From NCBI RefSeq assembly GCF_013085465.1, contig NZ_CP049838.1, positions 9,238,001 through 9,302,000 on the forward strand: a DNA stretch of 64,000 nucleotides, written 5' to 3'. The translations under genes were made by a program, and so were the position numbers. Shown here one piece after another: positions 1 through 64,000 of this stretch. Position 1 is the first letter of the stretch. Every line of letters starts with the position of its first letter. The notes under the pieces were generated by a model, which was given only the letters and a program-made list of their open reading frames with translations, was not told where the DNA came from and searched no databases. The stretch comes from Streptomyces asoensis. GTDB taxonomy: Bacteria; Actinomycetota; Actinomycetes; Streptomycetales; Streptomycetaceae.

Positions 1-114
1 ATGCCGAGGATTTCTGTCGCTCCGTCAGAAGCGCTCCGCCCGCAGGTGCGGGAGGGAGGTGCCGAGCGGCCGGAATGCGTCAAAGCCCGGCGTGACGCAT
101 GGGCATACCAAGTC

Positions 115-133
115 GGACAAATCTTATTTGTCC
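115..133. promoter_or_regulatory. Perfect 8-bp inverted repeat, operator-like
   Basis: The arms GGACAAAT and ATTTGTCC are perfect inverted repeats around the three bases CTT. They sit in a locally AT-rich stretch, which is unusual in this DNA. The size and symmetry suit a dimeric repressor such as a GntR, TetR or DeoR protein. No intact gene lies directly downstream inside the window. The site may have served the decayed regulator next to it or a gene to the left of the window. Confidence 0.5.
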
Positions 134-224
134 TCTGGGTGGCATCTACTATTAGGGACGCTTAGTTCTCCTGGTCGGCGTGAGGGATGTCACGAAGTCT
201 CGACTCTCGTTCCCGATTGGCACC

Positions 225-577
225 CCTGCGTCGCCCGTCAGGTTGCTCAGGCGCAGGAACGCGGCGCGCTTGCTGAGCGCGGTCCCGCGGCCGTGCCCGG
301 TGGGCGACCGCGTCGGACGTCTCGTCCAGCGTGCTGCGCAGCGACAGGCTGCTGGTGTCGTCGGCGGTGCGCGGGAGAGGCCGTGATCAGGCCTCGGCTC
401 CCGTGCCTGGTCAGCCGCCGGGGCGGCGGCGCCTCCGGTGAGCAGCGCGAAGCGGTCCTTCAACCGGTCCACCATCTGTTCGACGCTGAGCGTCCGCAGC
501 CGGAACGCTGTCAGCTCGATGGCCGGCGGCAGGCCGTCCAGGGCCGCGCACAGCCGGGTGACCGTGTCCCGGTCCGC
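225..577 (-). pseudogene. Remnant of AfsR/BTAD-like transcriptional regulator
   Basis: Conceptual translation from 577 to about 430 gives the NTPase-region signature of AfsR-type and LuxR-type STAND regulators, including [19 protein letters not shown], then LRTLSVEQ and [13 protein letters not shown]. The following family segments appear in alternating frames: SLRSTLDET near 365-320 in one frame, and [14 protein letters not shown] near 285-225 back in the first. No start codon, N-terminal domain or C-terminal domain is recognisable. This pattern fits a gene broken by at least two frameshifts and truncated at both ends. The family match is by recognition of motifs only, and the limits are approximate. 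Confidence 0.5.
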
Positions 578-765
578 GTCGGGTGATCCGGAACTCGGTC
601 CGCATGGCGGAGGCCCGGTCCCGCGGAAGTTCGACCGGGTGATGCGAGCTGTCGCTCCGCGACTTCCGACTCGTGATCGGACGGGGTCCGCCGGTCCCGC
701 TGTGGTCGAGTCGCCAGGAGGCTCCTGGCTCGAAGAGTGAGAGAAGGTCCAGGACGGACACCGCG

Positions 766-794
766 ACAGGGCGGCCATCCAGGGGCCGCCCTGT
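766..794 (-). terminator. Strong hairpin downstream of the polyol operon
   Basis: Perfect 11-bp stem ACAGGGCGGCC / GGCCGCCCTGT with a 7-base loop, about 105 bases beyond the dehydrogenase stop codon. It lacks a U-tract, as is usual for Streptomyces terminators. It could end transcription from either side. Confidence 0.7.
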
Positions 795-898
795 GTGTGG
801 GGTCGCGGTCCTGGACCTGGTCCGGCACCCGAACGTCCCGAGAACCACCGGTTCGGAGAGCGAAGTCGACCGGGAGGTCCGGCCGTGCCGGCGAGCGG

Positions 899-1888
899 TC
901 AGGGCAGCACGATGATCTTGCGGCCCTGACCGGCGGCGAACTGGTCCAGTGCCTGCGGGTACTCCGTCAGCGGCATCCGGTGGCTGATGAAGACCTGAGG
1001 ATCGAGCACCCCCGTGGCGAACAGTTCCGCCGCACGCTCGTAGCTGTGCAGCACAGCCATGGAGCCGGTGATGGTGATCTCCTGGTTGTAGATGCGGTAC
1101 GGGGAGATGGTGGCCGTCGTGGCGTAGTCGGAGACCCCGAACTGGAGGAACGTGCCGGCTTTGGCGACTCGATCGAGGCCGTCCTGGATGGCGGCGGCGT
1201 TGCCGGTCGCGTCGATCACCACGTCCCAGCCGGCCGGCCGCCCCAACTCGTCTGCCGAGAGCGCCGACTGGGAACACCCCAGCTTCTCAGCCGTCGCCAG
1301 TCGCTCCGGGTTGATGTCGACGACGTCGACCGAGGAGGCGCCGGTGCGCTTGGCCAGCTCCAGCATCATCAGGCCCATCGTCCCGCTGCCGTAGATCAGC
1401 ACGTGGGCGCCGAGCCGGCTGTTGAGCACGTCGTAGCCGCGTACGGCGCAGGACAGCGGCTCGATCAGCGCCGCGTCCTGGACATCGACGTGGTCCGGCA
1501 GCCGTACGCAGTTGGCGACGGGTGCCACGGCGTACTCGGCGGCGCCACCGGCCACGGTCACGCCGATCGCCTGCCACCGGTCACAGAGGTTGTTGCGTCC
1601 GACCCGGCAGTAGCGGCACTCGTTGCAGTACAGCGAGGGGTCCACAGCGACCCGGTCGCCGATCTTGAGTTCGGTGACCTTGCTGCCGAGGCCCACGACC
1701 TCCCCGGCGAACTCGTGGCCCGGCACGACCGGCAGGGTCGGTGCGAACTCCCCCTGGAGGATGTGCAGGTCGGTGCCGCACAGTCCGCAGGCCGCCACAT
1801 CGATCACGACTTCGCGCGGTCCGGGTGTGGGGTCGGGCACCGTGGTGACGGTGACCTTGCCGGGAGCTTCGATGAGGGCGGCTTTCAT
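899..1888 (-). CDS. Zinc-dependent NAD(P) polyol/alcohol dehydrogenase
   Basis: This 329-residue medium-chain dehydrogenase (sorbitol/threonine dehydrogenase group) probably oxidises the sugar alcohol imported by the transporter encoded just upstream. Visible features are a CGTD motif with catalytic-zinc Cys37, GHE at 57-59 (zinc ligand His58), structural-zinc cysteines 88, 91, 94 and 102, and a Rossmann glycine motif GSGTMG near 168. Length is normal for the family. The ATG overlaps the permease stop as ATGA, which fixes the start and implies translational coupling. It is the last gene of the DeoR-linked operon. The exact substrate (sorbitol, mannitol, arabitol or another) cannot be read from the sequence. 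Confidence 0.9.
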   Translation of the reverse strand: MKAALIEAPGKVTVTTVPDPTPGPREVVIDVAACGLCGTDLHILQGEFAPTLPVVPGHEFAGEVVGLGSKVTELKIGDRVAVDPSLYCNECRYCRVGRNNLCDRWQAIGVTVAGGAAEYAVAPVANCVRLPDHVDVQDAALIEPLSCAVRGYDVLNSRLGAHVLIYGSGTMGLMMLELAKRTGASSVDVVDINPERLATAEKLGCSQSALSADELGRPAGWDVVIDATGNAAAIQDGLDRVAKAGTFLQFGVSDYATTATISPYRIYNQEITITGSMAVLHSYERAAELFATGVLDPQVFISHRMPLTEYPQALDQFAAGQGRKIIVLP

Positions 1889-2772
1889 TTGACTGCTCCT
1901 AGGGAGAGGCCGCGGACGAGTTTGTCCTGGGCGGCGAATCCGGCGATGAGGACGGGCAGGGAGACCAGCGTGGCGGCGGCGCAGAGCCGGGCGAGGAAGA
2001 GGCCTTCGTTGGTGATGAAGCCGACGAGGAAGACGGGTGCGGTGGATGCCTGGGTGGCGGTGAGGTTGACGGCGAACATGAACTCGTTCCAGCTGAAGAT
2101 GAAGCAGATCAGCGAGGTGGCGGCGAGTCCGGGCATGGCGACGGGTGCGACGACCCGCCACAGCACGGTGAGCAGGCCGGCGCCGTCGACCTCGGCGGCC
2201 TCGAGGATTTCCTTGGGGACCTCGGCGAGGAACGAGCGCATCATCCAGACCGCGATCGGGAGGTTCATGGCGGTGTAGAGGACGACCAGTGTCCAGACGT
2301 TGTCGAGCATTCCGGCGTCTTTGACGATCAGGTACACCGGCAGCAGGGCCGCGATGGCCGGGAGGAACTTCGTGGACAGGAAGAAGAACATCACGTCGGT
2401 CCACTTCTCGACCGGCTTGATGGACAGCGCGTACGCCGCCGGCACCGCCAGGGCGAGCACCAGCACCGTCGAAAGGATGCTGGCCATGGCCGAGTTGAGG
2501 AGGAAAGGCGTGATGTCCCGGCTGAACAGCAGCTTGTACTGGTCGAAGGTGACGGGGGCGAAGGGGGTGGGTGGGTTGGTCGCCGCGTCGGCTTCCTGGT
2601 GGAAGGAGGTCAGGACCATCCAGGCGACCGGTGCGAAGAACGCGAGCGTGGCGAGCCAGGCGACGAACGTCCACAGCGGCGACAGTTTCGGCGCACCGCC
2701 GTGGTCGTCCTTGCGGCGCAGGAGCTTGGTGAACCTGTTCCCGGGGGTGGCGAGGGCTGCGTGAGCGGTCAT
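1885..2772 (-). CDS. Carbohydrate ABC transporter permease (MalG type)
   Basis: This 295-residue inner-membrane component of a CUT1-family importer has about six hydrophobic segments. It carries the cytoplasmic EAA loop (EILEAAEVDGAG followed by the conserved P), which contacts the shared ATPase. No ATPase gene is in the operon; Streptomyces usually supplies a common MsiK-type ATPase from elsewhere. The ATG at 2772 overlaps the stop of the preceding permease as ATGA, and its own stop overlaps the dehydrogenase start. The neighbouring dehydrogenase suggests a polyol substrate, like SmoG/MtlG systems. Confidence 0.93.
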   Translation of the reverse strand: MTAHAALATPGNRFTKLLRRKDDHGGAPKLSPLWTFVAWLATLAFFAPVAWMVLTSFHQEADAATNPPTPFAPVTFDQYKLLFSRDITPFLLNSAMASILSTVLVLALAVPAAYALSIKPVEKWTDVMFFFLSTKFLPAIAALLPVYLIVKDAGMLDNVWTLVVLYTAMNLPIAVWMMRSFLAEVPKEILEAAEVDGAGLLTVLWRVVAPVAMPGLAATSLICFIFSWNEFMFAVNLTATQASTAPVFLVGFITNEGLFLARLCAAATLVSLPVLIAGFAAQDKLVRGLSLGAVK

Positions 2773-3731
2773 CGGGATGTCTCCTCGCGGAACAGTGACG
2801 CGATGGTGCGCAGGGCGAAGGTCGCGATGACGATCGCGCCGAGGACGACGACGACGCCGGCGGCGGCTGCCTCGCCGTATTCGTATTTGCGGAACATGGT
2901 CAGGTAGATCTCGTAGGGCAGGTTGGTGGTCTGGGAGCCGGGGCCGCCCTGGGTGATGGTGTAGACGGCGTCGAAGGTCTGCACGACGTAGATCGTGCCG
3001 AGCAGAACACCGAGTTCGATGTACTGGCGCAGGTGCGGCAGGGTGATGTGGCGGAACGTCGCCAGGGCGGAGGCGCCGTCCATGCGGGCTGCTTCCAGGA
3101 CGTCGCCGGGCTGTGCCTGGAGGCCGGCCAGGAGGATCAGCATCATGAACGGGGTCCACTGCCAGACCAGCGAGACGACGACGGCGGGCATGGGGTAGGA
3201 GGAGATCCAGTCGATGGTGGGCCCGTTGTCGGCGCCGAAGAGCCGGTAGACGGCGTTGAGGGTGCCGTTGAGGAGTCCGTAGTCGGGGTTGTAGATGGCG
3301 TGTTTCCACAGCAGTGCCGCGGCGACCGGCATGACCAGGAACGGGGCGATGAGCAGGGTGCGGGCCAGGCCCCGGCCGGCGAAGCGGCGGTCGAGGAGCA
3401 TCGCCAGACCGAGTCCGAGGACCACGCTGATGACCACCACCGACGCGGTGAGCACAATCGTGTTGAGGACCGCGGTGCGCAGGCGTTCGTCGGTGAAGAC
3501 GAACGTGAAGTTGGACAGGCCGACGAAGTGCTTCTCGCCCGGCTTGAGGATGTTCCACTGGAAGGTGGAGATGACGATCGTGGCCACGAACGGCAGCTGC
3601 GTGACGACGATCGTGAAGACCAGTGCCGGCAGCAGGGGGATGCGGCGCTTCCATTTGGTGATGCCGGTGGACGTGCGCGCGCGGCTGGGCGGTGGTGGGG
3701 CGGTTTTGGGGGGTGCGGTGAGCGTGGTCAT
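2769..3731 (-). CDS. Carbohydrate ABC transporter permease (MalF type)
   Basis: This 320-residue partner permease has a proline-rich cytoplasmic N-terminus (residues 5-20), six predicted membrane helices starting near residue 33, and the EAA loop DVLEAARMDGAS. It forms the membrane pore with the product of the next gene. The start ATG at 3731 follows an AGAGGAAA ribosome site at good spacing. It is separated from the binding-protein gene by an 80-base gap with a strong hairpin, so its expression may be lower than that of the binding protein. Confidence 0.93.
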   Translation of the reverse strand: MTTLTAPPKTAPPPPSRARTSTGITKWKRRIPLLPALVFTIVVTQLPFVATIVISTFQWNILKPGEKHFVGLSNFTFVFTDERLRTAVLNTIVLTASVVVISVVLGLGLAMLLDRRFAGRGLARTLLIAPFLVMPVAAALLWKHAIYNPDYGLLNGTLNAVYRLFGADNGPTIDWISSYPMPAVVVSLVWQWTPFMMLILLAGLQAQPGDVLEAARMDGASALATFRHITLPHLRQYIELGVLLGTIYVVQTFDAVYTITQGGPGSQTTNLPYEIYLTMFRKYEYGEAAAAGVVVVLGAIVIATFALRTIASLFREETSR

Positions 3732-3775
3732 GAAGGGTTTCCTCTGCCGGTGAGGGCCGGGGTGGGGGAAGCGGC

Positions 3776-3803
3776 GCCCGGCCGGCGGGAGCACCGGCCG
3801 GGC
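3776..3803 (-). terminator. Intra-operon hairpin between binding protein and permeases
   Basis: Perfect 10-bp stem GCCCGGCCGG / CCGGCCGGGC with an 8-base loop, lying between the binding-protein stop and the permease ribosome site. A partial terminator or RNA-stabilising stem here is the common way to make binding protein exceed permease. Confidence 0.65.
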
Positions 3804-3811
3804 ACGGGAGG

Positions 3812-5164
3812 TCACTTCTGGTAGGTCTTGGCGACGTCCTCGGCGAGTTTCTGGCCGTCGTCGAGGGCCTTGTCGACGGATGTCTTGCCGGCGATGGCGG
3901 CGGAGATCTCCTGGGTGACCTTGGTGCCCAGGTCCTGGAACTCGGGGATGGCCACGTACTGGATGCCGACGGTCGGGCGGGGCTGGACGCCGGGGTTGGC
4001 GGGGTCGGCTGCCTCGATGGACTTCAGGGTGATGTCACCGAAGGAGGCGGCGGCCTTCCGGTATTCGGGGATCGTGTAGGTGCTGGCGCGCTTGCCTGCC
4101 GGGACACGCGACCAGCCGAGCTTGGCGCCGACCAGGTTCTCGTACTTCTTGCTGGAGGCCCACAGCATGAACTGCGAGGCCGCGTCGGCGTTCTTCGTGG
4201 TCTTGGGCATCGCCCACGCCCAGGCCCACAGCCAGCCGCTGCTCTTGGTGGCGACGGTCGGCGCGTAGGCGTAGCCGACATGACCGGCGATCTTGCTGGA
4301 GGCGGGGTCCTCCAGCGAGCCGGCGGCGCTGGTCGCGTCGTACCACATCGCGGCCTTCTTCTGGCTCAGCGCGTTCAGGCACTCGGTGAACCCGGCCTGC
4401 GGAGCGCCCGCCTCACCGTGCTTCCTGACCAGATCGACGTAGAAGTTGGTGGCCTTCTTGAAGGCGGGGCTGTTGACCTGGGCCTTCCAGTCCTTGGTGA
4501 ACCAGGTCCCGCCGAACGTGTTGACCACACTCGTCAGCGGTGCGCCGAGTTCGCCCCAGCCGGCCAGACCGCGCAGGCAGATGCCCTTCATGCCGGGCTC
4601 GGCGCCGTCGACCTTGGCCGCGATGTCGGCGATCTGCTGCCAGGTCGGGTGCTCGGGCACCGTGATGCCCTTCGCGCTCATGACGTCCTTGTTGTACATG
4701 AGCATCGAGGACTCGCCGTAGAACGGCATCGCGTAGAGCTTGCCGTCGGATCCGGACAGCGACTGCACCATCGGCTTGAGCAGGTCGGCCTTGTCGAAGC
4801 CGGTGTCCTTGTCGGCGTAGGAGCCGAGCTCGTGCAGCCAGCCGTTCTTCTCCCAGATGGGTACCTCGTAGGCGCCGATGGTGGCGACGTCGTACTGGCC
4901 GGCCTGGGTGGCGATGTCCTGGGTGACCTTGTCGCGCAGCTCGTTCTCGGGCAGCACCGTGAAGTTGACCTTGATGCCGGTGTCCTTGGTGAACGTGCTC
5001 TTGGTCAGCTTCGCGATGTCCTCCATCTGCGGGTTGCCGACCATCAGCACGTTGATGCTCTTACCGCCGCCCGAAGACCCCCCGGCTCCCGCTCCGGAAC
5101 AGGCGGTGGCGAGCAGGGCGGTGGCGGCGGCGCCGGCAATGAGGACATATCTGGTGGAACGCAT
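3812..5164 (-). CDS. Sugar/polyol ABC transporter substrate-binding lipoprotein
   Basis: This 450-residue family 1 solute-binding protein begins with a basic N-terminus, a hydrophobic segment and a lipobox ending LLATAC. It is therefore exported and lipid-anchored at Cys22. The mature part shows typical features of the group, such as YDVATIGAYEVP and GKLYAMPFYGESSMLMYN. It captures the carbohydrate for the two downstream permeases. Its ATG at 5164 is preceded by a CTGGAG ribosome site. Operon context with a polyol dehydrogenase points to a sugar alcohol as ligand, which is inference. Confidence 0.93.
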   Translation of the reverse strand: MRSTRYVLIAGAAATALLATACSGAGAGGSSGGGKSINVLMVGNPQMEDIAKLTKSTFTKDTGIKVNFTVLPENELRDKVTQDIATQAGQYDVATIGAYEVPIWEKNGWLHELGSYADKDTGFDKADLLKPMVQSLSGSDGKLYAMPFYGESSMLMYNKDVMSAKGITVPEHPTWQQIADIAAKVDGAEPGMKGICLRGLAGWGELGAPLTSVVNTFGGTWFTKDWKAQVNSPAFKKATNFYVDLVRKHGEAGAPQAGFTECLNALSQKKAAMWYDATSAAGSLEDPASSKIAGHVGYAYAPTVATKSSGWLWAWAWAMPKTTKNADAASQFMLWASSKKYENLVGAKLGWSRVPAGKRASTYTIPEYRKAAASFGDITLKSIEAADPANPGVQPRPTVGIQYVAIPEFQDLGTKVTQEISAAIAGKTSVDKALDDGQKLAEDVAKTYQK

Positions 5165-5204
5165 GACTGACTCCAGGGAGTGTGCGAGGGCATGGGAAAC
5201 CAGG

Positions 5205-5222
5205 ACCCCGGCCTTACGGGGT
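5205..5222 (-). terminator. Small hairpin between regulator and binding protein
   Basis: 6-bp stem ACCCCG / CGGGGT with a 6-base loop in the 81-base gap between the DeoR stop and the binding-protein start. It may be an attenuator or RNA processing site; it is too short for a confident terminator. Confidence 0.35.
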
Positions 5223-5245
5223 GGGATGGGGCGATGAACTGCGGC

Positions 5246-6007
5246 TCAGGCCTGGATGACCTGGGGACCCAGCAGTGCGTAACGGTGGGCCTCGGAAGTG
5301 GGCAGTCCCGTGTCGGTGACGATGGCCTCGAAATCCATGACCTTCGCGAACCGGCAGAAGCTCACGGCACCGAATTTCGTGTGGACGCCGGAGAACACCC
5401 GGCGTTTGGCGACCCGCATGACCTCGGCCTTCACCTCGCTGACCGCGGGGTCGGGGGTGGTGAGGCCGTACTCACGGGATATGCCGTTCGCGCCGACGTA
5501 CGCCAGGTCGATGACGAAGCCGGACAGCATGCGGGTCGCCCAGTGGTCGACCGTGGCCAGCGTCCCACCGCGCACCCGGCCGCCGAGCAGCAGCACGGCG
5601 ATGTTCTCGGCGGAAGCCAGGGCACCCGCTGTGGACAGCGAGGAGGTGACCACGGTCAGTGGCCGGTCGCGGGGGAGGGCGGCGGCGATGAGCTGCGGGG
5701 TGTAGCCCTCGTCGATGTAGACGGTCTCGGCGTCTCCGAGCAGTCCGGCCGCGGCGGCCGCGATCCGGGACTTCTCGGGAACGTGCATGGTGGTACGGAA
5801 GGCGAGCGTGGTTTCGAAGCCCGCACTTTCCACGGGATGGGCACCGCCATGGGTACGCCGGACCAGCCCGTGCTCCTCCAGTAGCTTCAGATCTCGCCTC
5901 ACGGTCTCCTTGGAGACCCCCAGTTCAGCGGCGAGCTTTCCGACATCCACGGATCCGGTACGGCGTGCCGTTTCGAGGATTCCACGTCTGCGCTCATCGG
6001 CGTCCAC
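5246..6007 (-). CDS. DeoR-family transcriptional regulator of sugar metabolism
   Basis: This 253-residue protein has an N-terminal winged helix-turn-helix (residues 5-57; LAAELGVSKETVRRDLKLLEEHGLVRRTHGGA) and a C-terminal DeoRC sugar-phosphate-binding domain of the isomerase fold. Such proteins usually repress a sugar operon and release DNA when a phosphorylated or free sugar binds. The gene is first in the transport operon, so it is probably its local and self-regulating repressor. The GTG start at 6007 follows CGGAGGTG at good spacing. A candidate operator lies at 6065-6087. Confidence 0.92.
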   Translation of the reverse strand: MDADERRRGILETARRTGSVDVGKLAAELGVSKETVRRDLKLLEEHGLVRRTHGGAHPVESAGFETTLAFRTTMHVPEKSRIAAAAAGLLGDAETVYIDEGYTPQLIAAALPRDRPLTVVTSSLSTAGALASAENIAVLLLGGRVRGGTLATVDHWATRMLSGFVIDLAYVGANGISREYGLTTPDPAVSEVKAEVMRVAKRRVFSGVHTKFGAVSFCRFAKVMDFEAIVTDTGLPTSEAHRYALLGPQVIQA

Positions 6008-6064
6008 GGCGACACCTCCGTTTCACGGCTCCGCATGCTCTGCCAGCCGGCGTCGGCTGTTTCC

Positions 6065-6087
6065 GGAGCCCTGCCCGTTCGGGCTCC
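6065..6087. promoter_or_regulatory. Candidate DeoR operator
   Basis: Perfect 7-bp arms GGAGCCC and GGGCTCC, 9 bases apart, located 58-80 bases before the deoR start codon. The position fits an autoregulatory operator for the sugar operon. No experimental or family-consensus support can be read from the sequence. Confidence 0.4.
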
Positions 6088-6345
6088 TGAGGCAATTTCT
6101 ACAAGGCGGCCGCTCGGCTGACCAGGTTCCTCGCACAGCACTTCATGACCGAATGTGCCCGTTTCTCGAAGGCTGGAGACCCTGGACGATGCGGCTGAAG
6201 GGGTGCGGGCGAAGGGGTCCGCTGCCCGTTCTTCTGCCGGGCGTGCCCGTGTTCCGCCCGTTTCCCAGCCGGATCCGGACGCCGGACCGGGATCCGGTAC
6301 GGCGTTCCAGCCACCTGCGGACGATGCCCTCCAGCCGGTACAGGC

Positions 6346-6377
6346 GAAGCCTCCAGGACGGCCGTCCTGGAGGCTTC
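6346..6377. terminator. 32-base perfect palindrome terminator
   Basis: The 32 bases are perfectly self-complementary (half-site GAAGCCTCCAGGACGG, centre 6361/6362). RNA from either strand would fold into a stem of about 14 bp. It lies about 165 bases past the aldo/keto reductase stop and before deoR, so it separates two minus-strand transcription units. Confidence 0.75.
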
Positions 6378-6523
6378 CTATGCGTGGTTCAGTGTTGGAC
6401 AGGCCTCGTCGTGCGGCGGAGGTGTTTGCGCGGGACTCCCAGCCGCTTGAGTATCGGGCGAGTACCGTTCCCGGCAGCAACTTCCCGTCTGTGTAGGGGA
6501 GTTCGGCCGGTGGCGGGACGTGA

Positions 6524-7749
<1,226 letters not shown>

Positions 7750-7792
7750 TTACATCCCTCATGGTCGTCGGTTGGGAGCACCCTCGGTGCCG

Positions 7793-8491
7793 TCATGAAA
7801 CGCCGAGGCTGTCGAGCCAATTGCCCACTTCTGCCTCGGCGTCGTCCATGTCGTCTCGCGAGATGGTGAACGCATTACTTATCACGGTGGAATCGGTAAG
7901 CGTTTTGGTGATGATTTCAACAGTTCCCGACAGGCGGCTTCCGCCGTGGGTGCTGAACAGAATCACGTTCTTTTTGCTGAAATCGTGCTGCTCAAGGAAT
8001 GTGTACATCGGCATCGGCAGGTCGTACCACCAGATCGGATAGCCGATGAAAACGGTGTCATATTCTTCGAGGTTCGGGATCTGGGCTTTCAGTTTTGGCC
8101 TTTCATTGCCCTCCTGTAGTTCGAGTGCGAAATCTGACAGCTTTTCGTGATCGAGAGGAAGTGATTCCGCTGTTTCGATGCGGAACACCTCGGCGCCAGT
8201 GCGCTTCTCAATGATCCGAGCGACGTGCTGGGTGTTTCCGAGAACCTTGCCGTCAACGATGTGAACGCTGTTCTCCTCGTTGTCGGTCATGTTGGCCGGG
8301 TCATCGGTTTCCGGCACCGAAAAATAAGCGATGAGAGTACGTGAGTCATCCAGCGGAGGGACAGTCTCCGAGGATTCTGAGCCGGTGATCGCTTCGCCTG
8401 CCCCTCCTATTATCGAGCAGCCTGTGGCGCTGCCTCCCGCCAATGCGGCGGTGGCCAGCGCGAGAAATTTTCGGCGTGTGGTGCTTGTCAT
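7793..8491 (-). CDS. Exported flavodoxin-like lipoprotein
   Basis: This 232-residue protein begins with a Tat-like motif (TTRRKFLALATAAL) and a lipobox-type GGSATGCS, which predicts Tat export and lipid anchoring at about Cys25. The rest is a flavodoxin_4-type FMN fold: LIAYFSVPETDD at the first strand, GNTQHVARII, and FIGYPIWWYDLPMPM, the aromatic FMN-binding loop typical of these proteins. It should carry electrons on the outer face of the membrane. The codon use is visibly less GC-biased than that of neighbouring genes, hinting at transfer. It sits between the ferric-reductase-like gene and the exported reductase. The ATG follows GGAG at good spacing. Confidence 0.87.
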   Translation of the reverse strand: MTSTTRRKFLALATAALAGGSATGCSIIGGAGEAITGSESSETVPPLDDSRTLIAYFSVPETDDPANMTDNEENSVHIVDGKVLGNTQHVARIIEKRTGAEVFRIETAESLPLDHEKLSDFALELQEGNERPKLKAQIPNLEEYDTVFIGYPIWWYDLPMPMYTFLEQHDFSKKNVILFSTHGGSRLSGTVEIITKTLTDSTVISNAFTISRDDMDDAEAEVGNWLDSLGVS

Positions 8492-8559
8492 CTCAGTAGA
8501 CTCCGTGGCGTCGGCGATGTCGATTTTTCCGGGACCGCGTGGAACTTTGGTCGCACCAT

Positions 8560-9834
8560 CTACATGGTGAGGCGCTCTTGGTGTATTCGCCGTGCGGAAA
8601 CTCCTATGCGCCGCAGCAGACGCTGGTTTGCCAACACGGCGGGATTCGGCCCCACGATGAAGAAAGCACCCTTTGCGATTGCCTCCGTGGACAGTGTGCT
8701 CACAATATCTTCGCGGCGGAACCGACCCACGCTGATGGTGACCTTCAAACGGTTTCCGGACGTCGCCTGGTATTCCTCCAGCACATCACGGTAATAGGCG
8801 TCTTCTGGGCTGCGCACGGCCCACAACAGATGAATCCTCCGCGTGGTGTGGTGGGCTGCTGCCAGGCTGAGCAGCGGCGCCACACCCGCACCCATCCCCA
8901 CGAAGACCAGCGGAGCTTCACGCTCCCGACCCTGGATGATCGATTCGAAGCGGCCGAACGGCCCTTCCAGACGGACTCGGGTTCCCACTTCGACATCGTC
9001 GAGACGGCGAGTGAAGTTTCCGTGCTGCCGTATCGTGAAGGTCAGGGTTTTCCGGTCGTCGTCGGTGACCGAGAAGGGGTGCCATTCCCTGCTCACCGAA
9101 GAAGACCCCTCGAAGCTGAGGAAGAAGAAGTCGCCCGGCCGCAAGGTCGCCGCTTTGCTGTCGAGGCCCACCGACACCCTCCGGGTTGCTGCACCGCGCG
9201 CGTCGTTGCTTGTGACGGTCCCCATCAGAAAGGTGTCGGGTGCGATCCATTTCTTCCAGACATAGATGCCGAGCGTCATCACCGTGTACAGGTCGAAAAG
9301 CGCCATGAACGCAAAGTACTGATTGACTCGCACGAGTAGGTGGGCGTGCAGCCAGATCATCGCCACGATCACCAGGTTGAGTCGATGAATCCATACGGAG
9401 AGCTGGTGGCGGAAGACAGTCTCCAGAAGCCCTTTCACCGTCAGCAGAAATCTCGACCTGTCGACGAACCACCCGCTCATGAAGAATGCCGAGAAGCACA
9501 GCACTACGAGTGTCCCGTAGAAACTCCAATCCCCCATGGTGCGCGCCAGACGGCTCGGTGAGTAGGAGTAGTCACGGTGCAGATAGGCCGCGCCGACTGC
9601 CAGTAGGCCGAGTACCCCGTGCAGGCCGTAAATGGACGGCAGTCCCACGAAACGGTGCAGCCAGGACGGCCGCACGCTGAGCGCGATGGACAACAGCCAC
9701 CAGGTATATGCAATCAGGCCGAGGAAGATATAGAACTTCAGGAGTGGGGGCTCATCGGCCAAGGAATCGTAGGTGAGCACCAGCGGGAGTGGAAAAGCAA
9801 CCGGGAGGCTCCAGAACAGCAGCTTGCGTAGCAT
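8560..9834 (-). CDS. Ferric reductase-like transmembrane flavocytochrome
   Basis: This 424-residue protein is of NADPH-oxidase/ferric-reductase type. About six N-terminal helices carry candidate haem-ligand histidines (SWLHRFVGLPSIYGLHG, AAYLHRDYSY, VWIHRLNL, IWLHAHLL). An FAD-binding domain follows (residues about 215-310, with REWHPFSVTDDD and RLEGPFG), then an NAD(P)-binding domain (VFVGMGAGVAPLLSLA and VGPNPAVLANQ). It should move electrons from cytoplasmic NAD(P)H through haem to the outside. Start chosen at ATG 9834, two bases after the stop of a small membrane ORF. A longer reading from 10008 would give an unlikely Cys/His-rich leader that overlaps that small ORF in another frame. Its electron acceptor may be the exported flavodoxin encoded next. 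Confidence 0.87.
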   Translation of the reverse strand: MLRKLLFWSLPVAFPLPLVLTYDSLADEPPLLKFYIFLGLIAYTWWLLSIALSVRPSWLHRFVGLPSIYGLHGVLGLLAVGAAYLHRDYSYSPSRLARTMGDWSFYGTLVVLCFSAFFMSGWFVDRSRFLLTVKGLLETVFRHQLSVWIHRLNLVIVAMIWLHAHLLVRVNQYFAFMALFDLYTVMTLGIYVWKKWIAPDTFLMGTVTSNDARGAATRRVSVGLDSKAATLRPGDFFFLSFEGSSSVSREWHPFSVTDDDRKTLTFTIRQHGNFTRRLDDVEVGTRVRLEGPFGRFESIIQGREREAPLVFVGMGAGVAPLLSLAAAHHTTRRIHLLWAVRSPEDAYYRDVLEEYQATSGNRLKVTISVGRFRREDIVSTLSTEAIAKGAFFIVGPNPAVLANQRLLRRIGVSARRIHQERLTM

Positions 9835-9836
9835 CG

Positions 9837-9977
9837 CTAGAATCCCACCCGGGCTGTCCGGTCCGGCCCGCTCGTCCGGCCCGTGTCCCGCACATTTTGT
9901 AGGTTGACATGGATGAGTGCCGCCATGGTCAGGACAGCAACAGTGATCAAGGTGATCACTTTGCGTTTCGGGTTCAC
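9837..9977 (-). CDS. Small single-pass membrane peptide (46 aa)
   Basis: A short ORF starts at GTG 9977 and stops at TAG 9837, two bases before the ATG of the flavocytochrome. It encodes a basic N-terminus (VNPKRK), one hydrophobic helix (about residues 7-25, VITLITVAVLTMAALIHVNL) and a polar, Arg-rich tail. GTG is the only possible start, because an in-frame stop lies 10 codons upstream, and it is preceded by AAAGG. Spacing and topology suggest a translationally coupled accessory subunit or assembly peptide for the flavocytochrome. No family is recognised. Confidence 0.6.
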   Translation of the reverse strand: MNPKRKVITLITVAVLTMAALIHVNLQNVRDTGRTSGPDRTARVGF

Positions 9978-10078
9978 GCGTAGGGCCTTTTGGTCTGTGG
10001 GGGTTCATTCGCGCAGGGCACGGGGTGTATGTGACGCCGAGTACCTCCGCCGCGCGGTGCGAGCGCAGCGCGCCCGTG

Positions 10079-10102
10079 GGCAGGGGGCCATGGCCCCCTG
10101 CC
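10079..10102. terminator. 24-base perfect palindrome
   Basis: Perfect self-complementary sequence with half-site GGCAGGGGGCCA, about 60 bases past the stop of the small secreted protein gene and before the redox operon. It is well placed to end the upstream minus-strand transcript. Confidence 0.65.
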
Positions 10103-10161
10103 GAAGCACCCGGTGAACGAGGTGCGGGTGGGGCATGGCATCGGCTCGGCCGCAGGCCGAC

Positions 10162-10554
10162 TCAGCAGCGGAACAACTGAAGTGCTGCGAGTGAGTGGGT
10201 GGCCGGGGATCTCGACGCGAGGTGTGATGCGTCGAGGCCGCCTGGAGACAGTGCGACGCGGTCGTCCCCCCAAGCACCGCCGGCAGAGGGCCCCGAGTCG
10301 AGTTCCACGGCATGGCGGCGGTCACGGCCCGCAGGCCAGGAGGTCAGGTCCACGATCGGCCGGACGTCCCCGCAGGGGGCGTACTCGTCGGCGCGTTCGG
10401 TGACGACCACATCCGTGGACCGATCCAGGGACGCAGGGGCGGAGCCGTAGGCGGCGTGCGCAGACACGCCGGGCACCAGCACACCGATGAACTGTAGGGC
10501 TACGAGGAGAGCGGCCAGAGCGAGCACGAACCGGGGTGTCCTGTCTCGCGGCAT
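10162..10554 (-). CDS. Small secreted protein of unknown function
   Basis: This 130-residue ORF has a convincing Sec signal peptide (MPRDRTPRF, then ALAALLVALQFIGVLVPG and a VSAHA cleavage site near residue 34). The mature region is polar, contains one early Cys (in APCGDVRP) and ends in LAALQLFRC. The start is decided by an excellent ribosome site, GGAAGGAGGAGC, directly before ATG 10554. No family is recognised. It is divergent from the flavin reductase gene. Confidence 0.7.
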   Translation of the reverse strand: MPRDRTPRFVLALAALLVALQFIGVLVPGVSAHAAYGSAPASLDRSTDVVVTERADEYAPCGDVRPIVDLTSWPAGRDRRHAVELDSGPSAGGAWGDDRVALSPGGLDASHLASRSPATHSLAALQLFRC

Positions 10555-10920
10555 GCTCCTCCTTCCGGCCGGGCTCAGCACTGGGCACCCACCTTTCAGG
10601 AAGGGCTTGCCCCACGCCAGGCCGTGCTGTGCCAGGGAGCGCTGATCAGGGTATTGACAGGGCTCCCAACATCCCGCAAAGCCAGATCACTTGTCTGCTA
10701 TGGAACTGCCGTCCGCGTCGAAGAGGACCCCCACCGGTCAGGAGAAGAAGGTGGGAATGCGCGGAACGCGTACGGCACCTCAAGGGCGCCGCCCTCGTCG
10801 TCGATGAGCTGGATGTCGAGCGCGGCTTCCGACACTCGGGACCTTCCTCGGCCTTCGCGGCTGCGCCATGCCGCTGACCTGGCGATATGGGCTGCGGCTC
10901 GCCGCGGGATACTGATCGAC
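10555..10920. other. Divergent intergenic region with no credible gene
   Basis: This 366-base region separates two divergent genes. A TTGACA box lies near 10653 on the plus strand but without a clear -10 partner. On the minus strand around 10740-10832 the translation resembles a fragment of an SsgA-like sporulation protein, too short to call. Nothing else is visible. Confidence 0.4.
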
Positions 10921-11532
10921 ATGCGCATCGACTTCGATCCCCGGGCCATGGACGTCAGCGAGTTCTACCGGCTGCTGACCGCAGTGGTGGTGCCCAGGCC
11001 GATCGCCTGGGTCTCCACGGTCTCGGCAGTAGCCCCCTTCAGTGCGAACCTTGCACCGCACTCCTTCTTCACCGTCGCCTGTACCGACCCGCCGATCGTC
11101 CAGTTCACCTCCGTCGGACGCAAGGACTCGCTGCGCAACGTCGAGGCCACCGGCGAGTTCGTGGTCAACTTCGCGTCCGAGCCGCTCTTCGACCAGATCA
11201 ACGCCACCGGCACCGACTTTCCCGCGCACGAGGGCGAGTTCGACGCGGTGGGCATCGAGCGGGAGCCCTCGCTGCGGGTGAAGCCGCCCCGTGTGGCCGC
11301 CTCCCCGGTGGCTCTGGAGTGCCGACTGCACTCCACGCTCCGCATCGGCAACTCCACGCTGGTCCTCGGCGAGGTCGTGCACGCCGCCGTGCGCGAGGAC
11401 GTCGTCGTCGACGGCCACCCCGACATCCGGCTTCTGCGGCCCCTGGCCCGGCTGGGCCGCAACGAGTGGGGCACCGTCGGAGAGATCCACGACCGGGCCC
11501 GTATCGCCTACCGCGACTGGCCGCCCTCCTGA
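10921..11532 (+). CDS. Flavin reductase-domain protein
   Basis: This 203-residue protein is of the FMN-binding split-barrel flavin reductase family. It shows the N-terminal signature VVPRPIAWVSTVS, then NLAPHSFFTVACTDPPIVQF and a GEFVVNFAS segment. Such proteins bind FMN and use NAD(P)H to supply reduced flavin to a monooxygenase, or act alone. No monooxygenase partner is next to it. The ATG at 10921 gives the normal family length; its ribosome site is weak. Upstream in-frame extension lacks similarity and was rejected. Confidence 0.85.
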   Translation: MRIDFDPRAMDVSEFYRLLTAVVVPRPIAWVSTVSAVAPFSANLAPHSFFTVACTDPPIVQFTSVGRKDSLRNVEATGEFVVNFASEPLFDQINATGTDFPAHEGEFDAVGIEREPSLRVKPPRVAASPVALECRLHSTLRIGNSTLVLGEVVHAAVREDVVVDGHPDIRLLRPLARLGRNEWGTVGEIHDRARIAYRDWPPS

Positions 11533-11556
11533 CCCGTCCGCTCCTATGATCGAAGC

Positions 11557-11958
11557 ATGACCAGATCCAGCACGAGATCCGGGACGAGGGCCGCGACACG
11601 GGCCGTGACCGAGGGTGCCGGGGCCGAAGGTTCCTGGCGTTCGCTGTGGTCGAAGAACTCGGCGCTGTCGATCGGCTCCGTCGACTCGTTCCTCTCCATC
11701 GGCTCCGTGGGCAGCTCCCTGTCCATCGCCTCGGTCGGCAGTTTCCTGTCCGTGGGGTCGGTGGGCTCCGCCGTGTCCTTCGTCTCCGCGGGCTCCTGGC
11801 TGAGCGCGGGGTCGGTGCTGTCCGCCCACTCGACCGGCTCGGTACTGTCCTGGCGCTCCCGAGGCGGCCTGTGCGCCGTAGGCACGGCCGCGGCCACGGT
11901 CGCCGGGACGGCGCTGCTGTACACGTGGGCGTCCGGCCGAAGCCGTACCCCGAGGTGA
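11557..11958 (+). CDS. Nine-residue repeat membrane protein
   Basis: This 133-residue protein has a basic Ser/Thr/Arg-rich N-terminus, then seven tandem nine-residue repeats at about residues 38-100 with consensus S-[IV]-G-S-V-G-S-x-L. A hydrophobic helix (about 103-122) and a short basic tail follow. The regular small/hydrophobic pattern suggests a beta-solenoid or sheet-forming repeat anchored by its C-terminal helix. It lacks a signal peptide, so the repeats may face the cytoplasm. The function is unknown. It begins 24 bases after the flavin reductase stop on the same strand and converges with the AraC gene. The underlying DNA repeats every 27 bases. Confidence 0.65.
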   Translation: MTRSSTRSGTRAATRAVTEGAGAEGSWRSLWSKNSALSIGSVDSFLSIGSVGSSLSIASVGSFLSVGSVGSAVSFVSAGSWLSAGSVLSAHSTGSVLSWRSRGGLCAVGTAAATVAGTALLYTWASGRSRTPR

Positions 11959-11994
11959 CGTGAGCCGTTCCTGATCGCGCACGAGGCCGGCCGG

Positions 11995-12969
11995 TCAGCC
12001 GGTCGGGAGCAGCTCCTCCCGCGCCCCGCGCCACTCCCGTGGGGAGCGCCCGTAGGCCGCGCGGAAGACCCGGCTGAAGTGGGCCGGGTTGGCGAAACCC
12101 CAGCGCTGGGCGACCGCCGACACCGTGGGAGCCGTCGTGTCGGGCCGGTGCAGCTCCCGGGCGCACCGCTCCAGACGGCGCCGCTGGATCAGCCGCGCGA
12201 CCGTGATGCCCTCGCCCTCGAACAGCCGGTGCAGATAGCGCACGGAGATGTGGTGCGCGGCCGCGACGGACTGCGGGGAGAGGCCCGGATCGCCGAGGTT
12301 GCGGTCGATGTGGTCGCGGACGCGCAGGACGAGGTGGTCTCCCGGGTTCGCGTCCGGCGGCGCGTCGTCCTGGGTCCGCTCCTGCACCAGGGTGGCGAAG
12401 AGGTCCACGACACCCGTGGCCAGCCTGGTGGCGACTGCCGGGGCGCAGGGCGGGACGGAGGCGGTCAGTGTGGTCAGGAAGTTCACCAGCAGGGCGCCGA
12501 AGCCCGCCGTCCCGGCGATCGCGGTCCCGGTCACCCGGCGCAGGCCCTCCTCCGGCAGGCCGAGCGCCCGCCGCGGCAGGTGGACGACACGCGCGACGAA
12601 GCGCCCCGGGAAGTCCAGGGAGTACGGCCGCCCCGTGTCGTAGACCATGAGGTCGCCCTCGCCCACGAAGGCACGCCGGCCGTCCTGGACCAGGGTCGCC
12701 GTACCCGCCGTCTGGACGCCGACCGCCACGCACGCGACGGCCGGGACCGCGTCGGTGAGGTGCGCCGCTGTGCGGCTCAGGCGCTGCGCGTCGGCCTCGA
12801 TCGTGGCGATACGCAGGTATCCCAGCCGCTCGGTGGAGACCCGGCCCTCGAACGGGCCGTCCTGCCGTGCGGTGACGGCCATCGGCACCAGTGCTCTGCC
12901 CAGCGCGTCCCGCCAGTGGGCGAGCCTCTCCCCGTCGGGAACCGAATCAGTCGTCAGCACCAGGGCCAC
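11995..12969 (-). CDS. AraC-family transcriptional regulator
   Basis: This 324-residue regulator has an N-terminal AraC-binding-like domain (about residues 10-190) and a C-terminal double helix-turn-helix (about 215-315). The latter shows LSPQSVAAAHHISVRYLHRLFEGEG and the second-helix signature VSAVAQRWGFANPAHFSRVFRAAYGRSPREWR. It probably responds to a small molecule. The GTG at 12969 was chosen because it follows GGAGAGGAG and begins at conserved sequence (VALVLTTDSVPDGERL). An upstream extension to 13161 is low-complexity and unlikely. The regulated gene is unknown; no adjacent gene is clearly its target. Confidence 0.88.
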   Translation of the reverse strand: MALVLTTDSVPDGERLAHWRDALGRALVPMAVTARQDGPFEGRVSTERLGYLRIATIEADAQRLSRTAAHLTDAVPAVACVAVGVQTAGTATLVQDGRRAFVGEGDLMVYDTGRPYSLDFPGRFVARVVHLPRRALGLPEEGLRRVTGTAIAGTAGFGALLVNFLTTLTASVPPCAPAVATRLATGVVDLFATLVQERTQDDAPPDANPGDHLVLRVRDHIDRNLGDPGLSPQSVAAAHHISVRYLHRLFEGEGITVARLIQRRRLERCARELHRPDTTAPTVSAVAQRWGFANPAHFSRVFRAAYGRSPREWRGAREELLPTG

Positions 12970-13289
12970 CTGGCTCTCCTCTCCACCCGTGCGAAACCGG
13001 CGGGGAACGGGCGGACGGCGGCCCGTTCTCCCCGCCTTGACCAGCCAACCAGCGGTCCTCGGCGGGCTCCAGGCAGGAAGCAGGCAGAAACGCGGACCGC
13101 GCCGGTACGGTCGTCCACCGTGCGCTGAGAGAACAGCGCCGTGCGCTCCGGGACAAGACACGGGGGAGTCCGCGGGAGCAGGATGGGCGGCACGGCGAGG
13201 GGCCTCGCCCGTCGACGGCGCGCGCCGCCCCCGCCCCTGTCCCCGTGTCGCGGCGGACCGGGGACGGGGCGCGGGGTCAGGGCGCGGGG
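12970..13289. other. Intergenic region between AraC and STAND genes
   Basis: This 320-base region contains the AraC promoter area, a bulged terminator hairpin for the STAND gene (13233-13270) and two tandem copies of the 13-base unit GCGCGGGGTCAGG ending at the STAND stop. No gene was seen. Confidence 0.5.
13233..13270 (-). terminator. Terminator of the STAND regulator gene
   Basis: A 12-bp stem (GCCCC then GTCCCCG pairing with CGGGGACGGGGC) with one bulged T and a 13-base loop. It starts 20 bases beyond the stop codon. Confidence 0.6.
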
Positions 13290-15545
13290 TCAGGGCGCGT
13301 CGAGACGGGCGAGGACGCCGCGGGCCTCGTCGACGGGTCGTGGGTCGGCATGGACACCGAGGGAGACACAGCGCGCGAAGGCCGCACGTGCCTCCGCCGG
13401 ACGTCCGGCGGACAGCAGCGCGTTACCGAGGTGGACCAGCTGACGGCTCTCCAGGGCGGTGTTGCCGCTGGCCCGGCAGATCGCGACGGCGGTGGTCAGG
13501 TGGTCCACCGCCTCCGTCCAGCGCTCCAGCACACCGAAGCTGCTGCCCAGGCCCGCGTGCAGCCCGATCCGGGTGACGTCGGCGATGTGCGGTTCCAGCC
13601 GGTCGCTGACCTGCTCCAGCAAGGCGAGCGTGTCCCGGTAGAACGCGTGTGCCTCCTCGGTCAGACCCAGTTTCGCCAGGACGATGGCCCGCCCGTGCCG
13701 GGCCTGGAGGCCGCCGTGCAGGTCACCGACGGTTTCGAACAGGTGGGCGGCGCGCTGCATGTGGTCGGCGGCGGGACCGAGGTCGGTGATCTGCTGAAGC
13801 GCCCAGCCCTGGTACATGTGGGCCCAGGCCTGCTGGCCCGCGTCGCCCGCCCGTTCCGCTGCGGCGAGGGCCTCGGCGGAGCGCAGCAGACTGTCCTGGT
13901 GGCGGCGCTCGCACACGAGGAGCGCCCAGGCGTGGTAGTTGAGCTGGGTGGCTTCCAGGGCCGGATCGCCCAGGGCCCGCGCGCAGCGGGCGGCCGTGCC
14001 GAAGACCTCGGGCCAGTGGCCCCAGAAGATCCACTGGTCGGAGAACCAGTGCAGCGACTCGGCCACCTCCACCACGGTCGCGTGCTCACCGGCGGCCTCG
14101 GCCGCGCGCAGAGCGGCCAGCCAGTTGTCGCCCTCCGCCTGAAGCCATGCGCGGGCCAGGCCCGCGGTCGACAGGTCCACCGTTCCCCTCCAGGTGGACG
14201 GCGGAGCACCGTGGCCCGGCTCGAACCAGCGGCCCGCGACGACCGCGGTGTCCAGCAGCCAGCGGAAGAGTTCCGCGCGGGCCCGGTCCACGTCCCGCGC
14301 GCTCTCCTCGGCCTCCAGCCGGGTGCGGGCGTACAGCCGCAGCAGGTCGTGCAGGCGGTAGCGGTCCCCGTCCGTTCCCAGCAGCCCGGTCTCGACCAGT
14401 TCCTCCAGGGTGTCCTCGGCGTCGAACACCGGCTGACCCGTGAGCCGGGCGGCGCCGGGTGCCGCCGTGTCCTGGCCGGGGACCAGGGCGAGACGCCGGA
14501 ACAGCCGGGCGGCCGCGGGAGTCAGCTGGCGGTAGGACAGGTCGAAGGCGGCGGCCACCCGTACGTCCCCGGCGGCCAGTGCGTCCAGCCGCCGCTCCTC
14601 GACCGCGAGGCGGTCCGCGAGCCGGCGAACGCTCCAACCGGTGCGGGTGGCAAGCCAGTTGCCCGCCACCCGCAGGGCGAGCGGCAGGTGTCCGCAGCGC
14701 TCGGCGACCGCACGGAGGGCGGCCGGATCGGCAGCGGCCCGATCGGCTCCGACGAGGGAGGTCAGAAGCTCGGCGGCCGCGACGGGGTCCAGTTCACCGA
14801 GCGGCAGCCGGTGCACACTGTCGAGCCCGGTCAGCATGCGACGGCTCGTCACCACCACCATGCCCGCTCCCGCGGCCGGGAGCAGCGGACGCACCTGAGC
14901 CTCGTCGCGTGCGTTGTCCAGCACCAGCAGACAGCGCCGCTCCGCCAACAGCTGCCGATACAGCTCCGGGTGACCCTGCGGCCCGGCCTGGGCGAGATCC
15001 CGGTCGGCCACCTGAAGGGCCTTCAGCACCCGCAGCACCAGTTCGGCGGGACCGGGCGGATCGTCGTCCGTGCCGCGCAGGTCCAGCACCAACTGCCCGT
15101 GCGGAAACCGCTCGGCGAGACCGCGGGCCGCGTGCAGCGCCAGCGTCGTCTTGCCCGTGCCCGGCGGCCCGGACACCGCCACCACCACCGGCTGGGCGAC
15201 GGCCTCGCGCTCCGCGAGCGCCGCCAGCCGCGCCAGCTCCCCCTCCCGGCCGACGAAGTCGTCGACGCCGCGCGGGAACGCCCGCACCCCCACCGGGCGG
15301 TAGCCTCCGTCACGCCCGGCCCGCGCGGCCGTGAGCAGCCGCTCCCGTGGCGCCTCGGCCAGGCCCAGACCGTCCGCGAGCGCGGCGACCGTCCGCCGCT
15401 GCGGAGCCGCCCGCCGCCCGCGCTCCAGGTCCCCGATGCCCCGCACGCTCACACCCGACGCCTCCGCCAGGCCCTCGATGGTCTGCGACGCGGCCAGCCG
15501 AAACTCCCGCAGCAGCGCCCCGAACGCCGCCTGCTCCCCGCTCAA
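13290..15545 (-). CDS. XRE-NB-ARC-TPR STAND regulator
   Basis: This 751-residue protein has an N-terminal XRE helix-turn-helix (residues 8-65, with SQTIEGLAEASGVSVRGIGD), an NB-ARC-type P-loop NTPase (Walker A GPPGTGKTTL near 127-136, Walker B CLLVLDNA, VVTSR sensor) and a C-terminal array of TPR helices to the end. STAND proteins act as nucleotide-gated switches for transcription or for conflict responses; HTH-bearing Streptomyces members are usually regulators of secondary metabolism or development. The TTG start at 15545 follows GAAGGGGCGGGG. It is divergent from the SWIM/MoxR operon with a 265-base gap. Whether it controls that operon is unknown. Confidence 0.88.
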   Translation of the reverse strand: MSGEQAAFGALLREFRLAASQTIEGLAEASGVSVRGIGDLERGRRAAPQRRTVAALADGLGLAEAPRERLLTAARAGRDGGYRPVGVRAFPRGVDDFVGREGELARLAALAEREAVAQPVVVAVSGPPGTGKTTLALHAARGLAERFPHGQLVLDLRGTDDDPPGPAELVLRVLKALQVADRDLAQAGPQGHPELYRQLLAERRCLLVLDNARDEAQVRPLLPAAGAGMVVVTSRRMLTGLDSVHRLPLGELDPVAAAELLTSLVGADRAAADPAALRAVAERCGHLPLALRVAGNWLATRTGWSVRRLADRLAVEERRLDALAAGDVRVAAAFDLSYRQLTPAAARLFRRLALVPGQDTAAPGAARLTGQPVFDAEDTLEELVETGLLGTDGDRYRLHDLLRLYARTRLEAEESARDVDRARAELFRWLLDTAVVAGRWFEPGHGAPPSTWRGTVDLSTAGLARAWLQAEGDNWLAALRAAEAAGEHATVVEVAESLHWFSDQWIFWGHWPEVFGTAARCARALGDPALEATQLNYHAWALLVCERRHQDSLLRSAEALAAAERAGDAGQQAWAHMYQGWALQQITDLGPAADHMQRAAHLFETVGDLHGGLQARHGRAIVLAKLGLTEEAHAFYRDTLALLEQVSDRLEPHIADVTRIGLHAGLGSSFGVLERWTEAVDHLTTAVAICRASGNTALESRQLVHLGNALLSAGRPAEARAAFARCVSLGVHADPRPVDEARGVLARLDAP

Positions 15546-15700
15546 CCCCGCCCCTTCGCACCGACACGCCCCCGCCGTCGCCCCCGGGCATGATCATCGG
15601 AATTCTAGAAGAGCCGGAACGCCCGGGCCCGCGCCGACCGGCATACGGACGGGGCCCTCCCGTGGTCGCGTACGGCGTCCTCCCGTCGACGCGGACGGCG

Positions 15701-15723
15701 TTGTCAGTGGTCGCCGGTAAGTT
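15701..15723 (+). promoter_or_regulatory. RecA-NDp/PafBC-type DNA-damage promoter (perfect match)
   Basis: TTGTCAGTG at 15701-15709, an 8-base spacer, then TAAGTT at 15718-15723. This matches every defined position of the mycobacterial RecA-independent damage promoter consensus tTGTCRgtg-N8-TAnnnT, which PafBC activates. A start near 15730 would give a leader of about 80 bases before the SWIM GTG. The match is direct; regulation by damage is inferred. Confidence 0.75.
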
Positions 15724-15810
15724 CGTTGTTGTCGCCGCCGATCCGGCGCGGCAACCCCCCTGCGCTGCGCCGATTCGGCGTGCGGAGCCCTGTGCCGCAA
15801 AGGAGCTGGT

Positions 15811-17748
15811 GTGTTGTCCGACTGGGAGAATTCGAGTACGGCCCGGGTGGTGCCGCCCGCACGGCCCCGCAAGCTCGCCAAGGTCCCCTTCGTCGAACTG
15901 GCCGACGGACGCCTCCAGGGTGTGGTCTCCAGCGGCTCGGACATCGAGCGGGTGTACGTCTCGTCGGTCGCCGCCGGCACCTACGCCTTCGCGTGCAGCA
16001 CCAACAACAACCGTCCCTGCGGCGGCGCGCGGGGCTCGTTCTGCAACCACATCCGCGCGCTGATCACCGAGGCCGTGCTCCAGTACGGCGCCGACCGCGT
16101 CGCCCGCTACCTGCGCGTCGAGCCCATGGGCGCGGAGCCCGACGCCGCCGCCCTCACCGCCGCGATGACCGGCACCCACCCACCACAGGCGGACGGCAAG
16201 GCGGCCGCCGCACCCGTCTTCAGCCGGTTCCTGCGCCACCTGGCCTACCTGGAGCTGCCCCCGGTCACCGCCCCGCTCCCGGAGCTCCAGTGGTTCCCGC
16301 CGACCCGGGCCACGGACATCCCGCAGGCGCCCCGGAGCGAGCGCGGCACGAGCACGGAGGAACGCGCCGACCTGCTCACCGCACCCGTCGAGGGACTCGA
16401 CGAGGCCCTGGCGGCGGTCGACGCCTTCGACCGGACCCTGCTCGCCGGCCTGCTGCGCCCCCGGCCCGAACGGGTGGACGATCTCACCGTCCTCGCCCGA
16501 GCCGTCGCCGGCAGCCCGCTGGCCGCCCGGGTCGCCGAGGCCACCGCAAAGGCCGCGGCCGGAGCCGCGAGCGAGGACCACTTCGTCACCCTCGCCGCCG
16601 CCCGCACCGCCCTGTTCGGTGCCGTGCACGACGCCCTCACGGTCGGCGCCGACGAGGTGACCGGCCGCACGCGCGAGGAGCGGCCAGCCGAGGCTCCCGC
16701 CGCACGGCCGGCGGTGAACCTGCTGGCAGCCGCCCGCACCTGGCTGTCGGACCTCGCGCGCACCGGCTGGCAGGGCATCGACCACGAGCTGGCCGGCGGA
16801 GCCGCGCCCATCGTCTCCGCGATGCTGCCCGACCCCGAGCTGCGCCGACTGGCCACCCTGCTCGACGGATTCGCCGCCGAACTCGCCGCCTCCTGCCCCG
16901 GCGCCGCCCTGGACCGGATCCCCGCGCGCCGCTGGGGCGACCTGTGGTCCCGCGCCCTGCTGCTGACCATGCCCGGCGCCGCCGACCGGCCCGCCGTCAC
17001 GGCCGCCACCGGCCGTCTGCTGCCACTCGGCCTCGACCTGCACGAACACGCCACCGCCGCGCAGGCCCAGATCCACGCCGTGTTCGAACCCGCCGACGGC
17101 ACCGCGCCCCGGCTGGTCCGCGCGAGCGTCTCGGTGCCCAAGCCGGACACCGTCGTCGCGGCAGGCGTCTGGCAGCTGCTGCGGCCGCACCTGTCGCTGC
17201 TCACCGCCCTCGGCGAAGGCCGGGCGATGGACCTCGACGCCATGCCCCTCACCGACGAGGGCGACCTCATCTGGGACGACGCCCGGGCCCGTGCGGGCGA
17301 GCCCGCCGATGCCCTCGCCACCGCACGGGTCGTCCTGCCGACCGCCACCGCCCTGCCCACCGCGCCCCTGGACCGCCACCCCGCGCGCATCGCCGAGCCG
17401 GTGTTCCTGGAGGGCTACGACCGCGGACAGGACGGCGACACGCTCACCTTCACCGTCGCCGGACACACGCTCCCCGTCGACACCGACCGCATCCCGACCG
17501 CGAGCCCGCTCACACCCGAGGCCGTCGCGGCCTCGCGCGCCTGCGTCGGCCTGCTGCGCTGGGACGGCGGCGGCTTCCGTCTCCAGCCGCTCGCGGTGGA
17601 GACCACGGTGCGCAAGAAGGCCGTCGCCCTCCACGCGGGCGCATGGGCAGGCGGCACCACCGACAAGGCCGGCGTCCGGGCCGAGAAGGCCGCCACCGAC
17701 GCCGTGACCGTCCTGCGCGAGCGAGCGGGAAGGCTGCTGCGGAAATGA
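15811..17748 (+). CDS. SWIM zinc-finger protein
   Basis: This 645-residue protein has an N-terminal SWIM-type zinc site: Cys62, Cys70, Cys78 and His80, ending in the diagnostic CxH (CNH). A long Ala-rich helical region with no recognised catalytic motif follows. SWIM domains bind nucleic acid or protein. The family is regularly found with vWA, MoxR and DUF5682 genes, and all three follow here. The GTG start at 15811 has a strong AAAGGAG site. Its stop overlaps the next ATG as ATGA. A DNA-damage-type promoter lies 88 bases upstream. It probably recognises a target or substrate for the ATPase complex; this is inference from the gene set. Confidence 0.85.
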   Translation: MLSDWENSSTARVVPPARPRKLAKVPFVELADGRLQGVVSSGSDIERVYVSSVAAGTYAFACSTNNNRPCGGARGSFCNHIRALITEAVLQYGADRVARYLRVEPMGAEPDAAALTAAMTGTHPPQADGKAAAAPVFSRFLRHLAYLELPPVTAPLPELQWFPPTRATDIPQAPRSERGTSTEERADLLTAPVEGLDEALAAVDAFDRTLLAGLLRPRPERVDDLTVLARAVAGSPLAARVAEATAKAAAGAASEDHFVTLAAARTALFGAVHDALTVGADEVTGRTREERPAEAPAARPAVNLLAAARTWLSDLARTGWQGIDHELAGGAAPIVSAMLPDPELRRLATLLDGFAAELAASCPGAALDRIPARRWGDLWSRALLLTMPGAADRPAVTAATGRLLPLGLDLHEHATAAQAQIHAVFEPADGTAPRLVRASVSVPKPDTVVAAGVWQLLRPHLSLLTALGEGRAMDLDAMPLTDEGDLIWDDARARAGEPADALATARVVLPTATALPTAPLDRHPARIAEPVFLEGYDRGQDGDTLTFTVAGHTLPVDTDRIPTASPLTPEAVAASRACVGLLRWDGGGFRLQPLAVETTVRKKAVALHAGAWAGGTTDKAGVRAEKAATDAVTVLRERAGRLLRK

Positions 17749-19139
17749 GCGACCCCACGCCGGAAGCCGTACCCGACGACAACCGCCGCCAGGTCCTGTA
17801 CTGGCGGCTGCTGGCCCGCCTCTTCGACCCCGAGGAGCAGGCCGGCCTGGAATCGGCGAGCCTCGCCGTCATCGACGACATCGGCCTGCCGCCCGCGCTG
17901 CTGGACCCGCAGACCTCCGTCGACTCGATCGTCCAGCGCCACCCGGAACTGGCCGCGGAGTTCGACGGGTTGATGGTTCCCGACCCGGACACGGACACGG
18001 ACACGGGCACGGACACCGAGGCTGCGGCCGACGGCGACGCGCGTGATCGTGCGGCGGAGGTGCGGCGCGCGGCACTCGTGTCCAAGGTGCTGCTGAACGT
18101 CTTCTCCACCGGCTCGGGAGCCGTCAGCGCCGGACAGCTGTCCCGCTGGCAGAGCGACGCCGGCTGGCTGGAGCGCGCCCTCGGCTGCCGGCCGGGGGAG
18201 TTGCGCGGCGGTCGTGGCACGACACCCGACACCGGCGAGATCGTCCCCGCTCTCGGCCCGGAACTCGGCGCCATCGAGGCGGACCTCGTCCGGCGCATGC
18301 ATCTGCGCGAAGTGCTCGCCGACCCCGTGCTCGCCGCGCGGCTCACCCCGAGCATGTCGCTGATCGAGCAGTTGCTGCGCGACAAGAGCAATCTCTCCGG
18401 GGTCGCCCTCGCCAACGCCAAGTCGCTGATCCGCCGCTTCGTCGACGAGGTCGCCGAGGTGCTGCGCACCCAGGTGGAGAAGGCCACGGTCGGTGCGCTC
18501 GACCGCTCGGTCCCGCCCAAGCGCGTGTACCGCAACCTCGACCTCGACCGCACCATCTGGAAGAACCTCACCAACTGGAGCCCCGAAGAGGAACGCCTCT
18601 ACGTCGACCGCCTCTACTACCGCCACACCGCCCGCAGGACGACACCGCAGCGGCTCATCGTGGTCGTCGACCAGTCGGGCTCGATGGTCGACTCCATGGT
18701 CAACTGCACCATCCTGGCGTCGATCTTCGCCGGACTGCCCAAGGTGGACGTGCACCTCATCGCGTACGACACCCGAGCCATCGACCTCACCCCCTGGGTG
18801 AACGAGCCGTTCGAGGTGCTGCTGCGGACCAAGCTGGGCGGCGGCAACGACGGCCCCATAGCCATGGCCATGGCCCGCCCGAAGATCGCGGAGCCCAAGA
18901 ACACCGTGCTGGTGTGGATCTCGGACTTCTACGAGTTCGACCGCTCCCAGCCGCTGTTCGAGGGCATCGAGGAAGTCCACCGCTCCGGCGTGAAGTTCAT
19001 CCCCGTCGGCTCGGTGACCAGCTCCGGCCGGCAGGAGGTCAACCCCTGGTTCCGGGAGCGGTTCAAGACCCTCGGCACACCGGTGATCTCCGGCCACATC
19101 GACAAGCTCGTCCACGAACTCAAGACGTTCCTCACCTGA
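17745..19139 (+). CDS. vWA-domain protein (MoxR partner, CoxE-like)
   Basis: This 464-residue protein has a helical N-terminal half and a C-terminal von Willebrand A domain. The MIDAS metal site is intact: DQSGSM from about residue 308, a Thr in LRTKLGGGNDG and Asp in WISDFYEF. Such vWA proteins pair with MoxR AAA+ ATPases and relay metal-dependent target binding to the ATPase. A run of Asp-Thr dipeptides near residues 82-90 comes from a GACACG hexanucleotide repeat and may vary in length between strains. The ATG overlaps the SWIM stop. The next gene encodes the ATPase 44 bases later. Confidence 0.88.
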   Translation: MSDPTPEAVPDDNRRQVLYWRLLARLFDPEEQAGLESASLAVIDDIGLPPALLDPQTSVDSIVQRHPELAAEFDGLMVPDPDTDTDTGTDTEAAADGDARDRAAEVRRAALVSKVLLNVFSTGSGAVSAGQLSRWQSDAGWLERALGCRPGELRGGRGTTPDTGEIVPALGPELGAIEADLVRRMHLREVLADPVLAARLTPSMSLIEQLLRDKSNLSGVALANAKSLIRRFVDEVAEVLRTQVEKATVGALDRSVPPKRVYRNLDLDRTIWKNLTNWSPEEERLYVDRLYYRHTARRTTPQRLIVVVDQSGSMVDSMVNCTILASIFAGLPKVDVHLIAYDTRAIDLTPWVNEPFEVLLRTKLGGGNDGPIAMAMARPKIAEPKNTVLVWISDFYEFDRSQPLFEGIEEVHRSGVKFIPVGSVTSSGRQEVNPWFRERFKTLGTPVISGHIDKLVHELKTFLT

Positions 19140-19183
19140 CCCACCCCGTCCCTCGACACACGCATCTCTTGGAAAGGCCCTCG

Positions 19184-20308
19184 ATGACCGACCTGCTGCG
19201 CGCCCCCGCCGAGCTCAAGTACGCCGAGGAACTCGACTGGCTGGAGTCGATCGACGACAACCCCAAGCCGTTCTCCTGGCGGCTGTCCCCGAAGATGGTC
19301 CGTCTGTTCGTCCTGGGCTCCGAGCGCGCCGACGGCCTCGACCGGGAGATCGCGCCGAAGTGGTTCGGCGACCGCAGCTTCGTCGAGCGCTCCATCGTCA
19401 CCCTCGCCTCCGACCGGGGCCTGCTCCTGATCGGCGACCCCGGCACCGGAAAGAGCTGGCTGGCCGAGCTGCTGTCCGCCGCGATCTCCCGCAACTCCAC
19501 GCTGGTCGTGCAGGGCACGGCGGGCACCACCGAGGACCACATCAAGTACTCGTGGAACGTCTCGATGGTCATCGCCAAGGGCCAGTCACGCGAGTCGATG
19601 ATCCCCTCGCCGATCATGACCGCGATGGAGACCGGCTCGATCGGCCGCTTCGAGGAGCTCACCCGCTCCACCAGCGACGTCCAGGACGCGCTGATCTCGA
19701 TCCTCTCCGAGAAGTACATCTCCGTCCCGGAGCTGGGCAGCGACCAGGACAGCGACAACATCGTGTTCGCCAAGCCCGGCTTCTCGGTCATCGCCACCGC
19801 CAACAGTCGGGACCGGGGCGTCAACGACCTCTCCTCGGCACTCAAGCGCCGCTTCAACTTCGTGCGCATCCCGGTGGTGACGAACAAGAAGAGCGAGGCG
19901 GAGATCGTCCGGTTCCGCACCGAGGAACTGCTGCGCCGCCACCGGATCGAACTCGACGTCCCGCCGACCCTGCTGGACGTGCTGCTGCGCAGCTTCGCCG
20001 ACCTGCGGGCCTCCTCGGCCGCTGCCGGCAGCGACGACGAGAAGCTGGAGTCCGCCCTGTCCACGGCCGAGCAGATCGGCGTCCTCGAGGACGCCATCCT
20101 GCACAGCAACTTCTTCGGCGAACGCGCCCTCACCGCCCACACCCTCGCCTCCTCCCTCGTCGGTTCCCTGGCCCGGCGGGCACCGGAGGACCTCGCCATC
20201 CTCAACAAGTACCTGCACGGTGTCGTCGAACCGCGCAGCAAGGAGGAAGGGGGCTCCTGGCCGGAGTTCCTCGAGGGCGGCCGCGACGCGATCGCGACCC
20301 TGTCGTGA
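19184..20308 (+). CDS. MoxR-like AAA+ ATPase
   Basis: This 374-residue protein has Walker A GDPGTGKS at 84-91, a Walker B-like region with acidic pair (GSIGRFEELTRS), a sensor 1 Asn in VIATANSRDRG and an arginine-finger stretch SALKRRFNF. MoxR ATPases are remodelling machines working with vWA proteins in metal insertion, complex assembly or stress responses. The ATG at 19184 follows GGAAAGG. The stop TGA overlaps the following GTG as GTGA. The order SWIM, vWA, MoxR, DUF5682 argues for one complex. Confidence 0.9.
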   Translation: MTDLLRAPAELKYAEELDWLESIDDNPKPFSWRLSPKMVRLFVLGSERADGLDREIAPKWFGDRSFVERSIVTLASDRGLLLIGDPGTGKSWLAELLSAAISRNSTLVVQGTAGTTEDHIKYSWNVSMVIAKGQSRESMIPSPIMTAMETGSIGRFEELTRSTSDVQDALISILSEKYISVPELGSDQDSDNIVFAKPGFSVIATANSRDRGVNDLSSALKRRFNFVRIPVVTNKKSEAEIVRFRTEELLRRHRIELDVPPTLLDVLLRSFADLRASSAAAGSDDEKLESALSTAEQIGVLEDAILHSNFFGERALTAHTLASSLVGSLARRAPEDLAILNKYLHGVVEPRSKEEGGSWPEFLEGGRDAIATLS

Positions 20309-23100
20309 CCGGGACCCCCGAGGGCACGTTCACGGCCCTGCGCACGCAACTCCAGGACGCCGCCACCACGTTCGCCGACGGTCCCGCGGCGCTGGAGGGC
20401 ATCCTGCGAGGCATCGTCGACGACGTCGAACGCGCGGTGAGCGAACCCCTGGAGATCTTCCCCGTCTGCCACCACTCACCGGCCTCGGCCATCGCCATGG
20501 CACGCCGACTGCGCGAGAAGCAGCCGAGGACCGTCTACCTCGAGCTGTGCGAGGACATGGCGCCCCTCCTCACCGAGCTGCGCAACTGCCGTCTGCCGGT
20601 GGCGGTCCAGTCCTTCGCGAGCGAGATCGAGGGCTTCCCCGCCGACTGGGCACCGCTCTCGGTGGTCGCCCCGGTCACCGAGGCCTCCGCCGAGTACCAG
20701 GCCATCGCCTACGCGCTCGACACCCCGGGCGTCGAACTCGTCCTCGTCGACCGCTCCTCGGACCATGTCTTCCAGTGGGAGACCGGACCCGACGGCGAAG
20801 GCGATCCCGACGCGCCCGAGGCGGCGGAACAGACCGCCCTGCACGGCGACGCCGTCGGCGTGGAGATCGGCGACCTGCGCCCGCGCTTCGCCGAACTGGA
20901 GGAGCACCTGCTGCGCCACGGCCGGGTACGGCACTGGTCGGAGTGGTGGCACCAGTACGTCGAACTGCCCCTCGGCGACAGCGACCACGACACCTACCGC
21001 CAGGTGATGCTGCTCATCGGCAGCCTCTTCCGGCGCCTCGCCCCCGGCGACCCCCGCAAGGTACGGGTCGACGAGGACCGCGAGCGGTACATGTGGACCC
21101 GCATGCGCGAGCACCTCGCCGCCACCGGCGCCGACCCCGCCGACTGCCTCTACGTCTGCGGCGCCTTCCACGCGGCCAGCCGGGTCGCGGAGTTCGGCGT
21201 GCACGGCAGCGACACCTTCACCATCAGCCCGCCGAGCGGCACCAAGTGGCGGCACGGCCTGATCCCGTCCAGCCACGGCGCGATCGAGGCGCAGTTCGGA
21301 CTGGCCGCGGGCTCGGTGTCCATCGCCGCGACGGAATGGGCGAAGAACGTCAGGCGCACCGGCGTCCGCCCGTTCCGTCTGGAGGGCCAGGCAGGCACGA
21401 AGAAGAGCACGAAGCCGAGGAAGGCCCTCGCCCCGAGGGCCCCCGCATCGGCCGGCCCGGCCGCCGACCGGCTCACCGGTTTCCTCCAGCGGCCGCCCGC
21501 CCTCGACGCCCTCGACGAGGCCGAACTGCTCGGCTGGTCCGTGGAGATCGTGCGCGCCGCCCGCCGTAACGGCTACCTCGCCTCCACCGCCGATGCCATC
21601 GCCGTCTTCGAGACGTCGATCCTGTTGGCCGGGATGCGCGACCGCGCCAAGCCGACGCCGTACGACTTCCAGGACGCGGCCGTCACCTGCATCGAGAAGG
21701 ACGCCGTACCGGGCCGGCGGGACGTGGGCCGGCTGGTCGAGATCATGATGGGCGGCGACCGCGTCGGCCAGGTCGGCTACGACGCGCTGCCGCCGCTGGC
21801 CCGCGATGTGCACGACCGGCTAGCACCGCTGGACCTGAAGCTCCAGCAGCGCGGAGTGCAGCGCGCGCTGCTGGACATCGCCTCGCGGCCGGAACTCGCG
21901 CGCTGCTCCGACCTGTTGTGGATGCTGCGCCGGCTGCTGCCGCAGGGCGCGGCCCGGCCCATCATGGGCGAGCGCCGCCTCGGCGAACACCCCATCCAGG
22001 AGTCCTGGGACCTGGCCCTGGGCACCCACCAGCGCGCCCTCATCGAGCTGGGTTACGAGGGCGTCAGCATCGAGCAGGTTCTCGAACAGCGGCTGCGGCG
22101 CGCCGCGTACGCCCCGCAGGCGACGGCGGCGCAGGTCCTGGAGGCCGTCGAGGACGCCACGCTCTATCTGCGCAGCCGCCGTCTCGCCGACGAGCTCGGT
22201 ACCCGGGCCCTGGAGGTCCTGGCGAGCGAGCGCAGTGTCGACGGCGCGCCGGAGGTGCTGCGCCGGGTCCGTCGGCTGCTGGCCCACTACCGCACCGCCG
22301 AACCGGTGCTCCCGCCCTGGATCGAGTCCTTCGTCAAGACCGGCTACGCGCACTACTGCACCCTGCTGCCGACGGCGTTCACCGACGACGACGCGACCGT
22401 CCGCCAGGTCGCGGCGATGCTGGGCTTCCTGTTCGGCATGGAGGGCCTGGCGCTGTCCCTGGGCTGCGACCGCACCCAGCTCGAACTCGCCCTCGCCCAG
22501 TCCCACCCGACCGAGCCGTCCCGCACCGCCCTGCTGTGGGCGGCACAGACCCACCTGGGCACCCTGCCGAGGACGGCACTGCGGGCGCGCTGCGCGGAAC
22601 TGCTCGGCAACCCGTTGGTGGTGCCCGCCTACCCGCGCTATCTCAGCGGGTTCGTGCACGCCCTGGAACCGGTCCCGGGCCTGGCCGACTTCGTCGTCGA
22701 GGCCGTGTCGAACGCGTTCGCCCTGCTCCCCGACGCGGTGCTGCTGCCCTGGCTGCCGACCCTCATCGGCACCCTGCGGGCCGGTGGTGCCGAACAGGCC
22801 CCGCTGCTGATCCGCGAGGCGGGCCGGGTCTTCCCCGCCCGGCTCACCGAGCTGGACACCTGGGTACCGCCGTGGCGGCTCCCGCAGGAACCGCCACGCA
22901 TGCCGGTGGAGTCGGCGGCGAGCACCGCGGGCGGCCTGCCGCTCCTCGCCGCGCACCCGGCGACCTGCGATGCGCTGGCGGACCTGCTGGGCTGCGACGG
23001 GGCGTGGGAGAGCCCCGACGTCGGGTCGTCGGGAGCGGCCCTTCTCGCCCGGTATCCGCAGACCGCGCGGGCGTTGGAGGCGCTGGAGGCTGTCAGCTGA
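20305..23100 (+). CDS. DUF5682-family protein
   Basis: This 931-residue protein has an N-terminal motif VCHHSPASA (His56, His57), the counterpart of the family's HHGP-type start, followed by TVYLELCEDMAPLL and a histidine/acid-rich block (VCGAFHAASR, IPSSHGAIEAQFG). A long helical C-terminal half follows. Members occur with MoxR and vWA genes. The enzymatic role is not established; conserved His and acidic residues suggest a metal- or hydrolase-like N-terminal domain. The GTG start overlaps the MoxR stop. The 3' end overlaps the convergent repeat-protein gene by 8 bases. It is the probable effector or substrate-handling arm of the operon, which is inference. Confidence 0.85.
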   Translation: MTGTPEGTFTALRTQLQDAATTFADGPAALEGILRGIVDDVERAVSEPLEIFPVCHHSPASAIAMARRLREKQPRTVYLELCEDMAPLLTELRNCRLPVAVQSFASEIEGFPADWAPLSVVAPVTEASAEYQAIAYALDTPGVELVLVDRSSDHVFQWETGPDGEGDPDAPEAAEQTALHGDAVGVEIGDLRPRFAELEEHLLRHGRVRHWSEWWHQYVELPLGDSDHDTYRQVMLLIGSLFRRLAPGDPRKVRVDEDRERYMWTRMREHLAATGADPADCLYVCGAFHAASRVAEFGVHGSDTFTISPPSGTKWRHGLIPSSHGAIEAQFGLAAGSVSIAATEWAKNVRRTGVRPFRLEGQAGTKKSTKPRKALAPRAPASAGPAADRLTGFLQRPPALDALDEAELLGWSVEIVRAARRNGYLASTADAIAVFETSILLAGMRDRAKPTPYDFQDAAVTCIEKDAVPGRRDVGRLVEIMMGGDRVGQVGYDALPPLARDVHDRLAPLDLKLQQRGVQRALLDIASRPELARCSDLLWMLRRLLPQGAARPIMGERRLGEHPIQESWDLALGTHQRALIELGYEGVSIEQVLEQRLRRAAYAPQATAAQVLEAVEDATLYLRSRRLADELGTRALEVLASERSVDGAPEVLRRVRRLLAHYRTAEPVLPPWIESFVKTGYAHYCTLLPTAFTDDDATVRQVAAMLGFLFGMEGLALSLGCDRTQLELALAQSHPTEPSRTALLWAAQTHLGTLPRTALRARCAELLGNPLVVPAYPRYLSGFVHALEPVPGLADFVVEAVSNAFALLPDAVLLPWLPTLIGTLRAGGAEQAPLLIREAGRVFPARLTELDTWVPPWRLPQEPPRMPVESAASTAGGLPLLAAHPATCDALADLLGCDGAWESPDVGSSGAALLARYPQTARALEALEAVS

Positions 23101-24660
23101 CCGGCAGCGCCCCCACCAGGGCGCGGAGGGTGCCCTCGGCCAGGGCCGGGTTGGCGGCGGCGTGGTGGGCCAGCTCCTCGTCGTCGAGGAGTTCCGCCAG
23201 CAGGGAGGGCGGCAGGTTCGGGTGGCGGGCGAACGCCGCCCGGACGGCGGGTTCGGGGTCCCGGGTGAGCCGTGCCACGGCGGCCGGCGGGGTCCCGGGG
23301 TCGCGGGCGGCGAGGGCCCGGACGGCGGGATCCTCGTCGTCGGCGTGGGCGGCCAACCCGTCCGTCGGAAAGTTCGGCCGGGTGACGAGATGGGCGCGCT
23401 CGGGCCCGGTGTACTCCAGGAAGCTGCGCAGCAGGAGGGCCGCCGGGACGTCCGGTTGGTTCTGGGCCAGCAGGACGCGGACGCCGAGGTCGTCGTCGGC
23501 GGCCAGCCGGGTCACGAGGTCGGGCGGCAGGGTGCGCTCCCGCGCCGCCTCCCGGCGCAGCATCGGGTGACCGGAGAGCGCGTCCCGGCGGACGGCCTCG
23601 GGGTCCCGCGGGTCCAGCCGCTCGGGGTAGAAGCAGAACGGCTCGTCCAGGGGGACCTCGTAGTCGATCGCGGCCCGTTCCTCCTCGGTCCACGTGGGGT
23701 GGAGGGACACGGACAGCCGGACCTTCGGGTCGGGATCGGCCGCGAGGACCCGGAGCTCGTCGTGGTCGAGGTCGCGGTGGCGGGCGACCATCCGGCGTAC
23801 GTCGGGTTCGGGATCCGTGACCAGCGCGCGGCGTTCGACGGGACCGAGGTCGGCGCGGCGCGCGATGTGCCACCGGACCTCCGGGTCCGGATCGGCGGCC
23901 AGCAGGGCCACGACGTCGGGCGGGAGACTGGGGTTGCCCGCGATCATCTGTCGGTCCTGGGGACCGGCCGGAGCGGTGAGGACGCGGTCCACGACGGCCC
24001 TGCTGAGAGCGTCGTGGAGCAGTGCGCCGGTGCGGGCGTGGCAGGGCCGGTCGGGCAGCACGCTCTCCACCCACACCGGATCCTCGTGGCGCAGCCGGTC
24101 CTGTGCTCGCTTCCGTACCTCGTCGTCGGGTCCGCCAGCAGCGCGGCCCGTGTCTTCGCGTCCTGCCATCCCCACATGCCGACTCCCCAGGCGCGGACCT
24201 TCGCGTCCGGATGCGTTGCCATGGAGCGGCGCAGCGTGAGGGAGAACTGCCGGTAGAAGGTGCCGCCCAGGTGCTCCGGATCGTAGGTGTTCATCATGCG
24301 GACGACGGCGTCGTCGGGCAGCGGCCCGGGCTCGGCGGGGGCGGTCACCCGAGGGGCCTCGGCGAGATGGGCGCGAACGAACCAGTGCGGATCGTCCACC
24401 AGCCGCACCCGCTGGGCCGGGTCGACGTGAGGATTGCGGGCGAAGAAGCTACGGGTGCGGTGGTCGGGATGTTCGATGACGGCGTCGACGACCGCCTCGG
24501 GCAGGACCCGGTCCCGGCACAGCACCATCCGTACGGCGAGCGGCGCCTCCGCCAAAAGGTGCAGCAGGACGTCCTGCGGAGTCGAGGGGTTCAGGGCGAC
24601 TCCGGCCAGGCGCCGGGTGGCGAGATCGGCGTCCTCCCAGATCTGCTCGGGTGTGGGCAC
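23093..24660 (-). pseudogene. Frameshifted leucine-rich-repeat-variant protein
   Basis: Two reading frames together encode one protein of about 520 residues. The first runs from GTG 24660 (PTPEQIWEDADLATRR) through WGWQDAKTRAALLADP; the second continues as DDEVRKRAQDRLRHED to the stop at 23093. One missing base near 24127 breaks the frame: adding a single C would read ADPDDEVRKR and restore continuity. Both halves contain repeats of about 24 residues with the pattern NPxxPxxVxxLLAxDPDPxVR, typical of LRV/HEAT-like solenoids. The gene may be truly broken, or the base may be a sequencing error. Its tail overlaps the DUF5682 stop. The GTG follows GGGGGGA. Confidence 0.75.
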
Positions 24661-24686
24661 GCGGCGAATCCCCCCAGGTCACGATC

Positions 24687-24713
24687 GGGCCCCCTGTCGA
24701 GGACAGGGGGCCC
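24687..24713 (-). terminator. Strong terminator after the GH43 gene
   Basis: Perfect 12-bp stem GGGCCCCCTGTC / GACAGGGGGCCC with a 3-base loop, 44 bases beyond the GH43 stop and 27 bases before the repeat-protein start. Confidence 0.85.
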
Positions 24714-24756
24714 ATGACCTTAACCGCCCGGCCGGATCGAGGGCCAGGCGTCCGAG

Positions 24757-27700
24757 CTACCGGCGCCCGTAGCCGACCGTGATGACGCCGTTGACCTTCG
24801 CCGGGGTGCCACTGTTGTAGACCACCTCCCCGCCGGCTTTCTTCCAGATCTTGATGAGGAAGGTGTCCGGGCTGTCCGTCGTCGTGACGCGGAAGCCGTA
24901 GCCGCTCTTGCCGTTGAACGTGCCCGAGCCCTGGAGGACGGCCGTGGAGCCGGAGACGACGAGCCAGTCGAGGCCGGTGGAGCGGAACTTCAGGCGGGCC
25001 GGCCTGAAGTCGAAGGTGACCCCTCCGGCCGGGGCGGTGGCCCCCGGCAGATAGCCGGCCGTGAGCGAGAAGAACGCCCGGCCCGTCAGCTTCGGCCCGA
25101 CCTTGGCAGCGACGGTGCCGGCGCCCACCACCGGTCCGGCGGCACGGTCGTACACGATCAGCTCGGGGAGCGTCGTGGCGGCCGAGGCACCGTCGTCGTC
25201 GGTGACGGTGATCACCGGACGGCGGATGCCCGCCGAGGTGTAGGTGTGCTCGGCACGGCAGCCGGACGAGGTGACCGTGCCGGTGGTCGGCTTGCCGCCG
25301 TCCTTCCAGTCGATCACGCAGGTGTGGGTGTCACCGGCGCCCGGGTCGCCGAACCGGACGGTGACGGCCGTACCGCGGCCGGCCGCGACCGGGCCCGACG
25401 GGCCGGTGGCGGATGTGATGGCCGGGGCCGCGTTCGTCACCGTCACCACGGCCGAGTCGGTGCTGCGGCCGCCGGTCAGGGTGGCGGTGTAGGTGCCGTT
25501 GTCGGTGCAGGTGAGCGTGGTGTGGGCGGCGGCGGGGTCCTTGACCGTGCAGGGCGCGCCCTTCTCGAGGGTCCATCGTGCGCCGCCCGCCCCGGAGACC
25601 GTGCCGTTCAGGGCGATCGCGGCGCCCTCGACGCCCTGGGCGTCCGGACCGGCGTGGACGATGGTGACCGGGTCGATGCTCGTGAGGGTGGGCACGACCT
25701 TCTCGATCAGGCCGTCGGCGTCGAACTCCAGCTTGTCGACGGTGGTTTCGCGGTGCGTGCCGTCACCGCCGGGGATGGCGAAGCGGTGGTAGGCGATGTA
25801 CCAGTCGTCCGTTCCCGGCACCTGGACGACCGAGTGGTGGCCGGTGCCCTTGATGCCGAGGGAGAGGTCCTTCTCCAGGATCACGCCGCGCTTGGTCCAC
25901 GGGCCGGTGGGCGAGGGGCCGGTGGCGTAGGCGACGCGGTAGTTCTCGTCCCGGGTGTCGTTCTCCGACCACGTGAAGTAGTAGGTGCCCTTGCGCTTGA
26001 CGACGAAGCTGCCCTCGTTGTAGCCGCTCGGGGTGATGTCCGTGATCTTCGAGGCGTCGAAGGAGACCATGTCGTCGCCGAGCGGGACGACATAGGCGTG
26101 GCCGTTGCCCCAGTAGAGGTACGACCGGCCGTCGTCGTCCGTGAAGACCGCCGGGTCGATCATCTGGCCGCTGTACTGGCCGGCCTTGAGCAGCGGCTTG
26201 CCCAGGGCGTCCGTGAACGGGCCGGTGGGCGAGTCGGAGACGGCGACACCGATGTTGGCGTCGGCGCAGAAGTAGAAGTAGTACTTTCCGTTCTTCTCGG
26301 CGATCGCCGGCGCCCAGGCCCTGCTGTCCGCCCAGCTCACGTCCGGCCCCAGGTCGAGGATGACCCCGTGGTCCGTCCAGTGCACCAGGTCGGTCGACGA
26401 GTACGCCTTGAACTGCGTACCGCTCCAGCCCTCGAAGCCGTCGGTCGTCGGGTACAGGTAGAAGGTGTCACCGAAGCGCACGATGTTCGGGTCGGCGTTG
26501 AGACCCGGCAGCACCGGGCTCTTCATGACCAGCGCCGACACGGTCCAGGTGCGCTTGGTGCCGTCCGAGCCGGTCACCTCGTACGTCACCGGCTTGCTGA
26601 AGTCGTGCACGCTGCCCGAGGCGGGGCTGATCGCCGCGCCGTGGGCGAGGGTGAACTCCGGTGCCAGCGCGGTGAGATCGGTGCCCTCCTTCAGCGGCAG
26701 CGTGACCTTGCTGGCCGCGTTGTCGAGGAGGGCGTCGACCTTCAGCGCGGGGTGCGTCGCCTTGGCGATGCCCGCGGTGTTGCCGCTGAGCTCCATGACC
26801 TCCGCGGCCGACAGGGCCCGGTCGTAGACGCGGAAGTCGTCGACCTCGCCGCCGAAGTACGGGTCGGCCGAGTACAGCGACCTGCCGATGTAGCCGCTGT
26901 GGTCCTTGGCGGAGTCGTACAGCTCGGACGGCTTCACGGTGGTCGTCGTGCGGGCCGCCTCGACGCCGTCGACGTAGAGGACCATCGTGCCGGTGGCGCC
27001 GTCGAGGGTGACCGTGACATGCCGCCACTCGCCGGGGGTGAGCTGCGAGCCGGCCGTCAGCTTCGACTCCGCCGACCAACTCGCCTTCGTGATCGCCGAG
27101 TACAGGCTGGATCCGCCGTTGGAGGGGGTGGCGAAGAGGTACTTGTCGCTGTCGGGTCCGAGCCCGAACAGCCACTGGAAGGAGGAGCCGCCCTTCCACT
27201 TGGCGTACGTGGACACGGTGACGCTGTCGGCGCCCTTCAGCACGCCGTTCGGGATCTTGACGTACGGGGAGGTGGCGGAGTCGCCGGACATCTTGAACGA
27301 GCCGCCGTCCACGCCGGTCCCGAACTCGGGCGTGCGGACGTAGGTGCCGTGGTTGCCGTGGCCGCTGGAGTCGACGGCGATGTTGCCGGACGTCTCGTCG
27401 AAGCCGTAGTGCAGCAGCAGGTCGGCGGGCACGTCGGCGCCCTCCTCGGAGACCGTCACCCGGGCCCGGACGGGAAGCGCGGCGCCGTCGGGCAGGCTTC
27501 CGGTCACCGTGAACGTGCCGGCCTGCGCGTACGCCGAGGCCGGTACGTCGTCCCAGGCCACCGCCACCGGGCGCGGGACGCCGTCGGCGTAGGTGGCGAT
27601 CACGGTCGCGGGCAGTACCGGGGCCTGGCCGATCCGTGTCTTCACCGACACGTCCTCGACGCTCTCGACCAGCTGGTCCGGCTGGTAGGCGCGCAGCAGC

Positions 27701-29943
27701 CGGTCGTACTCGGCCTGGGTGACCGGCAGGACGGTGCCGTGCCGGGGCTTCGACGGCAGGTCGTAGCCGGTGGAGGGGGTCCAGGTGCCGGAGGCGAGGT
27801 CCGTGGTCTCGAACGGGAGGTAGCCGCGGCCGCCGAACTCGTCGAGGAACGCGTACCACTTCTCCTCGGTGTTGGACTTGAACACCAGCGGTCCCTCGGC
27901 CGCGTTCATCGCGCCCTTGCCGATGCCCTCGGCGACCGCGTCCCAGGAGAGGTTCAGCAGCGAGTCGCTCTTCTCCTCGAAGATGAACTTGCTGTTGGGG
28001 GTGGAGGAGCTGTTGTTGCGCTCGTCCTTCGACAGGCGGAAGTACGTGCCGTCGTGCTGGATCACCGTGGAGTCGATGACCGAGTAGCCGCGGTCGATCC
28101 ACACCTTGGGCTCGCTGAACGTGTAGAAGTCGCGGGTCGTGGCGTACATCATCCGGTTGTACGTGTCGCCGGAGTGCGCCGCGTTGTCGTACAGCTTCGA
28201 CGCCCAGAAGACCACGTACTCGCCGAGATCGGTGTCGTAGTACGCCTCGGGCGCCCAGGTGTTGCCGGCGCTGTCGGGGGAGACCTTCACCAGACGCTGG
28301 TCCGTCCAGTGGACGAGGTCGGTGGACTCCCAGATCATGATGGACTTGCTGCCGGTGCGCTGGGCGGCGTCCCAGTCGCCGTTGCCGTAGATCCTGAGGT
28401 CGGTGGCGATCTGGTAGAACTTGTCGCCCTCGGGAGAGCGGATGATGAACGGGTCGCGCAGGCCCTGCTCACCGAGGGTGGAGGTCAGGACGGGTCGCTC
28501 GTCGTTCAGCTCCCGCCACTTCAGCGGGTCGTTGCCCTTGCTGAGCGCGGCGTAGAGCTGCTCGCCGTCGGACGTGCCCTCGCCGGTGAAGTAGCTGAAC
28601 ATGTAGCCCTTGAGGGCTTCCTTCACGGGGAGTTCGGGGACCTTCGCGGTGAACACGCGGGTCGCCTTGGCCTCGCCCTTGGTGACGGTCGCGGTCAGGT
28701 CGACGGTGGCGGCGCCGGTGCCGTGCGCGGGGCGGTGGACCACACCGTCGGCCGAGACGACGTCCGCTTGCGCGGAGGCCCAGGTGACGTCGGTGCCGTA
28801 GGAACCGGTCGCCGGGAGGCTGAGGTTGCCGCGTACGTCGTCGAGGTTGTGGACGGCGAGGGCGTCGGCGGCCTGCCGGGCGGCGGTCGCGTCGTCGAAC
28901 GAGGCGAGGACCGTGACGTCGAACGACTTGGTGGCCGTGACCGTCCCCTTCCTGAGGGTGGCCGTGAGCGTGGCGTGGCCGTCCGGCTCGCCCGCGGCGG
29001 GACGGGTCACCTTGCCCGCGTCCGACACCAGGGCGGTGTTGTCGCTGGCCCAGCTGATCGTGGCGCCGCCGGCCGTGCCGGTCTTCGGCAGGTCCAGGTC
29101 GGCGACGACGGCACCGGTGTCCCCGAGGCTCAGTGCGGCCTTGTCGTCGGCGACGCCCTGCGTGGCCACGGGGAGGGCGAGCTGTTCCACGTCGGAGGCG
29201 GGCAGCGCGTGGTCGTACACCCGGAAGTCGCGGATGTCGCCCTTGAAGAGCTTGTCGCCGGAGTACACCGACTTGCCGAGGTAGTTGGCGGTGGTGATGC
29301 CGGAGCCGATGGCGCCGGGGGTGATGGTGACCGATGTGTTGCGGGCGACCTCGACGCCGTCCTCGTACAGCACACCGGTGGTGCCGGACTGCGTGTAGGT
29401 GAGGTGCTTCCACACCGAGCGGCTCAGGTTGTGGGAGTCGGCGGGCTTGGTGGTCTGCTCCGTCGACCAGTTGCCGGTGGCGATCGAGGTGCGCAGGGAG
29501 TTGCCCGTGGTGAACAGGTAGCCGTTGCCGTTGCTGCCGCTGGAGTTGCCGAAGCCGTACAGGAAGTACGGCGTCGACTGGGCGGCGTCGATCCGCACGT
29601 CCATGGCGACGGTGATCGCGTCCATGCCCTTCAGCACGTCGTTCGGCACCTTGACGTAGGTGTCGGAGCCGTTGAAGGCGAGGCCCTGGCCGGTGGACGA
29701 CCAGCCGGCGGTACCGGCCACCGTGCCGTCGCGGCCGTGGCCGGAGGCGTCGGTGACCGTGGTGCCGGACGTGGCGTCGAGCTTGTACCAGAGGGCCAGA
29801 CCGTCGGTGACGTCGGCGGCCTCGTCGGCCTGGACGGGAGTCGCCGCCCCGACGAGGCCGACGAGCAGGGACACGGCGGTCAGTGCGGCCAGTTGTCCCG
29901 CCCCCCGTCTCGCACGGTCGCCGAGTCGATGTCTGTGCGTCAT
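24757..29943 (-). CDS. Secreted multidomain protein with two GH43 domains
   Basis: This is a 1,728-residue exported glycosidase. Apparent order: Sec signal (1-40, ending PVQADEA), LamG/concanavalin-like domain (45-250), Ig-like repeats (to about 440), GH43 domain A (about 445-745; candidate acids in LRDPFI, VIDSTVI and AAEGPLVF), Ig-like domain (to 835), second LamG (840-1050), a linker domain, GH43 domain B (about 1140-1430; GLNADPNI, MIDPAVFTDDDG, YNEGSFVVK), a PKD-type domain near 1515-1590 and a C-terminal beta domain. GH43 enzymes cleave arabinan, xylan or galactan. ATG 29943 was preferred. The in-frame TTG at 29994 lies inside TTGACA, which looks like a -35 box. Confidence 0.88.
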   Translation of the reverse strand: MTHRHRLGDRARRGAGQLAALTAVSLLVGLVGAATPVQADEAADVTDGLALWYKLDATSGTTVTDASGHGRDGTVAGTAGWSSTGQGLAFNGSDTYVKVPNDVLKGMDAITVAMDVRIDAAQSTPYFLYGFGNSSGSNGNGYLFTTGNSLRTSIATGNWSTEQTTKPADSHNLSRSVWKHLTYTQSGTTGVLYEDGVEVARNTSVTITPGAIGSGITTANYLGKSVYSGDKLFKGDIRDFRVYDHALPASDVEQLALPVATQGVADDKAALSLGDTGAVVADLDLPKTGTAGGATISWASDNTALVSDAGKVTRPAAGEPDGHATLTATLRKGTVTATKSFDVTVLASFDDATAARQAADALAVHNLDDVRGNLSLPATGSYGTDVTWASAQADVVSADGVVHRPAHGTGAATVDLTATVTKGEAKATRVFTAKVPELPVKEALKGYMFSYFTGEGTSDGEQLYAALSKGNDPLKWRELNDERPVLTSTLGEQGLRDPFIIRSPEGDKFYQIATDLRIYGNGDWDAAQRTGSKSIMIWESTDLVHWTDQRLVKVSPDSAGNTWAPEAYYDTDLGEYVVFWASKLYDNAAHSGDTYNRMMYATTRDFYTFSEPKVWIDRGYSVIDSTVIQHDGTYFRLSKDERNNSSSTPNSKFIFEEKSDSLLNLSWDAVAEGIGKGAMNAAEGPLVFKSNTEEKWYAFLDEFGGRGYLPFETTDLASGTWTPSTGYDLPSKPRHGTVLPVTQAEYDRLLRAYQPDQLVESVEDVSVKTRIGQAPVLPATVIATYADGVPRPVAVAWDDVPASAYAQAGTFTVTGSLPDGAALPVRARVTVSEEGADVPADLLLHYGFDETSGNIAVDSSGHGNHGTYVRTPEFGTGVDGGSFKMSGDSATSPYVKIPNGVLKGADSVTVSTYAKWKGGSSFQWLFGLGPDSDKYLFATPSNGGSSLYSAITKASWSAESKLTAGSQLTPGEWRHVTVTLDGATGTMVLYVDGVEAARTTTTVKPSELYDSAKDHSGYIGRSLYSADPYFGGEVDDFRVYDRALSAAEVMELSGNTAGIAKATHPALKVDALLDNAASKVTLPLKEGTDLTALAPEFTLAHGAAISPASGSVHDFSKPVTYEVTGSDGTKRTWTVSALVMKSPVLPGLNADPNIVRFGDTFYLYPTTDGFEGWSGTQFKAYSSTDLVHWTDHGVILDLGPDVSWADSRAWAPAIAEKNGKYYFYFCADANIGVAVSDSPTGPFTDALGKPLLKAGQYSGQMIDPAVFTDDDGRSYLYWGNGHAYVVPLGDDMVSFDASKITDITPSGYNEGSFVVKRKGTYYFTWSENDTRDENYRVAYATGPSPTGPWTKRGVILEKDLSLGIKGTGHHSVVQVPGTDDWYIAYHRFAIPGGDGTHRETTVDKLEFDADGLIEKVVPTLTSIDPVTIVHAGPDAQGVEGAAIALNGTVSGAGGARWTLEKGAPCTVKDPAAAHTTLTCTDNGTYTATLTGGRSTDSAVVTVTNAAPAITSATGPSGPVAAGRGTAVTVRFGDPGAGDTHTCVIDWKDGGKPTTGTVTSSGCRAEHTYTSAGIRRPVITVTDDDGASAATTLPELIVYDRAAGPVVGAGTVAAKVGPKLTGRAFFSLTAGYLPGATAPAGGVTFDFRPARLKFRSTGLDWLVVSGSTAVLQGSGTFNGKSGYGFRVTTTDSPDTFLIKIWKKAGGEVVYNSGTPAKVNGVITVGYGRR

Positions 29944-30022
29944 GGGCAGGGACCGCCGTTTCAACCGTGTGACGTGATGTTGCGAGAGTGTCAAACGGTG
30001 TACACGGCCGCGTCAAGACTTC

Positions 30023-30049
30023 TCGAACAACGTCCGACAGGTCGAACAA
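30023..30049 (-). promoter_or_regulatory. Direct repeats upstream of the GH43 gene
   Basis: TTGTTCGA (minus strand) occurs twice, 19 bases apart and so nearly two helical turns, about 80-105 bases before the GH43 start. A TTGACA box follows at 29989-29994. The arrangement suggests an activator or repressor bound on one DNA face upstream of the promoter. Confidence 0.4.
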
Positions 30050-30173
30050 GGCGGAGCGGCCCGCGAGGTCCCTGAGTGGGTTGTGTTCCTCTTGAACGTG
30101 CAGGTCATGGGGGTGGCATGGGTGGGTGAGGTCATGCTCGTGCCGGTCGGCGGCACCAGTCGCGGTCACCTCA

Positions 30174-31694
30174 TCACCCCACCGCTTGCCCGGGGCTGTT
30201 GGATCCAGGACCGGCCTTCGGAGACGGGGCGTGGTCTCGGACATAGACGGTGACTCGCGCCCCGTTGACGTGAGTTGTTCCGTATTCGCGGAAGTGGCGC
30301 CGCAGGGTGTTTGTTTTCGCTTCCTCCTGAGGGTTGGTCAGCGAGTGCACACCCACCGCGCGGACCACGACGATCCGGTCGAATTCCAGCATGCGTGCCG
30401 CAATTTCCTGGGCGGGAAGCTCGAAACCTGCAAGTGTGTTCGACGAAACGGGGTCCTGTGCCAGGGCGAGATCTGTCAGGAAACGGGTGTCCTCGGGGTT
30501 GGCCGCAGTCAGGATCCGGTGCCGGCCGGTGAGATAGAGCAGCCCGTCGCCGGGACGGCCTTCCTTGCGTACGGCGGCGCCGATGGCGGTGACGTCATTG
30601 CTCCGGCTCTGGGGCGTCCTCAGCGAAAGGCTCGGCTGGACGAGCGCGGCCAGTACGGCAACCGCCGCGATCCACACGTAGCGGGAAAACCGCTGCCGCC
30701 GGAGGAGGTGATCCATCCAGGCGCCCAGCAGCAAGGCGACTCCGATATTGCTGTAGAGCACATATCGGTCGACGAAAAGGGGCTTGACCGGTGAGGCGAT
30801 CAGCAGCAGAAGGCCGGGAAGCACAAGAATCGGCACAGCCAGCGCGGAAAGCCGAACGGGCCCGCTCACCCTCAGGGGCGCCAGGGCACACACCACGCCC
30901 ACGACCGCCACCACCAGGAAATAACCAGGCCGCACCGGTCCGCCGATCCAGGACACCTGCTCCGACTGCCCCGCACTGCGGATCGCCAGCGGCAACAGCC
31001 CGGCCACAACGCCCGCGGCTGCCACACTCCACGCCCTCAGTACCGGTCGTGGAACACGGGAGACGACCAGTGTGACGCCGTGTGCGACCAGGGCGAGGAC
31101 CGCGAACTCATGGAGCAGACAGGCCAGCAGCATGGTGGAGCCATAGACCGCCCACCGCCACCGGGCGCGATGCGGGACGCTGACCACGAGCGCATAGGTG
31201 GCCCAGGCGACCAGGGCGCAGACCATGGCATACGAACGGCCTTCCTGCGCGAACTTCTGTACCTGGGGAAGGAGCGGAAACACCAGCCCGGCCAGCAGCC
31301 CGGCACGGGGTCCCGCCAGGCGTAGTGCCAGAAGCCCGACTCCGCTCGCCGCCGCGGACATCGCCAGCACGGACGGCAGCCGCAACGTCAGCAGCCCTCC
31401 GCCGAAGAGACCGAAGATCTCGTGCATCACGGCGTAGTAGAGGGCATGGACCAGATCAATGTGCTGGGCGGTGAGCCATATCTGCGAAAGATCGCGGTGC
31501 GCGAGCTGATAGGTGACGGACTCGTCCCCCCACATGGTGTTCTGCCTGCGGACACCCCAGAGCCCCAGAGCGATGGTCAGCGACAAGGGCGCGATGACGA
31601 CAACGGCCTTGGCCGGGCTCGGTGATGGTCGACGGGCGGGTACGGGAGGGGAAACCGTCCTGGCCGCGGCGGGGGCACGTTCATCAACGGACAT
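30174..31694 (-). CDS. GT39-like membrane glycosyltransferase
   Basis: This 506-residue integral membrane protein has about ten to eleven helices. After a proline-rich cytoplasmic N-terminus and the first helix, the loop MWGDESVTYQLAHRDL contains the Asp-Glu pair typical of GT-C/GT39 enzymes, which transfer a sugar from a polyprenyl-phosphate donor outside the membrane. The C-terminal 120 residues form a soluble extracytoplasmic domain with a conserved-looking FDRIVVVRAVG segment. It is divergent from a two-component system, which could regulate it. The acceptor (wall polymer, lipid or protein) is unknown. Confidence 0.82.
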   Translation of the reverse strand: MSVDERAPAAARTVSPPVPARRPSPSPAKAVVVIAPLSLTIALGLWGVRRQNTMWGDESVTYQLAHRDLSQIWLTAQHIDLVHALYYAVMHEIFGLFGGGLLTLRLPSVLAMSAAASGVGLLALRLAGPRAGLLAGLVFPLLPQVQKFAQEGRSYAMVCALVAWATYALVVSVPHRARWRWAVYGSTMLLACLLHEFAVLALVAHGVTLVVSRVPRPVLRAWSVAAAGVVAGLLPLAIRSAGQSEQVSWIGGPVRPGYFLVVAVVGVVCALAPLRVSGPVRLSALAVPILVLPGLLLLIASPVKPLFVDRYVLYSNIGVALLLGAWMDHLLRRQRFSRYVWIAAVAVLAALVQPSLSLRTPQSRSNDVTAIGAAVRKEGRPGDGLLYLTGRHRILTAANPEDTRFLTDLALAQDPVSSNTLAGFELPAQEIAARMLEFDRIVVVRAVGVHSLTNPQEEAKTNTLRRHFREYGTTHVNGARVTVYVRDHAPSPKAGPGSNSPGQAVG

Positions 31695-31752
31695 CGGCGA
31701 CAGGGCCTTTCAGCAGTGGCGAAGACACTCCGCCAGCGTGCCGGGACCTCGT

Positions 31753-31780
31753 TGACCGGTTGCTGACCCAACCTGACCGG
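31753..31780 (+). promoter_or_regulatory. Three phased TGACC direct repeats
   Basis: TGACCGG (31753), TGACCCA (31764) and TGACCGG (31774) are spaced 11 and 10 bases apart in the gap between the divergent glycosyltransferase and response-regulator genes. Direct repeats on about one helical turn are the usual binding form of OmpR-family regulators, so this is a candidate autoregulatory site. Confidence 0.5.
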
Positions 31781-31822
31781 CCGATCAGGAAGGCGGGCCG
31801 GCGCTGTGCGAGGCTGCACCAC

Positions 31823-32503
31823 ATGCGCATCCTGGTGGTCGAAGACGAGGTGGACCTTGCCCACACCCTGCACACCGGTCTGACCGCCGAGGGCTACAGC
31901 GTCGACCTCGCCCATGACGGCCGGCAGGGACTGTGGATGGCCCGGACCGGCGAATACGCCCTTGTCGTACTGGACTTGATGCTGCCCGGACTCAACGGCT
32001 ACAAGGTCTGCGCCCAGCTGCGCCGGGAGGGCAACGCGACCCCCATCCTGGTACTCACCGCCAAGGACGGGGACTGGGATCAGGCAGAGGCCCTGGACAC
32101 GGGGGCCGACGACTACCTGGCCAAACCCTTCTCCTACGTGGTGCTCGTCGCACGGCTGCGGGCCCTGGTCAGACGAGCCGCCACGGTCGCCCCGCCCGTC
32201 CTTGCCGTGGGCGACCTCTCGTTGGATGTCGCCGGCCGGGTCTGCCGCCGGGCCGGGGCCCGGGTGGAACTCACACCCCGGGAGTTCGCCGTGCTGGAGC
32301 TGCTGGCCCGCCGGGCGGGCCAGGCGGTCTCCAAAACGGATCTGCTCTATCACGCGTGGCCCGACGAAGCAGAGGATCCCAACCTGGTGGAGGCGCGCGT
32401 CAGCGCCCTGCGCAAGAAGGTGGACGCCGCGTTCCACCGGCAGTCCCTCCAGACCGTACGGGGTACCGGCTACCGACTGGTGGACGACCGTGAACGCGAC
32501 TGA
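31823..32503 (+). CDS. OmpR-family response regulator
   Basis: This 226-residue protein has an N-terminal receiver domain with acidic pocket (VVEDE at 5-9), phosphorylated Asp51 in VVLDLMLPG, Thr and Lys switch residues (VLTAKD, LAKPFSY), and a C-terminal winged helix ending TVRGTGYRLVDD. It is activated by the kinase encoded next, whose GTG start lies 14 bases inside this gene's end. Phosphorylated regulator probably binds the phased repeats upstream. The ATG at 31823 begins the conserved MRILVVEDE. It also sits divergent to the GT39 gene, a likely target. Confidence 0.93.
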   Translation: MRILVVEDEVDLAHTLHTGLTAEGYSVDLAHDGRQGLWMARTGEYALVVLDLMLPGLNGYKVCAQLRREGNATPILVLTAKDGDWDQAEALDTGADDYLAKPFSYVVLVARLRALVRRAATVAPPVLAVGDLSLDVAGRVCRRAGARVELTPREFAVLELLARRAGQAVSKTDLLYHAWPDEAEDPNLVEARVSALRKKVDAAFHRQSLQTVRGTGYRLVDDRERD

Positions 32504-33959
32504 GCCGCGACGCCGCTGGTGGCCGCGTTCGGTACGAGCCGGCGCGGCCCTGGCCGCCGCCTCGACCGCCGCCGTCATCCTGGTCGGCATCGGCTGGTGG
32601 GTCCACCACGACGTCTACCGCCAGAGCACACAGATCGCCGAAGATCAAGCCAAGGGTCAACTCTGGTCCCTCTGCGACAAGTTGGAACAGGGTGTCATTC
32701 CCGACTCCACAAGCACTGTGCCGTACGAGGTCGTCGCGACCGACCGACGCACCGCTGTCGCCTACGGCGGAGGCATGGACGACTTCGCTCCCGGCACCCA
32801 CCACGTGATGCCCGCCCCGCCGAAAGCCTTGAGGGCCGAGCTCATCACCACCGTCCGCCTACCTGCGAACCCCGACTACGACCCTAGTGACAAATTCTCA
32901 GTAGCCGGCGGGAGCAATCAGGTCATCACGGCCGATATCCGGGCCGATGGACTGAGCAATGACAAAGCCGCCGCTCTGGGCGTCGCCGCCCACGCCAACC
33001 TGCGGGTCTATGTTGTGGTGCTCCCGCACACAGCCGAGGCAATCACCGAGACCACCGACCGTCTGCTGCTGCGGGCCGGGCTCGTCGGCCTCGTACTGAT
33101 CGCCGCCGCCGCCTACTTCGCCGTCCGCATCGCGCTGCGGCCGGTCGAAGCCATCCGCGTCCTCACCGCCTCGGTCACCGCGAGCGACCCCCGTGAACGC
33201 GTCACCGTCCCCGCCACGGGACACGAGATCACCGCCCTGGCCACCACCATCAACAGCACCCTCCAGCGCCTCGACGACGCCGCCGCCCAGCAACGTCGCT
33301 TCGTCGCGGACGCCGCCCACGAACTACGCAGCCCCCTCACCACGCTGCTGGCCAGTCTGGAAGTCGCGCTCGCCTATCCGGAACGCACCGACTGGCCCGC
33401 CGCGGCCACCACCGCCGCACGACAGACCCGCCGCCTCCACGCCCTCGCCGAAGACCTGCTGCTCCTCGCCCGCCTCGACACCCGCACCCCCGTGGCCGGC
33501 TCCGAAACCGTCGACCTGACAGCCCTCGCCTTGCGGCTGACCGAGCAGTACCCCCTCACCGAACGACCGTTGACCCTCACCTGCGACAGCACCGCCCCCG
33601 CACACGCACACGGAAACCCGGACGAATACGAACGGCTGCTGCGCAACCTCATCGACAACGCCGCCCGCCACGCCGCACACCGCATCCAGATCACCATCCG
33701 AAACCAGGACGCCTGGGTCGTCCTCACGGTGCACGACGACGGACCGGGCGTGCCCACCGAGGACGCCGAGCGCATCTTCGAACGCTTCGTCCGGCTCGAT
33801 GACGCCCGCTCCCGCGACCACGGCGGCACCGGCCTGGGCCTCGCCATCGCCCGCGACCTGGCCCACCGCCGCCGAGGCACCCTCACCCTCACCCCCCGGC
33901 CCCTCGGAGCATGCTTCCAGCTACGCCTTCCCCGAGCCCCCACCACGGCCGAGAAATGA
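32490..33959 (+). CDS. Sensor histidine kinase
   Basis: This 489-residue kinase has a first membrane helix at about 16-38, an extracytoplasmic sensor region at about 40-188, a second helix at about 190-213, and a HAMP linker. The dimerisation domain carries His277 (ADAAHELRSPLTTL), followed by an HATPase with N box NLIDNAARHA, G1 DDGPGV and G2 GGTGLGLAIA. It phosphorylates the response regulator. The sensor region matches no known fold by eye, so the stimulus is unknown. The GTG start overlaps the regulator gene by 14 bases, giving translational coupling. Confidence 0.93.
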   Translation: MNATEPRRRWWPRSVRAGAALAAASTAAVILVGIGWWVHHDVYRQSTQIAEDQAKGQLWSLCDKLEQGVIPDSTSTVPYEVVATDRRTAVAYGGGMDDFAPGTHHVMPAPPKALRAELITTVRLPANPDYDPSDKFSVAGGSNQVITADIRADGLSNDKAAALGVAAHANLRVYVVVLPHTAEAITETTDRLLLRAGLVGLVLIAAAAYFAVRIALRPVEAIRVLTASVTASDPRERVTVPATGHEITALATTINSTLQRLDDAAAQQRRFVADAAHELRSPLTTLLASLEVALAYPERTDWPAAATTAARQTRRLHALAEDLLLLARLDTRTPVAGSETVDLTALALRLTEQYPLTERPLTLTCDSTAPAHAHGNPDEYERLLRNLIDNAARHAAHRIQITIRNQDAWVVLTVHDDGPGVPTEDAERIFERFVRLDDARSRDHGGTGLGLAIARDLAHRRRGTLTLTPRPLGACFQLRLPRAPTTAEK

Positions 33960-34037
33960 CGCGCTTCGCCGCGGCAGCCCTTCGACGGTGGTGGCGACGA
34001 CAGCAGTGACCCGGCGGTCATCACCGGCCACAGGAAC

Positions 34038-35183
34038 TCAGCGACGTGTTGACGACTCCAGCCATGCGGTCAGGGCCCACCACCAGTGCAATGCGGCCAG
34101 CGGGCCGTCGCCGTCCGCGAGGGACGTGGAGGTGATCTGCCGGAGTCGGCCGAGCCGGTAGCGGACGGTGTTGGGGTGGGTGAACAGCGCCGCGGCGGTC
34201 TGGTCGAGACGGCGGCCGTTGTCCAGGAACGCCAGGGCGGTCAGGGCGAGCTGACGGTGGAACGCGTCCGCCGGATCGAGGGAGCCGAGCAGCTTCCGGC
34301 TCAACAGCTCGCCCAGGGAAGGCTGTTCGGCCAGCGCGATCCGGGCGGCGAAGTCCGTGACGTCGTACAGGCCGTGCAGGCCGTGTTGCCGGCCGAGATC
34401 CACGGCGCGCACGCACAGCCGGTACAGCGCGGGCAGCTCCGGCAGGGGTGCGGCGGGCGCGATCACGACGAGCGCCTCGGGATCGACCTCGTCGGCCTCC
34501 GGCGGCCGCGGGCACAGTCCGGCCGTGCGGCCGTCGAGCGGCACGGTCACCGCGTGCGGGGAGCGCACCGCCCGCGCGGGCGCGGGAGCCGCGACCAGGC
34601 AGTGGTAGTGCCCGGCGGCGTCCGCCCGGACTCCGGCGCGCGCCAACTCCTCCTCACGCGGCGGGACTTCGCCGAGCAGCGCCTGGTGCAGCAGCCGGGT
34701 GCGGACGGCGCCCAGCGCGCGTGGCGACTCGTGTTCGGCGGCGCGGTAGCCGTGGATCACCTGCCGTTCCATCGCCGCGCCGTACTCCTGGAGCCGCAGG
34801 ACGACCGACAGCAGTGCCCGGTCCGAGACCCCCGCCGAACGGCACCGGTCCACCACGATCTCCGCCGCGCGGCCCAGCGCCGCCTGCACGCCCCGCAGGA
34901 CGACCGTCATCGGCACGCCCTGCACGGCACGGTCGGCGCCCAGCAGGAGGGCGGCCGTGAAGTCCTGATCGTCGACCGACCCGGTCCGCTCCGGTGCGGT
35001 GAACCAGGGGTCGGCCGCGCGGAGCATCGCCGTCACATGCGACCGGGTCGCCTCCTCGGTCAGCCGGGACAGTTCGGGGGAGCGGCTGCGGGCGGCGTGC
35101 ACGAGCTCGACGCACACATCGACGTCGGCGGCCATGTCCCGCAGGACCCTGGCGACCGGCTCCGGTCCGTGGACGACGGTCAT
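34038..35183 (-). CDS. PucR-type transcriptional regulator
   Basis: This 381-residue protein ends with the PucR C-terminal helix-turn-helix (ALAFLDNGRRLDQTAAALFTHPNTVRYRLGRLRQIT adjusted as one motif of about 36 residues near 325-360). The N-terminal two-thirds is helical with a GGDEF-like central region, as in CdaR/PucR sensors. Such proteins usually activate nearby catabolic genes. It is divergent from the FAD dehydrogenase, its best target candidate. The ATG at 35183 was chosen for its strong GGAGGGGGGACC site; an in-frame upstream extension is Arg-rich and unlikely. Confidence 0.85.
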   Translation of the reverse strand: MTVVHGPEPVARVLRDMAADVDVCVELVHAARSRSPELSRLTEEATRSHVTAMLRAADPWFTAPERTGSVDDQDFTAALLLGADRAVQGVPMTVVLRGVQAALGRAAEIVVDRCRSAGVSDRALLSVVLRLQEYGAAMERQVIHGYRAAEHESPRALGAVRTRLLHQALLGEVPPREEELARAGVRADAAGHYHCLVAAPAPARAVRSPHAVTVPLDGRTAGLCPRPPEADEVDPEALVVIAPAAPLPELPALYRLCVRAVDLGRQHGLHGLYDVTDFAARIALAEQPSLGELLSRKLLGSLDPADAFHRQLALTALAFLDNGRRLDQTAAALFTHPNTVRYRLGRLRQITSTSLADGDGPLAALHWWWALTAWLESSTRR

Positions 35184-35412
35184 GGTCCCCCCTCCGCCCG
35201 GACGCTGTCGCCGAGCCACAAGCGAGCGGCGCTCACATTGACGCCCGCGCACTACCGGAGCCGTGTGACGACCTGGTTTCCTGTTGGGCTACCGACGGTA
35301 ACAGTGCAGCTGTCGCAGGAACACCCCTCAGTCACGCCACCCATGGACCGACCAAGGCTTTCCCGAGCACGGTCCAAGCACCGCCCCCGCGAAGCCTCCA
35401 GGAGGGCCGCTC

Positions 35413-37194
35413 ATGGACACCCCCGAAGCCGATGGAATCACCCGTCGCCACGCCCTGACCGTGGCGGGCGGAGTCCTCGCGGGCGCGACCCTCGCCGCAC
35501 AGGCCTTCCCCGCGTACGGCGCCACCCAGGACGCCGACGCGATCGTCGTCGGCCACGGACTCGCCGGACTCGTCGCCACCGCCGAACTCGCCGCGGCCGG
35601 ACGCAAGGTGCTCCTCCTCGACCAGGAACCCGAGGCGAGCATCGGTGGCCAGGCGTTCTGGTCCTTCGGCGGACTGTTCTTCGTCAACTCCGACGAACAG
35701 CGCCTGATGGGCGTCAAGGACACCTACGACCTGGCCTGGCAGGACTGGCAGGGCACGGCCGGCTTCGACCGGGGCGTCGACGACCCCAAGGGCCAGGACT
35801 ACTGGGCGTACCAGTGGGCCAAGGCGTACGTGGAGTTCGCGTCCGGCGAGAAGCGGTCCTGGCTCTCCGGACTCGGCGTCCAGTGGTTCCCGATCGTCGG
35901 CTGGGCGGAGCGCGGCGGCGGTCTCGCCACCGGACACGGCAACTCCGTACCCCGCTTCCACGTCACCTGGGGCACCGGACCGGCGGTCGTCGAGCCGTTC
36001 GAGAAGAAGGTGCGGGCCGCGGTCGCCGACAACAAGGTGACGTTCAAGTTCCGGCACCGCGTGGACGAGATCGTCACCACCGGGGGAGTCGTCACCGGCG
36101 TCCGCGGGGCCGTCCTGGAGCCCAGCAGCGTGGCCCGCGGCAAGCCCAGCTCCCGCACGGTCGTCGGCGACTTCGAGCTGCGCGCCCCGGTCGTCGTCGT
36201 CACCTCCGGCGGCATCGGTGCCAACCACGACCTGGTCCGGCAGAACTGGCCCGCCCGGATGGGCACCCCGCCGAAGTTCATGGTCACGGGCGTTCCCGCG
36301 CATGTCGACGGCCGCATGCTGGGCATCACCGAGAAGGCGGGCGGGCGCATCGTCAACCCCGACCGCATGTGGCACTACACCGAGGGCCTGCGCAACTACG
36401 ACCCGATCTGGCCCGGCCACGGCATCCGTATCCTCCCCGGCCCGTCCTCGATGTGGTTCGACGCGACGGGCAAGCGGTTCAACACGCCCGACATCCCGGG
36501 CTACGACACCCTGCACACCCTCAAGACCATCACCGACTCGGGCTACGACTACTCCTGGTTCGTCACCACCCAGAAGATCATCGCCAAGGAGTTCGCGCTC
36601 TCCGGCTCCGAACAGAACCCCGACCTCACCAACAAGAACGTCTGGCAGCTGCTGTCCCGGATCTGGCAGACCCCGGAGCCGATCGAGAAGTTCAAGAACA
36701 AGGGCGAGGACTTCGTCGTAGCCTCGACGCTCACCGACCTCGTCGCCGGCATGAACAAGCTGACCGGCACCTCACTGATCGACCTCGCCGACCTCAAGCG
36801 GCAGATCGAGGCCCGGGACCGGGAGATCGACAACGCGTACACCAAGGACGTCCAGGTCATGGGCATCCGCAACGCCCTGAACTACACCGGCGACTCACTC
36901 AGCCGGACGGCCGCCATCCACCGGATCCTCGACTCGAGCGCGGGACCGCTGATCGCCGTACGCCTCAACGTCCTCACCCGCAAGACCCTCGGCGGTCTCC
37001 AGACCGACCTCTCCGGCCGGGTCCTGAACGCGGCCGGGAACCCCGTGCCCGGTCTGTACGCGGCCGGAGAGGTCGCCGGCTTCGGCGGCGGCGGTGTCCA
37101 CGGCTACCGCTCCCTCGAGGGCACGTTCCTCGGCGGCTGTCTGTTCTCCGGACGCCAGGCGGGACGGGCCGCCGCTGCGGCGACGGCGACCTGA
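35413..37194 (+). CDS. Tat-exported FAD-binding dehydrogenase (fumarate reductase/KstD type)
   Basis: This 593-residue flavoprotein has a twin-arginine leader (TRRHALTVAGGVLAG, cleavage near FPAYGA about residue 36). The FAD-binding dinucleotide motif (IVVGHGLAGLVATAELAAAG) and the flavin-domain end signature (GLYAAGEVAGFGGGGVHGYRSLEGTFLGG) are clear. The group includes fumarate reductase, 3-ketosteroid dehydrogenase and related enzymes that oxidise or reduce activated C-C bonds. The true substrate is not known. The ATG follows CAGGAGGG. The divergent PucR regulator may control it. Confidence 0.88.
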   Translation: MDTPEADGITRRHALTVAGGVLAGATLAAQAFPAYGATQDADAIVVGHGLAGLVATAELAAAGRKVLLLDQEPEASIGGQAFWSFGGLFFVNSDEQRLMGVKDTYDLAWQDWQGTAGFDRGVDDPKGQDYWAYQWAKAYVEFASGEKRSWLSGLGVQWFPIVGWAERGGGLATGHGNSVPRFHVTWGTGPAVVEPFEKKVRAAVADNKVTFKFRHRVDEIVTTGGVVTGVRGAVLEPSSVARGKPSSRTVVGDFELRAPVVVVTSGGIGANHDLVRQNWPARMGTPPKFMVTGVPAHVDGRMLGITEKAGGRIVNPDRMWHYTEGLRNYDPIWPGHGIRILPGPSSMWFDATGKRFNTPDIPGYDTLHTLKTITDSGYDYSWFVTTQKIIAKEFALSGSEQNPDLTNKNVWQLLSRIWQTPEPIEKFKNKGEDFVVASTLTDLVAGMNKLTGTSLIDLADLKRQIEARDREIDNAYTKDVQVMGIRNALNYTGDSLSRTAAIHRILDSSAGPLIAVRLNVLTRKTLGGLQTDLSGRVLNAAGNPVPGLYAAGEVAGFGGGGVHGYRSLEGTFLGGCLFSGRQAGRAAAAATAT

Positions 37195-37324
37195 CCGGGC
37201 GTCGAATGTAGTCGGGCACGGTCCGATCGAGCGAGACATGGGCCGAGTGGCCCGACTCACATGGCCAACCCGGTCACGCACCGACACGATGGTCCTCGTC
37301 ACCGCCAGGCTGAAGGGGTCCCCG

Positions 37325-40300
37325 ATGTTCCGCAAGGTGCTGGTCGCCAACCGTGGTGAGATCGCGATCCGTGCGTTTCGCGCCGGCTATGAGCTGGGTG
37401 CGCGCACGGTCGCGGTCTTCCCGCACGAGGACCGCAACTCACTCCACCGGCAGAAGGCCGACGAGGCCTACGAGATCGGCGAGCAAGGGCACCCGGTGCG
37501 CGCTTATCTCTCCGTCGAGGAGATCGTCGGCGCCGCGCGCCGGGCGGGCGCCGACGCCGTCTACCCGGGCTACGGGTTCCTCTCCGAGAACCCCGAACTC
37601 GCGCGTGCCTGCGAGGAGGCGGGCATCACGTTCGTCGGCCCCGACGCGCGCACCCTCGAACTGACCGGGAACAAGGCGAGCGCGGTGGCGGCGGCCCGCG
37701 CGGCGGGCGTGCCCGTGCTCGGCTCGTCCGCGCCCTCCAACGACATCGACGAACTGGTCCGGGCCGCCGAGGAGATCGGCTTCCCCCTGTTCGTCAAGGC
37801 GGTCGCCGGAGGCGGCGGACGGGGCATGCGCCGCGTCGAGGACCCGGCCGTGCTGCGCGAGTCCATCGAGGCGGCCTCCCGCGAGGCCGCGTCCGCCTTC
37901 GGTGACCCGACCGTCTTCCTGGAGAAGGCCGTCGTCGACCCGCGCCACATCGAGGTGCAGATCCTCGCCGACGGCGAGGGCAACGTCATCCACCTCTTCG
38001 AGCGCGACTGCTCGGTCCAGCGCCGTCACCAGAAGGTGATCGAGCTGGCCCCCGCGCCCAACCTCGCCCCGGAGCTGCGCGACCGCATCTGCGCCGACGC
38101 GGTGCGCTTCGCCCGGCAGATCGGCTACCGCAACGCCGGTACCGTCGAGTTCCTCCTCGACCCCGCGGGCAACCACGTCTTCATCGAGATGAACCCGCGC
38201 ATCCAGGTCGAGCACACGGTGACCGAGGAGGTCACCGACGTCGACCTCGTCCAGGCCCAGCTGCGCATCGCCGCCGGCGAGACCCTGGCCGACCTCGGCC
38301 TGTCCCAGGAGACGGTCACCCTGCACGGCGCCGCCCTCCAGTGCCGGATCACCACCGAGGACCCCGCCAACGGCTTCCGCCCCGACACCGGCCGCATCAG
38401 CGCCTACCGCTCGCCCGGCGGGTCCGGCATCCGTCTCGACGGCGGCACCACCCACGCGGGTACCGAGATCAGCGCGCACTTCGACTCGATGCTGGTCAAA
38501 CTCACCTGCCGGGGACGGGACTTCGAGACCGCGATCAAGCGGGCCCGGCGTGCCGTGGCCGAGTTCCGGATCCGGGGTGTGTCCACCAACATCCCGTTCC
38601 TCCAGGCCGTCCTGGACGACCCGGACTTCCAGGGCGGGCGCGTCACGACGTCGTTCATCGAAGAGCGCCCGCACCTGCTCACCGCACGCTCCTCGGCCGA
38701 CCGCGGCACCAAGCTGCTGACCTACCTCGCCGACGTCACGGTGAACAAGCCGCACGGCGAGCGGCCCGAGCTGATCGACCCGGTCACCAAGCTGCCGTCG
38801 GTGCCCGACACCGAGCCGCCCGCGGGCTCCCGCCAGCGCCTGGTCCAGCTCGGCCCCGAGGGCTTCGCCCGCCAACTGCGCGAGTCGCCGACCATCGGCG
38901 TCACCGACACCACCTTCCGCGACGCCCACCAGTCCCTGCTGGCCACCCGCGTCCGCACCAAGGACCTCCTCGCCTCGGCCCCGCTGGTCGCCCGCACCCT
39001 GCCCCAGCTGCTGTCCCTGGAGTGCTGGGGCGGCGCCACCTACGACGTCGCCCTGCGCTTCCTCGCCGAGGACCCGTGGGAGCGGCTGGCGGCCCTGCGC
39101 GAGGCCGTCCCCAACATCTGCCTCCAGATGCTGCTGCGCGGCCGCAACACCGTCGGCTACACGCCCTACCCGACCGAGGTGACCGACGCCTTCGTGCAGG
39201 AGGCCGCCGCCACCGGCATCGACATCTTCCGCATCTTCGACGCGCTCAACGACGTCGGCCAGATGCGGCCCGCCATCGACGCCGTACGGGAGACGGGGAC
39301 GGCCGTCGCCGAGGTCGCCCTCTGCTACACCTCCGACCTGTCCGACCCGAACGAGCGGCTCTACACCCTCGACTACTACCTCCGCCTGGCCGAGCAGATC
39401 GTCGAGGCGGGCGCCCACGTGCTGGCCGTCAAGGACATGGCGGGCCTGCTGCGCGCCCCGGCCGCCGCGAAGCTCGTATCGGCGCTGCGCCGTGAGTTCG
39501 ACCTGCCGGTGCACCTGCACACCCACGACACCGCCGGCGGCCAGCTCGCCACCTACCTGGCCGCGATCCAGGCCGGCGCGGACGCCGTCGACGGCGCCGT
39601 GGCCTCCATGGCGGGCACGACCTCGCAGCCCTCGCTGTCCGCGATCGTCGCCGCGACCGACCACTCCGAGCGGCCCACCGGCCTCGACCTCCAGGCCGTC
39701 GGCGATCTGGAGCCGTACTGGGAGGGCGTCCGCAAGATCTACGCCCCCTTCGAGGCCGGCCTGGCGTCCCCGACCGGACGCGTCTACCACCACGAGATCC
39801 CCGGCGGACAGCTGTCCAACCTGCGCACCCAGGCCGTCGCGCTCGGCCTCGGCGACCGCTTCGAGGACATCGAGGCGATGTACGCCGCCGCCGACCGCAT
39901 CCTCGGCCACCTGGTGAAGGTCACCCCGTCCTCCAAGGTGGTCGGCGACCTCGCCCTGCACCTGGTCGGCGCCGGAGTGTCCCCGCAGGACTTCGAGGCG
40001 TCGCCCGACCGTTACGACATCCCCGACTCCGTCATCGGCTTCCTGCGCGGCGAACTCGGCACCCCGCCCGGCGGCTGGCCCGAGCCGTTCCGCAGCAAGG
40101 CGCTGCGGGGCCGCGCCGAGGCCAAGCCCGTCCAGGAACTGACCACCGAGGACCGCGAGGGCCTGGAGAAGACCCGCCGCACCACCCTCAACCGGCTGCT
40201 CTTCCCCGGCCCGACCCGCGACTTCGAGACCCACCGCCAGGCCTACGGCGACACCAGCGTGCTCGACAGCAAGGACTTCTTCTACGGTCTGCGTCCGAGT

Positions 40301-40699
40301 AAGGAGTACGCCGTCGACCTCGAGCCGGGCGTCCGGCTCCTGATCGAGCTCCAGGCCGTCGGTGAGGCCGACGAGCGCGGTCTGCGCACGGTCATGTCCT
40401 CCCTGAACGGCCAACTGCGGCCCATCCAGGTCCGGGACAAGGCGGCGGCCTCCGACGTACCGGTGACCGAGAAGGCCGACCGCGCCAACCCCGGGCATGT
40501 CGCCGCGCCGTTCGCGGGCGTGGTCACCCTCGCGGTCGCCGAGGGGGACGAGGTGGAGGCCGGCGCGACCGTCGCCACCATCGAGGCGATGAAGATGGAG
40601 GCCACGATCACGGCTCCGAAGGCCGGCACGGTGTCGCGGCTGGCCATCAACCGGATCCAGCAGGTGGAGGGCGGCGACCTGCTGGTCGAGGTGGGGTGA
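37325..40699 (+). CDS. pyc: Pyruvate carboxylase
   Basis: This 1,124-residue anaplerotic enzyme converts pyruvate, bicarbonate and ATP to oxaloacetate. All modules are present in order: biotin carboxylase with ATP-grasp (1 to about 450, starting FRKVLVANRGEIAIRAFRA, with FVKAVAGGGGRGMR and EMNPRIQVEHTVTE), carboxyltransferase (about 530-800, TDTTFRDAHQSLLATRVRT), the allosteric/PYC domain, and the C-terminal biotinyl domain with Lys1090 in EAMKMEA. Length is normal. ATG 37325 follows GAAGGGG and opens the conserved sequence. A slightly longer start at 37289 is possible. It ends 18 bases from the convergent repeat-protein gene. Confidence 0.97.
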   Translation: MFRKVLVANRGEIAIRAFRAGYELGARTVAVFPHEDRNSLHRQKADEAYEIGEQGHPVRAYLSVEEIVGAARRAGADAVYPGYGFLSENPELARACEEAGITFVGPDARTLELTGNKASAVAAARAAGVPVLGSSAPSNDIDELVRAAEEIGFPLFVKAVAGGGGRGMRRVEDPAVLRESIEAASREAASAFGDPTVFLEKAVVDPRHIEVQILADGEGNVIHLFERDCSVQRRHQKVIELAPAPNLAPELRDRICADAVRFARQIGYRNAGTVEFLLDPAGNHVFIEMNPRIQVEHTVTEEVTDVDLVQAQLRIAAGETLADLGLSQETVTLHGAALQCRITTEDPANGFRPDTGRISAYRSPGGSGIRLDGGTTHAGTEISAHFDSMLVKLTCRGRDFETAIKRARRAVAEFRIRGVSTNIPFLQAVLDDPDFQGGRVTTSFIEERPHLLTARSSADRGTKLLTYLADVTVNKPHGERPELIDPVTKLPSVPDTEPPAGSRQRLVQLGPEGFARQLRESPTIGVTDTTFRDAHQSLLATRVRTKDLLASAPLVARTLPQLLSLECWGGATYDVALRFLAEDPWERLAALREAVPNICLQMLLRGRNTVGYTPYPTEVTDAFVQEAAATGIDIFRIFDALNDVGQMRPAIDAVRETGTAVAEVALCYTSDLSDPNERLYTLDYYLRLAEQIVEAGAHVLAVKDMAGLLRAPAAAKLVSALRREFDLPVHLHTHDTAGGQLATYLAAIQAGADAVDGAVASMAGTTSQPSLSAIVAATDHSERPTGLDLQAVGDLEPYWEGVRKIYAPFEAGLASPTGRVYHHEIPGGQLSNLRTQAVALGLGDRFEDIEAMYAAADRILGHLVKVTPSSKVVGDLALHLVGAGVSPQDFEASPDRYDIPDSVIGFLRGELGTPPGGWPEPFRSKALRGRAEAKPVQELTTEDREGLEKTRRTTLNRLLFPGPTRDFETHRQAYGDTSVLDSKDFFYGLRPSKEYAVDLEPGVRLLIELQAVGEADERGLRTVMSSLNGQLRPIQVRDKAAASDVPVTEKADRANPGHVAAPFAGVVTLAVAEGDEVEAGATVATIEAMKMEATITAPKAGTVSRLAINRIQQVEGGDLLVEVG

Positions 40700-40717
40700 G
40701 GTGACGGGCCGCGGACG

Positions 40718-41689
40718 TCACTCGCCCGCGGCCACGTACCGGTCGTCCGGGCCGTCCGCGTCCTCCCGGCCCGACACGTCCACCTTCACGCCGTAGGGCT
40801 CCAGAGCCTGCCGTATCCGCTCCGCCATCGCCTCGGACAGGTAGTGGTGGTGCAGGTCCAGCTCCTGGAGATGCACCAGCGGCTGACCGCTCAGCAGAGC
40901 CGCGGCGCCCGTGTCGGACAGGGTGCCGCGGCCCAGGTGCAGGGCCGTCAGCCGGGCCACCACGGGCGCCGCGGCTACGGCGGCGGCCACCTCGTCCTGA
41001 TTGTCGCCGTTCTGGAGACCCAGGCGGCGCAGGGCGGGCAGCCGGGAGCCGTCCAGGATCGGCGCGAGGTCGGCCACGGTGGTGGTACGGCCGTACCACT
41101 CCGCGCCCAGCCACAGGTCCAGATGCTCCAGCGCGGGCAGCTCCGATGCGGCGACCCCGTGCACCACCTCGGCCGGCAGCCCGCCGTTCTCGAAGCGGAG
41201 GATCCGCAGACTCTCATGGCGCAACGGTGTGAACTCCAGCCCCGGACCGCCGCCGAAGCCACCGCCCGAACCGCGAACGGCGAGCTCCTCCAGCCCCGGG
41301 TAGGCGGCGAGGAACGGGCTGACGTCGCCCTGGACGATCCAGGAGAGCTCGCACTCCTCGAATTCGAGGTCCGCGAGATAGAGGGCCCGAAGGCCGGTCA
41401 GCCGGTCCGCCGCACCGGCGAGGCGCTCCGCTACCTCCTCGGGCCCGTCGCCGGCGTCGTGCTCGCTGCCGTAGGCGCCCGCCCCGAGGACGAGGGCGCG
41501 CACCCGCGAGGGGTCCACGGTGTCCAGGAAACGGTTCCAGCACTCGTCGAAGTCCTCCGGTTCGTTCTCGTGCCGGAAGATTTTCCAGGCGACGGTCTCC
41601 TCCGCCGGCAAGGCCGCGGCGTCCACGCCGGGCAGGGGGAAGTCGTAGACCGGCAGGCCGTGCAGTTCCGAGATGTGGCTGATGGTCAA
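40718..41689 (-). CDS. STM4015-family leucine-rich repeat protein (stand-alone paralogue)
   Basis: This 323-residue repeat protein has LRR-like units such as LEHLDLWLG, LRRLGLQNG, LTALHLGRG and LQELDLHHHYLSE. It is clearly paralogous to the protein encoded at 51964-52923: both share LDLWLG, AAPVVARL or SAPVVARL, GAAALL and the C-terminal RYVA(A/V)GE. The TTG start at 41689 was chosen because GGAAGG precedes it and the conserved TISHISELHGLPVYDF follows. It has no cluster partners here, but a DNA-damage-type promoter lies upstream, as at the cluster. It may act as a spare or alternative recognition subunit. Confidence 0.82.
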   Translation of the reverse strand: MTISHISELHGLPVYDFPLPGVDAAALPAEETVAWKIFRHENEPEDFDECWNRFLDTVDPSRVRALVLGAGAYGSEHDAGDGPEEVAERLAGAADRLTGLRALYLADLEFEECELSWIVQGDVSPFLAAYPGLEELAVRGSGGGFGGGPGLEFTPLRHESLRILRFENGGLPAEVVHGVAASELPALEHLDLWLGAEWYGRTTTVADLAPILDGSRLPALRRLGLQNGDNQDEVAAAVAAAPVVARLTALHLGRGTLSDTGAAALLSGQPLVHLQELDLHHHYLSEAMAERIRQALEPYGVKVDVSGREDADGPDDRYVAAGE

Positions 41690-41751
41690 GGCAGGAACCT
41701 TCCGAGAGCGGACGGCGGCCGGCACCTCACAGCCCGGCCTGTGCGGCGTCC

Positions 41752-41774
41752 TTCTTACCAACTCCCACCGACAG
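41752..41774 (-). promoter_or_regulatory. RecA-NDp/PafBC-like promoter of the STM4015 paralogue
   Basis: On the minus strand CTGTCGGTG (41774-41766), an 8-base spacer, then TAAGAA (41757-41752). It keeps the TGTCRGTG core, exact spacing and TA of the damage consensus, but the first T and last T differ. It lies 63 bases before the TTG start. Confidence 0.55.
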
Positions 41775-41915
41775 TCCCCCGGGGGGCGCTGCCCGCATGG
41801 GCAGCAGGTCTGCCCTCGCGTCCGGTGACGCGCGCCGGGTCACCCGCTAACGTCCGTCCGTGAACAACTGCACTTTGCCGCAGCGGCCGTTGACCCGTCG
41901 TCCGGAGTCCGCCGC

Positions 41916-43232
41916 GTGAGCGACGAGCCCGCCGTCGAGACCCCTGCGCACGAGGCCGTCATCGCCCCGGAGGCCCCCGCCCCGGAGGCCCCCGCACCGG
42001 TGGCACCGGCTCCGGAAGCACCGGCTCCGGAGGCCCCCGCCCCGGAGGCCCCCGCCCCGGAGGCCCCCGCACCGGTGGCACCGGCCCCGGAGGCACCGGC
42101 TCCGGAAGCACCCGCCCCGGAAGCGCCCGCACCGGTGGCACCGGCCCCGGAAGCGCCGGCTCCGGAAGCACCCGCCCCGGAAGCACCCGCCCCACGCCCC
42201 CGTCGGCGCGGCCCCGGCCCCTTCACGCTCCTGGTGCTGCCGGGCCTGGTCACCCTCACCACGGTCGCCGGGTTCCTCGCCCTGACCGGCGGGCTCCCCG
42301 ACGACTGGAGTCCCGGGGAGAGCACATCGCAGGACGCCGCCGGCGGCGTCGACGCGAGCTACGGACCCTGGCTGCGCAAGTCCGCCGACGCCTGCACGGT
42401 CGTCACCCCGTCCGCCCTGGCCGCGCAGATCGACCAGCTCACCGGCTGGAGCAACGACAGTGCCACCACCTCCGGCGCGCAGGGCATCGCCGCCTTCACC
42501 GCTGCCGACTGGAGGACCTGGGGCAAGGACGACGACGGCAACGGCCGCTCCTCACCGAGCGATCCGGCCGACGCCATCATGGCGCTCGGCCGCCAGGACT
42601 GCTCCCTGGCCCAGCAGGTCACCGGTCTCAGAACCGACGGCACCGTCAACGGGGACCTGGTCGACCTCACCCTCGCCGCCTACGCGGTCGGCACGGACGC
42701 CGTGACGAAGGCGGGCGGCGTGCCCGCCGCGGCGCAGACCTACCTCACCGAGGTCAAGGCCCTGTTCGCGAAGTACGAGGCCTTCGACCGGGAGGACACG
42801 AGCGGCGGCGGTGTCCTGGCCGACGCGATCCTGGCACCGCCCGTCACCACCCTCACCATCACCTCCCCCTACGGCTCCCGCCAGCACCCCCTCACCGGCG
42901 TCACCAAACTCCACACCGGCGTGGACTTCGGCGCGCCCCAGGGCGCCCAGGTCTCCGCCGCCCGCGCGGGCACGGTCGTCTTCGCGGCCATGACCACGGC
43001 CTACGGCAACCGGGTCGTCGTCGACCACGGCACGATCGAGGGCAAACGGCTCCAGACGACGTACAGCCACCTGTCCGCCATCGACGTCACCGTGGGACAG
43101 ACCGTGCAGACCGGGACCCCGCTCGGGCGGGTCGGCTCCACCGGCCTGTCCACCGGCCCCCATCTGCACTTCGAGGTGATCTACGACGGCTACTACGCCG
43201 ACCCGCAGCCCTGGCTGGCGCTGAACGGCTGA
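41916..43232 (+). CDS. M23 peptidase with Glu-Ala-Pro repeat region
   Basis: This 438-residue protein has a cytoplasmic N-terminus of 15 EAPAP/VAPAP repeats (19-93), a basic patch, one membrane helix (about 100-122) and an outer portion. That portion holds a helical region resembling lytic transglycosylase-like domains (about 140-290) and an M23 LytM domain (about 310-435) with zinc ligands in HTGVDFG and HLHFE. It should cut peptidoglycan cross-bridges or stems. The GTG at 41916 follows CCGGAG. The long Pro-rich cytoplasmic arm is unusual for a wall hydrolase and may bind a division or trafficking partner. Confidence 0.88.
   Translation: MSDEPAVETPAHEAVIAPEAPAPEAPAPVAPAPEAPAPEAPAPEAPAPEAPAPVAPAPEAPAPEAPAPEAPAPVAPAPEAPAPEAPAPEAPAPRPRRRGPGPFTLLVLPGLVTLTTVAGFLALTGGLPDDWSPGESTSQDAAGGVDASYGPWLRKSADACTVVTPSALAAQIDQLTGWSNDSATTSGAQGIAAFTAADWRTWGKDDDGNGRSSPSDPADAIMALGRQDCSLAQQVTGLRTDGTVNGDLVDLTLAAYAVGTDAVTKAGGVPAAAQTYLTEVKALFAKYEAFDREDTSGGGVLADAILAPPVTTLTITSPYGSRQHPLTGVTKLHTGVDFGAPQGAQVSAARAGTVVFAAMTTAYGNRVVVDHGTIEGKRLQTTYSHLSAIDVTVGQTVQTGTPLGRVGSTGLSTGPHLHFEVIYDGYYADPQPWLALNG
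41970..42194 (+). repeat. 15-base tandem repeats coding EAPAP/VAPAP
   Basis: Fifteen in-frame 15-base units with small variations encode alternating EAPAP and VAPAP. Such DNA is prone to copy-number change by slippage, and any change keeps the frame. Confidence 0.9.
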
Positions 43233-43233
43233 C

Positions 43234-43256
43234 GGCACCTCACGAGGGCCGGTGCC
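43234..43256. terminator. Short hairpin between convergent genes
   Basis: 6-bp stem GGCACC / GGTGCC with an 11-base loop in the 33-base gap between the M23 stop and the protease-hydrolase stop. It is a weak candidate for a two-way terminator. Confidence 0.35.
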
Positions 43257-43265
43257 ACGGCCGGC

Positions 43266-45296
43266 TCAGAGCGCGAGGCGGCTGCCGACCGACCGGGCGA
43301 CGTCGGTGTGGGAGAGGTACTCCACGATGCTGTGGGCCCGGTCGCGGGCGTTGATGACGGCGAGGTCGGTCAGGCCGTCCGCCCAGTCGTCGGCCAGCGG
43401 GCATCCGATGGCGACCGCGTCGTTGGGGCACCACACGTTGAACCAGTCGGCGACCATGTCGGGACGCTTGGGCCCGCCCACGAGGAGCCTGCTGTACACA
43501 CTGTCCAGGCCGAGGGGACTGCCGGCCGTGGTCAGATGGACGACGCTCACCCCGGGGGACAGCCGTGTGGTGAGGTCCAGGCCGACGACCGTGCCCAGGC
43601 TGTGACTGACGAGGACCACCTCGCCCGAGTCCGGCACCGCCTCGAGCACACAGTTCAGGATCTCCTCCCGGACGGGCCGGGCGTCGTCGAGGTACGCGGC
43701 CACGTCACGGAAGATCAGGGCGATGGCCCACGCGTCGAGGTCGCTCCTGGCGGCGAGCCAGCTCAGCCTCTTCTGGAGGGCACCGACGAGGTCGCCCAGG
43801 CCGAAGCCCTCGGTGGCCAGTTGCCGCTCCTGCGGCATGTTCCACTTCAGGGCCGCCTCGCCGATGATCTCCTCGTACACCGCGCGGGCGGACGGAGCGG
43901 AGGGCGCGACCACCTCCGCTGCCGTGGCGGTCGGCGCCTCGACCACGTGGGGGACGGCCTCGTGCGCGGTGAGGGCCTGCGCCAGCCTGTCGCCGTAGTA
44001 GGGGAACCAGACGTCCGCCGGGTCGACGGGAGGAAGCCCGGCGCGCACGAGCCCCTGGTTGAGCCCGGCCGCCCATGCGCGGCGCAGTTTCTCGGGGTCC
44101 TTGCCCTCCTGGGAACGACCGTGCAGGAAGACCAGGTGCCGGTCGCCGCCGAACGCGCCGTCCCGGGCGCGCAGGCCCGCCCGCGCGGAGGCCCGCTCGG
44201 GCGCCGGTGGCGGCGCGGCGACGACGGGTGCCGGGGCGGGCGCGGCGGCGGCCCGCGCCTGGGCCAGGCCCGCTTCGGGGCCGAGGCCGTCCAGCGGCGA
44301 CGGCTGCGGGGAGGTGCGCGGGAGTGCGGCGAGGTGCTTGAGGATCGAGCTGATGCGCACGCCCTCGTTGGCCACCCAGTCGATGGCGTCGTCGCCGTCC
44401 CCGGGGCGCCAGACCTTCCCGTCCTGGCGCAGGACGCGGCCCTGGTCGTCCGTCCTGGGTACCCCGCTGTGATGGAGCGCGACGACCTCCCACTGGTCGT
44501 TGAAGACCGGGGAACCGGAGTTTCCGGGCTCGGTGTCCGTCCGGTAGTGGAGGAAGTCGTCGAGGCGCGTCTGGAGCATGTTGTCGCGTACGGCGATCTC
44601 CTTCAGACGGCCCATCGGGTGGCCGATGACGTTGACGGGCTCGCCGATCACCAGTTTCCCCGTCTGGGCGCTGAGCCGGTTCCAGCCGAACGTCTCCCCG
44701 GGGGGCCGCCCGTCCGGGCCGGAGGCGACGAACACCAGCGCGAAGTCGAGGCGTTCGTCCGCCGCGAAGAAGGCGTCGGGGTCGAGCTCCAGCCGTGTCG
44801 GCGCCTGGGGTGTGTTGTCGACGGTGACCTGGGCGTCGAACTCCACGAAGCACTGCCGGGAGGCGTCCGCGTCGGTGAGGACATGATGGTTGGTCATCAG
44901 CAGGCTCGGCGAGACGAGGAAGCCGGTGCCGAGCGGCAGCTCACGGCCGTTCTCCCGGACCGAGATCCGGGCGACGGTACGTGCGGCGCGGCTGCCGCGC
45001 GGCAGGAAACTCCAGGCCTGAAGCTCCTTGGACACCCCGAGGATGCGTTCGTACGCCGCGGTCGCGGCCAGCGGCTCCGCGCGGACGGCCTCCACCACCA
45101 TGGCGGGAGACACCGCGTGCCGTTCGAGCAGACGGGCCGCGCGGGCCGCGAGTGCCTCCTCGGAGTCCGGGAAGGCGACCCCGGCGTCCTGCTGCCGCTC
45201 GACCGCGCGCCGCTCGTCGCCGGCCGCGCCGTACCGCACGGCGGCCGCCGCGACCTGGCGCTCCCGCTCGTCACGGGACCTGTCCGTCGCAGCCAC
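43266..45296 (-). CDS. Trypsin-like protease fused to an alpha/beta hydrolase
   Basis: This 676-residue protein has a trypsin/V8-type protease domain at about 100-320, with triad His138 (TNHHVL), Asp184 (LDFALV) and Ser260 (GNSGSP). An Ala/Pro linker (346-370) leads to an alpha/beta-hydrolase domain at about 385-676 (VFLHGRSQEG oxyanion motif; nucleophile in VSHSLGTVV; GSPLGL). No signal peptide is seen, so it is probably cytoplasmic. Residues 1-95 are helical and may be an adaptor. The GTG start lies one base after the peroxidase stop, with GGAAGGA inside that gene, so the two are coupled. Cytoplasmic trypsin fusions of this kind are typical of bacterial conflict systems; that role is inferred. 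Confidence 0.85.
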   Translation of the reverse strand: MAATDRSRDERERQVAAAAVRYGAAGDERRAVERQQDAGVAFPDSEEALAARAARLLERHAVSPAMVVEAVRAEPLAATAAYERILGVSKELQAWSFLPRGSRAARTVARISVRENGRELPLGTGFLVSPSLLMTNHHVLTDADASRQCFVEFDAQVTVDNTPQAPTRLELDPDAFFAADERLDFALVFVASGPDGRPPGETFGWNRLSAQTGKLVIGEPVNVIGHPMGRLKEIAVRDNMLQTRLDDFLHYRTDTEPGNSGSPVFNDQWEVVALHHSGVPRTDDQGRVLRQDGKVWRPGDGDDAIDWVANEGVRISSILKHLAALPRTSPQPSPLDGLGPEAGLAQARAAAAPAPAPVVAAPPPAPERASARAGLRARDGAFGGDRHLVFLHGRSQEGKDPEKLRRAWAAGLNQGLVRAGLPPVDPADVWFPYYGDRLAQALTAHEAVPHVVEAPTATAAEVVAPSAPSARAVYEEIIGEAALKWNMPQERQLATEGFGLGDLVGALQKRLSWLAARSDLDAWAIALIFRDVAAYLDDARPVREEILNCVLEAVPDSGEVVLVSHSLGTVVGLDLTTRLSPGVSVVHLTTAGSPLGLDSVYSRLLVGGPKRPDMVADWFNVWCPNDAVAIGCPLADDWADGLTDLAVINARDRAHSIVEYLSHTDVARSVGSRLAL

Positions 45297-45297
45297 G

Positions 45298-47151
45298 TCA
45301 GTTCACCGTCCTTCCGGCGGTGTGCCACGGCTGGAACGCGTTCGTCAGGCCCGCGAGCGCCGTGCGCAGCTCCGGGTGATGGCGCAGCAGCACCGTGATC
45401 ATGCTGTTGTCGTCGATCCAGGCCATACCGGCCTTGGAGTACACCTCGGGCGTGTAGTACTCGGTGAAGAAGCGATCGCTGTTCAGCCGGCGCGAGGCCA
45501 TCAGCACGAAGATGCGGAACGCCGTGTCGCTGAAGGCGAATCCGGCCGGCAGCCGCTCCGCGTACAGCCCGACCGTGAGATCGACCTTCTCGACGTCGCC
45601 GTCGTAGAGCCGCTCGATCTGCTCAGCCCACCGCGGATTGTCCGTCAGCTCCGCGAAGGTCTTCGCCGGCCTCAGCCGCAGCAGTCGCCGGAACTCGTTG
45701 TAGCGAGGGACGCCCAGCTCACGGGAGCGCAGGATGTCGGTGGCGGCGAGGTCCTGAAGACGGCCGTCGGGACGCTCGAACTCCTGGAGGAATCGGGGGA
45801 AGTTGTGCAGGGTTACCAGTCCGGGGTGCAGGGTGCCGAAGCTGTAGAGCAGATCGGCCGTCCCGGTGGTCTCCAGGACCTTCAGCGCACCGGGGCCCGA
45901 GATGTCACGGAGGGTGCAGTGCCGCAGGGTCGCGTCGTCGGCGGCGGAGCGCAGGTGCCATTCGTCCCGGATCAGGGGGTGCATGCGGTAGACGGCGACG
46001 AACTCCTCCGTGAGGGAGTACGGGACGCCGTAGTGGTCGGTCTCGCCCCCGGGTATACCGCTGACGACCTCGCTGCGGCTGATCCGGCCGAAGAGGTTGT
46101 GGACGCGCTCGCCCGCGAGGCCCCACCAGTTGGCGCGCAGGGCCGTGACGGTGGTGGGGTGACTGATCACGGCAGGGGTCCACTCCACGGTGTGGATCTT
46201 TGCGAGCAGTGCGGCGTTGATCAGACGGGCGCGCTGGAACAACTCCTCATCGCCCCAGGACGGGTACGCGCCGTGCAGGTGGTCGCAGATCGCGTTGTGT
46301 TCCCTGGCGAACAGGTGCTGCATCATCGCCAGACCCAGCCAGAAGCCGGGCACCCGCGAGGGATCGCGGGAGGGGTCCGAGGGGAACGGGGACTGCTCGT
46401 CGTCCCACAGGTGCACCTTGCCCAGCTCGCCGGTGCGCATCAGGCGCTGCTCGGTCTCGTTCGACCCGTAGAGCTGCGAGGCGTCCCACCAGTGGGAGGA
46501 GACGTTCACCCGGGTGTCGGGCGTCCCGGCCGGCGCCGCGGGGTCGCGGGTCGGGTCGTCCGGTGTCCGCATGATCCGCATGGGCTGTTCCGGCCACGGG
46601 TCGTCGTCCATGAGCGGGAGTTCCCAGGGCCGCTCCGTGGGGCTCGTACCGTGGCTGAACCAGTCGCGGACCATGAACTGGAGCCAGGCGGCGACCAGCG
46701 AGTTGACCGACTCCGCCGGGGTCAGCCCGTCCCGGGTGAGCAGCGCGCGGCTGACCTCGCGGGGGCTCGGCCGCGACAGGACGTCCTCGGGCGCGGCCGG
46801 GGCGATCCGGTCCAGCGGGATGTTCCGGCCGAAGCGGGTGCCCGCCATGCCCGTCCGAGGCTCGCCGAGGTCGTTGTGGCTGCCGTCGGCGGTCCGGTTG
46901 ACCTTGTGGCTCTCGGACGGGGGCGCCGGATCGGGGAGATCGGCCGAGGGCAGACGACCTGTGTCGTGGAGGTTCTTCTGCCGGAGCCTGACGCGCAGCC
47001 CGAGAAGGGTCAGCAGACCCGGCAGCACGGGCAGCCTGTCCCAGCCGACGCGCCGGTCGACGTACTCTGCGCCGCCGGTGACGATCCGCCAGGGCAAGGA
47101 CGTACGGTATCCGGCCGCGGGGCGCCGTGCGGCGCGTCGTCGCTCGCTCAT
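45298..47151 (-). CDS. Animal-type haem peroxidase
   Basis: This 617-residue protein is of the animal haem peroxidase superfamily (myeloperoxidase/alpha-dioxygenase/PGHS fold). Visible landmarks are WFSHGTSP with a candidate distal His, SSHWWDASQLYGSNETEQ, FAREHNAICDHL, IHTVEWTPAV and VYRMHPLIRDEW with a candidate proximal His. Bacterial members oxidise halides or add oxygen to fatty acids. There is no signal peptide. The ATG at 47151 follows CAGGAGCAACGTG. It is the first gene of a two-gene operon with the protease-hydrolase. The lipase-like partner and a fatty-acid-type peroxidase would suit release and oxidation of lipids, which is speculation from context. Confidence 0.87.
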   Translation of the reverse strand: MSERRRAARRPAAGYRTSLPWRIVTGGAEYVDRRVGWDRLPVLPGLLTLLGLRVRLRQKNLHDTGRLPSADLPDPAPPSESHKVNRTADGSHNDLGEPRTGMAGTRFGRNIPLDRIAPAAPEDVLSRPSPREVSRALLTRDGLTPAESVNSLVAAWLQFMVRDWFSHGTSPTERPWELPLMDDDPWPEQPMRIMRTPDDPTRDPAAPAGTPDTRVNVSSHWWDASQLYGSNETEQRLMRTGELGKVHLWDDEQSPFPSDPSRDPSRVPGFWLGLAMMQHLFAREHNAICDHLHGAYPSWGDEELFQRARLINAALLAKIHTVEWTPAVISHPTTVTALRANWWGLAGERVHNLFGRISRSEVVSGIPGGETDHYGVPYSLTEEFVAVYRMHPLIRDEWHLRSAADDATLRHCTLRDISGPGALKVLETTGTADLLYSFGTLHPGLVTLHNFPRFLQEFERPDGRLQDLAATDILRSRELGVPRYNEFRRLLRLRPAKTFAELTDNPRWAEQIERLYDGDVEKVDLTVGLYAERLPAGFAFSDTAFRIFVLMASRRLNSDRFFTEYYTPEVYSKAGMAWIDDNSMITVLLRHHPELRTALAGLTNAFQPWHTAGRTVN

Positions 47152-47565
47152 CACGTTGCTCCTGTTCCTGCACGAAAACGGCGCACGCCGTCGTGGACAA
47201 CGGCCAAGGAACGAAGGGGCGAAGGAGCGAAGGAGTCGAAGCCTGCGGCAACCGCCTGTCCTGGCCGATCGGCCGGGGTCGGGCGAGGGCCGCCGACGGC
47301 GACCGGCCGAGCCCACCTTCGGTACCGGCGCGCAAATACCCTCAAAACACTCCGAATACCATGTTATGAGAGCCGCCGCTCACCCGCACCTCAAGGACCG
47401 GAGTCTGCGCACGACGGCGGTACCGTCAATTGTCCGATTTGCCTCGGGGGCGGGCAACTCGATCACCCGAAATCGGCAGGGGGCGCCGACGCGCACCCCG
47501 CCACCCTGTCGGCCTAGTGTGGGAAGAGGGGTGACTCTTCGTCCGGGCCGACATGGAGGACAGCC
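47152..47565. other. Divergent promoter region
   Basis: This 414-base gap lies between the haem peroxidase and the metalloprotease genes. It contains three near-identical 8-base units (GCGAAGGA type) around 47206-47236 and a relatively AT-rich patch at 47333-47370 that may hold promoters for both directions. No gene was found in it. Confidence 0.45.
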
Positions 47566-48432
47566 GTGATGAGCAAGGTCGCCACCAACACCTTCCAGAC
47601 GTATCGAGCGGTCGCCAGTTTCGAGCGGGCCAGAGAGATAGCCCGCACGACGTCACCGTTCACCATCGAAATCCGCTTCCTCGGCGGACTGACGGGCACT
47701 CAGCAGGACGCCTTCGCCGCGGCGGCCGACCGTTGGGCGAAGGTCATCGTCGGGGATCTGGACACCGCGCTCGTCAACGGCGACGTCATCGACGACCTGC
47801 TCATCGAGGCCGAAGGGGTCACCATCGACGGTCCCGGCCGCGTACTGGGGATGGCCGGTCCCACCGACTTCCGCGACGACTCCGCGCAGTTCGGCGCGTT
47901 CCTGCCGGCGAAGGGCGTGATGAGGTTCGACGCCGCCGATCTCACCCAGATGGAAGCGGACGGCACGCTCGTCGATGTGATCACCCACGAGATGGGACAC
48001 GTCCTGGGTATCGGCACCCTGTGGACGGCGTTCGGCCTCCTCAAGGGCGCCGGCACCCAGAACCCCACTTTCGTCGGTGCCCGCGCGATGGCCGAGTTCG
48101 CCGCACTCCTCGGTGAGGAGGACCCGGCCCCGGTGCCGGTCGCCAACTTCGGCGGGCCCGGTACCCAGGACAGCCACTGGCGTGAGGCGGTTTTCGTCAA
48201 CGAACTCATGTCGCCGTTCATCTCCGGAGCCGGCAACCCACTGAGCCGGATGACCGCGGCGAGCCTCGGCGACCTCGGCTACCAGGTCGACCTCGACGGC
48301 GCCGAACCCTACACACTGCCGATTCTGCTCCAGATCGCCAGGGAGGGCGCCCTCGTACCGCACACGGCGCCACTCGGTGACGGCATGATGCTTCCGGTGG
48401 TGCCGACGCGGTTGCCCGCCGCGACTCCGTAG
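47566..48432 (+). CDS. Leishmanolysin-like (M8) metallopeptidase without signal peptide
   Basis: This 288-residue zinc protease has HEMGHVLGIG (His141, Glu142, His145), a distant third ligand His204 in DSHWRE and a Met-turn NELMSP (Met215). This is the M8 arrangement, in which an insertion separates the HExxH motif and the third His. The beginning (MSKVATNTFQTYRAVASFERAR) has no hydrophobic segment, so Sec export is not predicted, unlike most relatives. GTG 47566 or ATG 47569 could start it; both suit the GGAGG site. It is divergent from the protease/peroxidase operon. Confidence 0.85.
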   Translation: MMSKVATNTFQTYRAVASFERAREIARTTSPFTIEIRFLGGLTGTQQDAFAAAADRWAKVIVGDLDTALVNGDVIDDLLIEAEGVTIDGPGRVLGMAGPTDFRDDSAQFGAFLPAKGVMRFDAADLTQMEADGTLVDVITHEMGHVLGIGTLWTAFGLLKGAGTQNPTFVGARAMAEFAALLGEEDPAPVPVANFGGPGTQDSHWREAVFVNELMSPFISGAGNPLSRMTAASLGDLGYQVDLDGAEPYTLPILLQIAREGALVPHTAPLGDGMMLPVVPTRLPAATP

Positions 48433-48449
48433 GCGTTCCCGCCCGAAGA

Positions 48450-48468
48450 GGTCCGCCGTGGGCGGACC
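48450..48468. terminator. Bidirectional terminator between convergent genes
   Basis: Perfect 8-bp stem GGTCCGCC / GGCGGACC with a 3-base loop, in the 48-base gap between the M8 peptidase stop and the GNAT stop. Confidence 0.7.
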
Positions 48469-48480
48469 GAGCCCTCGCGG

Positions 48481-49407
48481 TCATCCCAGGACGGCCTCCC
48501 AGGTGTCCACGGCGTAGTGCAGGGCCATGCCGTGGCGCGCGTACAGCCCGGGCGCGCCGGTCGCGTTGGAGGTGTCCACACCGAGCCCGACGGTGTCCCG
48601 GCCCCGGGCGGCGAAGGCTGCGAAGGCGTGCCGCAGCAGCAGCCCGGCCAGCCCGCCTCCCCGGTCCTCGCGCAGCACGCCGATGCTGCGGATCCACCCC
48701 ATCGCCGCACGGTCGTCACGGGCCATCAGGAACCCGGCGTCCCCGGACGCGTCGGTGCCGGCGATCCACACGAGGGACCAGTCGAGCCCCGTCGCGTCCA
48801 CGTCGTGCAGCCACTGCTCGTAGCCGCGCGGCTGGAAGTCGAAGTGCTCGGCGAAAGCGGCCTGGTAGAGCTCGTGGACGCGGACCCGGTCCGCCTCGGT
48901 GGCGCAGGACCGCAGCCGGACCCCGGCGGGCAGCGCCGGCGGCTGGTCCCCGGCCCGGTCCAGGGGGCGGCGCAGCACGTGATACCGCCGTACGACGGAC
49001 CAGCCGCGGCCGCGGAGCAGTGCGGTGTCGAGTGTGGGCGCCGCGTTGAGATGCAGATGCACCACGGCCCGCCCGGCCCCGTTCTCCCGCGCCTTCTCCA
49101 GCGCCCGGGTCTCCATCGCCGCCAGGACGAGCTGCCCCGCCTCCTGCCGGTCGGGCAGGACGTAGTGGTCGATGTCGACGCGTTCGCCGCCCGACTCGTC
49201 CCACAGCAGCCCGTAGACGACCAGCCGGTCCCCGTCGAACGCGAGCCAGGAGTCCCGCTCCAGATCCGTCTCGGGATGCCTCAGATCGGCCTCGACGGTG
49301 TGCAGGTCCGTCTCGGGCCGGCCGATCTCGATGAGGTCGATCTCGTTGAGGAGACCGGTGACGGCAGGCGCGTCGGCGAGGGCGGCGGGACGCAGGAGGT
49401 AAGGCAT
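48481..49407 (-). CDS. Tandem GNAT N-acetyltransferase
   Basis: This 308-residue protein has two GNAT-like halves. The C-terminal one (about 160-305) shows IRSIGVLREDRGGGLAGLLLRHAFAAF, the acetyl-CoA pyrophosphate-binding segment, and VDTSNATGAPGLYARHGM. The N-terminal half (1-150) is more divergent. The family resembles mycothiol-synthase-like double GNATs, but the substrate cannot be told. It is divergent from the FAD-subunit gene. Confidence 0.85.
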   Translation of the reverse strand: MPYLLRPAALADAPAVTGLLNEIDLIEIGRPETDLHTVEADLRHPETDLERDSWLAFDGDRLVVYGLLWDESGGERVDIDHYVLPDRQEAGQLVLAAMETRALEKARENGAGRAVVHLHLNAAPTLDTALLRGRGWSVVRRYHVLRRPLDRAGDQPPALPAGVRLRSCATEADRVRVHELYQAAFAEHFDFQPRGYEQWLHDVDATGLDWSLVWIAGTDASGDAGFLMARDDRAAMGWIRSIGVLREDRGGGLAGLLLRHAFAAFAARGRDTVGLGVDTSNATGAPGLYARHGMALHYAVDTWEAVLG

Positions 49408-49531
49408 GGCGCCAGGGTCCGGGGGAGGGGAGTCGGCCGCAACGCAATTTCACGTTGCGCAAGGTGCAGCCATGAGCCCTGTATGCGCCCCCGCGCGCCT
49501 GGGCAGAATCCGTTCTGCCATTGATCATGCG

Positions 49532-49574
49532 GGTGAGTGACACGGGGACACACGATGACACCGTGTCACTCACC
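49532..49574. promoter_or_regulatory. 14-bp perfect inverted repeat
   Basis: Arms GGTGAGTGACACGG (49532-49545) and CCGTGTCACTCACC (49561-49574) are perfect inverted repeats around 15 bases. The site lies just before the FAD-subunit start and within the gap to the divergent GNAT gene. It could be a repressor operator for either gene or a leader RNA hairpin. Confidence 0.6.
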
Positions 49575-49605
49575 ACGAACTTCCAGGGAAGGCAGGTCGG
49601 TTGTC

Positions 49606-50328
49606 GTGCAGTTGCGTCTTCCCTCCTCCATATCCGAAGCCCAGCGGTGTCTGGCCGAGGGAGCGGTACCGGTAGGAGGCGCCACCCTCGTGTGGGCCGG
49701 CTGGCAGCGGGACGGCTTCCCCGAGCAGGCCGTGTCGCTGCGCAACGTGCCGGAGGCCGGCACGGTCGGCCCCGAGGAACTCGGCGGGGCCGTGCTGCTG
49801 AACCGCGTCGACGCGACGGTGCCCGAGGCGCTGCACCGGGCGGCCTCCGGCGTGGGCACGGGCGCCGTGCGCCGGGCCGCCACGGTGGGCGGCAACATCG
49901 TCGGCAGCACCCTGCGCTGTCTGCTCCCGGCGGCCCTCGTCCTCGACGCCCGGGCCACCGTCCTGGAACCCGACAGCGTCTACGACACCGATCTGACCGA
50001 ACTGCTGGCGAAGCGTCACGTACTGCTCGCCCTGCGCTGGCGCGCACCCCTGGTCAGCGGCTACCGCAAGCTGGAGGGCGAGGCGGGCGGCCCGCCGCCC
50101 CTCGTCGTCGCCGCCGCGGTGCACGCCGACGGCGACAGCCCCCGTGACCTGCGGGTGGCCGTACGCGACGGCTACGAGGTGTTCAGCGAGAGCACGCCGT
50201 ACGACCCGGACCCCGAACAGGTCCTGCACGCCCTGGCGGGCACCGACCTGGATGCCCTTCCCGCCACCGCCCGGGACGCGGTCCACGCCCAGATCACCGA
50301 CGTACTGGCCCGCGCGGCCGAAGGCTGA
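49606..50328 (+). CDS. Orphan molybdopterin-dehydrogenase FAD-binding subunit
   Basis: This 240-residue protein resembles the medium (CutM/XdhB-type) subunit of xanthine/CO dehydrogenases. The N-terminal part has AVPVGGATLVWAGW and the FAD-binding loop VRRAATVGGNIVGST. It normally passes electrons between an iron-sulphur subunit and FAD. Neither the iron-sulphur nor the molybdenum subunit is nearby. GTG 49606 begins conserved QLRLPSSISEAQ. Longer starts at 49537 and 49555 would place an operator-like inverted repeat inside the coding region and are less likely. Confidence 0.82.
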   Translation: MQLRLPSSISEAQRCLAEGAVPVGGATLVWAGWQRDGFPEQAVSLRNVPEAGTVGPEELGGAVLLNRVDATVPEALHRAASGVGTGAVRRAATVGGNIVGSTLRCLLPAALVLDARATVLEPDSVYDTDLTELLAKRHVLLALRWRAPLVSGYRKLEGEAGGPPPLVVAAAVHADGDSPRDLRVAVRDGYEVFSESTPYDPDPEQVLHALAGTDLDALPATARDAVHAQITDVLARAAEG

Positions 50329-50352
50329 GGCCCGGCCACGAGGACCTCCGGA

Positions 50353-51405
50353 TCACGTCTCCCGCTCGGGCGCGTACACCTCCGCCGCCAGTCCGAAGGT
50401 CCAGGCGACCCCCGCCCGCGCCGTGCGGGTCGCCGGCGGTACCCGCAGCCAGTAGGTGCGTCGCGTCCCGTCCGGCTCCGGTGTGGAGTTGAGGACCTCC
50501 ACCATGACGACGGGCTCGTCATCCGGGAGGTCGATACGCCATAGGGTGCCCGTCTCGTCGCGGTGGACGTGACGTGCCCCGGAGTCCGCCAGATAGCGGT
50601 CGTATCCGTAGTACTCCAGCATGACCCGGCGAAGTTCGGCGTTCTCCTCGGACCGGATCCGGTCCGAGGTGAGCGTCGGCAGTTCGGCGAGGAACCCGGC
50701 CGGGACCGGCATGCCGCGCCAGGCGTGCAGGGCGAAGCCGTCGGGGTACGCCAGTGCCGGACCGTCCCCGTGGTCGAGCCGGCCCGCCTCGTCGCGGTGC
50801 AGGGCGACGGGACGCTCGCAGACCACCGCCACCCGCGCGAACGGCCACCACCAGCCGGCGTGGCGACTCACCTCGGCCAGCCCCTCGAGCGGGCCCCGGT
50901 CCGTCGGGAACGCGGCGAGCCACGGCGCGTCGTGCTGACCGAGCACGGCGTCCAGCAGCACCAGCCGGACCTCCGCGGCCTCCTTCCCCGTGTCCCCGCC
51001 GGCCAGTTCCTCCAGCACCCCGGCGCGGATCCGGTCGACGAGCGCCTGCGTCGTGTCCCACAGGAGCCCGCCGGTCGCCGCCCAGTGCGCCGCCCAGCCC
51101 GCCGCGCCCAACCGGGTGTGCAGCCGCTGCCGTTCGCCGGCCCACGGAGTGCTGCGGACCGCCTCACGCACACTGGCGCCCTTGTCCGCCAACTCCCGCA
51201 CCAGCGTGACCGCCGCCCGCGGTGAAGCGGCCCACACCACGCGCTCCGGATCCGGCAGACCGGCCTGGCGGTAGGCCCGGCGCACGCCGTCCTCGGCGGC
51301 CGCGCGGTCGGCGGGCACGGCCGCCGCGGCACAGGCGCGCCAGCCACGGACGTCGTCGAAGGACGTACCCTCCACCGCTGCCCCGGGAATGTCCGTGGTC
51401 GTCAT
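50353..51405 (-). CDS. DUF6745-domain protein
   Basis: This 350-residue protein shows the pattern of the DUF6745 group: helical N-terminal two-thirds, then CERPVALHRDEAGRLDHGDGPALAYPDGFALHAWRGMPVP in about residues 200-240 and GTLWRIDLPDDEPVVMVEVLNSTPE. No catalytic motif is recognised. ATG 51405 was chosen for its GGAGGGGCAG site; an ATG eight codons earlier is possible. It is the second gene of a pair expressed from a DNA-damage-type promoter, divergent from the STM4011-4015 cluster. Confidence 0.75.
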   Translation of the reverse strand: MTTTDIPGAAVEGTSFDDVRGWRACAAAAVPADRAAAEDGVRRAYRQAGLPDPERVVWAASPRAAVTLVRELADKGASVREAVRSTPWAGERQRLHTRLGAAGWAAHWAATGGLLWDTTQALVDRIRAGVLEELAGGDTGKEAAEVRLVLLDAVLGQHDAPWLAAFPTDRGPLEGLAEVSRHAGWWWPFARVAVVCERPVALHRDEAGRLDHGDGPALAYPDGFALHAWRGMPVPAGFLAELPTLTSDRIRSEENAELRRVMLEYYGYDRYLADSGARHVHRDETGTLWRIDLPDDEPVVMVEVLNSTPEPDGTRRTYWLRVPPATRTARAGVAWTFGLAAEVYAPERET

Positions 51406-51447
51406 CTGCCCCTCCGTCACCTCGGTCACCCGCTCCTCACCCGCTCC

Positions 51448-51774
51448 TCAGTCCGCGACGATCCGTACGGATCCGGGCACGTACTCCCGCTGCCGGATCA
51501 CCCGGTACCAGCCCTTCGGCAACGCGATCGCCGCGTGCTCCTCATGGACCACCCGGCCGCCCTGGGGAAGGTGCAGCAGCAGCGGACCGAACGGCCCGGG
51601 CTCCCGCACCAGATCGCCCGGGCCCACCACCGCGTGGGCGTGCCCGGTGACCTCGCCCAGTGCCAGCACGAGCCGGCCCCGCGCGTCCCGCCGCTCCTTC
51701 GGCGCGACCGCCACGTGCGGTGGCACCGCCTCCTCAGTCACGGGCACGATCAGCACGTCTCCCTGCCGGAACAT
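51448..51774 (-). CDS. Small protein paired with DUF6745
   Basis: This 108-residue protein opens with MFRQGDVLIVPV and contains GEVTGHAHAV and LPKGWYRVIRQREYVP. It looks like a compact beta-rich domain. The family usually lies beside DUF6745 genes. Function is unknown. The strong GGAGGGGAGAGCC site fixes the ATG at 51774. It is first in the operon, 50 bases from the damage-type promoter, with the DUF6745 gene 42 bases downstream. Confidence 0.75.
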   Translation of the reverse strand: MFRQGDVLIVPVTEEAVPPHVAVAPKERRDARGRLVLALGEVTGHAHAVVGPGDLVREPGPFGPLLLHLPQGGRVVHEEHAAIALPKGWYRVIRQREYVPGSVRIVAD

Positions 51775-51823
51775 GGCTCTCCCCTCCCCGCCGGATGCTT
51801 CGCGCACCGGCCTCATGACGAAG

Positions 51824-51846
51824 ACGGTACGGACCACCACTGACAA
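51824..51846 (-). promoter_or_regulatory. RecA-NDp/PafBC-type promoter of the DUF6745 pair (perfect match)
   Basis: On the minus strand TTGTCAGTG (51846-51838), 8 bases, then TACCGT (51829-51824). All defined positions of the consensus tTGTCRgtg-N8-TAnnnT match. It lies 50 bases before the ATG at 51774. Confidence 0.75.
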
Positions 51847-51899
51847 CGCCCCCGAACCGATGTTCCGAACCGAGGCCCCGCCGAGGGGTGTTGTCAGTG
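51838..51899. repeat. Inverted repeat joining two divergent promoters
   Basis: CACTGACAACGCCCC (51838-51852) and GGGGTGTTGTCAGTG (51885-51899) are inverted with one mismatch. Both arms carry outward-facing TTGTCAGTG boxes. Between them CCGAACCGA occurs twice (51852-51860, 51865-51873). Confidence 0.8.
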
Positions 51900-51913
51900 C
51901 CGCTTGGTAGAAC
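51891..51913 (+). promoter_or_regulatory. RecA-NDp/PafBC-type promoter of the STM4015-4011 cluster
   Basis: TTGTCAGTG (51891-51899), 8 bases, then TAGAAC (51908-51913). Only the last base of the -10 differs from the TAnnnT consensus. It lies 51 bases before the cluster's first ATG. Confidence 0.65.
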
Positions 51914-51963
51914 TGCGGACACATCACGGACCGCGCATCTTTTTTTCTCCCGGGAGCAGCCGC

Positions 51964-52923
51964 ATGACCGTCACCGACCACCTGCAAGCGCTGTACCGGC
52001 TGCCCGCCCACACCTTCCCGGGCCCCGGCGGCAGGACGGACGGACTGCCCGACCCGGAGGCCTTCGCCTGGCGCGTCACGAGCGACGTCTACGACGCCGA
52101 GGAGGACTGGACGAAGGCGTTCGCCCGTTTCTGCTCCGCCGTCGACACCACGCGCGTGAGGGCCCTGATCGTCGGCGCCTGGCAGGAGGCGTACGACACG
52201 GACGCCTCCGACGTCATCGAGGCGCTGGTGGCCGCCCGGGACCGGTTCCCCGCGCTGCGGGCGGTGTTCCTCGGCGACATGGTGGGGGAGGAGTGCGAGA
52301 TCTCCTGGATCAACCAGACCGATGTCACCCCGGTCCTGGCCGCGTTCCCCGCTCTGGAGGAGTTCGGTGTGCGCGGCGGATCCGGGCTCGTTTTCCCCGC
52401 CGTGAGTCACCGCGCGCTGCGCAAACTCGTGATCGAGACGGGCGGGCTGCCCGCGGAGGTCGTGCGCGGGGTCGGCGGCAGCGACCTGCCCGAGCTGGTC
52501 CACCTCGACCTGTGGCTCGGCACCCCCGAGTACGGCGGCGACAGCGAGGTCGCCGACCTGGAGCCGATCCTGTCCGGCGCCCGTCTGCCGAGCCTGCGGC
52601 ACCTCGCCCTGCGCAACAGCGAGATCCAGGACGCGGTGGCCGCGGCCGTCGCGTCCGCGCCCGTGGTGGCCCGTCTGGAGGTGCTGGACCTCTCCATGGG
52701 CGTGCTGACCGACGAGGGCGCGGCCGCCCTGCTCGGCGGCCAGCCGCTCACCCACCTCAAGAAGCTCGACCTGCACTACCACTACCTGAGCGAGTCCCTC
52801 CAGGAGCGCGTCCGACGGACCGTGGAGACCGCGGGCGTCGAGGTGGACCTCGACCGCGACGACGCCGAGGAGGACTCGGACGACGACGGCACGCCGTGGC
52901 GCTACGTCGCCGTCGGGGAGTGA
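51964..52923 (+). CDS. STM4015-family leucine-rich repeat protein
   Basis: This 319-residue repeat protein has LRR-type units LVHLDLWLG, LRHLALRNS, LEVLDLSMG and LKKLDLHYHYLSE, and an acidic C-terminus ending RYVAVGE. It is the first gene of a five-gene cluster known in Salmonella by the locus names STM4011 to STM4015. Repeat proteins of this shape usually bind protein or RNA partners, so it may present a substrate to the radical SAM enzymes (inference). The ATG follows GGGAGCAGCCGC. A T-rich run (51940-51946) lies in the leader. The stop overlaps the next gene's GTG. Confidence 0.87.
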   Translation: MTVTDHLQALYRLPAHTFPGPGGRTDGLPDPEAFAWRVTSDVYDAEEDWTKAFARFCSAVDTTRVRALIVGAWQEAYDTDASDVIEALVAARDRFPALRAVFLGDMVGEECEISWINQTDVTPVLAAFPALEEFGVRGGSGLVFPAVSHRALRKLVIETGGLPAEVVRGVGGSDLPELVHLDLWLGTPEYGGDSEVADLEPILSGARLPSLRHLALRNSEIQDAVAAAVASAPVVARLEVLDLSMGVLTDEGAAALLGGQPLTHLKKLDLHYHYLSESLQERVRRTVETAGVEVDLDRDDAEEDSDDDGTPWRYVAVGE

Positions 52924-54104
52924 GCACACCACCCATGGGTCACCGTCCCTCCTCCCTCGACGAGTTCGACGAGTTCCGCCCGGAGCGCGCGTCCGAGCCG
53001 CGCCTGGCGGTGGTCGGCAACCCGGAGAACCGTCGGGTCGCCCTCTTCGAGGACGCGGTACGCGCGGCCGGCCTGCCGGCCCCGCGTGTCGTGCCGTGGG
53101 CGGATGTACTGAGCGCCGGCGGCGCCGACTTCGCCGCCGAGGAGATCGTCCGCCTGGACTCACCCGGCGAGCACCCCGAGGTCGACCGGCTGCTGCGCGG
53201 TGCCACCGACCCGACGCGGGTCGAGGGCTCGGGCCGCTGGTACACCCGCTTCACCACCGCGGTACGCAGCCTGCGCGGCGGCGTCCGCCTCGACGACCCG
53301 GACGAGCTCGCGGTGCTGTTCGACAAGCGGCTCTGCCACGCCGTCCTCGACGAGGCGGGCGTCCCGGTGCCCGCCTCACCCACCTCGGGCCCGCAGGGCG
53401 CGCCGGTACGCGGCTGGGCCGACGTACGCGCGGCGATGCGCGAGCACCGGATGCCCCGGCTCTTCGTGAAACCGGCGCACGGATCGTCCGCCTCGGGCGT
53501 CCTCGCCGTCGAGTCGGGCGGCGGCGGCCGGATCAGGGCCACCACCTCCGTGGAACTCGCCGCCGACGGCGGCCTGTACAACTCCCTCAGGGTGCGCCGC
53601 TATGAACGCGAGCAGGACATCGCGGCCATCGTCGACGCGCTCGCCCCGGACGGACTGCACCTCGAGCGCTGGCTACCGAAGGCCTCCCAGGACGGCCGGG
53701 CCGCCGACCTCAGGGTCGTCGTCGTGGCCGGTCGCGCCACCCACGCGGTGGTCCGCACGAGCCGCTCGCCCCTGACCAACCTCCATCTCGGCGGCCGCCG
53801 AGGCGACCTGGACGCCGTCCGGGAGGCCGTCGAGGCGGCGGGCGGCCGCTGGACCGACCTGCTGGGCGTGTGCGAGCAGGCCGCGGCCTGCTTCCCGCGC
53901 ACCCTGTGCGTCGGTGTCGACCTGCTGCCGGCCATCGGCTGGCGCAGGGCCGCCGTCGGCGAGGTCAACGCCTTCGGCGACCTGCTGCCCCGGCTCACCG
54001 GACTCCCCGGCAGCGGCGCGGAGGGCCTCGACACCTATGCGACCCAAGTGGCCGCCGTCCTGGGTGACCTCGCCCGGTACAGAACAGGAACACCGCATGC
54101 CTGA
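52920..54104 (+). CDS. STM4014-family ATP-grasp-like protein
   Basis: This 394-residue protein begins with a preATP-grasp fold (RLAVVGNPENRRVALFEDA). It continues with RLFVKPAHGSSASGV, the lysine and glycine-rich loop that bind ATP, and a C-terminal GEVNAFGDLLP, the expected metal-ligand Glu and Asn. ATP-grasp enzymes join carboxylates to amines or thiols through acyl phosphates, so a peptide or amide bond may be made in this pathway. The GTG overlapping the previous stop as GTGA is taken as start; ATG 52935 is the alternative. The end overlaps the next gene by 8 bases. Confidence 0.85.
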   Translation: MSTPPMGHRPSSLDEFDEFRPERASEPRLAVVGNPENRRVALFEDAVRAAGLPAPRVVPWADVLSAGGADFAAEEIVRLDSPGEHPEVDRLLRGATDPTRVEGSGRWYTRFTTAVRSLRGGVRLDDPDELAVLFDKRLCHAVLDEAGVPVPASPTSGPQGAPVRGWADVRAAMREHRMPRLFVKPAHGSSASGVLAVESGGGGRIRATTSVELAADGGLYNSLRVRRYEREQDIAAIVDALAPDGLHLERWLPKASQDGRAADLRVVVVAGRATHAVVRTSRSPLTNLHLGGRRGDLDAVREAVEAAGGRWTDLLGVCEQAAACFPRTLCVGVDLLPAIGWRRAAVGEVNAFGDLLPRLTGLPGSGAEGLDTYATQVAAVLGDLARYRTGTPHA

Positions 54105-54939
54105 GCCCGACATGAACGAGGTGGTGGGCAGCCACGACCTCCTGCTCGTCACCCTCGACACACTCCGCCACGACGTCGCCGCCGAGCTGGCGGCCGCGGG
54201 CCGCATCCCGCACCTGGCCCGCCACCTGCCCGGCGGCCGCTGGGAGGAGCGGCACGCGCCGGGCAGCTTCACCTACGCCTCCCACCAGGCGATCTTCGCG
54301 GGCTTCCTGCCGACCCCGGCCGCCCCCGGACCGCATCCGCGCCTGTTCGCGGCGAGCTTCGCGGGCAGCGAGACCACCGCGGGCGGAACCTACGTCTACG
54401 ACTCCCCCGACCTCGTCTCGGGCCTCGCCAAGGACGGCTACCACACCGTGTGCATCGGGGGAGTGGGCTTCTTCAACAAGCAGGGCCCGCTGGGCTCGGT
54501 GCTGCCCGGCCTGTTCCACGAGTCCCACTGGGCACCGGAGTTCGGCGTCACCTCACCCGAGTCCTTCGAGAACCAGGTCGCCCACGCCGAGCGCGTCGTA
54601 CGCGGGCTCCCGCCCGAACAGCGGCTGTTCCTCTTCGTCAACGTGTCCGCCCTGCACCAGCCGAACTGGTTCCACCTGCCCGGCGCGACCCGCGAGACCG
54701 GCGACAGCCGGGAGGCGCACGCCGCCGCGCTGGAGTACGTGGACCGGCACATCGGGCGCCTGTTCGCCGCCGCGAGCAGCAGGCGCCGCTGCTTCGCGAT
54801 CGTCTGCTCCGACCACGGCACCGCCTACGGCGACGACGGCTACACCGGCCACCGCCTCGGCCACGAGTCCGTGTGGACCGTGCCGTACGCCCACTTCTTC
54901 CTCGACCCCGCACCCCGTCCGACGGAGGCCGGCCGATGA
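54097..54939 (+). CDS. STM4013-family hydrolase (phosphatase/sulfatase fold)
   Basis: This 280-residue protein has the N-terminal metal/nucleophile motif of the alkaline phosphatase superfamily (LLLVTLDTLRHD, Asp21 and Thr22) and a distal metal-binding CSDHGTAYGDDGYTGHRLGHE near 235-260. The core is short for a sulfatase, with no Cys for formylglycine at the nucleophile, so Thr22 is the likely nucleophile. It could remove phosphate or sulphate or act as a phosphodiesterase in the pathway. The ATG follows AGGAACACC. Its stop overlaps the next ATG. Confidence 0.85.
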   Translation: MPEPDMNEVVGSHDLLLVTLDTLRHDVAAELAAAGRIPHLARHLPGGRWEERHAPGSFTYASHQAIFAGFLPTPAAPGPHPRLFAASFAGSETTAGGTYVYDSPDLVSGLAKDGYHTVCIGGVGFFNKQGPLGSVLPGLFHESHWAPEFGVTSPESFENQVAHAERVVRGLPPEQRLFLFVNVSALHQPNWFHLPGATRETGDSREAHAAALEYVDRHIGRLFAAASSRRRCFAIVCSDHGTAYGDDGYTGHRLGHESVWTVPYAHFFLDPAPRPTEAGR

Positions 54940-56300
54940 CCACCGCCGAGCCGGTCACCCGTACCAGCCCTTACCAGCACTACGTCTACGCCTACCCGCA
55001 CAAGACGGCCTACCGCCGGCTTCCCGACCGCCCGTCCCTGAAGGCCCTCTGGGCGGCGGAGCCCAAGGACACGCTCTCCCTCTACCTGCACATACCCTTC
55101 TGCGAGGTCCGCTGCGGCTTCTGCAACCTCTTCACCCGCATCGGCGCCCCCGACGGACTGACCGGCGCCTACCTGGACGCCCTGGAACGGCAGGCGGCCG
55201 CCGTACGGGAGGCACTGGGGGAGACGGACGACGTCCGCTTCGCCACAGCCGCCTTCGGCGGCGGCACCCCCACCTTCCTCACCGCCGCCGAGCTGGACCG
55301 GCTCTGCGACATCGCCGAGCACCGCATGGGCGCCGACCTCCGCGCGGTCCCGCTGTCGGTCGAGGCCTCGCCCGCCACGGCCACCGCCGACCGCCTCGCC
55401 GTCCTGGCCGCCCGGGGCACCACCCGACTGAGCCTGGGCGTCCAGAGCTTCGTCGACTCCGAGGCCAGGGCCGCCGTCCGCCCGCAGCGCCGCGCCGAGG
55501 TCGAGGCGGCTCTCACCCGCGTCCGCGACACCGTCATCCCGGTCCTCAACATCGACCTCATCTACGGCATCGACGGCCAGACCGAGCAGAGCTGGCGGCA
55601 CTCCCTGGACGCGGCCCTGGCCTGGCGGCCCGAGGAGCTCTACCTCTACCCGCTCTACGTCCGTCCCCTGACCGGCCTCGACCGCCGCGGCGGCGCCCCG
55701 GGAGCGGCCGCGGGCCCCGACCCGGCCTGGGACGAGCAGCGGCTGCGGCTGTACCGCGCGGGCCGCGACCACCTCCTCGCGCACGGCTACACCCAGCAGT
55801 CCATGCGCATGTTCCGCCGCACCGACGCACCGCCGCAGGGCACGGACGACTACGCCTGCCAGACCGACGGCATGATCGGCCTCGGCTGCGGCGCCCGCTC
55901 CTACACGGCCGGCCTGCACTACTCCTTCGACTACGCCGTCGGCATGCACCAGATCCGGGGCATCATCGACGACTACGTCGCCACCGACGCGTCCGACTTC
56001 GCCCACGCCGAGGTCGGCCACCCCATGAACCCCGAGGAGGCGCGCCGCCGCCACCTCCTCCAGTCGCTCCTCCAGGCCGAGGGCCTGCGCCTCGCCGACT
56101 ACCGGGCCCGCTTCGGCGGGGCGCCCGCCGACGACTTCGGCCCCGAACTCGAAGGGTTCGCCGACCGCGGCTGGCTGACCGACGCGGACCCGACGACCCT
56201 CAGGCTCACCCCCGAAGGCCTCGCCCACTCCGACGCCATCGGCCCCGAGCTGTTCTCCCCGGCCGTCCGGGCCGCCATGACCGCCTACGAGCGGAAGTGA
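54936..56300 (+). CDS. STM4012-family radical SAM protein (HemN/HemW-like)
   Basis: This 454-residue enzyme has the 4Fe-4S site CEVRCGFC (Cys56, Cys60, Cys63), the FGGGTPTFL motif typical of coproporphyrinogen-oxidase-like enzymes, LSLGVQSF and the C-terminal HemN-type domain with TDGMIGLGCGARSYT. It generates a 5'-deoxyadenosyl radical. Within this conserved cluster it probably modifies an unknown substrate and is not the haem-pathway enzyme. The start ATG overlaps the hydrolase stop as ATGA. A second radical SAM gene follows after 10 bases. Confidence 0.9.
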   Translation: MTTAEPVTRTSPYQHYVYAYPHKTAYRRLPDRPSLKALWAAEPKDTLSLYLHIPFCEVRCGFCNLFTRIGAPDGLTGAYLDALERQAAAVREALGETDDVRFATAAFGGGTPTFLTAAELDRLCDIAEHRMGADLRAVPLSVEASPATATADRLAVLAARGTTRLSLGVQSFVDSEARAAVRPQRRAEVEAALTRVRDTVIPVLNIDLIYGIDGQTEQSWRHSLDAALAWRPEELYLYPLYVRPLTGLDRRGGAPGAAAGPDPAWDEQRLRLYRAGRDHLLAHGYTQQSMRMFRRTDAPPQGTDDYACQTDGMIGLGCGARSYTAGLHYSFDYAVGMHQIRGIIDDYVATDASDFAHAEVGHPMNPEEARRRHLLQSLLQAEGLRLADYRARFGGAPADDFGPELEGFADRGWLTDADPTTLRLTPEGLAHSDAIGPELFSPAVRAAMTAYERK

Positions 56301-56310
56301 CCCGGCCGCC

Positions 56311-57228
56311 ATGGATCTGACCCTGCTCTACCGCGGCCCGCTCGCCTCCTGCGACTACGACTGCCCCTACTGCCCGTTCGCCAAGCGGCGCGACAGCACG
56401 GAACAACTGCGCGCCGACCGGGCCGCCCTCGAACGGTTCGCGCAGTGGGCCGCGGCCCGCACCGACGACCGGCTCTCCCTCCTCTTCACCCCGTGGGGCG
56501 AGGGGCTGGTCCGCTCCTGGTACCGGCGCACCCTCGCCGACCTCTCCCACCTCCCGCACATCCGCCGGGTCGCCATCCAGACCAACCTCAGCTGCCGCAC
56601 CGACTGGCTCGCCGAGGCCGATCCCGACACCCTGGCCCTGTGGTGCACGTACCACCCGGGCCAGACGCCGTACGACCGCTTCCTCGGCAAGTGCCGCGAA
56701 CTGTCGGAGCGGGGCATCCGCTTCAGCGTCGGCGTCGTCGGACTGCCCGAGCACCTCGACGCGGCCCGCCGGCTGCGCGCCGACCTGCCCCCGCACGTCT
56801 ATCTGTGGATCAACGCCGCCGAGGGCCACACCTACGAGGACGCCGAGGCCGACCGGTGGACCGCCCTCGACCCGCTCTTCCCGTACAGCCGCCACCCGCA
56901 CACCAGCGCCGGCCTGCCCTGCCGCACCGGCGACTCGGTGATCTCGGTCGACGGCGAGGGCACCGTGCGGCGCTGCCACTTCGTCCGCGCGGAACTCGGC
57001 AACCTCTACGACGGCTCGTACCGCGCCGCCCTGCGCCCCCGCCCCTGCCCGCTCGCCGTCTGCGACTGCCACATCGGCTATGTCCACCTCGAGACCCTGC
57101 CGCTGTACGACGTCTTCGCGGGCGGGGTCCTGGAGCGGATCCCGGCCCCCGCCCCCGCACAGCACTCCGCCCGCATCACGACGATCGCGATGCGGGCGGA
57201 GACGACGGGCCAGGAGGACGTGGACTGA
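56311..57228 (+). CDS. STM4011-family radical SAM protein
   Basis: This 305-residue enzyme has an N-terminal CDYDCPYC site (Cys14, Cys18, Cys21) and a C-terminal Cys-rich part (CRTGDS, RRCHFVR, CPLAVCDCHIGY) that could hold an auxiliary iron-sulphur cluster, as in SPASM/Twitch enzymes acting on peptides. It closes the five-gene operon and ends 6 bases from the convergent GH30 gene. Two radical SAM enzymes with an ATP-grasp suggest synthesis or tailoring of a small molecule or peptide. The substrate is unknown. Confidence 0.9.
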   Translation: MDLTLLYRGPLASCDYDCPYCPFAKRRDSTEQLRADRAALERFAQWAAARTDDRLSLLFTPWGEGLVRSWYRRTLADLSHLPHIRRVAIQTNLSCRTDWLAEADPDTLALWCTYHPGQTPYDRFLGKCRELSERGIRFSVGVVGLPEHLDAARRLRADLPPHVYLWINAAEGHTYEDAEADRWTALDPLFPYSRHPHTSAGLPCRTGDSVISVDGEGTVRRCHFVRAELGNLYDGSYRAALRPRPCPLAVCDCHIGYVHLETLPLYDVFAGGVLERIPAPAPAQHSARITTIAMRAETTGQEDVD

Positions 57229-57234
57229 CAGGAG

Positions 57235-59262
57235 CTACGGAGTCACGTCCGTGACCCTCCAGCGCTGGTTGGAACCGGAGTTGGCCTGCCAGGTCGTGAC
57301 GGCCGCGCCCTCGTTGGTCGCCTGGCCGCCGACCTCGAGGAGGCGTCCGGTGGCCACATTGACCAGGGTCCAGGTCCCGTCGCCGGTGGTGGACATGATC
57401 CACTCGGTGGCCGGGTCACGCTTGCCGGTGTCGGGTTCGACCACCGGCACGTTGTCGCGGACGGCGAGGCGCTCGCCCTCGGCCGGGTTGGCGAAGACGT
57501 AGTGCTGGCGGGCGCCCGTCTTGCCGTACCGGGCGTCCAGCTGCCACTGCTGCGCGGTGGTGCCGTTGGCCGAGCCGATGACCAGGTTCGTACCGTTGGC
57601 CCCGACGGTGACCGCCTTGCCGCTCTGCACGCCGGTCAGCGTGTAGGAGTGGCCCTTGCTGAACAGCCCCGCGTTCTTCGCGACGCCGGAGACGCCCTTG
57701 ACGGCGAAGGAGGTCACGGACTGGGCGGGGACGGTGTAGGTGGCCCTGCCGTCGACGACCTTGACCGGGGCCTGCTGCTTGAGCTTGCCGTCGGCGCTGG
57801 TCACCGTGGGCGTGACGGTCGCGCTGCCCTTGACGCTGCGGAACTTGGACAGGTCGATGGTGACCGTACGGGCCTCGGTGGTGCTGTTGACGTGGACGAC
57901 CGAGGCGCCCTTGCCGTCCTGGGTCACGGCGGCGGCGCTGGAGGTGTCGTCCACCTTGATCAGCTTGTCGCCGGGCTTGATGAAGTGCGTGAAGTTCCGG
58001 GCCGTGTCGAACTTGGTGTTGGTGTAGATCGGGCAGGACTGGAGGGTGTCCGCGCTGGTGCAGCTGAACGGGAGCTGGATGGAGCCCCAGTTGCCGCCCT
58101 TCGCGGACTCACCGCCCGGCTTCATGTTGTCGTAGTCCTCGACCGGCTGCCAGAACACCCAGGCGGTGGGCTCCAGTTCACGCAGGTCGTTCACCATCTG
58201 CTGGGCGAGCCCGAGGCCCGGACGCATGTCCGTGAAGCTCTGCCCGTCGCCCCAGTCGCCCTCGACCTCGCTCATCCACAGCGGCTTGTCGGCGGCCTTG
58301 GCGAGGTCGCGCACGGTGGTGCGCTGCCCGGTGCCGTAGGTGTGGACGTTCATCTGGTCGACGAGGTCCTTGGAGGCCTGCGAGTAGGAGTTCCAGTTCG
58401 TCGCGAAGATGGACGGGTTGGTCTCGTCCATCGCCGAGATCTGCGCCTTCGTCTTCGCCTTCTTCAGCGCGGGCGCCAGCGCGGCGAGCACCTTCTGCTG
58501 GAGCTCGGGGCCGATGTGGGCGCCCTCCTGGCGGCCGCCGACGGGCTGACCGTTCGCGTCGAGCCGGGTGCCCCAGTAACCGGTGTTGGGCTCGTTGAAC
58601 GGGTCGACGGTGTCGACCTTGATGCCCTCGGCCTTCTCCAGCCGCTTGGTCGCGCCCGCCACGTAGGCGGCGAAGTCGTCGACGGAGTCGGCCTTCAGCT
58701 GGTCGGTGTTGGCGTTGAAGCCGCCGGAAACGTAACCGCTCTCGGTCATGAACCACGGCGGGGAGTTGCTGAACGTCTCCCAGTGGGTGATGTCCTTCTT
58801 GATGCGGTCCACCCACCAGCGCTGGGTGGCGTCGGCGTCCTTGTTCCAGTCGGCCGGGTCGTCCGCGCTCCACCAGTCGGTGTCCTCGCGGGTGGTGCCC
58901 TCGGGCGCCTTCCACCAGCCCTCGACGGCACCGCCGGCCCGCAGATAGTCCGTGACGTCCGGGGCGTTGCCGCCGCCGATGTTGTACCGGGCGATGTTCA
59001 GCGCGAGGCCGTCGTCGCCGAAGAGCAACTTGGCGAGCTTCTCGCGGATCGCCGGGGGATAGTCCCCGGTGGCATTGGCGAACCAGACCAGGCTGGTGCC
59101 CCAGCCCTCGAACTTCTGCTGCTGGTACGACGGATCCGGCGTCACGGTGACGGCGGCCTCGGCGTGCGCCTGCACGGGGACGCTGAGGAGGGCGGCCCCG
59201 GTGGCCAGCGCGGTGAGTGCGGCGGCCCCGAGGTTCCGTCTGCTGCGGGTACGGCGTGCCAT
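57235..59262 (-). CDS. Secreted GH30 glycosidase with ricin-type domain (endo-beta-1,6-galactanase type)
   Basis: This 675-residue exported enzyme has a signal peptide ending VQAHAEA (about residue 36), a GH30 barrel with side beta-sandwich (about 40-520) and a C-terminal ricin-like beta-trefoil (about 535-675) with repeated W-containing QW-type motifs. The acid/base is Glu224 in DPFNEP; the nucleophile is probably in WMSEVEGDWG. The sequence type resembles endo-beta-1,6-galactanases of Streptomyces, which cut arabinogalactan side chains. The ATG at 59262 follows GGGAG. It is downstream of GH42 and ABC importer genes in the same direction. Confidence 0.88.
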   Translation of the reverse strand: MARRTRSRRNLGAAALTALATGAALLSVPVQAHAEAAVTVTPDPSYQQQKFEGWGTSLVWFANATGDYPPAIREKLAKLLFGDDGLALNIARYNIGGGNAPDVTDYLRAGGAVEGWWKAPEGTTREDTDWWSADDPADWNKDADATQRWWVDRIKKDITHWETFSNSPPWFMTESGYVSGGFNANTDQLKADSVDDFAAYVAGATKRLEKAEGIKVDTVDPFNEPNTGYWGTRLDANGQPVGGRQEGAHIGPELQQKVLAALAPALKKAKTKAQISAMDETNPSIFATNWNSYSQASKDLVDQMNVHTYGTGQRTTVRDLAKAADKPLWMSEVEGDWGDGQSFTDMRPGLGLAQQMVNDLRELEPTAWVFWQPVEDYDNMKPGGESAKGGNWGSIQLPFSCTSADTLQSCPIYTNTKFDTARNFTHFIKPGDKLIKVDDTSSAAAVTQDGKGASVVHVNSTTEARTVTIDLSKFRSVKGSATVTPTVTSADGKLKQQAPVKVVDGRATYTVPAQSVTSFAVKGVSGVAKNAGLFSKGHSYTLTGVQSGKAVTVGANGTNLVIGSANGTTAQQWQLDARYGKTGARQHYVFANPAEGERLAVRDNVPVVEPDTGKRDPATEWIMSTTGDGTWTLVNVATGRLLEVGGQATNEGAAVTTWQANSGSNQRWRVTDVTP

Positions 59263-59298
59263 CTGTGCTCCCAACTGCGGTGCGGTCGCTGTGGTGGG

Positions 59299-59325
59299 CC
59301 CCTCCTGCCGCGCGGACAGGAGGGG
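59299..59325 (-). terminator. Hairpin between GH42 and GH30 genes
   Basis: Perfect 9-bp stem CCCCTCCTG / CAGGAGGGG with a 9-base loop, 37 bases upstream of the GH30 start. A second weaker stem (59331-59339 with 59351-59359) precedes it. Either may terminate or attenuate the operon transcript before GH30. Confidence 0.55.
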
Positions 59326-59386
59326 ATGGCCCTCGGTACGGGTGCGTGCCGTGCCGAGGAGTCGTGGGTGGTGCGGGTGTGTGACG

Positions 59387-61432
59387 TCAGCCGCCGGGCC
59401 GGCGCAGTACGGCGACCTCCCGCGGCCCGAGGACGAGGGCGCCCTCCGTGCCGCCGGTGCCGACCAGCACCTCTCCGTCCAGCCCGGTCACCGGTACCGT
59501 GTCGTCGGTCCGGTTGACCAGGAACAGGAACCGTCCCTCGGCGCCGCGCCGGACGGTCAGCTCGACCGACCCCCGGACGTCCGCCGGGAGTTCACTGCCG
59601 ACCCCGGCCGGCTCCAGCAGCCGGGGCAGCAGCGAGGTGAGCCCGTCGACGCCGAGCCGGGTGGAGACGTAGGAGGCCGAACCGCCGCCGGTCGGGCGCC
59701 GGGTGACGGCGGGGCGTCCGGCGTGCACACCGGTGCGGTAGTGCGCCAGCACCTCGGTGTCGCCGTCGGTGACGGTGATCCGGTCGGTCCACACGCTGCC
59801 CGAGGTGGCGTCGTCCAGTTCCACGGACTCCCCGGCGAGCAGCGGACCGAACTCCTCGATACGGATACCGAGCAGGTCGCGCAGGGCGCCCGGGTATCCG
59901 CCGAGCCAGACGTGGTCGTTCTCGTCGACGACCCCGGAGAAGTACGTGGTGACGAGGTGGCCGCCCTGTTCGGCGTAGCGCGTGAGGTCCTTGGCCAGTT
60001 CGGCCGGCACCATGTGCAGCACGGGCGCGATCAGCACCTGGTGCCGGGAGAGGTCGGCGCGGGTGGTGACGAGGTCGGCGCGGACGCCGAGGTCGAGCAG
60101 CGCCGAGTACCAGTCGAGCGCCTCCTGCCGGTAGTCCAGCAGGGTGGTGGGGTGGGAGTCCTGCTCACTGGCCCACCACGACTCCCAGTCGTAGAGGATG
60201 CCGACGGCCGCCGACTCCCGCTCCGAACCCGCCACCGGGGCAAGGGCCTTGAGCGTGGCGCCGAGGTCGGCCACCGCGCGGAACAGGTCGCTGTCGGCCC
60301 CGGCGTGCGGGACCATCGCCGAGTGGTACTTCTCGGCGCCGGCCGCCGACTGCCGCCACTGGAAGAAGCACACCGCGTCCGCGCCGTGCGCCACGTGCAG
60401 CAGCGAGTCACGGGCCAGGTCGCCGGGCCGCTTCGCCACGTTGACGGGCTGCCAGTTGACGGCGCTGGTGGAGTGCTCCATCAGGAACCAGGGCCGGCCG
60501 GCCGCGATGCCGCTGGTGAGGTTCGCGGAGAAGGACAGCTCGTCGCGGTCCTGCGGGCCGGGGTGGACGTAGTGGTCGTTGGAGACGAAGTCGATCTCGC
60601 TCGCCCAGTCCGGGTAGTTCATGCCCTTGGTGTTGCCCATCACCATGAAGTTCGTGGTGACCGGGACGTCGGGCGTGATCTCCTTCAGGATCTCCCGCTC
60701 GGCGATCAGGTGGTCCTTCAGGGCGTCCGAGGAGAACCGCTTGAAGTCCAGCTGCTGGGTCGGGTTGGGGTGCGAGGCGGCCAGCCGGGGCGGCAGGATC
60801 TGCTCCCAGTCGCTGTAGCGCTGCGACCAGAAAGCGGTGCCCCAGGCGTGGTTGAGGGCGTCGAGCGACCCGTAGCGGGCACGCAGCCAGACCCGGAAGG
60901 CGCGGGCCGCGTCGTCCGAGTAGTCGTAGATGTTGTGGCAGCCCAGCTCGTTGGAGACGTGCCAGGCGACGAGCGCCGGGTGGTCCCGGTAGCGGTCGGC
61001 GATCTTCCGGACCAGGCGCAGGGCGTACTCACGGAAGACGGCAGAGGTGGGCCGCCAGTGCTGGCGGGCGCCCGGCCAGAGCGTCTCGCCGTTCGCCGTG
61101 ACCGGCAGGATCTCCGGGTGGGCGGTGGTGAGCCAGGGCGGCGGGGAGGCGGTGGCGGTGGCCAGGTCGACGCCGATCCCGCCTGCGTGCAGCAGGTCCA
61201 TGACCTCGTCGAGCCAGCCGAAGTCCCAGGTGTCCGGACCCGGCTGGATCCGGGCCCAGGAGAAGATCCCCACGGAGACGACGGTGACGCCGGCCTCCCG
61301 CATAAGCCGCACGTCCTCCTCCCACACGTCCCGGGGCCACTGCTCGGGGTTGTAGTCGGCGCCGTACGCCAGACGCGGAGCGGGGTCACCGTCCGCCCCG
61401 CGCAGCATGCGGGACTGGAGGGTGGAGATCAT
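59387..61432 (-). CDS. GH42 beta-galactosidase
   Basis: This 681-residue cytoplasmic enzyme has no signal peptide. The GH42 barrel occupies about 20-390: YGADYNPEQWP near the start, acid/base Glu162 in HVSNELGCH, and a nucleophile Glu near 320 in FLMEHS. A trimerisation domain (about 400-600) and a C-terminal beta domain follow. It should hydrolyse galactose oligomers imported by the ABC system encoded upstream. The ATG at 61432 follows GGAAGGACC. Confidence 0.93.
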   Translation of the reverse strand: MISTLQSRMLRGADGDPAPRLAYGADYNPEQWPRDVWEEDVRLMREAGVTVVSVGIFSWARIQPGPDTWDFGWLDEVMDLLHAGGIGVDLATATASPPPWLTTAHPEILPVTANGETLWPGARQHWRPTSAVFREYALRLVRKIADRYRDHPALVAWHVSNELGCHNIYDYSDDAARAFRVWLRARYGSLDALNHAWGTAFWSQRYSDWEQILPPRLAASHPNPTQQLDFKRFSSDALKDHLIAEREILKEITPDVPVTTNFMVMGNTKGMNYPDWASEIDFVSNDHYVHPGPQDRDELSFSANLTSGIAAGRPWFLMEHSTSAVNWQPVNVAKRPGDLARDSLLHVAHGADAVCFFQWRQSAAGAEKYHSAMVPHAGADSDLFRAVADLGATLKALAPVAGSERESAAVGILYDWESWWASEQDSHPTTLLDYRQEALDWYSALLDLGVRADLVTTRADLSRHQVLIAPVLHMVPAELAKDLTRYAEQGGHLVTTYFSGVVDENDHVWLGGYPGALRDLLGIRIEEFGPLLAGESVELDDATSGSVWTDRITVTDGDTEVLAHYRTGVHAGRPAVTRRPTGGGSASYVSTRLGVDGLTSLLPRLLEPAGVGSELPADVRGSVELTVRRGAEGRFLFLVNRTDDTVPVTGLDGEVLVGTGGTEGALVLGPREVAVLRRPGG

Positions 61433-61459
61433 GGCGGTCCTTCCGAAGGTGGTGCACGG

Positions 61460-61489
61460 GGGCGGCGCGGCCCGGGTGCCGCGCCGCCC
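61460..61489 (-). terminator. Intra-operon hairpin between binding protein and GH42
   Basis: Perfect 12-bp stem GGGCGGCGCGGC / GCCGCGCCGCCC with a 6-base loop, 28 bases upstream of the GH42 start. It probably limits read-through or protects the upstream mRNA, raising binding-protein level. Confidence 0.65.
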
Positions 61490-61552
61490 GGCGTTTTGTG
61501 CTTCTCGACTGCCTGTCGAGTGCGTGTCGAATGTCTGCCGACTGCCGGCGGA

Positions 61553-62890
61553 CTACTTCTCGACGGTGAAGCCCTGCTCCTCGCCGTACTTGATCGAGGC
61601 GTCCTGCCAGGCCTTCAGACCGTCCGCCAGCTTGGTGCCGGAGACGTAGGCCTTGCCGACGGTGTCGTTGAAGATCGAGTTGGCGTACGGCTGGAACGGG
61701 AGGTACGACCAGTCGCTCGCCACGTTCGCTGCGGACTCGGCGAAGATCTTGTTCGCTTCCTGGCCGCCGAAGTAGTCGAACTTCTTGCTCTGGAACGCGG
61801 CCGACTCCAGCTCCGCCTTGGTGGCGGGGAAGGCACCCTCGCTGACCCGGGAGGCGACACCGGCACCGGCGTTGGCGTACTCGGTGAAGGCGTAGGCGAG
61901 TTCCTTGTTCTTGGCCAGCGCCGGGACGGCCAGCGAGCTGCCGCCGTTCTCCGCGCTCGCCTTGTCGCCCGCGGTCCAGGCCGGCATCGCCGCCGCGCGC
62001 CACTGGCCCTTGGCGTTCGGGACGCCGGTGGTGAAGTTGGCGGGCATCCAGGCACCGGTGGCCAGGGTGGCGATGGTGCCGTCGCCCAGGCCCTTGTACC
62101 AGTCGTCGGTCCAGCCGTTGACCGGGGCGAGCAGCTTCTCGTCGATCAGCTTCTGCCAGACCGTCTCGAACTTCTTGGCGCCCGCGTCGTCGAAGTTGAT
62201 GGCGACCTTGGTGCCGTCGACCTTGTAGGGGCGCGAACCGGCCTGCCACAGCAGGGAGGTGGTGAAGCCAGGGTCACCGAGGTCGTTGGCTATGTAGGCC
62301 TTCGGGTCGGCCTTGTGGAGCTTGCGGGCCGCGTCCAGGTACTCGTCCCAGGTGGTCGGGACGGCGATCTTGTACTTGTCGAAGACCGTCTTGTTGTAGA
62401 ACAGCGCCATCGGGCCCGAGTCCATCGGCAGGCCGTAGACCTTGTCGCCGTCGCTGACCGCGTTCCACGGGCCGGGCGTGTACTTGGAGGCGAGCTTGTC
62501 GGCGCCGTAGGGGGCCAGGTCGGTCAGGCCCTTGGTCAGGGAGTACTGGCCGAGCGCGAAGTACTCGACCTGGGCGACGTCCGGGACGCCCTTGCCGGCC
62601 GAGATCGCGTTGGACAGCGCGGTGTAGTGCTTGTCGCCGGAGCGCTCACCGACCAGGTTGATCTTGACCTTCGGGTACTTCTTCTGGAAGTCGGCGGCCA
62701 CGGTCTTCAGGGTGGGCTCCCAGGCCCAGACCGTGATGTCGCCGCCCTTGTCCAGGGCAGCCTGGATGTCGCCGGCGGAGACGGCCTTCGTGTCGGAGTC
62801 GTCGTCCGAGCCGCCGCAGGCGGTGACGCCCAGGGCGAGGGTGGAGACGAGGGCGATGCCGCGCAGGATGCGGCTCGTTGTTCTGCGCAT
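61553..62890 (-). CDS. Sugar ABC transporter substrate-binding lipoprotein
   Basis: This 445-residue family 1 binding protein has a lipoprotein signal with lipobox ending LGVTAC, followed by GGSDDDSD. The mature region shows GDITVWAWEPTL, VPDVAQVEYFALGQYS, GKVYGLPMD-like sequence (here DKVYGLPMDSGPMALFYN) and WTDDWYKGLGDG. It captures an oligosaccharide, probably galactose-based judging by the GH42 and GH30 neighbours. The ATG at 62890 is preceded by a GGAAGC site. Confidence 0.92.
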   Translation of the reverse strand: MRRTTSRILRGIALVSTLALGVTACGGSDDDSDTKAVSAGDIQAALDKGGDITVWAWEPTLKTVAADFQKKYPKVKINLVGERSGDKHYTALSNAISAGKGVPDVAQVEYFALGQYSLTKGLTDLAPYGADKLASKYTPGPWNAVSDGDKVYGLPMDSGPMALFYNKTVFDKYKIAVPTTWDEYLDAARKLHKADPKAYIANDLGDPGFTTSLLWQAGSRPYKVDGTKVAINFDDAGAKKFETVWQKLIDEKLLAPVNGWTDDWYKGLGDGTIATLATGAWMPANFTTGVPNAKGQWRAAAMPAWTAGDKASAENGGSSLAVPALAKNKELAYAFTEYANAGAGVASRVSEGAFPATKAELESAAFQSKKFDYFGGQEANKIFAESAANVASDWSYLPFQPYANSIFNDTVGKAYVSGTKLADGLKAWQDASIKYGEEQGFTVEK

Positions 62891-62982
62891 GGGGCTGCTT
62901 CCACTTCTTCGTGGGTGGGACAGGTGAGGGTGGGGGTGGTGCCGGTGGTGCTCAAATGTGGGGCTTGGGGGCGCTGCCCAGG

Positions 62983-63906
62983 TCACTCCTTGACACTTCC
63001 GGCGGCGAGGCCGGACTGCCAGTACTTCTGGAGGAACAGGAAGGCGGCGATCAGCGGGAGGATGGTGAGCAGGGACCCCGTGATCACCAGGTTGAAGATC
63101 ACGTCGCCACCGATGGTCTGTGCCTGGGAGCTCCAGGCGCTCAGACCCAGCGTCAGCGGGTACCAGTCCGGGTCCTTCAGCATGATCAGCGGGAGGAAGT
63201 AGTTGTTCCAGGTGGCGACCGTGGTGAACAGCAGCACGGTCACGATTCCGGGGGCCAGCAGCGGCAGCGCGACCTGGAAGAAGGTCCGCACCTCGCTCGC
63301 CCCGTCCATCCGGGCCGCCTCCAGCAGCTCGGTCGGGATCGCCTCCGCGGCGAACACCCACATCAGATAGAGGCCGAACGGCGACACGAGCGACGGGATG
63401 ATCACCGCCCACGGGGTGTCGGTCAGCCCCATCTTGCTGAACATCAGGAAGGTCGGCACGGCGAGCGCCGTAGCCGGCACGGCCACCGCGCCGATCACCA
63501 CGGCGAAGATCGCACGCTTGCCGGGGAACTGGAACTTCGCCAGTGCGTACCCGCCCAGCACGGCCAACAGTGTCGCGCCGCCCGCACCGAGCACCACGTA
63601 CAGCAGGGTGTTCAGCAACCAGCGGCCGAAGATGCCGTCGTGGTAGGTGAAGGTGGTCCGGATGTTGTCCCACAGGGCGAAGTCGTGGGCGAACCACAGG
63701 CCGTTGGAGTCGGCCAGGCCCGACTGGGTCTTCGTGGCGTTGATGACCAGCCAGATCAGCGGCACCACGGTGTAGACGGCCATCAGGGCCATCAGCACCG
63801 TCAACAGCACATTGCGCTTCGGCTTGCCCGGGGTGTGCTTCTTACGGGGGGTTCGTAGCCTCGGGGCGGTGTTCTTCACGGGGGAGGCGGTGACAGAGGT
63901 GCTCAT
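62983..63906 (-). CDS. Carbohydrate ABC transporter permease (MalG type)
   Basis: This 307-residue protein has a basic cytoplasmic N-terminus, six membrane helices from about residue 33 and the EAA motif ELLEAARMDGAS. It ends in GSVKE, typical of this family's C-terminus. It partners with the permease truncated by the window edge, whose stop is 4 bases before this ATG. The ribosome site AAGGGAG lies inside that upstream gene. The ATPase is not in view and is probably the shared MsiK. Confidence 0.93.
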   Translation of the reverse strand: MSTSVTASPVKNTAPRLRTPRKKHTPGKPKRNVLLTVLMALMAVYTVVPLIWLVINATKTQSGLADSNGLWFAHDFALWDNIRTTFTYHDGIFGRWLLNTLLYVVLGAGGATLLAVLGGYALAKFQFPGKRAIFAVVIGAVAVPATALAVPTFLMFSKMGLTDTPWAVIIPSLVSPFGLYLMWVFAAEAIPTELLEAARMDGASEVRTFFQVALPLLAPGIVTVLLFTTVATWNNYFLPLIMLKDPDWYPLTLGLSAWSSQAQTIGGDVIFNLVITGSLLTILPLIAAFLFLQKYWQSGLAAGSVKE

Positions 63907-63910
63907 CGGG

Positions 63911-64000
63911 TCACGCTCCCTTGCGCATGCCGCGCAGCTGGACGGCGTAGGCGACGATCATCGTGATGACGCCCATGATGATGGCCACCGTCGCGGAGTA
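63911..64000 (-). CDS. Partial sugar ABC permease (C-terminal 29 residues)
   Basis: The minus strand reads into the window edge with YSATVAIIMGVITMIVAYAVQL followed by RGMRKGA and TGA, a membrane helix plus short basic tail typical of the C-terminus of MalF-type permeases. It is the upstream partner of the permease that follows after 4 bases. The rest lies outside the window. Confidence 0.8.
   Translation of the reverse strand, partial: YSATVAIIMGVITMIVAYAVQLRGMRKGA

Follow-up and report, generated by a model that had tools for sequence, protein, structure and literature searches.

RecA-NDp-type promoters upstream of a VWA-MoxR operon and an STM4015-type gene system in Streptomyces asoensis probably belong to a genome-wide damage regulon

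Promoter sites and genes in the window

The window, the whole 64-kb stretch of S. asoensis DNA that we analysed, contains four sites of the RecA-NDp promoter type. We took TTGTCRGTG-N8-TANNNT as the strict consensus and TGTCRGTG-N8-TA as its core.

15701..15723, + strand: RecA-NDp-type site 1, TTGTCAGTG-N8-TAAGTT; final-T subclass; exact consensus match
41752..41774, - strand: RecA-NDp-type site 2, TGTCGGTG-N5-TTGGTAAGAA; TG-extended subclass; two mismatches to the strict consensus
51824..51846, - strand: RecA-NDp-type site 3, toward p108-DUF6745; final-T subclass; exact consensus match
51891..51913, + strand: RecA-NDp-type site 4, TTGTCAGTG-N5-TTGGTAGAAC; TG-extended subclass, toward the STM4015 operon; one strict mismatch

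Sites 1 and 3 match the strict consensus without a mismatch, the final T is the sole mismatch of site 4, and both the first and the final T are mismatched in site 2; the core is kept in all four. With one and two strict mismatches, sites 4 and 2 thus fit the RecA-NDp consensus in a relaxed form only. Each site is intergenic and lies shortly upstream of a predicted start in the same direction, with spacers of 87 bases for site 1 (start at 15811), 62 for site 2 (41689, TTG), 49 for site 3 (51774) and 50 for site 4 (51964). The coordinates and orientations proposed in the first-pass annotation are correct; it gave a spacing of 50-90 bases, and we measured 49-87 bases to predicted starts. Allowing up to two mismatches, we found seven matches in the window against 1.6 expected, a number reached in 0 of 100 shuffles. 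The other three (at 17644, 25499 and 29039) are inside predicted genes and miss the TA, as had been noticed before for TGTCRGTG matches within genes.

The predicted genes downstream of site 1 are as follows.

15811..17748, + strand: 645 aa protein, Cys/His cluster at the N-terminus; no Pfam match at E up to 10
17745..19139, + strand: VWA_CoxE protein, 464 aa, YehP relative (PF05762, 4.2e-29; YehP 32% identity, 1.7e-47)
19184..20308, + strand: MoxR-type AAA_5 ATPase, 374 aa, YehL relative (PF07728, 1.7e-38; YehL 41% identity, 8e-83)
20305..23100, + strand: 931 aa protein, weakly like both YehM (2.2e-6 across 104 columns) and a DUF5682 protein of the chromosome (2.5e-8)

The predicted products point to an operon of VWA-MoxR type with relatives in the yehLMP genes of E. 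coli, and it probably encodes an AAA+ remodelling machine. Compared with the E. coli yehF-yehI-yehLMPQ cluster, the MoxR ATPase corresponds to YehL (41%) and the VWA protein to YehP (32%), both clearly, and the 931 aa protein, which had no match in a Pfam scan, corresponds weakly to YehM; in contrast to E. coli, the Streptomyces families are split over separate operons. For the 645 aa protein, a comparison with YehQ of E. coli detected no similarity. A SWIM label suggested by its Cys/His cluster was rejected, as Pfam at E up to 10 gave no SWIM match while YehQ does match. A PADLOC scan of 10 proteins returned weak matches only, the best between the MoxR ATPase and mad8 (5e-6).

Sites 2, 3 and 4 precede genes of the following families.

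40718..41689, - strand: stand-alone STM4015 paralogue, 323 aa, ending in ...RYVAAGE (NF038076, 2.7e-106, over cut-off)
50353..51429, - strand: DUF6745 protein, 358 aa (PF20530, 5.8e-117)
51448..51774, - strand: p108 (our label), 108 aa, predicted all-beta, with conserved GExTGHxH, HxEH and QRE motifs; model pLDDT 84.9
51964..52923, + strand: STM4015-family leucine-rich-repeat protein, 319 aa, ending in ...WRYVAVGE (NF038076, 1.2e-124, over cut-off; weak LRR matches)
52935..54104, + strand: STM4014-family protein, ATP-grasp-like, 389 aa (NF038074, 6e-140; ATP-grasp and RimK-family matches below cut-off)
54097..54939, + strand: STM4013/SEN3800-family hydrolase, sulfatase-like, 280 aa (NF038075, 1.3e-128; PF00884, 4.4e-7)
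54936..56300, + strand: STM4012-family radical SAM protein with HemN_C domain, 454 aa (NF006067, 5e-196; PF04055, PF06969)
56311..57228, + strand: STM4011-family radical SAM protein, 305 aa (NF038073, 8.1e-127)

On these gene predictions, a single divergent system has a site for each of its arms, site 3 for p108-DUF6745 and site 4 for STM4015-4014-4013-4012-4011, and site 2 serves a lone STM4015 paralogue. Since sites 3 and 4 belong to one gene system and site 2 to its paralogue, the sites do not represent four independent systems. The earlier description of four promoters on unusual operons stands as regards promoter type, intergenic position and uncharacterised operons. The genes behind the sites lack a known function, as had been stated, but most of them belong to named families.

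All five families of the STM4011-STM4015 set, named after Salmonella in NCBIfam, score over their cut-offs in one operon. Unlike the Salmonella set, that of S. asoensis is joined by p108-DUF6745 and lies behind damage-type promoters; p108-DUF6745 was absent within the stretch examined around the STM copies of Paenibacillus and Salmonella, a plasmid stretch in the latter. Fold searches with models of p108 (pLDDT 84.9) and DUF6745 (pLDDT 69.1) found no PDB match at E <= 0.001. The literature that we found mentions the STM4011-4015/DUF6745 system only incidentally, with no mention of DUF6745; one paper lists a predicted sigma-54 site at STM4013. The damage-type promoters provide a regulatory clue for this system.

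Conservation of the sites

We asked whether the sites are kept upstream of orthologous Streptomyces genes. The 645 aa protein is present in 27 of 121 genomes, and the exact core precedes 24 of the 27 site-1 operon orthologues, the other three having one mismatch (reversed control, 0/27). STM4015 had matches in 58 of the 121 genomes, 56 of them over the cut-off. Upstream of STM4015, the exact core is present in 49 of the 52 Streptomyces operon loci examined and a single-mismatch version in the other three, while the reversed control gave 1/30 at up to one mismatch; two STM4015 fragments (G050, G068) were left out of these counts. STM4014 is present in 50/50 of the first STM4015 loci, and the five-gene operon is complete in 20/20 long loci.

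The counterparts of sites 3 and 2 are less regular, which counts against their membership in a regulon. An exact site toward p108 was present at 6 of 30 Streptomyces DUF6745 loci (30 of 55 matches examined). Another 15 STM4015 genes were treated as stand-alone, and upstream of these the site was exact in three, had one mismatch in five and was missing in seven; these 15 include the first gene of a tandem pair (G113, no site) and the lone copies of G026 (no site), G069 (no site) and G096 (one mismatch). The interval from site 3 to site 4 also holds a LexA-like box with one mismatch (0/300 shuffles, the best of three regions tried), which we rejected because it is not conserved (4/29 loci at up to two mismatches versus 2.8 expected).

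A genome-wide RecA-NDp-type regulon

The genome of S. asoensis contains 32 strict matches and 75 core matches, against 0 and 5 for the reversed patterns. Subtracting the four window sites and one terminal-repeat copy leaves 70 core sites outside the window, of which our own gene caller placed 61 in intergenic regions and nine inside predicted genes; 54 of the 61 are at most 250 bases upstream of a start. This count of intergenic versus coding sites had been proposed as a check in the first-pass annotation. By reading translations, we identified recA, uvrA, uvrB, ruvC, ung, priA, radA, dnaB, rpsF, dinG and a macrodomain gene behind such sites. The WGR (yehF family) and DUF4132 (yehI family) genes of S. 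asoensis have strict sites too. A second chromosomal operon, SWIM-DUF5691 (SWIM label from a PF04434 match at 3.4e-6), has the site at 20/20 loci examined out of 29 matching genomes. At 29 DUF4132 loci the site was exact in 15, had one mismatch in three and was missing in 11; it precedes 13 of 17 short-form genes (54-106 bits), and nine of the 11 site-less loci encode long proteins whose start is probably outside the stretch reached. The strict pattern is present in all 61 Streptomyces genomes sampled, with 11-44 matches each and 1507 in total (reversed control, 6).

The sites fall into two subclasses, one with the final T and the other with a TG-extended -10. All 50 STM4015-operon sites have the TG and lack the final T, and TG occurs in 0 of 58 final-T sites. 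This split of the promoter is a new point.

The genome also encodes PafC (HTH_PafC), a neighbouring PafB-like WYL protein and, nearby, PafA (PF03136). The mycobacterial RecA-NDp/PafBC regulon has the same TTGTCRGTG-N8-TANNNT motif, intergenic sites, repair-gene targets and pafBC beside pafA; it differs in that the Streptomyces targets include the VWA-MoxR, DUF4132, WGR and STM4015 systems and that a second subclass has a TG-extended -10 in place of the final T. We consider all four sites likely to belong to a RecA-NDp (PafBC-type) DNA-damage regulon that extends over the Streptomyces genome. PafBC, activated upon DNA damage, would then direct the housekeeping RNA polymerase to RecA-NDp-type promoters and thereby increase transcription of the VWA-MoxR operon, the seven-gene system and the stand-alone STM4015 paralogue; PafBC binding and induction at the four sites are inferred.

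In a published study, an initial search in S. venezuelae reportedly did not detect conservation of the M. smegmatis PafBC motif, which counts against the regulon, and a PafBC-type, LexA-independent damage response in Streptomyces is called an open question (PMC9380542). This negative statement is the sole one that we found on the PafBC motif in Streptomyces and would suit a reading in which the sites merely look like RecA-NDp and are in fact used as ordinary sigma-factor promoters outside damage control; the general sigma-70-like form of most -10 elements fits this as well. We regard this reading as very unlikely, because the TTGTCRGTG element is common to recA, uvrA, uvrB and other repair genes of S. 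asoensis and, according to a second study, SCO6735 of S. coelicolor, which is UV-inducible, has a RecA-NDp promoter upstream (PMC5087735). For a regulon of the PafBC type, the motif counts, the two subclasses and the conservation upstream of unstudied operons make the response in Streptomyces directly testable and supply a target list.

The four sites as a local group

The first-pass annotation had read the four sites as a local regulon in a neighbourhood enriched in damage-induced systems. For this 64-kb window taken alone, the Poisson chance of holding four sites is 0.0015, which would favour a genuine island whose operons were gathered through acting together. However, when 75 sites were placed at random, 15% of trials had four sites within 36.3 kb somewhere in the genome and 52% had four within 64 kb; counting the divergent pair as one, three fell within 36.3 kb in 86% of trials (range with the pair so counted, 0.86-0.997). 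Five other 36.3 kb stretches have at least three sites, one of them holding four. The site-1 operon protein and STM4015 do co-occur more often than expected (20/27 versus 38/94 of the 121 genomes, Fisher P 0.0023, uncorrected for kinship) and are linked in three further genomes (G062, G110, G013). Nevertheless, among 20 sampled genomes encoding both, they are at most 40 kb apart in four; in six they share a contig but are separated by over 400 kb, and in ten they are on different contigs. Given the scan statistic and the lack of conserved linkage, we rejected a local island as the main account; the enriched neighbourhood was not borne out, and a genuine island is very unlikely.

A possible carrier function of STM4015

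We found the seven-gene set in six phyla. All seven families are present in one locus at 13 of 24 loci of other phyla, the set being partial or missing at the other 11, several of them short contigs, and at five of 11 plasmid loci (11 of 26 plasmid records examined). The p108 gene adjoins DUF6745 at all 30 Streptomyces loci and all 24 other-phyla loci. The last residue of STM4015 is glutamate in 26/26 genes of the other-phyla and plasmid loci and in 120/120 homologues listed (146/146), suggesting, but not proving, that the ATP-grasp protein STM4014 uses this end as a substrate tail. The arrangement is reminiscent of RimK-type C-terminal glutamate ligases, as STM4014 has a weak RimK-family match and its partner invariably ends in Glu, but the similarity of STM4014 is far below cut-off (0.0023) and two radical SAM proteins and a hydrolase are encoded alongside.

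We propose with low confidence, as an unlikely but specific reading, that STM4015 is a carrier or substrate protein and represents a new, genetically encoded carrier class, with a leucine-rich-repeat leader and a C-terminal RYxAxGE-like core, made under a damage promoter. STM4014 would lengthen the tail at its last glutamate, the two radical SAM proteins and the sulfatase-like STM4013 hydrolase would process the extended tail, and the p108-DUF6745 partner might act on the carrier product or on its target; all of this biochemistry is conjectural. LRR folds are usually partner binders, and this, together with the patchy distribution of the system, plasmids included, would suit a sensor or defence role upon damage: the leucine-rich-repeat protein would bind a ligand, the enzymes would be effectors, and the terminal Glu would have a structural role or mark the protein for degradation. 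Such a role is possible if doubtful: PADLOC models gave nothing convincing for STM4015, STM4014, STM4013, DUF6745 and p108, the five proteins of the system that were scanned, and a sensor role by itself does not explain the invariant Glu. If the carrier reading is true, the yehF, yehI and yehLMP families and the STM4015 system would be machines of one damage response.

We also looked for damage boxes in other phyla, trying seven motifs on 11 regions. Upstream of p108 at seven Methylobacterium/Methylorubrum loci, the alphaproteobacterial LexA box gave no exact and one single-mismatch match, so these loci give no sign that the system is under damage control elsewhere. The RDRM-like palindrome was absent upstream of p108 at one of three Deinococcus plasmid loci; the other two have RDRM-like palindromes (3 and 5 mismatches, reached in 2-3% of 60 shuffles), which are suggestive only.

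RecA-NDp-type sites in the window and across the genome

The RecA-NDp promoter of Actinobacteria has been tied to PafBC (PMC8223512, PMC6789036), which works via the housekeeping polymerase (PMC11804915), and such a promoter precedes SCO6735, a UV-inducible macrodomain gene (PMC5087735). The window covers positions 9238001-9302000 of chromosome C1 (10,044,300 bases), and its proteins have their closest relatives in Streptomyces (up to 97% identity), from which we took the sampled genus to be Streptomyces. All four sites listed by the first-pass annotation were present there as described.

15701-15723 (+), site 1, final-T kind
41752-41774 (-), site 2, TG kind
51824-51846 (-), site 3, final-T kind
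51853-51866, LexA-like CGAAC-N4-GTTCC with one mismatch, between divergent sites 3 and 4
51891-51913 (+), site 4, TG kind

The match to the strict pattern TTGTCRGTG-N8-TANNNT is exact for sites 1 and 3; site 4 is without the final T, and site 2 without both the first and the final T. The core TGTCRGTG-N8-TA is kept in each of them. Conservation of the LexA-like sequence was not found across 29 related loci.

The source genome contains 32 strict matches (none to the reversed control pattern) and 75 core matches (5 reversed). The genome-wide consensus search suggested in the first-pass annotation covered the 70 core sites outside the window, with one terminal-repeat copy left out, and placed 61 between genes and 9 within genes predicted by our own codon-usage gene caller; 54 of the 61 lie at most 250 bases upstream of a predicted start. 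Putative repair genes are among those downstream. Named by reading translations rather than by profiles, the downstream genes include recA, uvrA, uvrB, ruvC, priA, radA, dnaB, rpsF and dinG and genes for a uracil-DNA glycosylase, a UvrD-type helicase and a macrodomain protein. This genome encodes PafC (HTH_PafC) together with PafA and a PafB-like WYL protein, and a helicase gene near them also has a strict site. The strict pattern occurred in all 61 sampled genomes of the genus, with 11-44 matches per genome and 1507 in total, compared with 6 for the reversed control. These sequence counts support the assignment of the window's sites to a genome-wide regulon. For S. venezuelae, PMC9380542 states that the M. 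smegmatis PafBC motif was not found conserved in an initial search, and that a LexA-independent response is still to be demonstrated in Streptomyces; our counts differ from its motif statement for the genus in all 61 genomes, a sample that may not include S. venezuelae.

One strict site recurs near both chromosome ends (3976-3998 and 10040303-10040325), probably within a terminal inverted repeat. A SUKH-4-family gene (locus L231, 1618-2838, -) also has a strict site.

Two promoter subclasses

The final T is present in 58 of the 61 intergenic genome sites, and TG at positions 15-16 in none of those 58; TG is present in 2 of the 3 sites without the final T. At STM4015 operons, TG was present and the final T absent in all 50 sites counted and in two later ones. 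This pattern fits an extended -10 element (TGNTA) that would substitute for the last -10 base, a mechanism we infer.

Local island not supported

The first-pass annotation had also proposed a neighbourhood enriched in damage-induced systems, which our analysis did not bear out. Under a Poisson model, four core sites would fall in this given 64-kb window with a probability of 0.0015. Among random placements of 75 sites, 15% had four within 36.3 kb somewhere and 52% had four within 64 kb; once the divergent pair was treated as one site, 86% had three within 36.3 kb. The first protein of the site-1 operon and STM4015 co-occur (20/27 versus 38/94 genomes; Fisher P 0.0023, uncorrected for kinship). 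Of the 20 sampled genomes with both, 4 have the two at most 40 kb apart, 6 have them on one contig with over 400 kb between them, and 10 have them on different contigs. We rejected a local island as the main account on the random-placement test and on the linkage of the site-1 protein with STM4015 in only 4 of 20 genomes; the four sites are real and the genome-wide regulon is supported, the island is not.

The site-1 operon and relatives of the E. coli yeh cluster

Site 1 precedes four genes, whose products are a 645 aa protein, a VWA_CoxE protein, a MoxR ATPase and one of 931 aa. Relationship to E. coli YehL is clear for the MoxR protein, as is that to YehP for the VWA protein; the 931 aa protein is weakly related to YehM. 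The 645 aa protein has no Pfam match, though it contains a Cys/His cluster, and no detectable likeness to YehQ. It is present in 27 of 121 genomes, with the exact core of site 1 in 24 and one mismatch (CANNNT for TANNNT) in 3; the reversed control gave 0/27. It matched as a single piece in 7 of the 27 and as at least two pieces in 20 (L089-L118), as if its N- and C-terminal parts were separate genes in the latter. Divergent from the operon, a gene for an NB-ARC/TPR protein with a weak helix-turn-helix match (13290-15452, -) is faced by none of the window's four sites.

A second chromosomal operon, SWIM (PF04434) plus DUF5691, is divergent from MoxR-DUF5682, and an exact site was found for it in each of the 20 loci examined. 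In the opposite orientation, TTGTCAGTG-N8-CANNNT is likewise present in all 20 (L294-L313), possibly a CA variant of the -10 element missed by strict searches. Of 17 loci with short-form DUF4132 genes, 13 carry an exact site and 2 more a site with one mismatch, and a WGR-domain gene of the source genome has a strict site. The regulon thus unites families clustered in E. coli K-12, where yehF (WGR), yehI (DUF4132) and yehLMPQ are near one another. By term search, SWIM, DUF5682, DUF4132, YehL and DNA damage are all absent from the text of PMC7159879, on vWA-MoxR ternary conflict systems. In the literature searched, two papers name at least two of the yehLMPQ genes.

The STM4015/DUF6745 system

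Our chief interest is in the unstudied operons of the regulon across Streptomyces, above all a seven-gene system. Sites 3 and 4 share an intergenic region, with the genes for p108 (a 108 aa protein) and DUF6745 on the left and STM4015, STM4014, STM4013, STM4012 and STM4011 on the right, all five above NCBIfam cut-offs; site 2 precedes a stand-alone STM4015 paralogue. The literature searched held no mention of DUF6745 and two papers with STM4011-STM4015 terms, in one of which a sigma-54 site is predicted at STM4013 in Salmonella (PMC3844500). STM4015 was matched in 58 of 121 genomes. Site 4 is exact in 49 of 52 STM4015 operon loci and has one mismatch in 3 (reversed control with at most one mismatch, 1/30); each of the first 50 loci has STM4014, and each of 20 long loci has the full five STM genes. 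All 30 DUF6745 loci examined contain p108, and in 29 the divergent neighbour is STM4015; 28 carry an exact site directed at STM4015, and only 6 carry one directed at p108, the counterpart of site 3. For site 2, another 15 STM4015 genes were treated as stand-alone: 3 have an exact site, 5 a site with one mismatch and 7 no site. Conservation thus gives firm support to sites 1 and 4 as candidate promoters and much weaker support to sites 3 and 2.

The last residue of STM4015 is glutamate in all 26 genes of the scanned and plasmid loci and in the best 120 of 3068 homologues (120/120), after a variable, mostly acidic linker. From this residue, together with the ATP-grasp-like protein, the two radical SAM proteins and the hydrolase, we propose that STM4015 might serve as a carrier, its tail extended at the last glutamate by STM4014, which only weakly resembles RimK-type ligases, and then processed by the partner enzymes. 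The confident predicted model of p108 is all-beta and had no match in the PDB; His, Glu and Arg residues that are invariant in p108 point to a metal or catalytic site.

Scanning with DUF6745 proteins of Deinococcus and Methylobacterium gave 24 loci. p108 adjoins DUF6745 in all 24, with all five STM families in 13, some in 6 and none in 5; several of the incomplete loci are on short contigs. From 26 plasmid records with a match, 11 loci were retrieved, including two in unannotated records that were left out; 5 have all seven genes (three Deinococcus, one Methylobacterium, one Streptomyces). The Paenibacillus and Salmonella loci have the five STM genes only, the S. albidoflavus record STM4013 only, and annotation of the Bacteroides record is partial. 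Over the scanned and plasmid loci together, the complete set was found in Actinomycetota, Deinococcota, Chloroflexota, Planctomycetota, Verrucomicrobiota and Alphaproteobacteria, phyla that we assigned from the titles and taxonomy lines of the records. Gene orientations differ between loci, and this variation speaks for a functional set. Two of three Deinococcus plasmid loci (L151, 10276-10377; L153, 10340-10484) have palindromes like the Deinococcus radiation-response motif ahead of p108-DUF6745. In seven Methylobacterium/Methylorubrum loci (L154, L175, L176, L178-L181), a promoter-like GGTTGACC is kept upstream of p108, followed downstream by GGGCTA in six.
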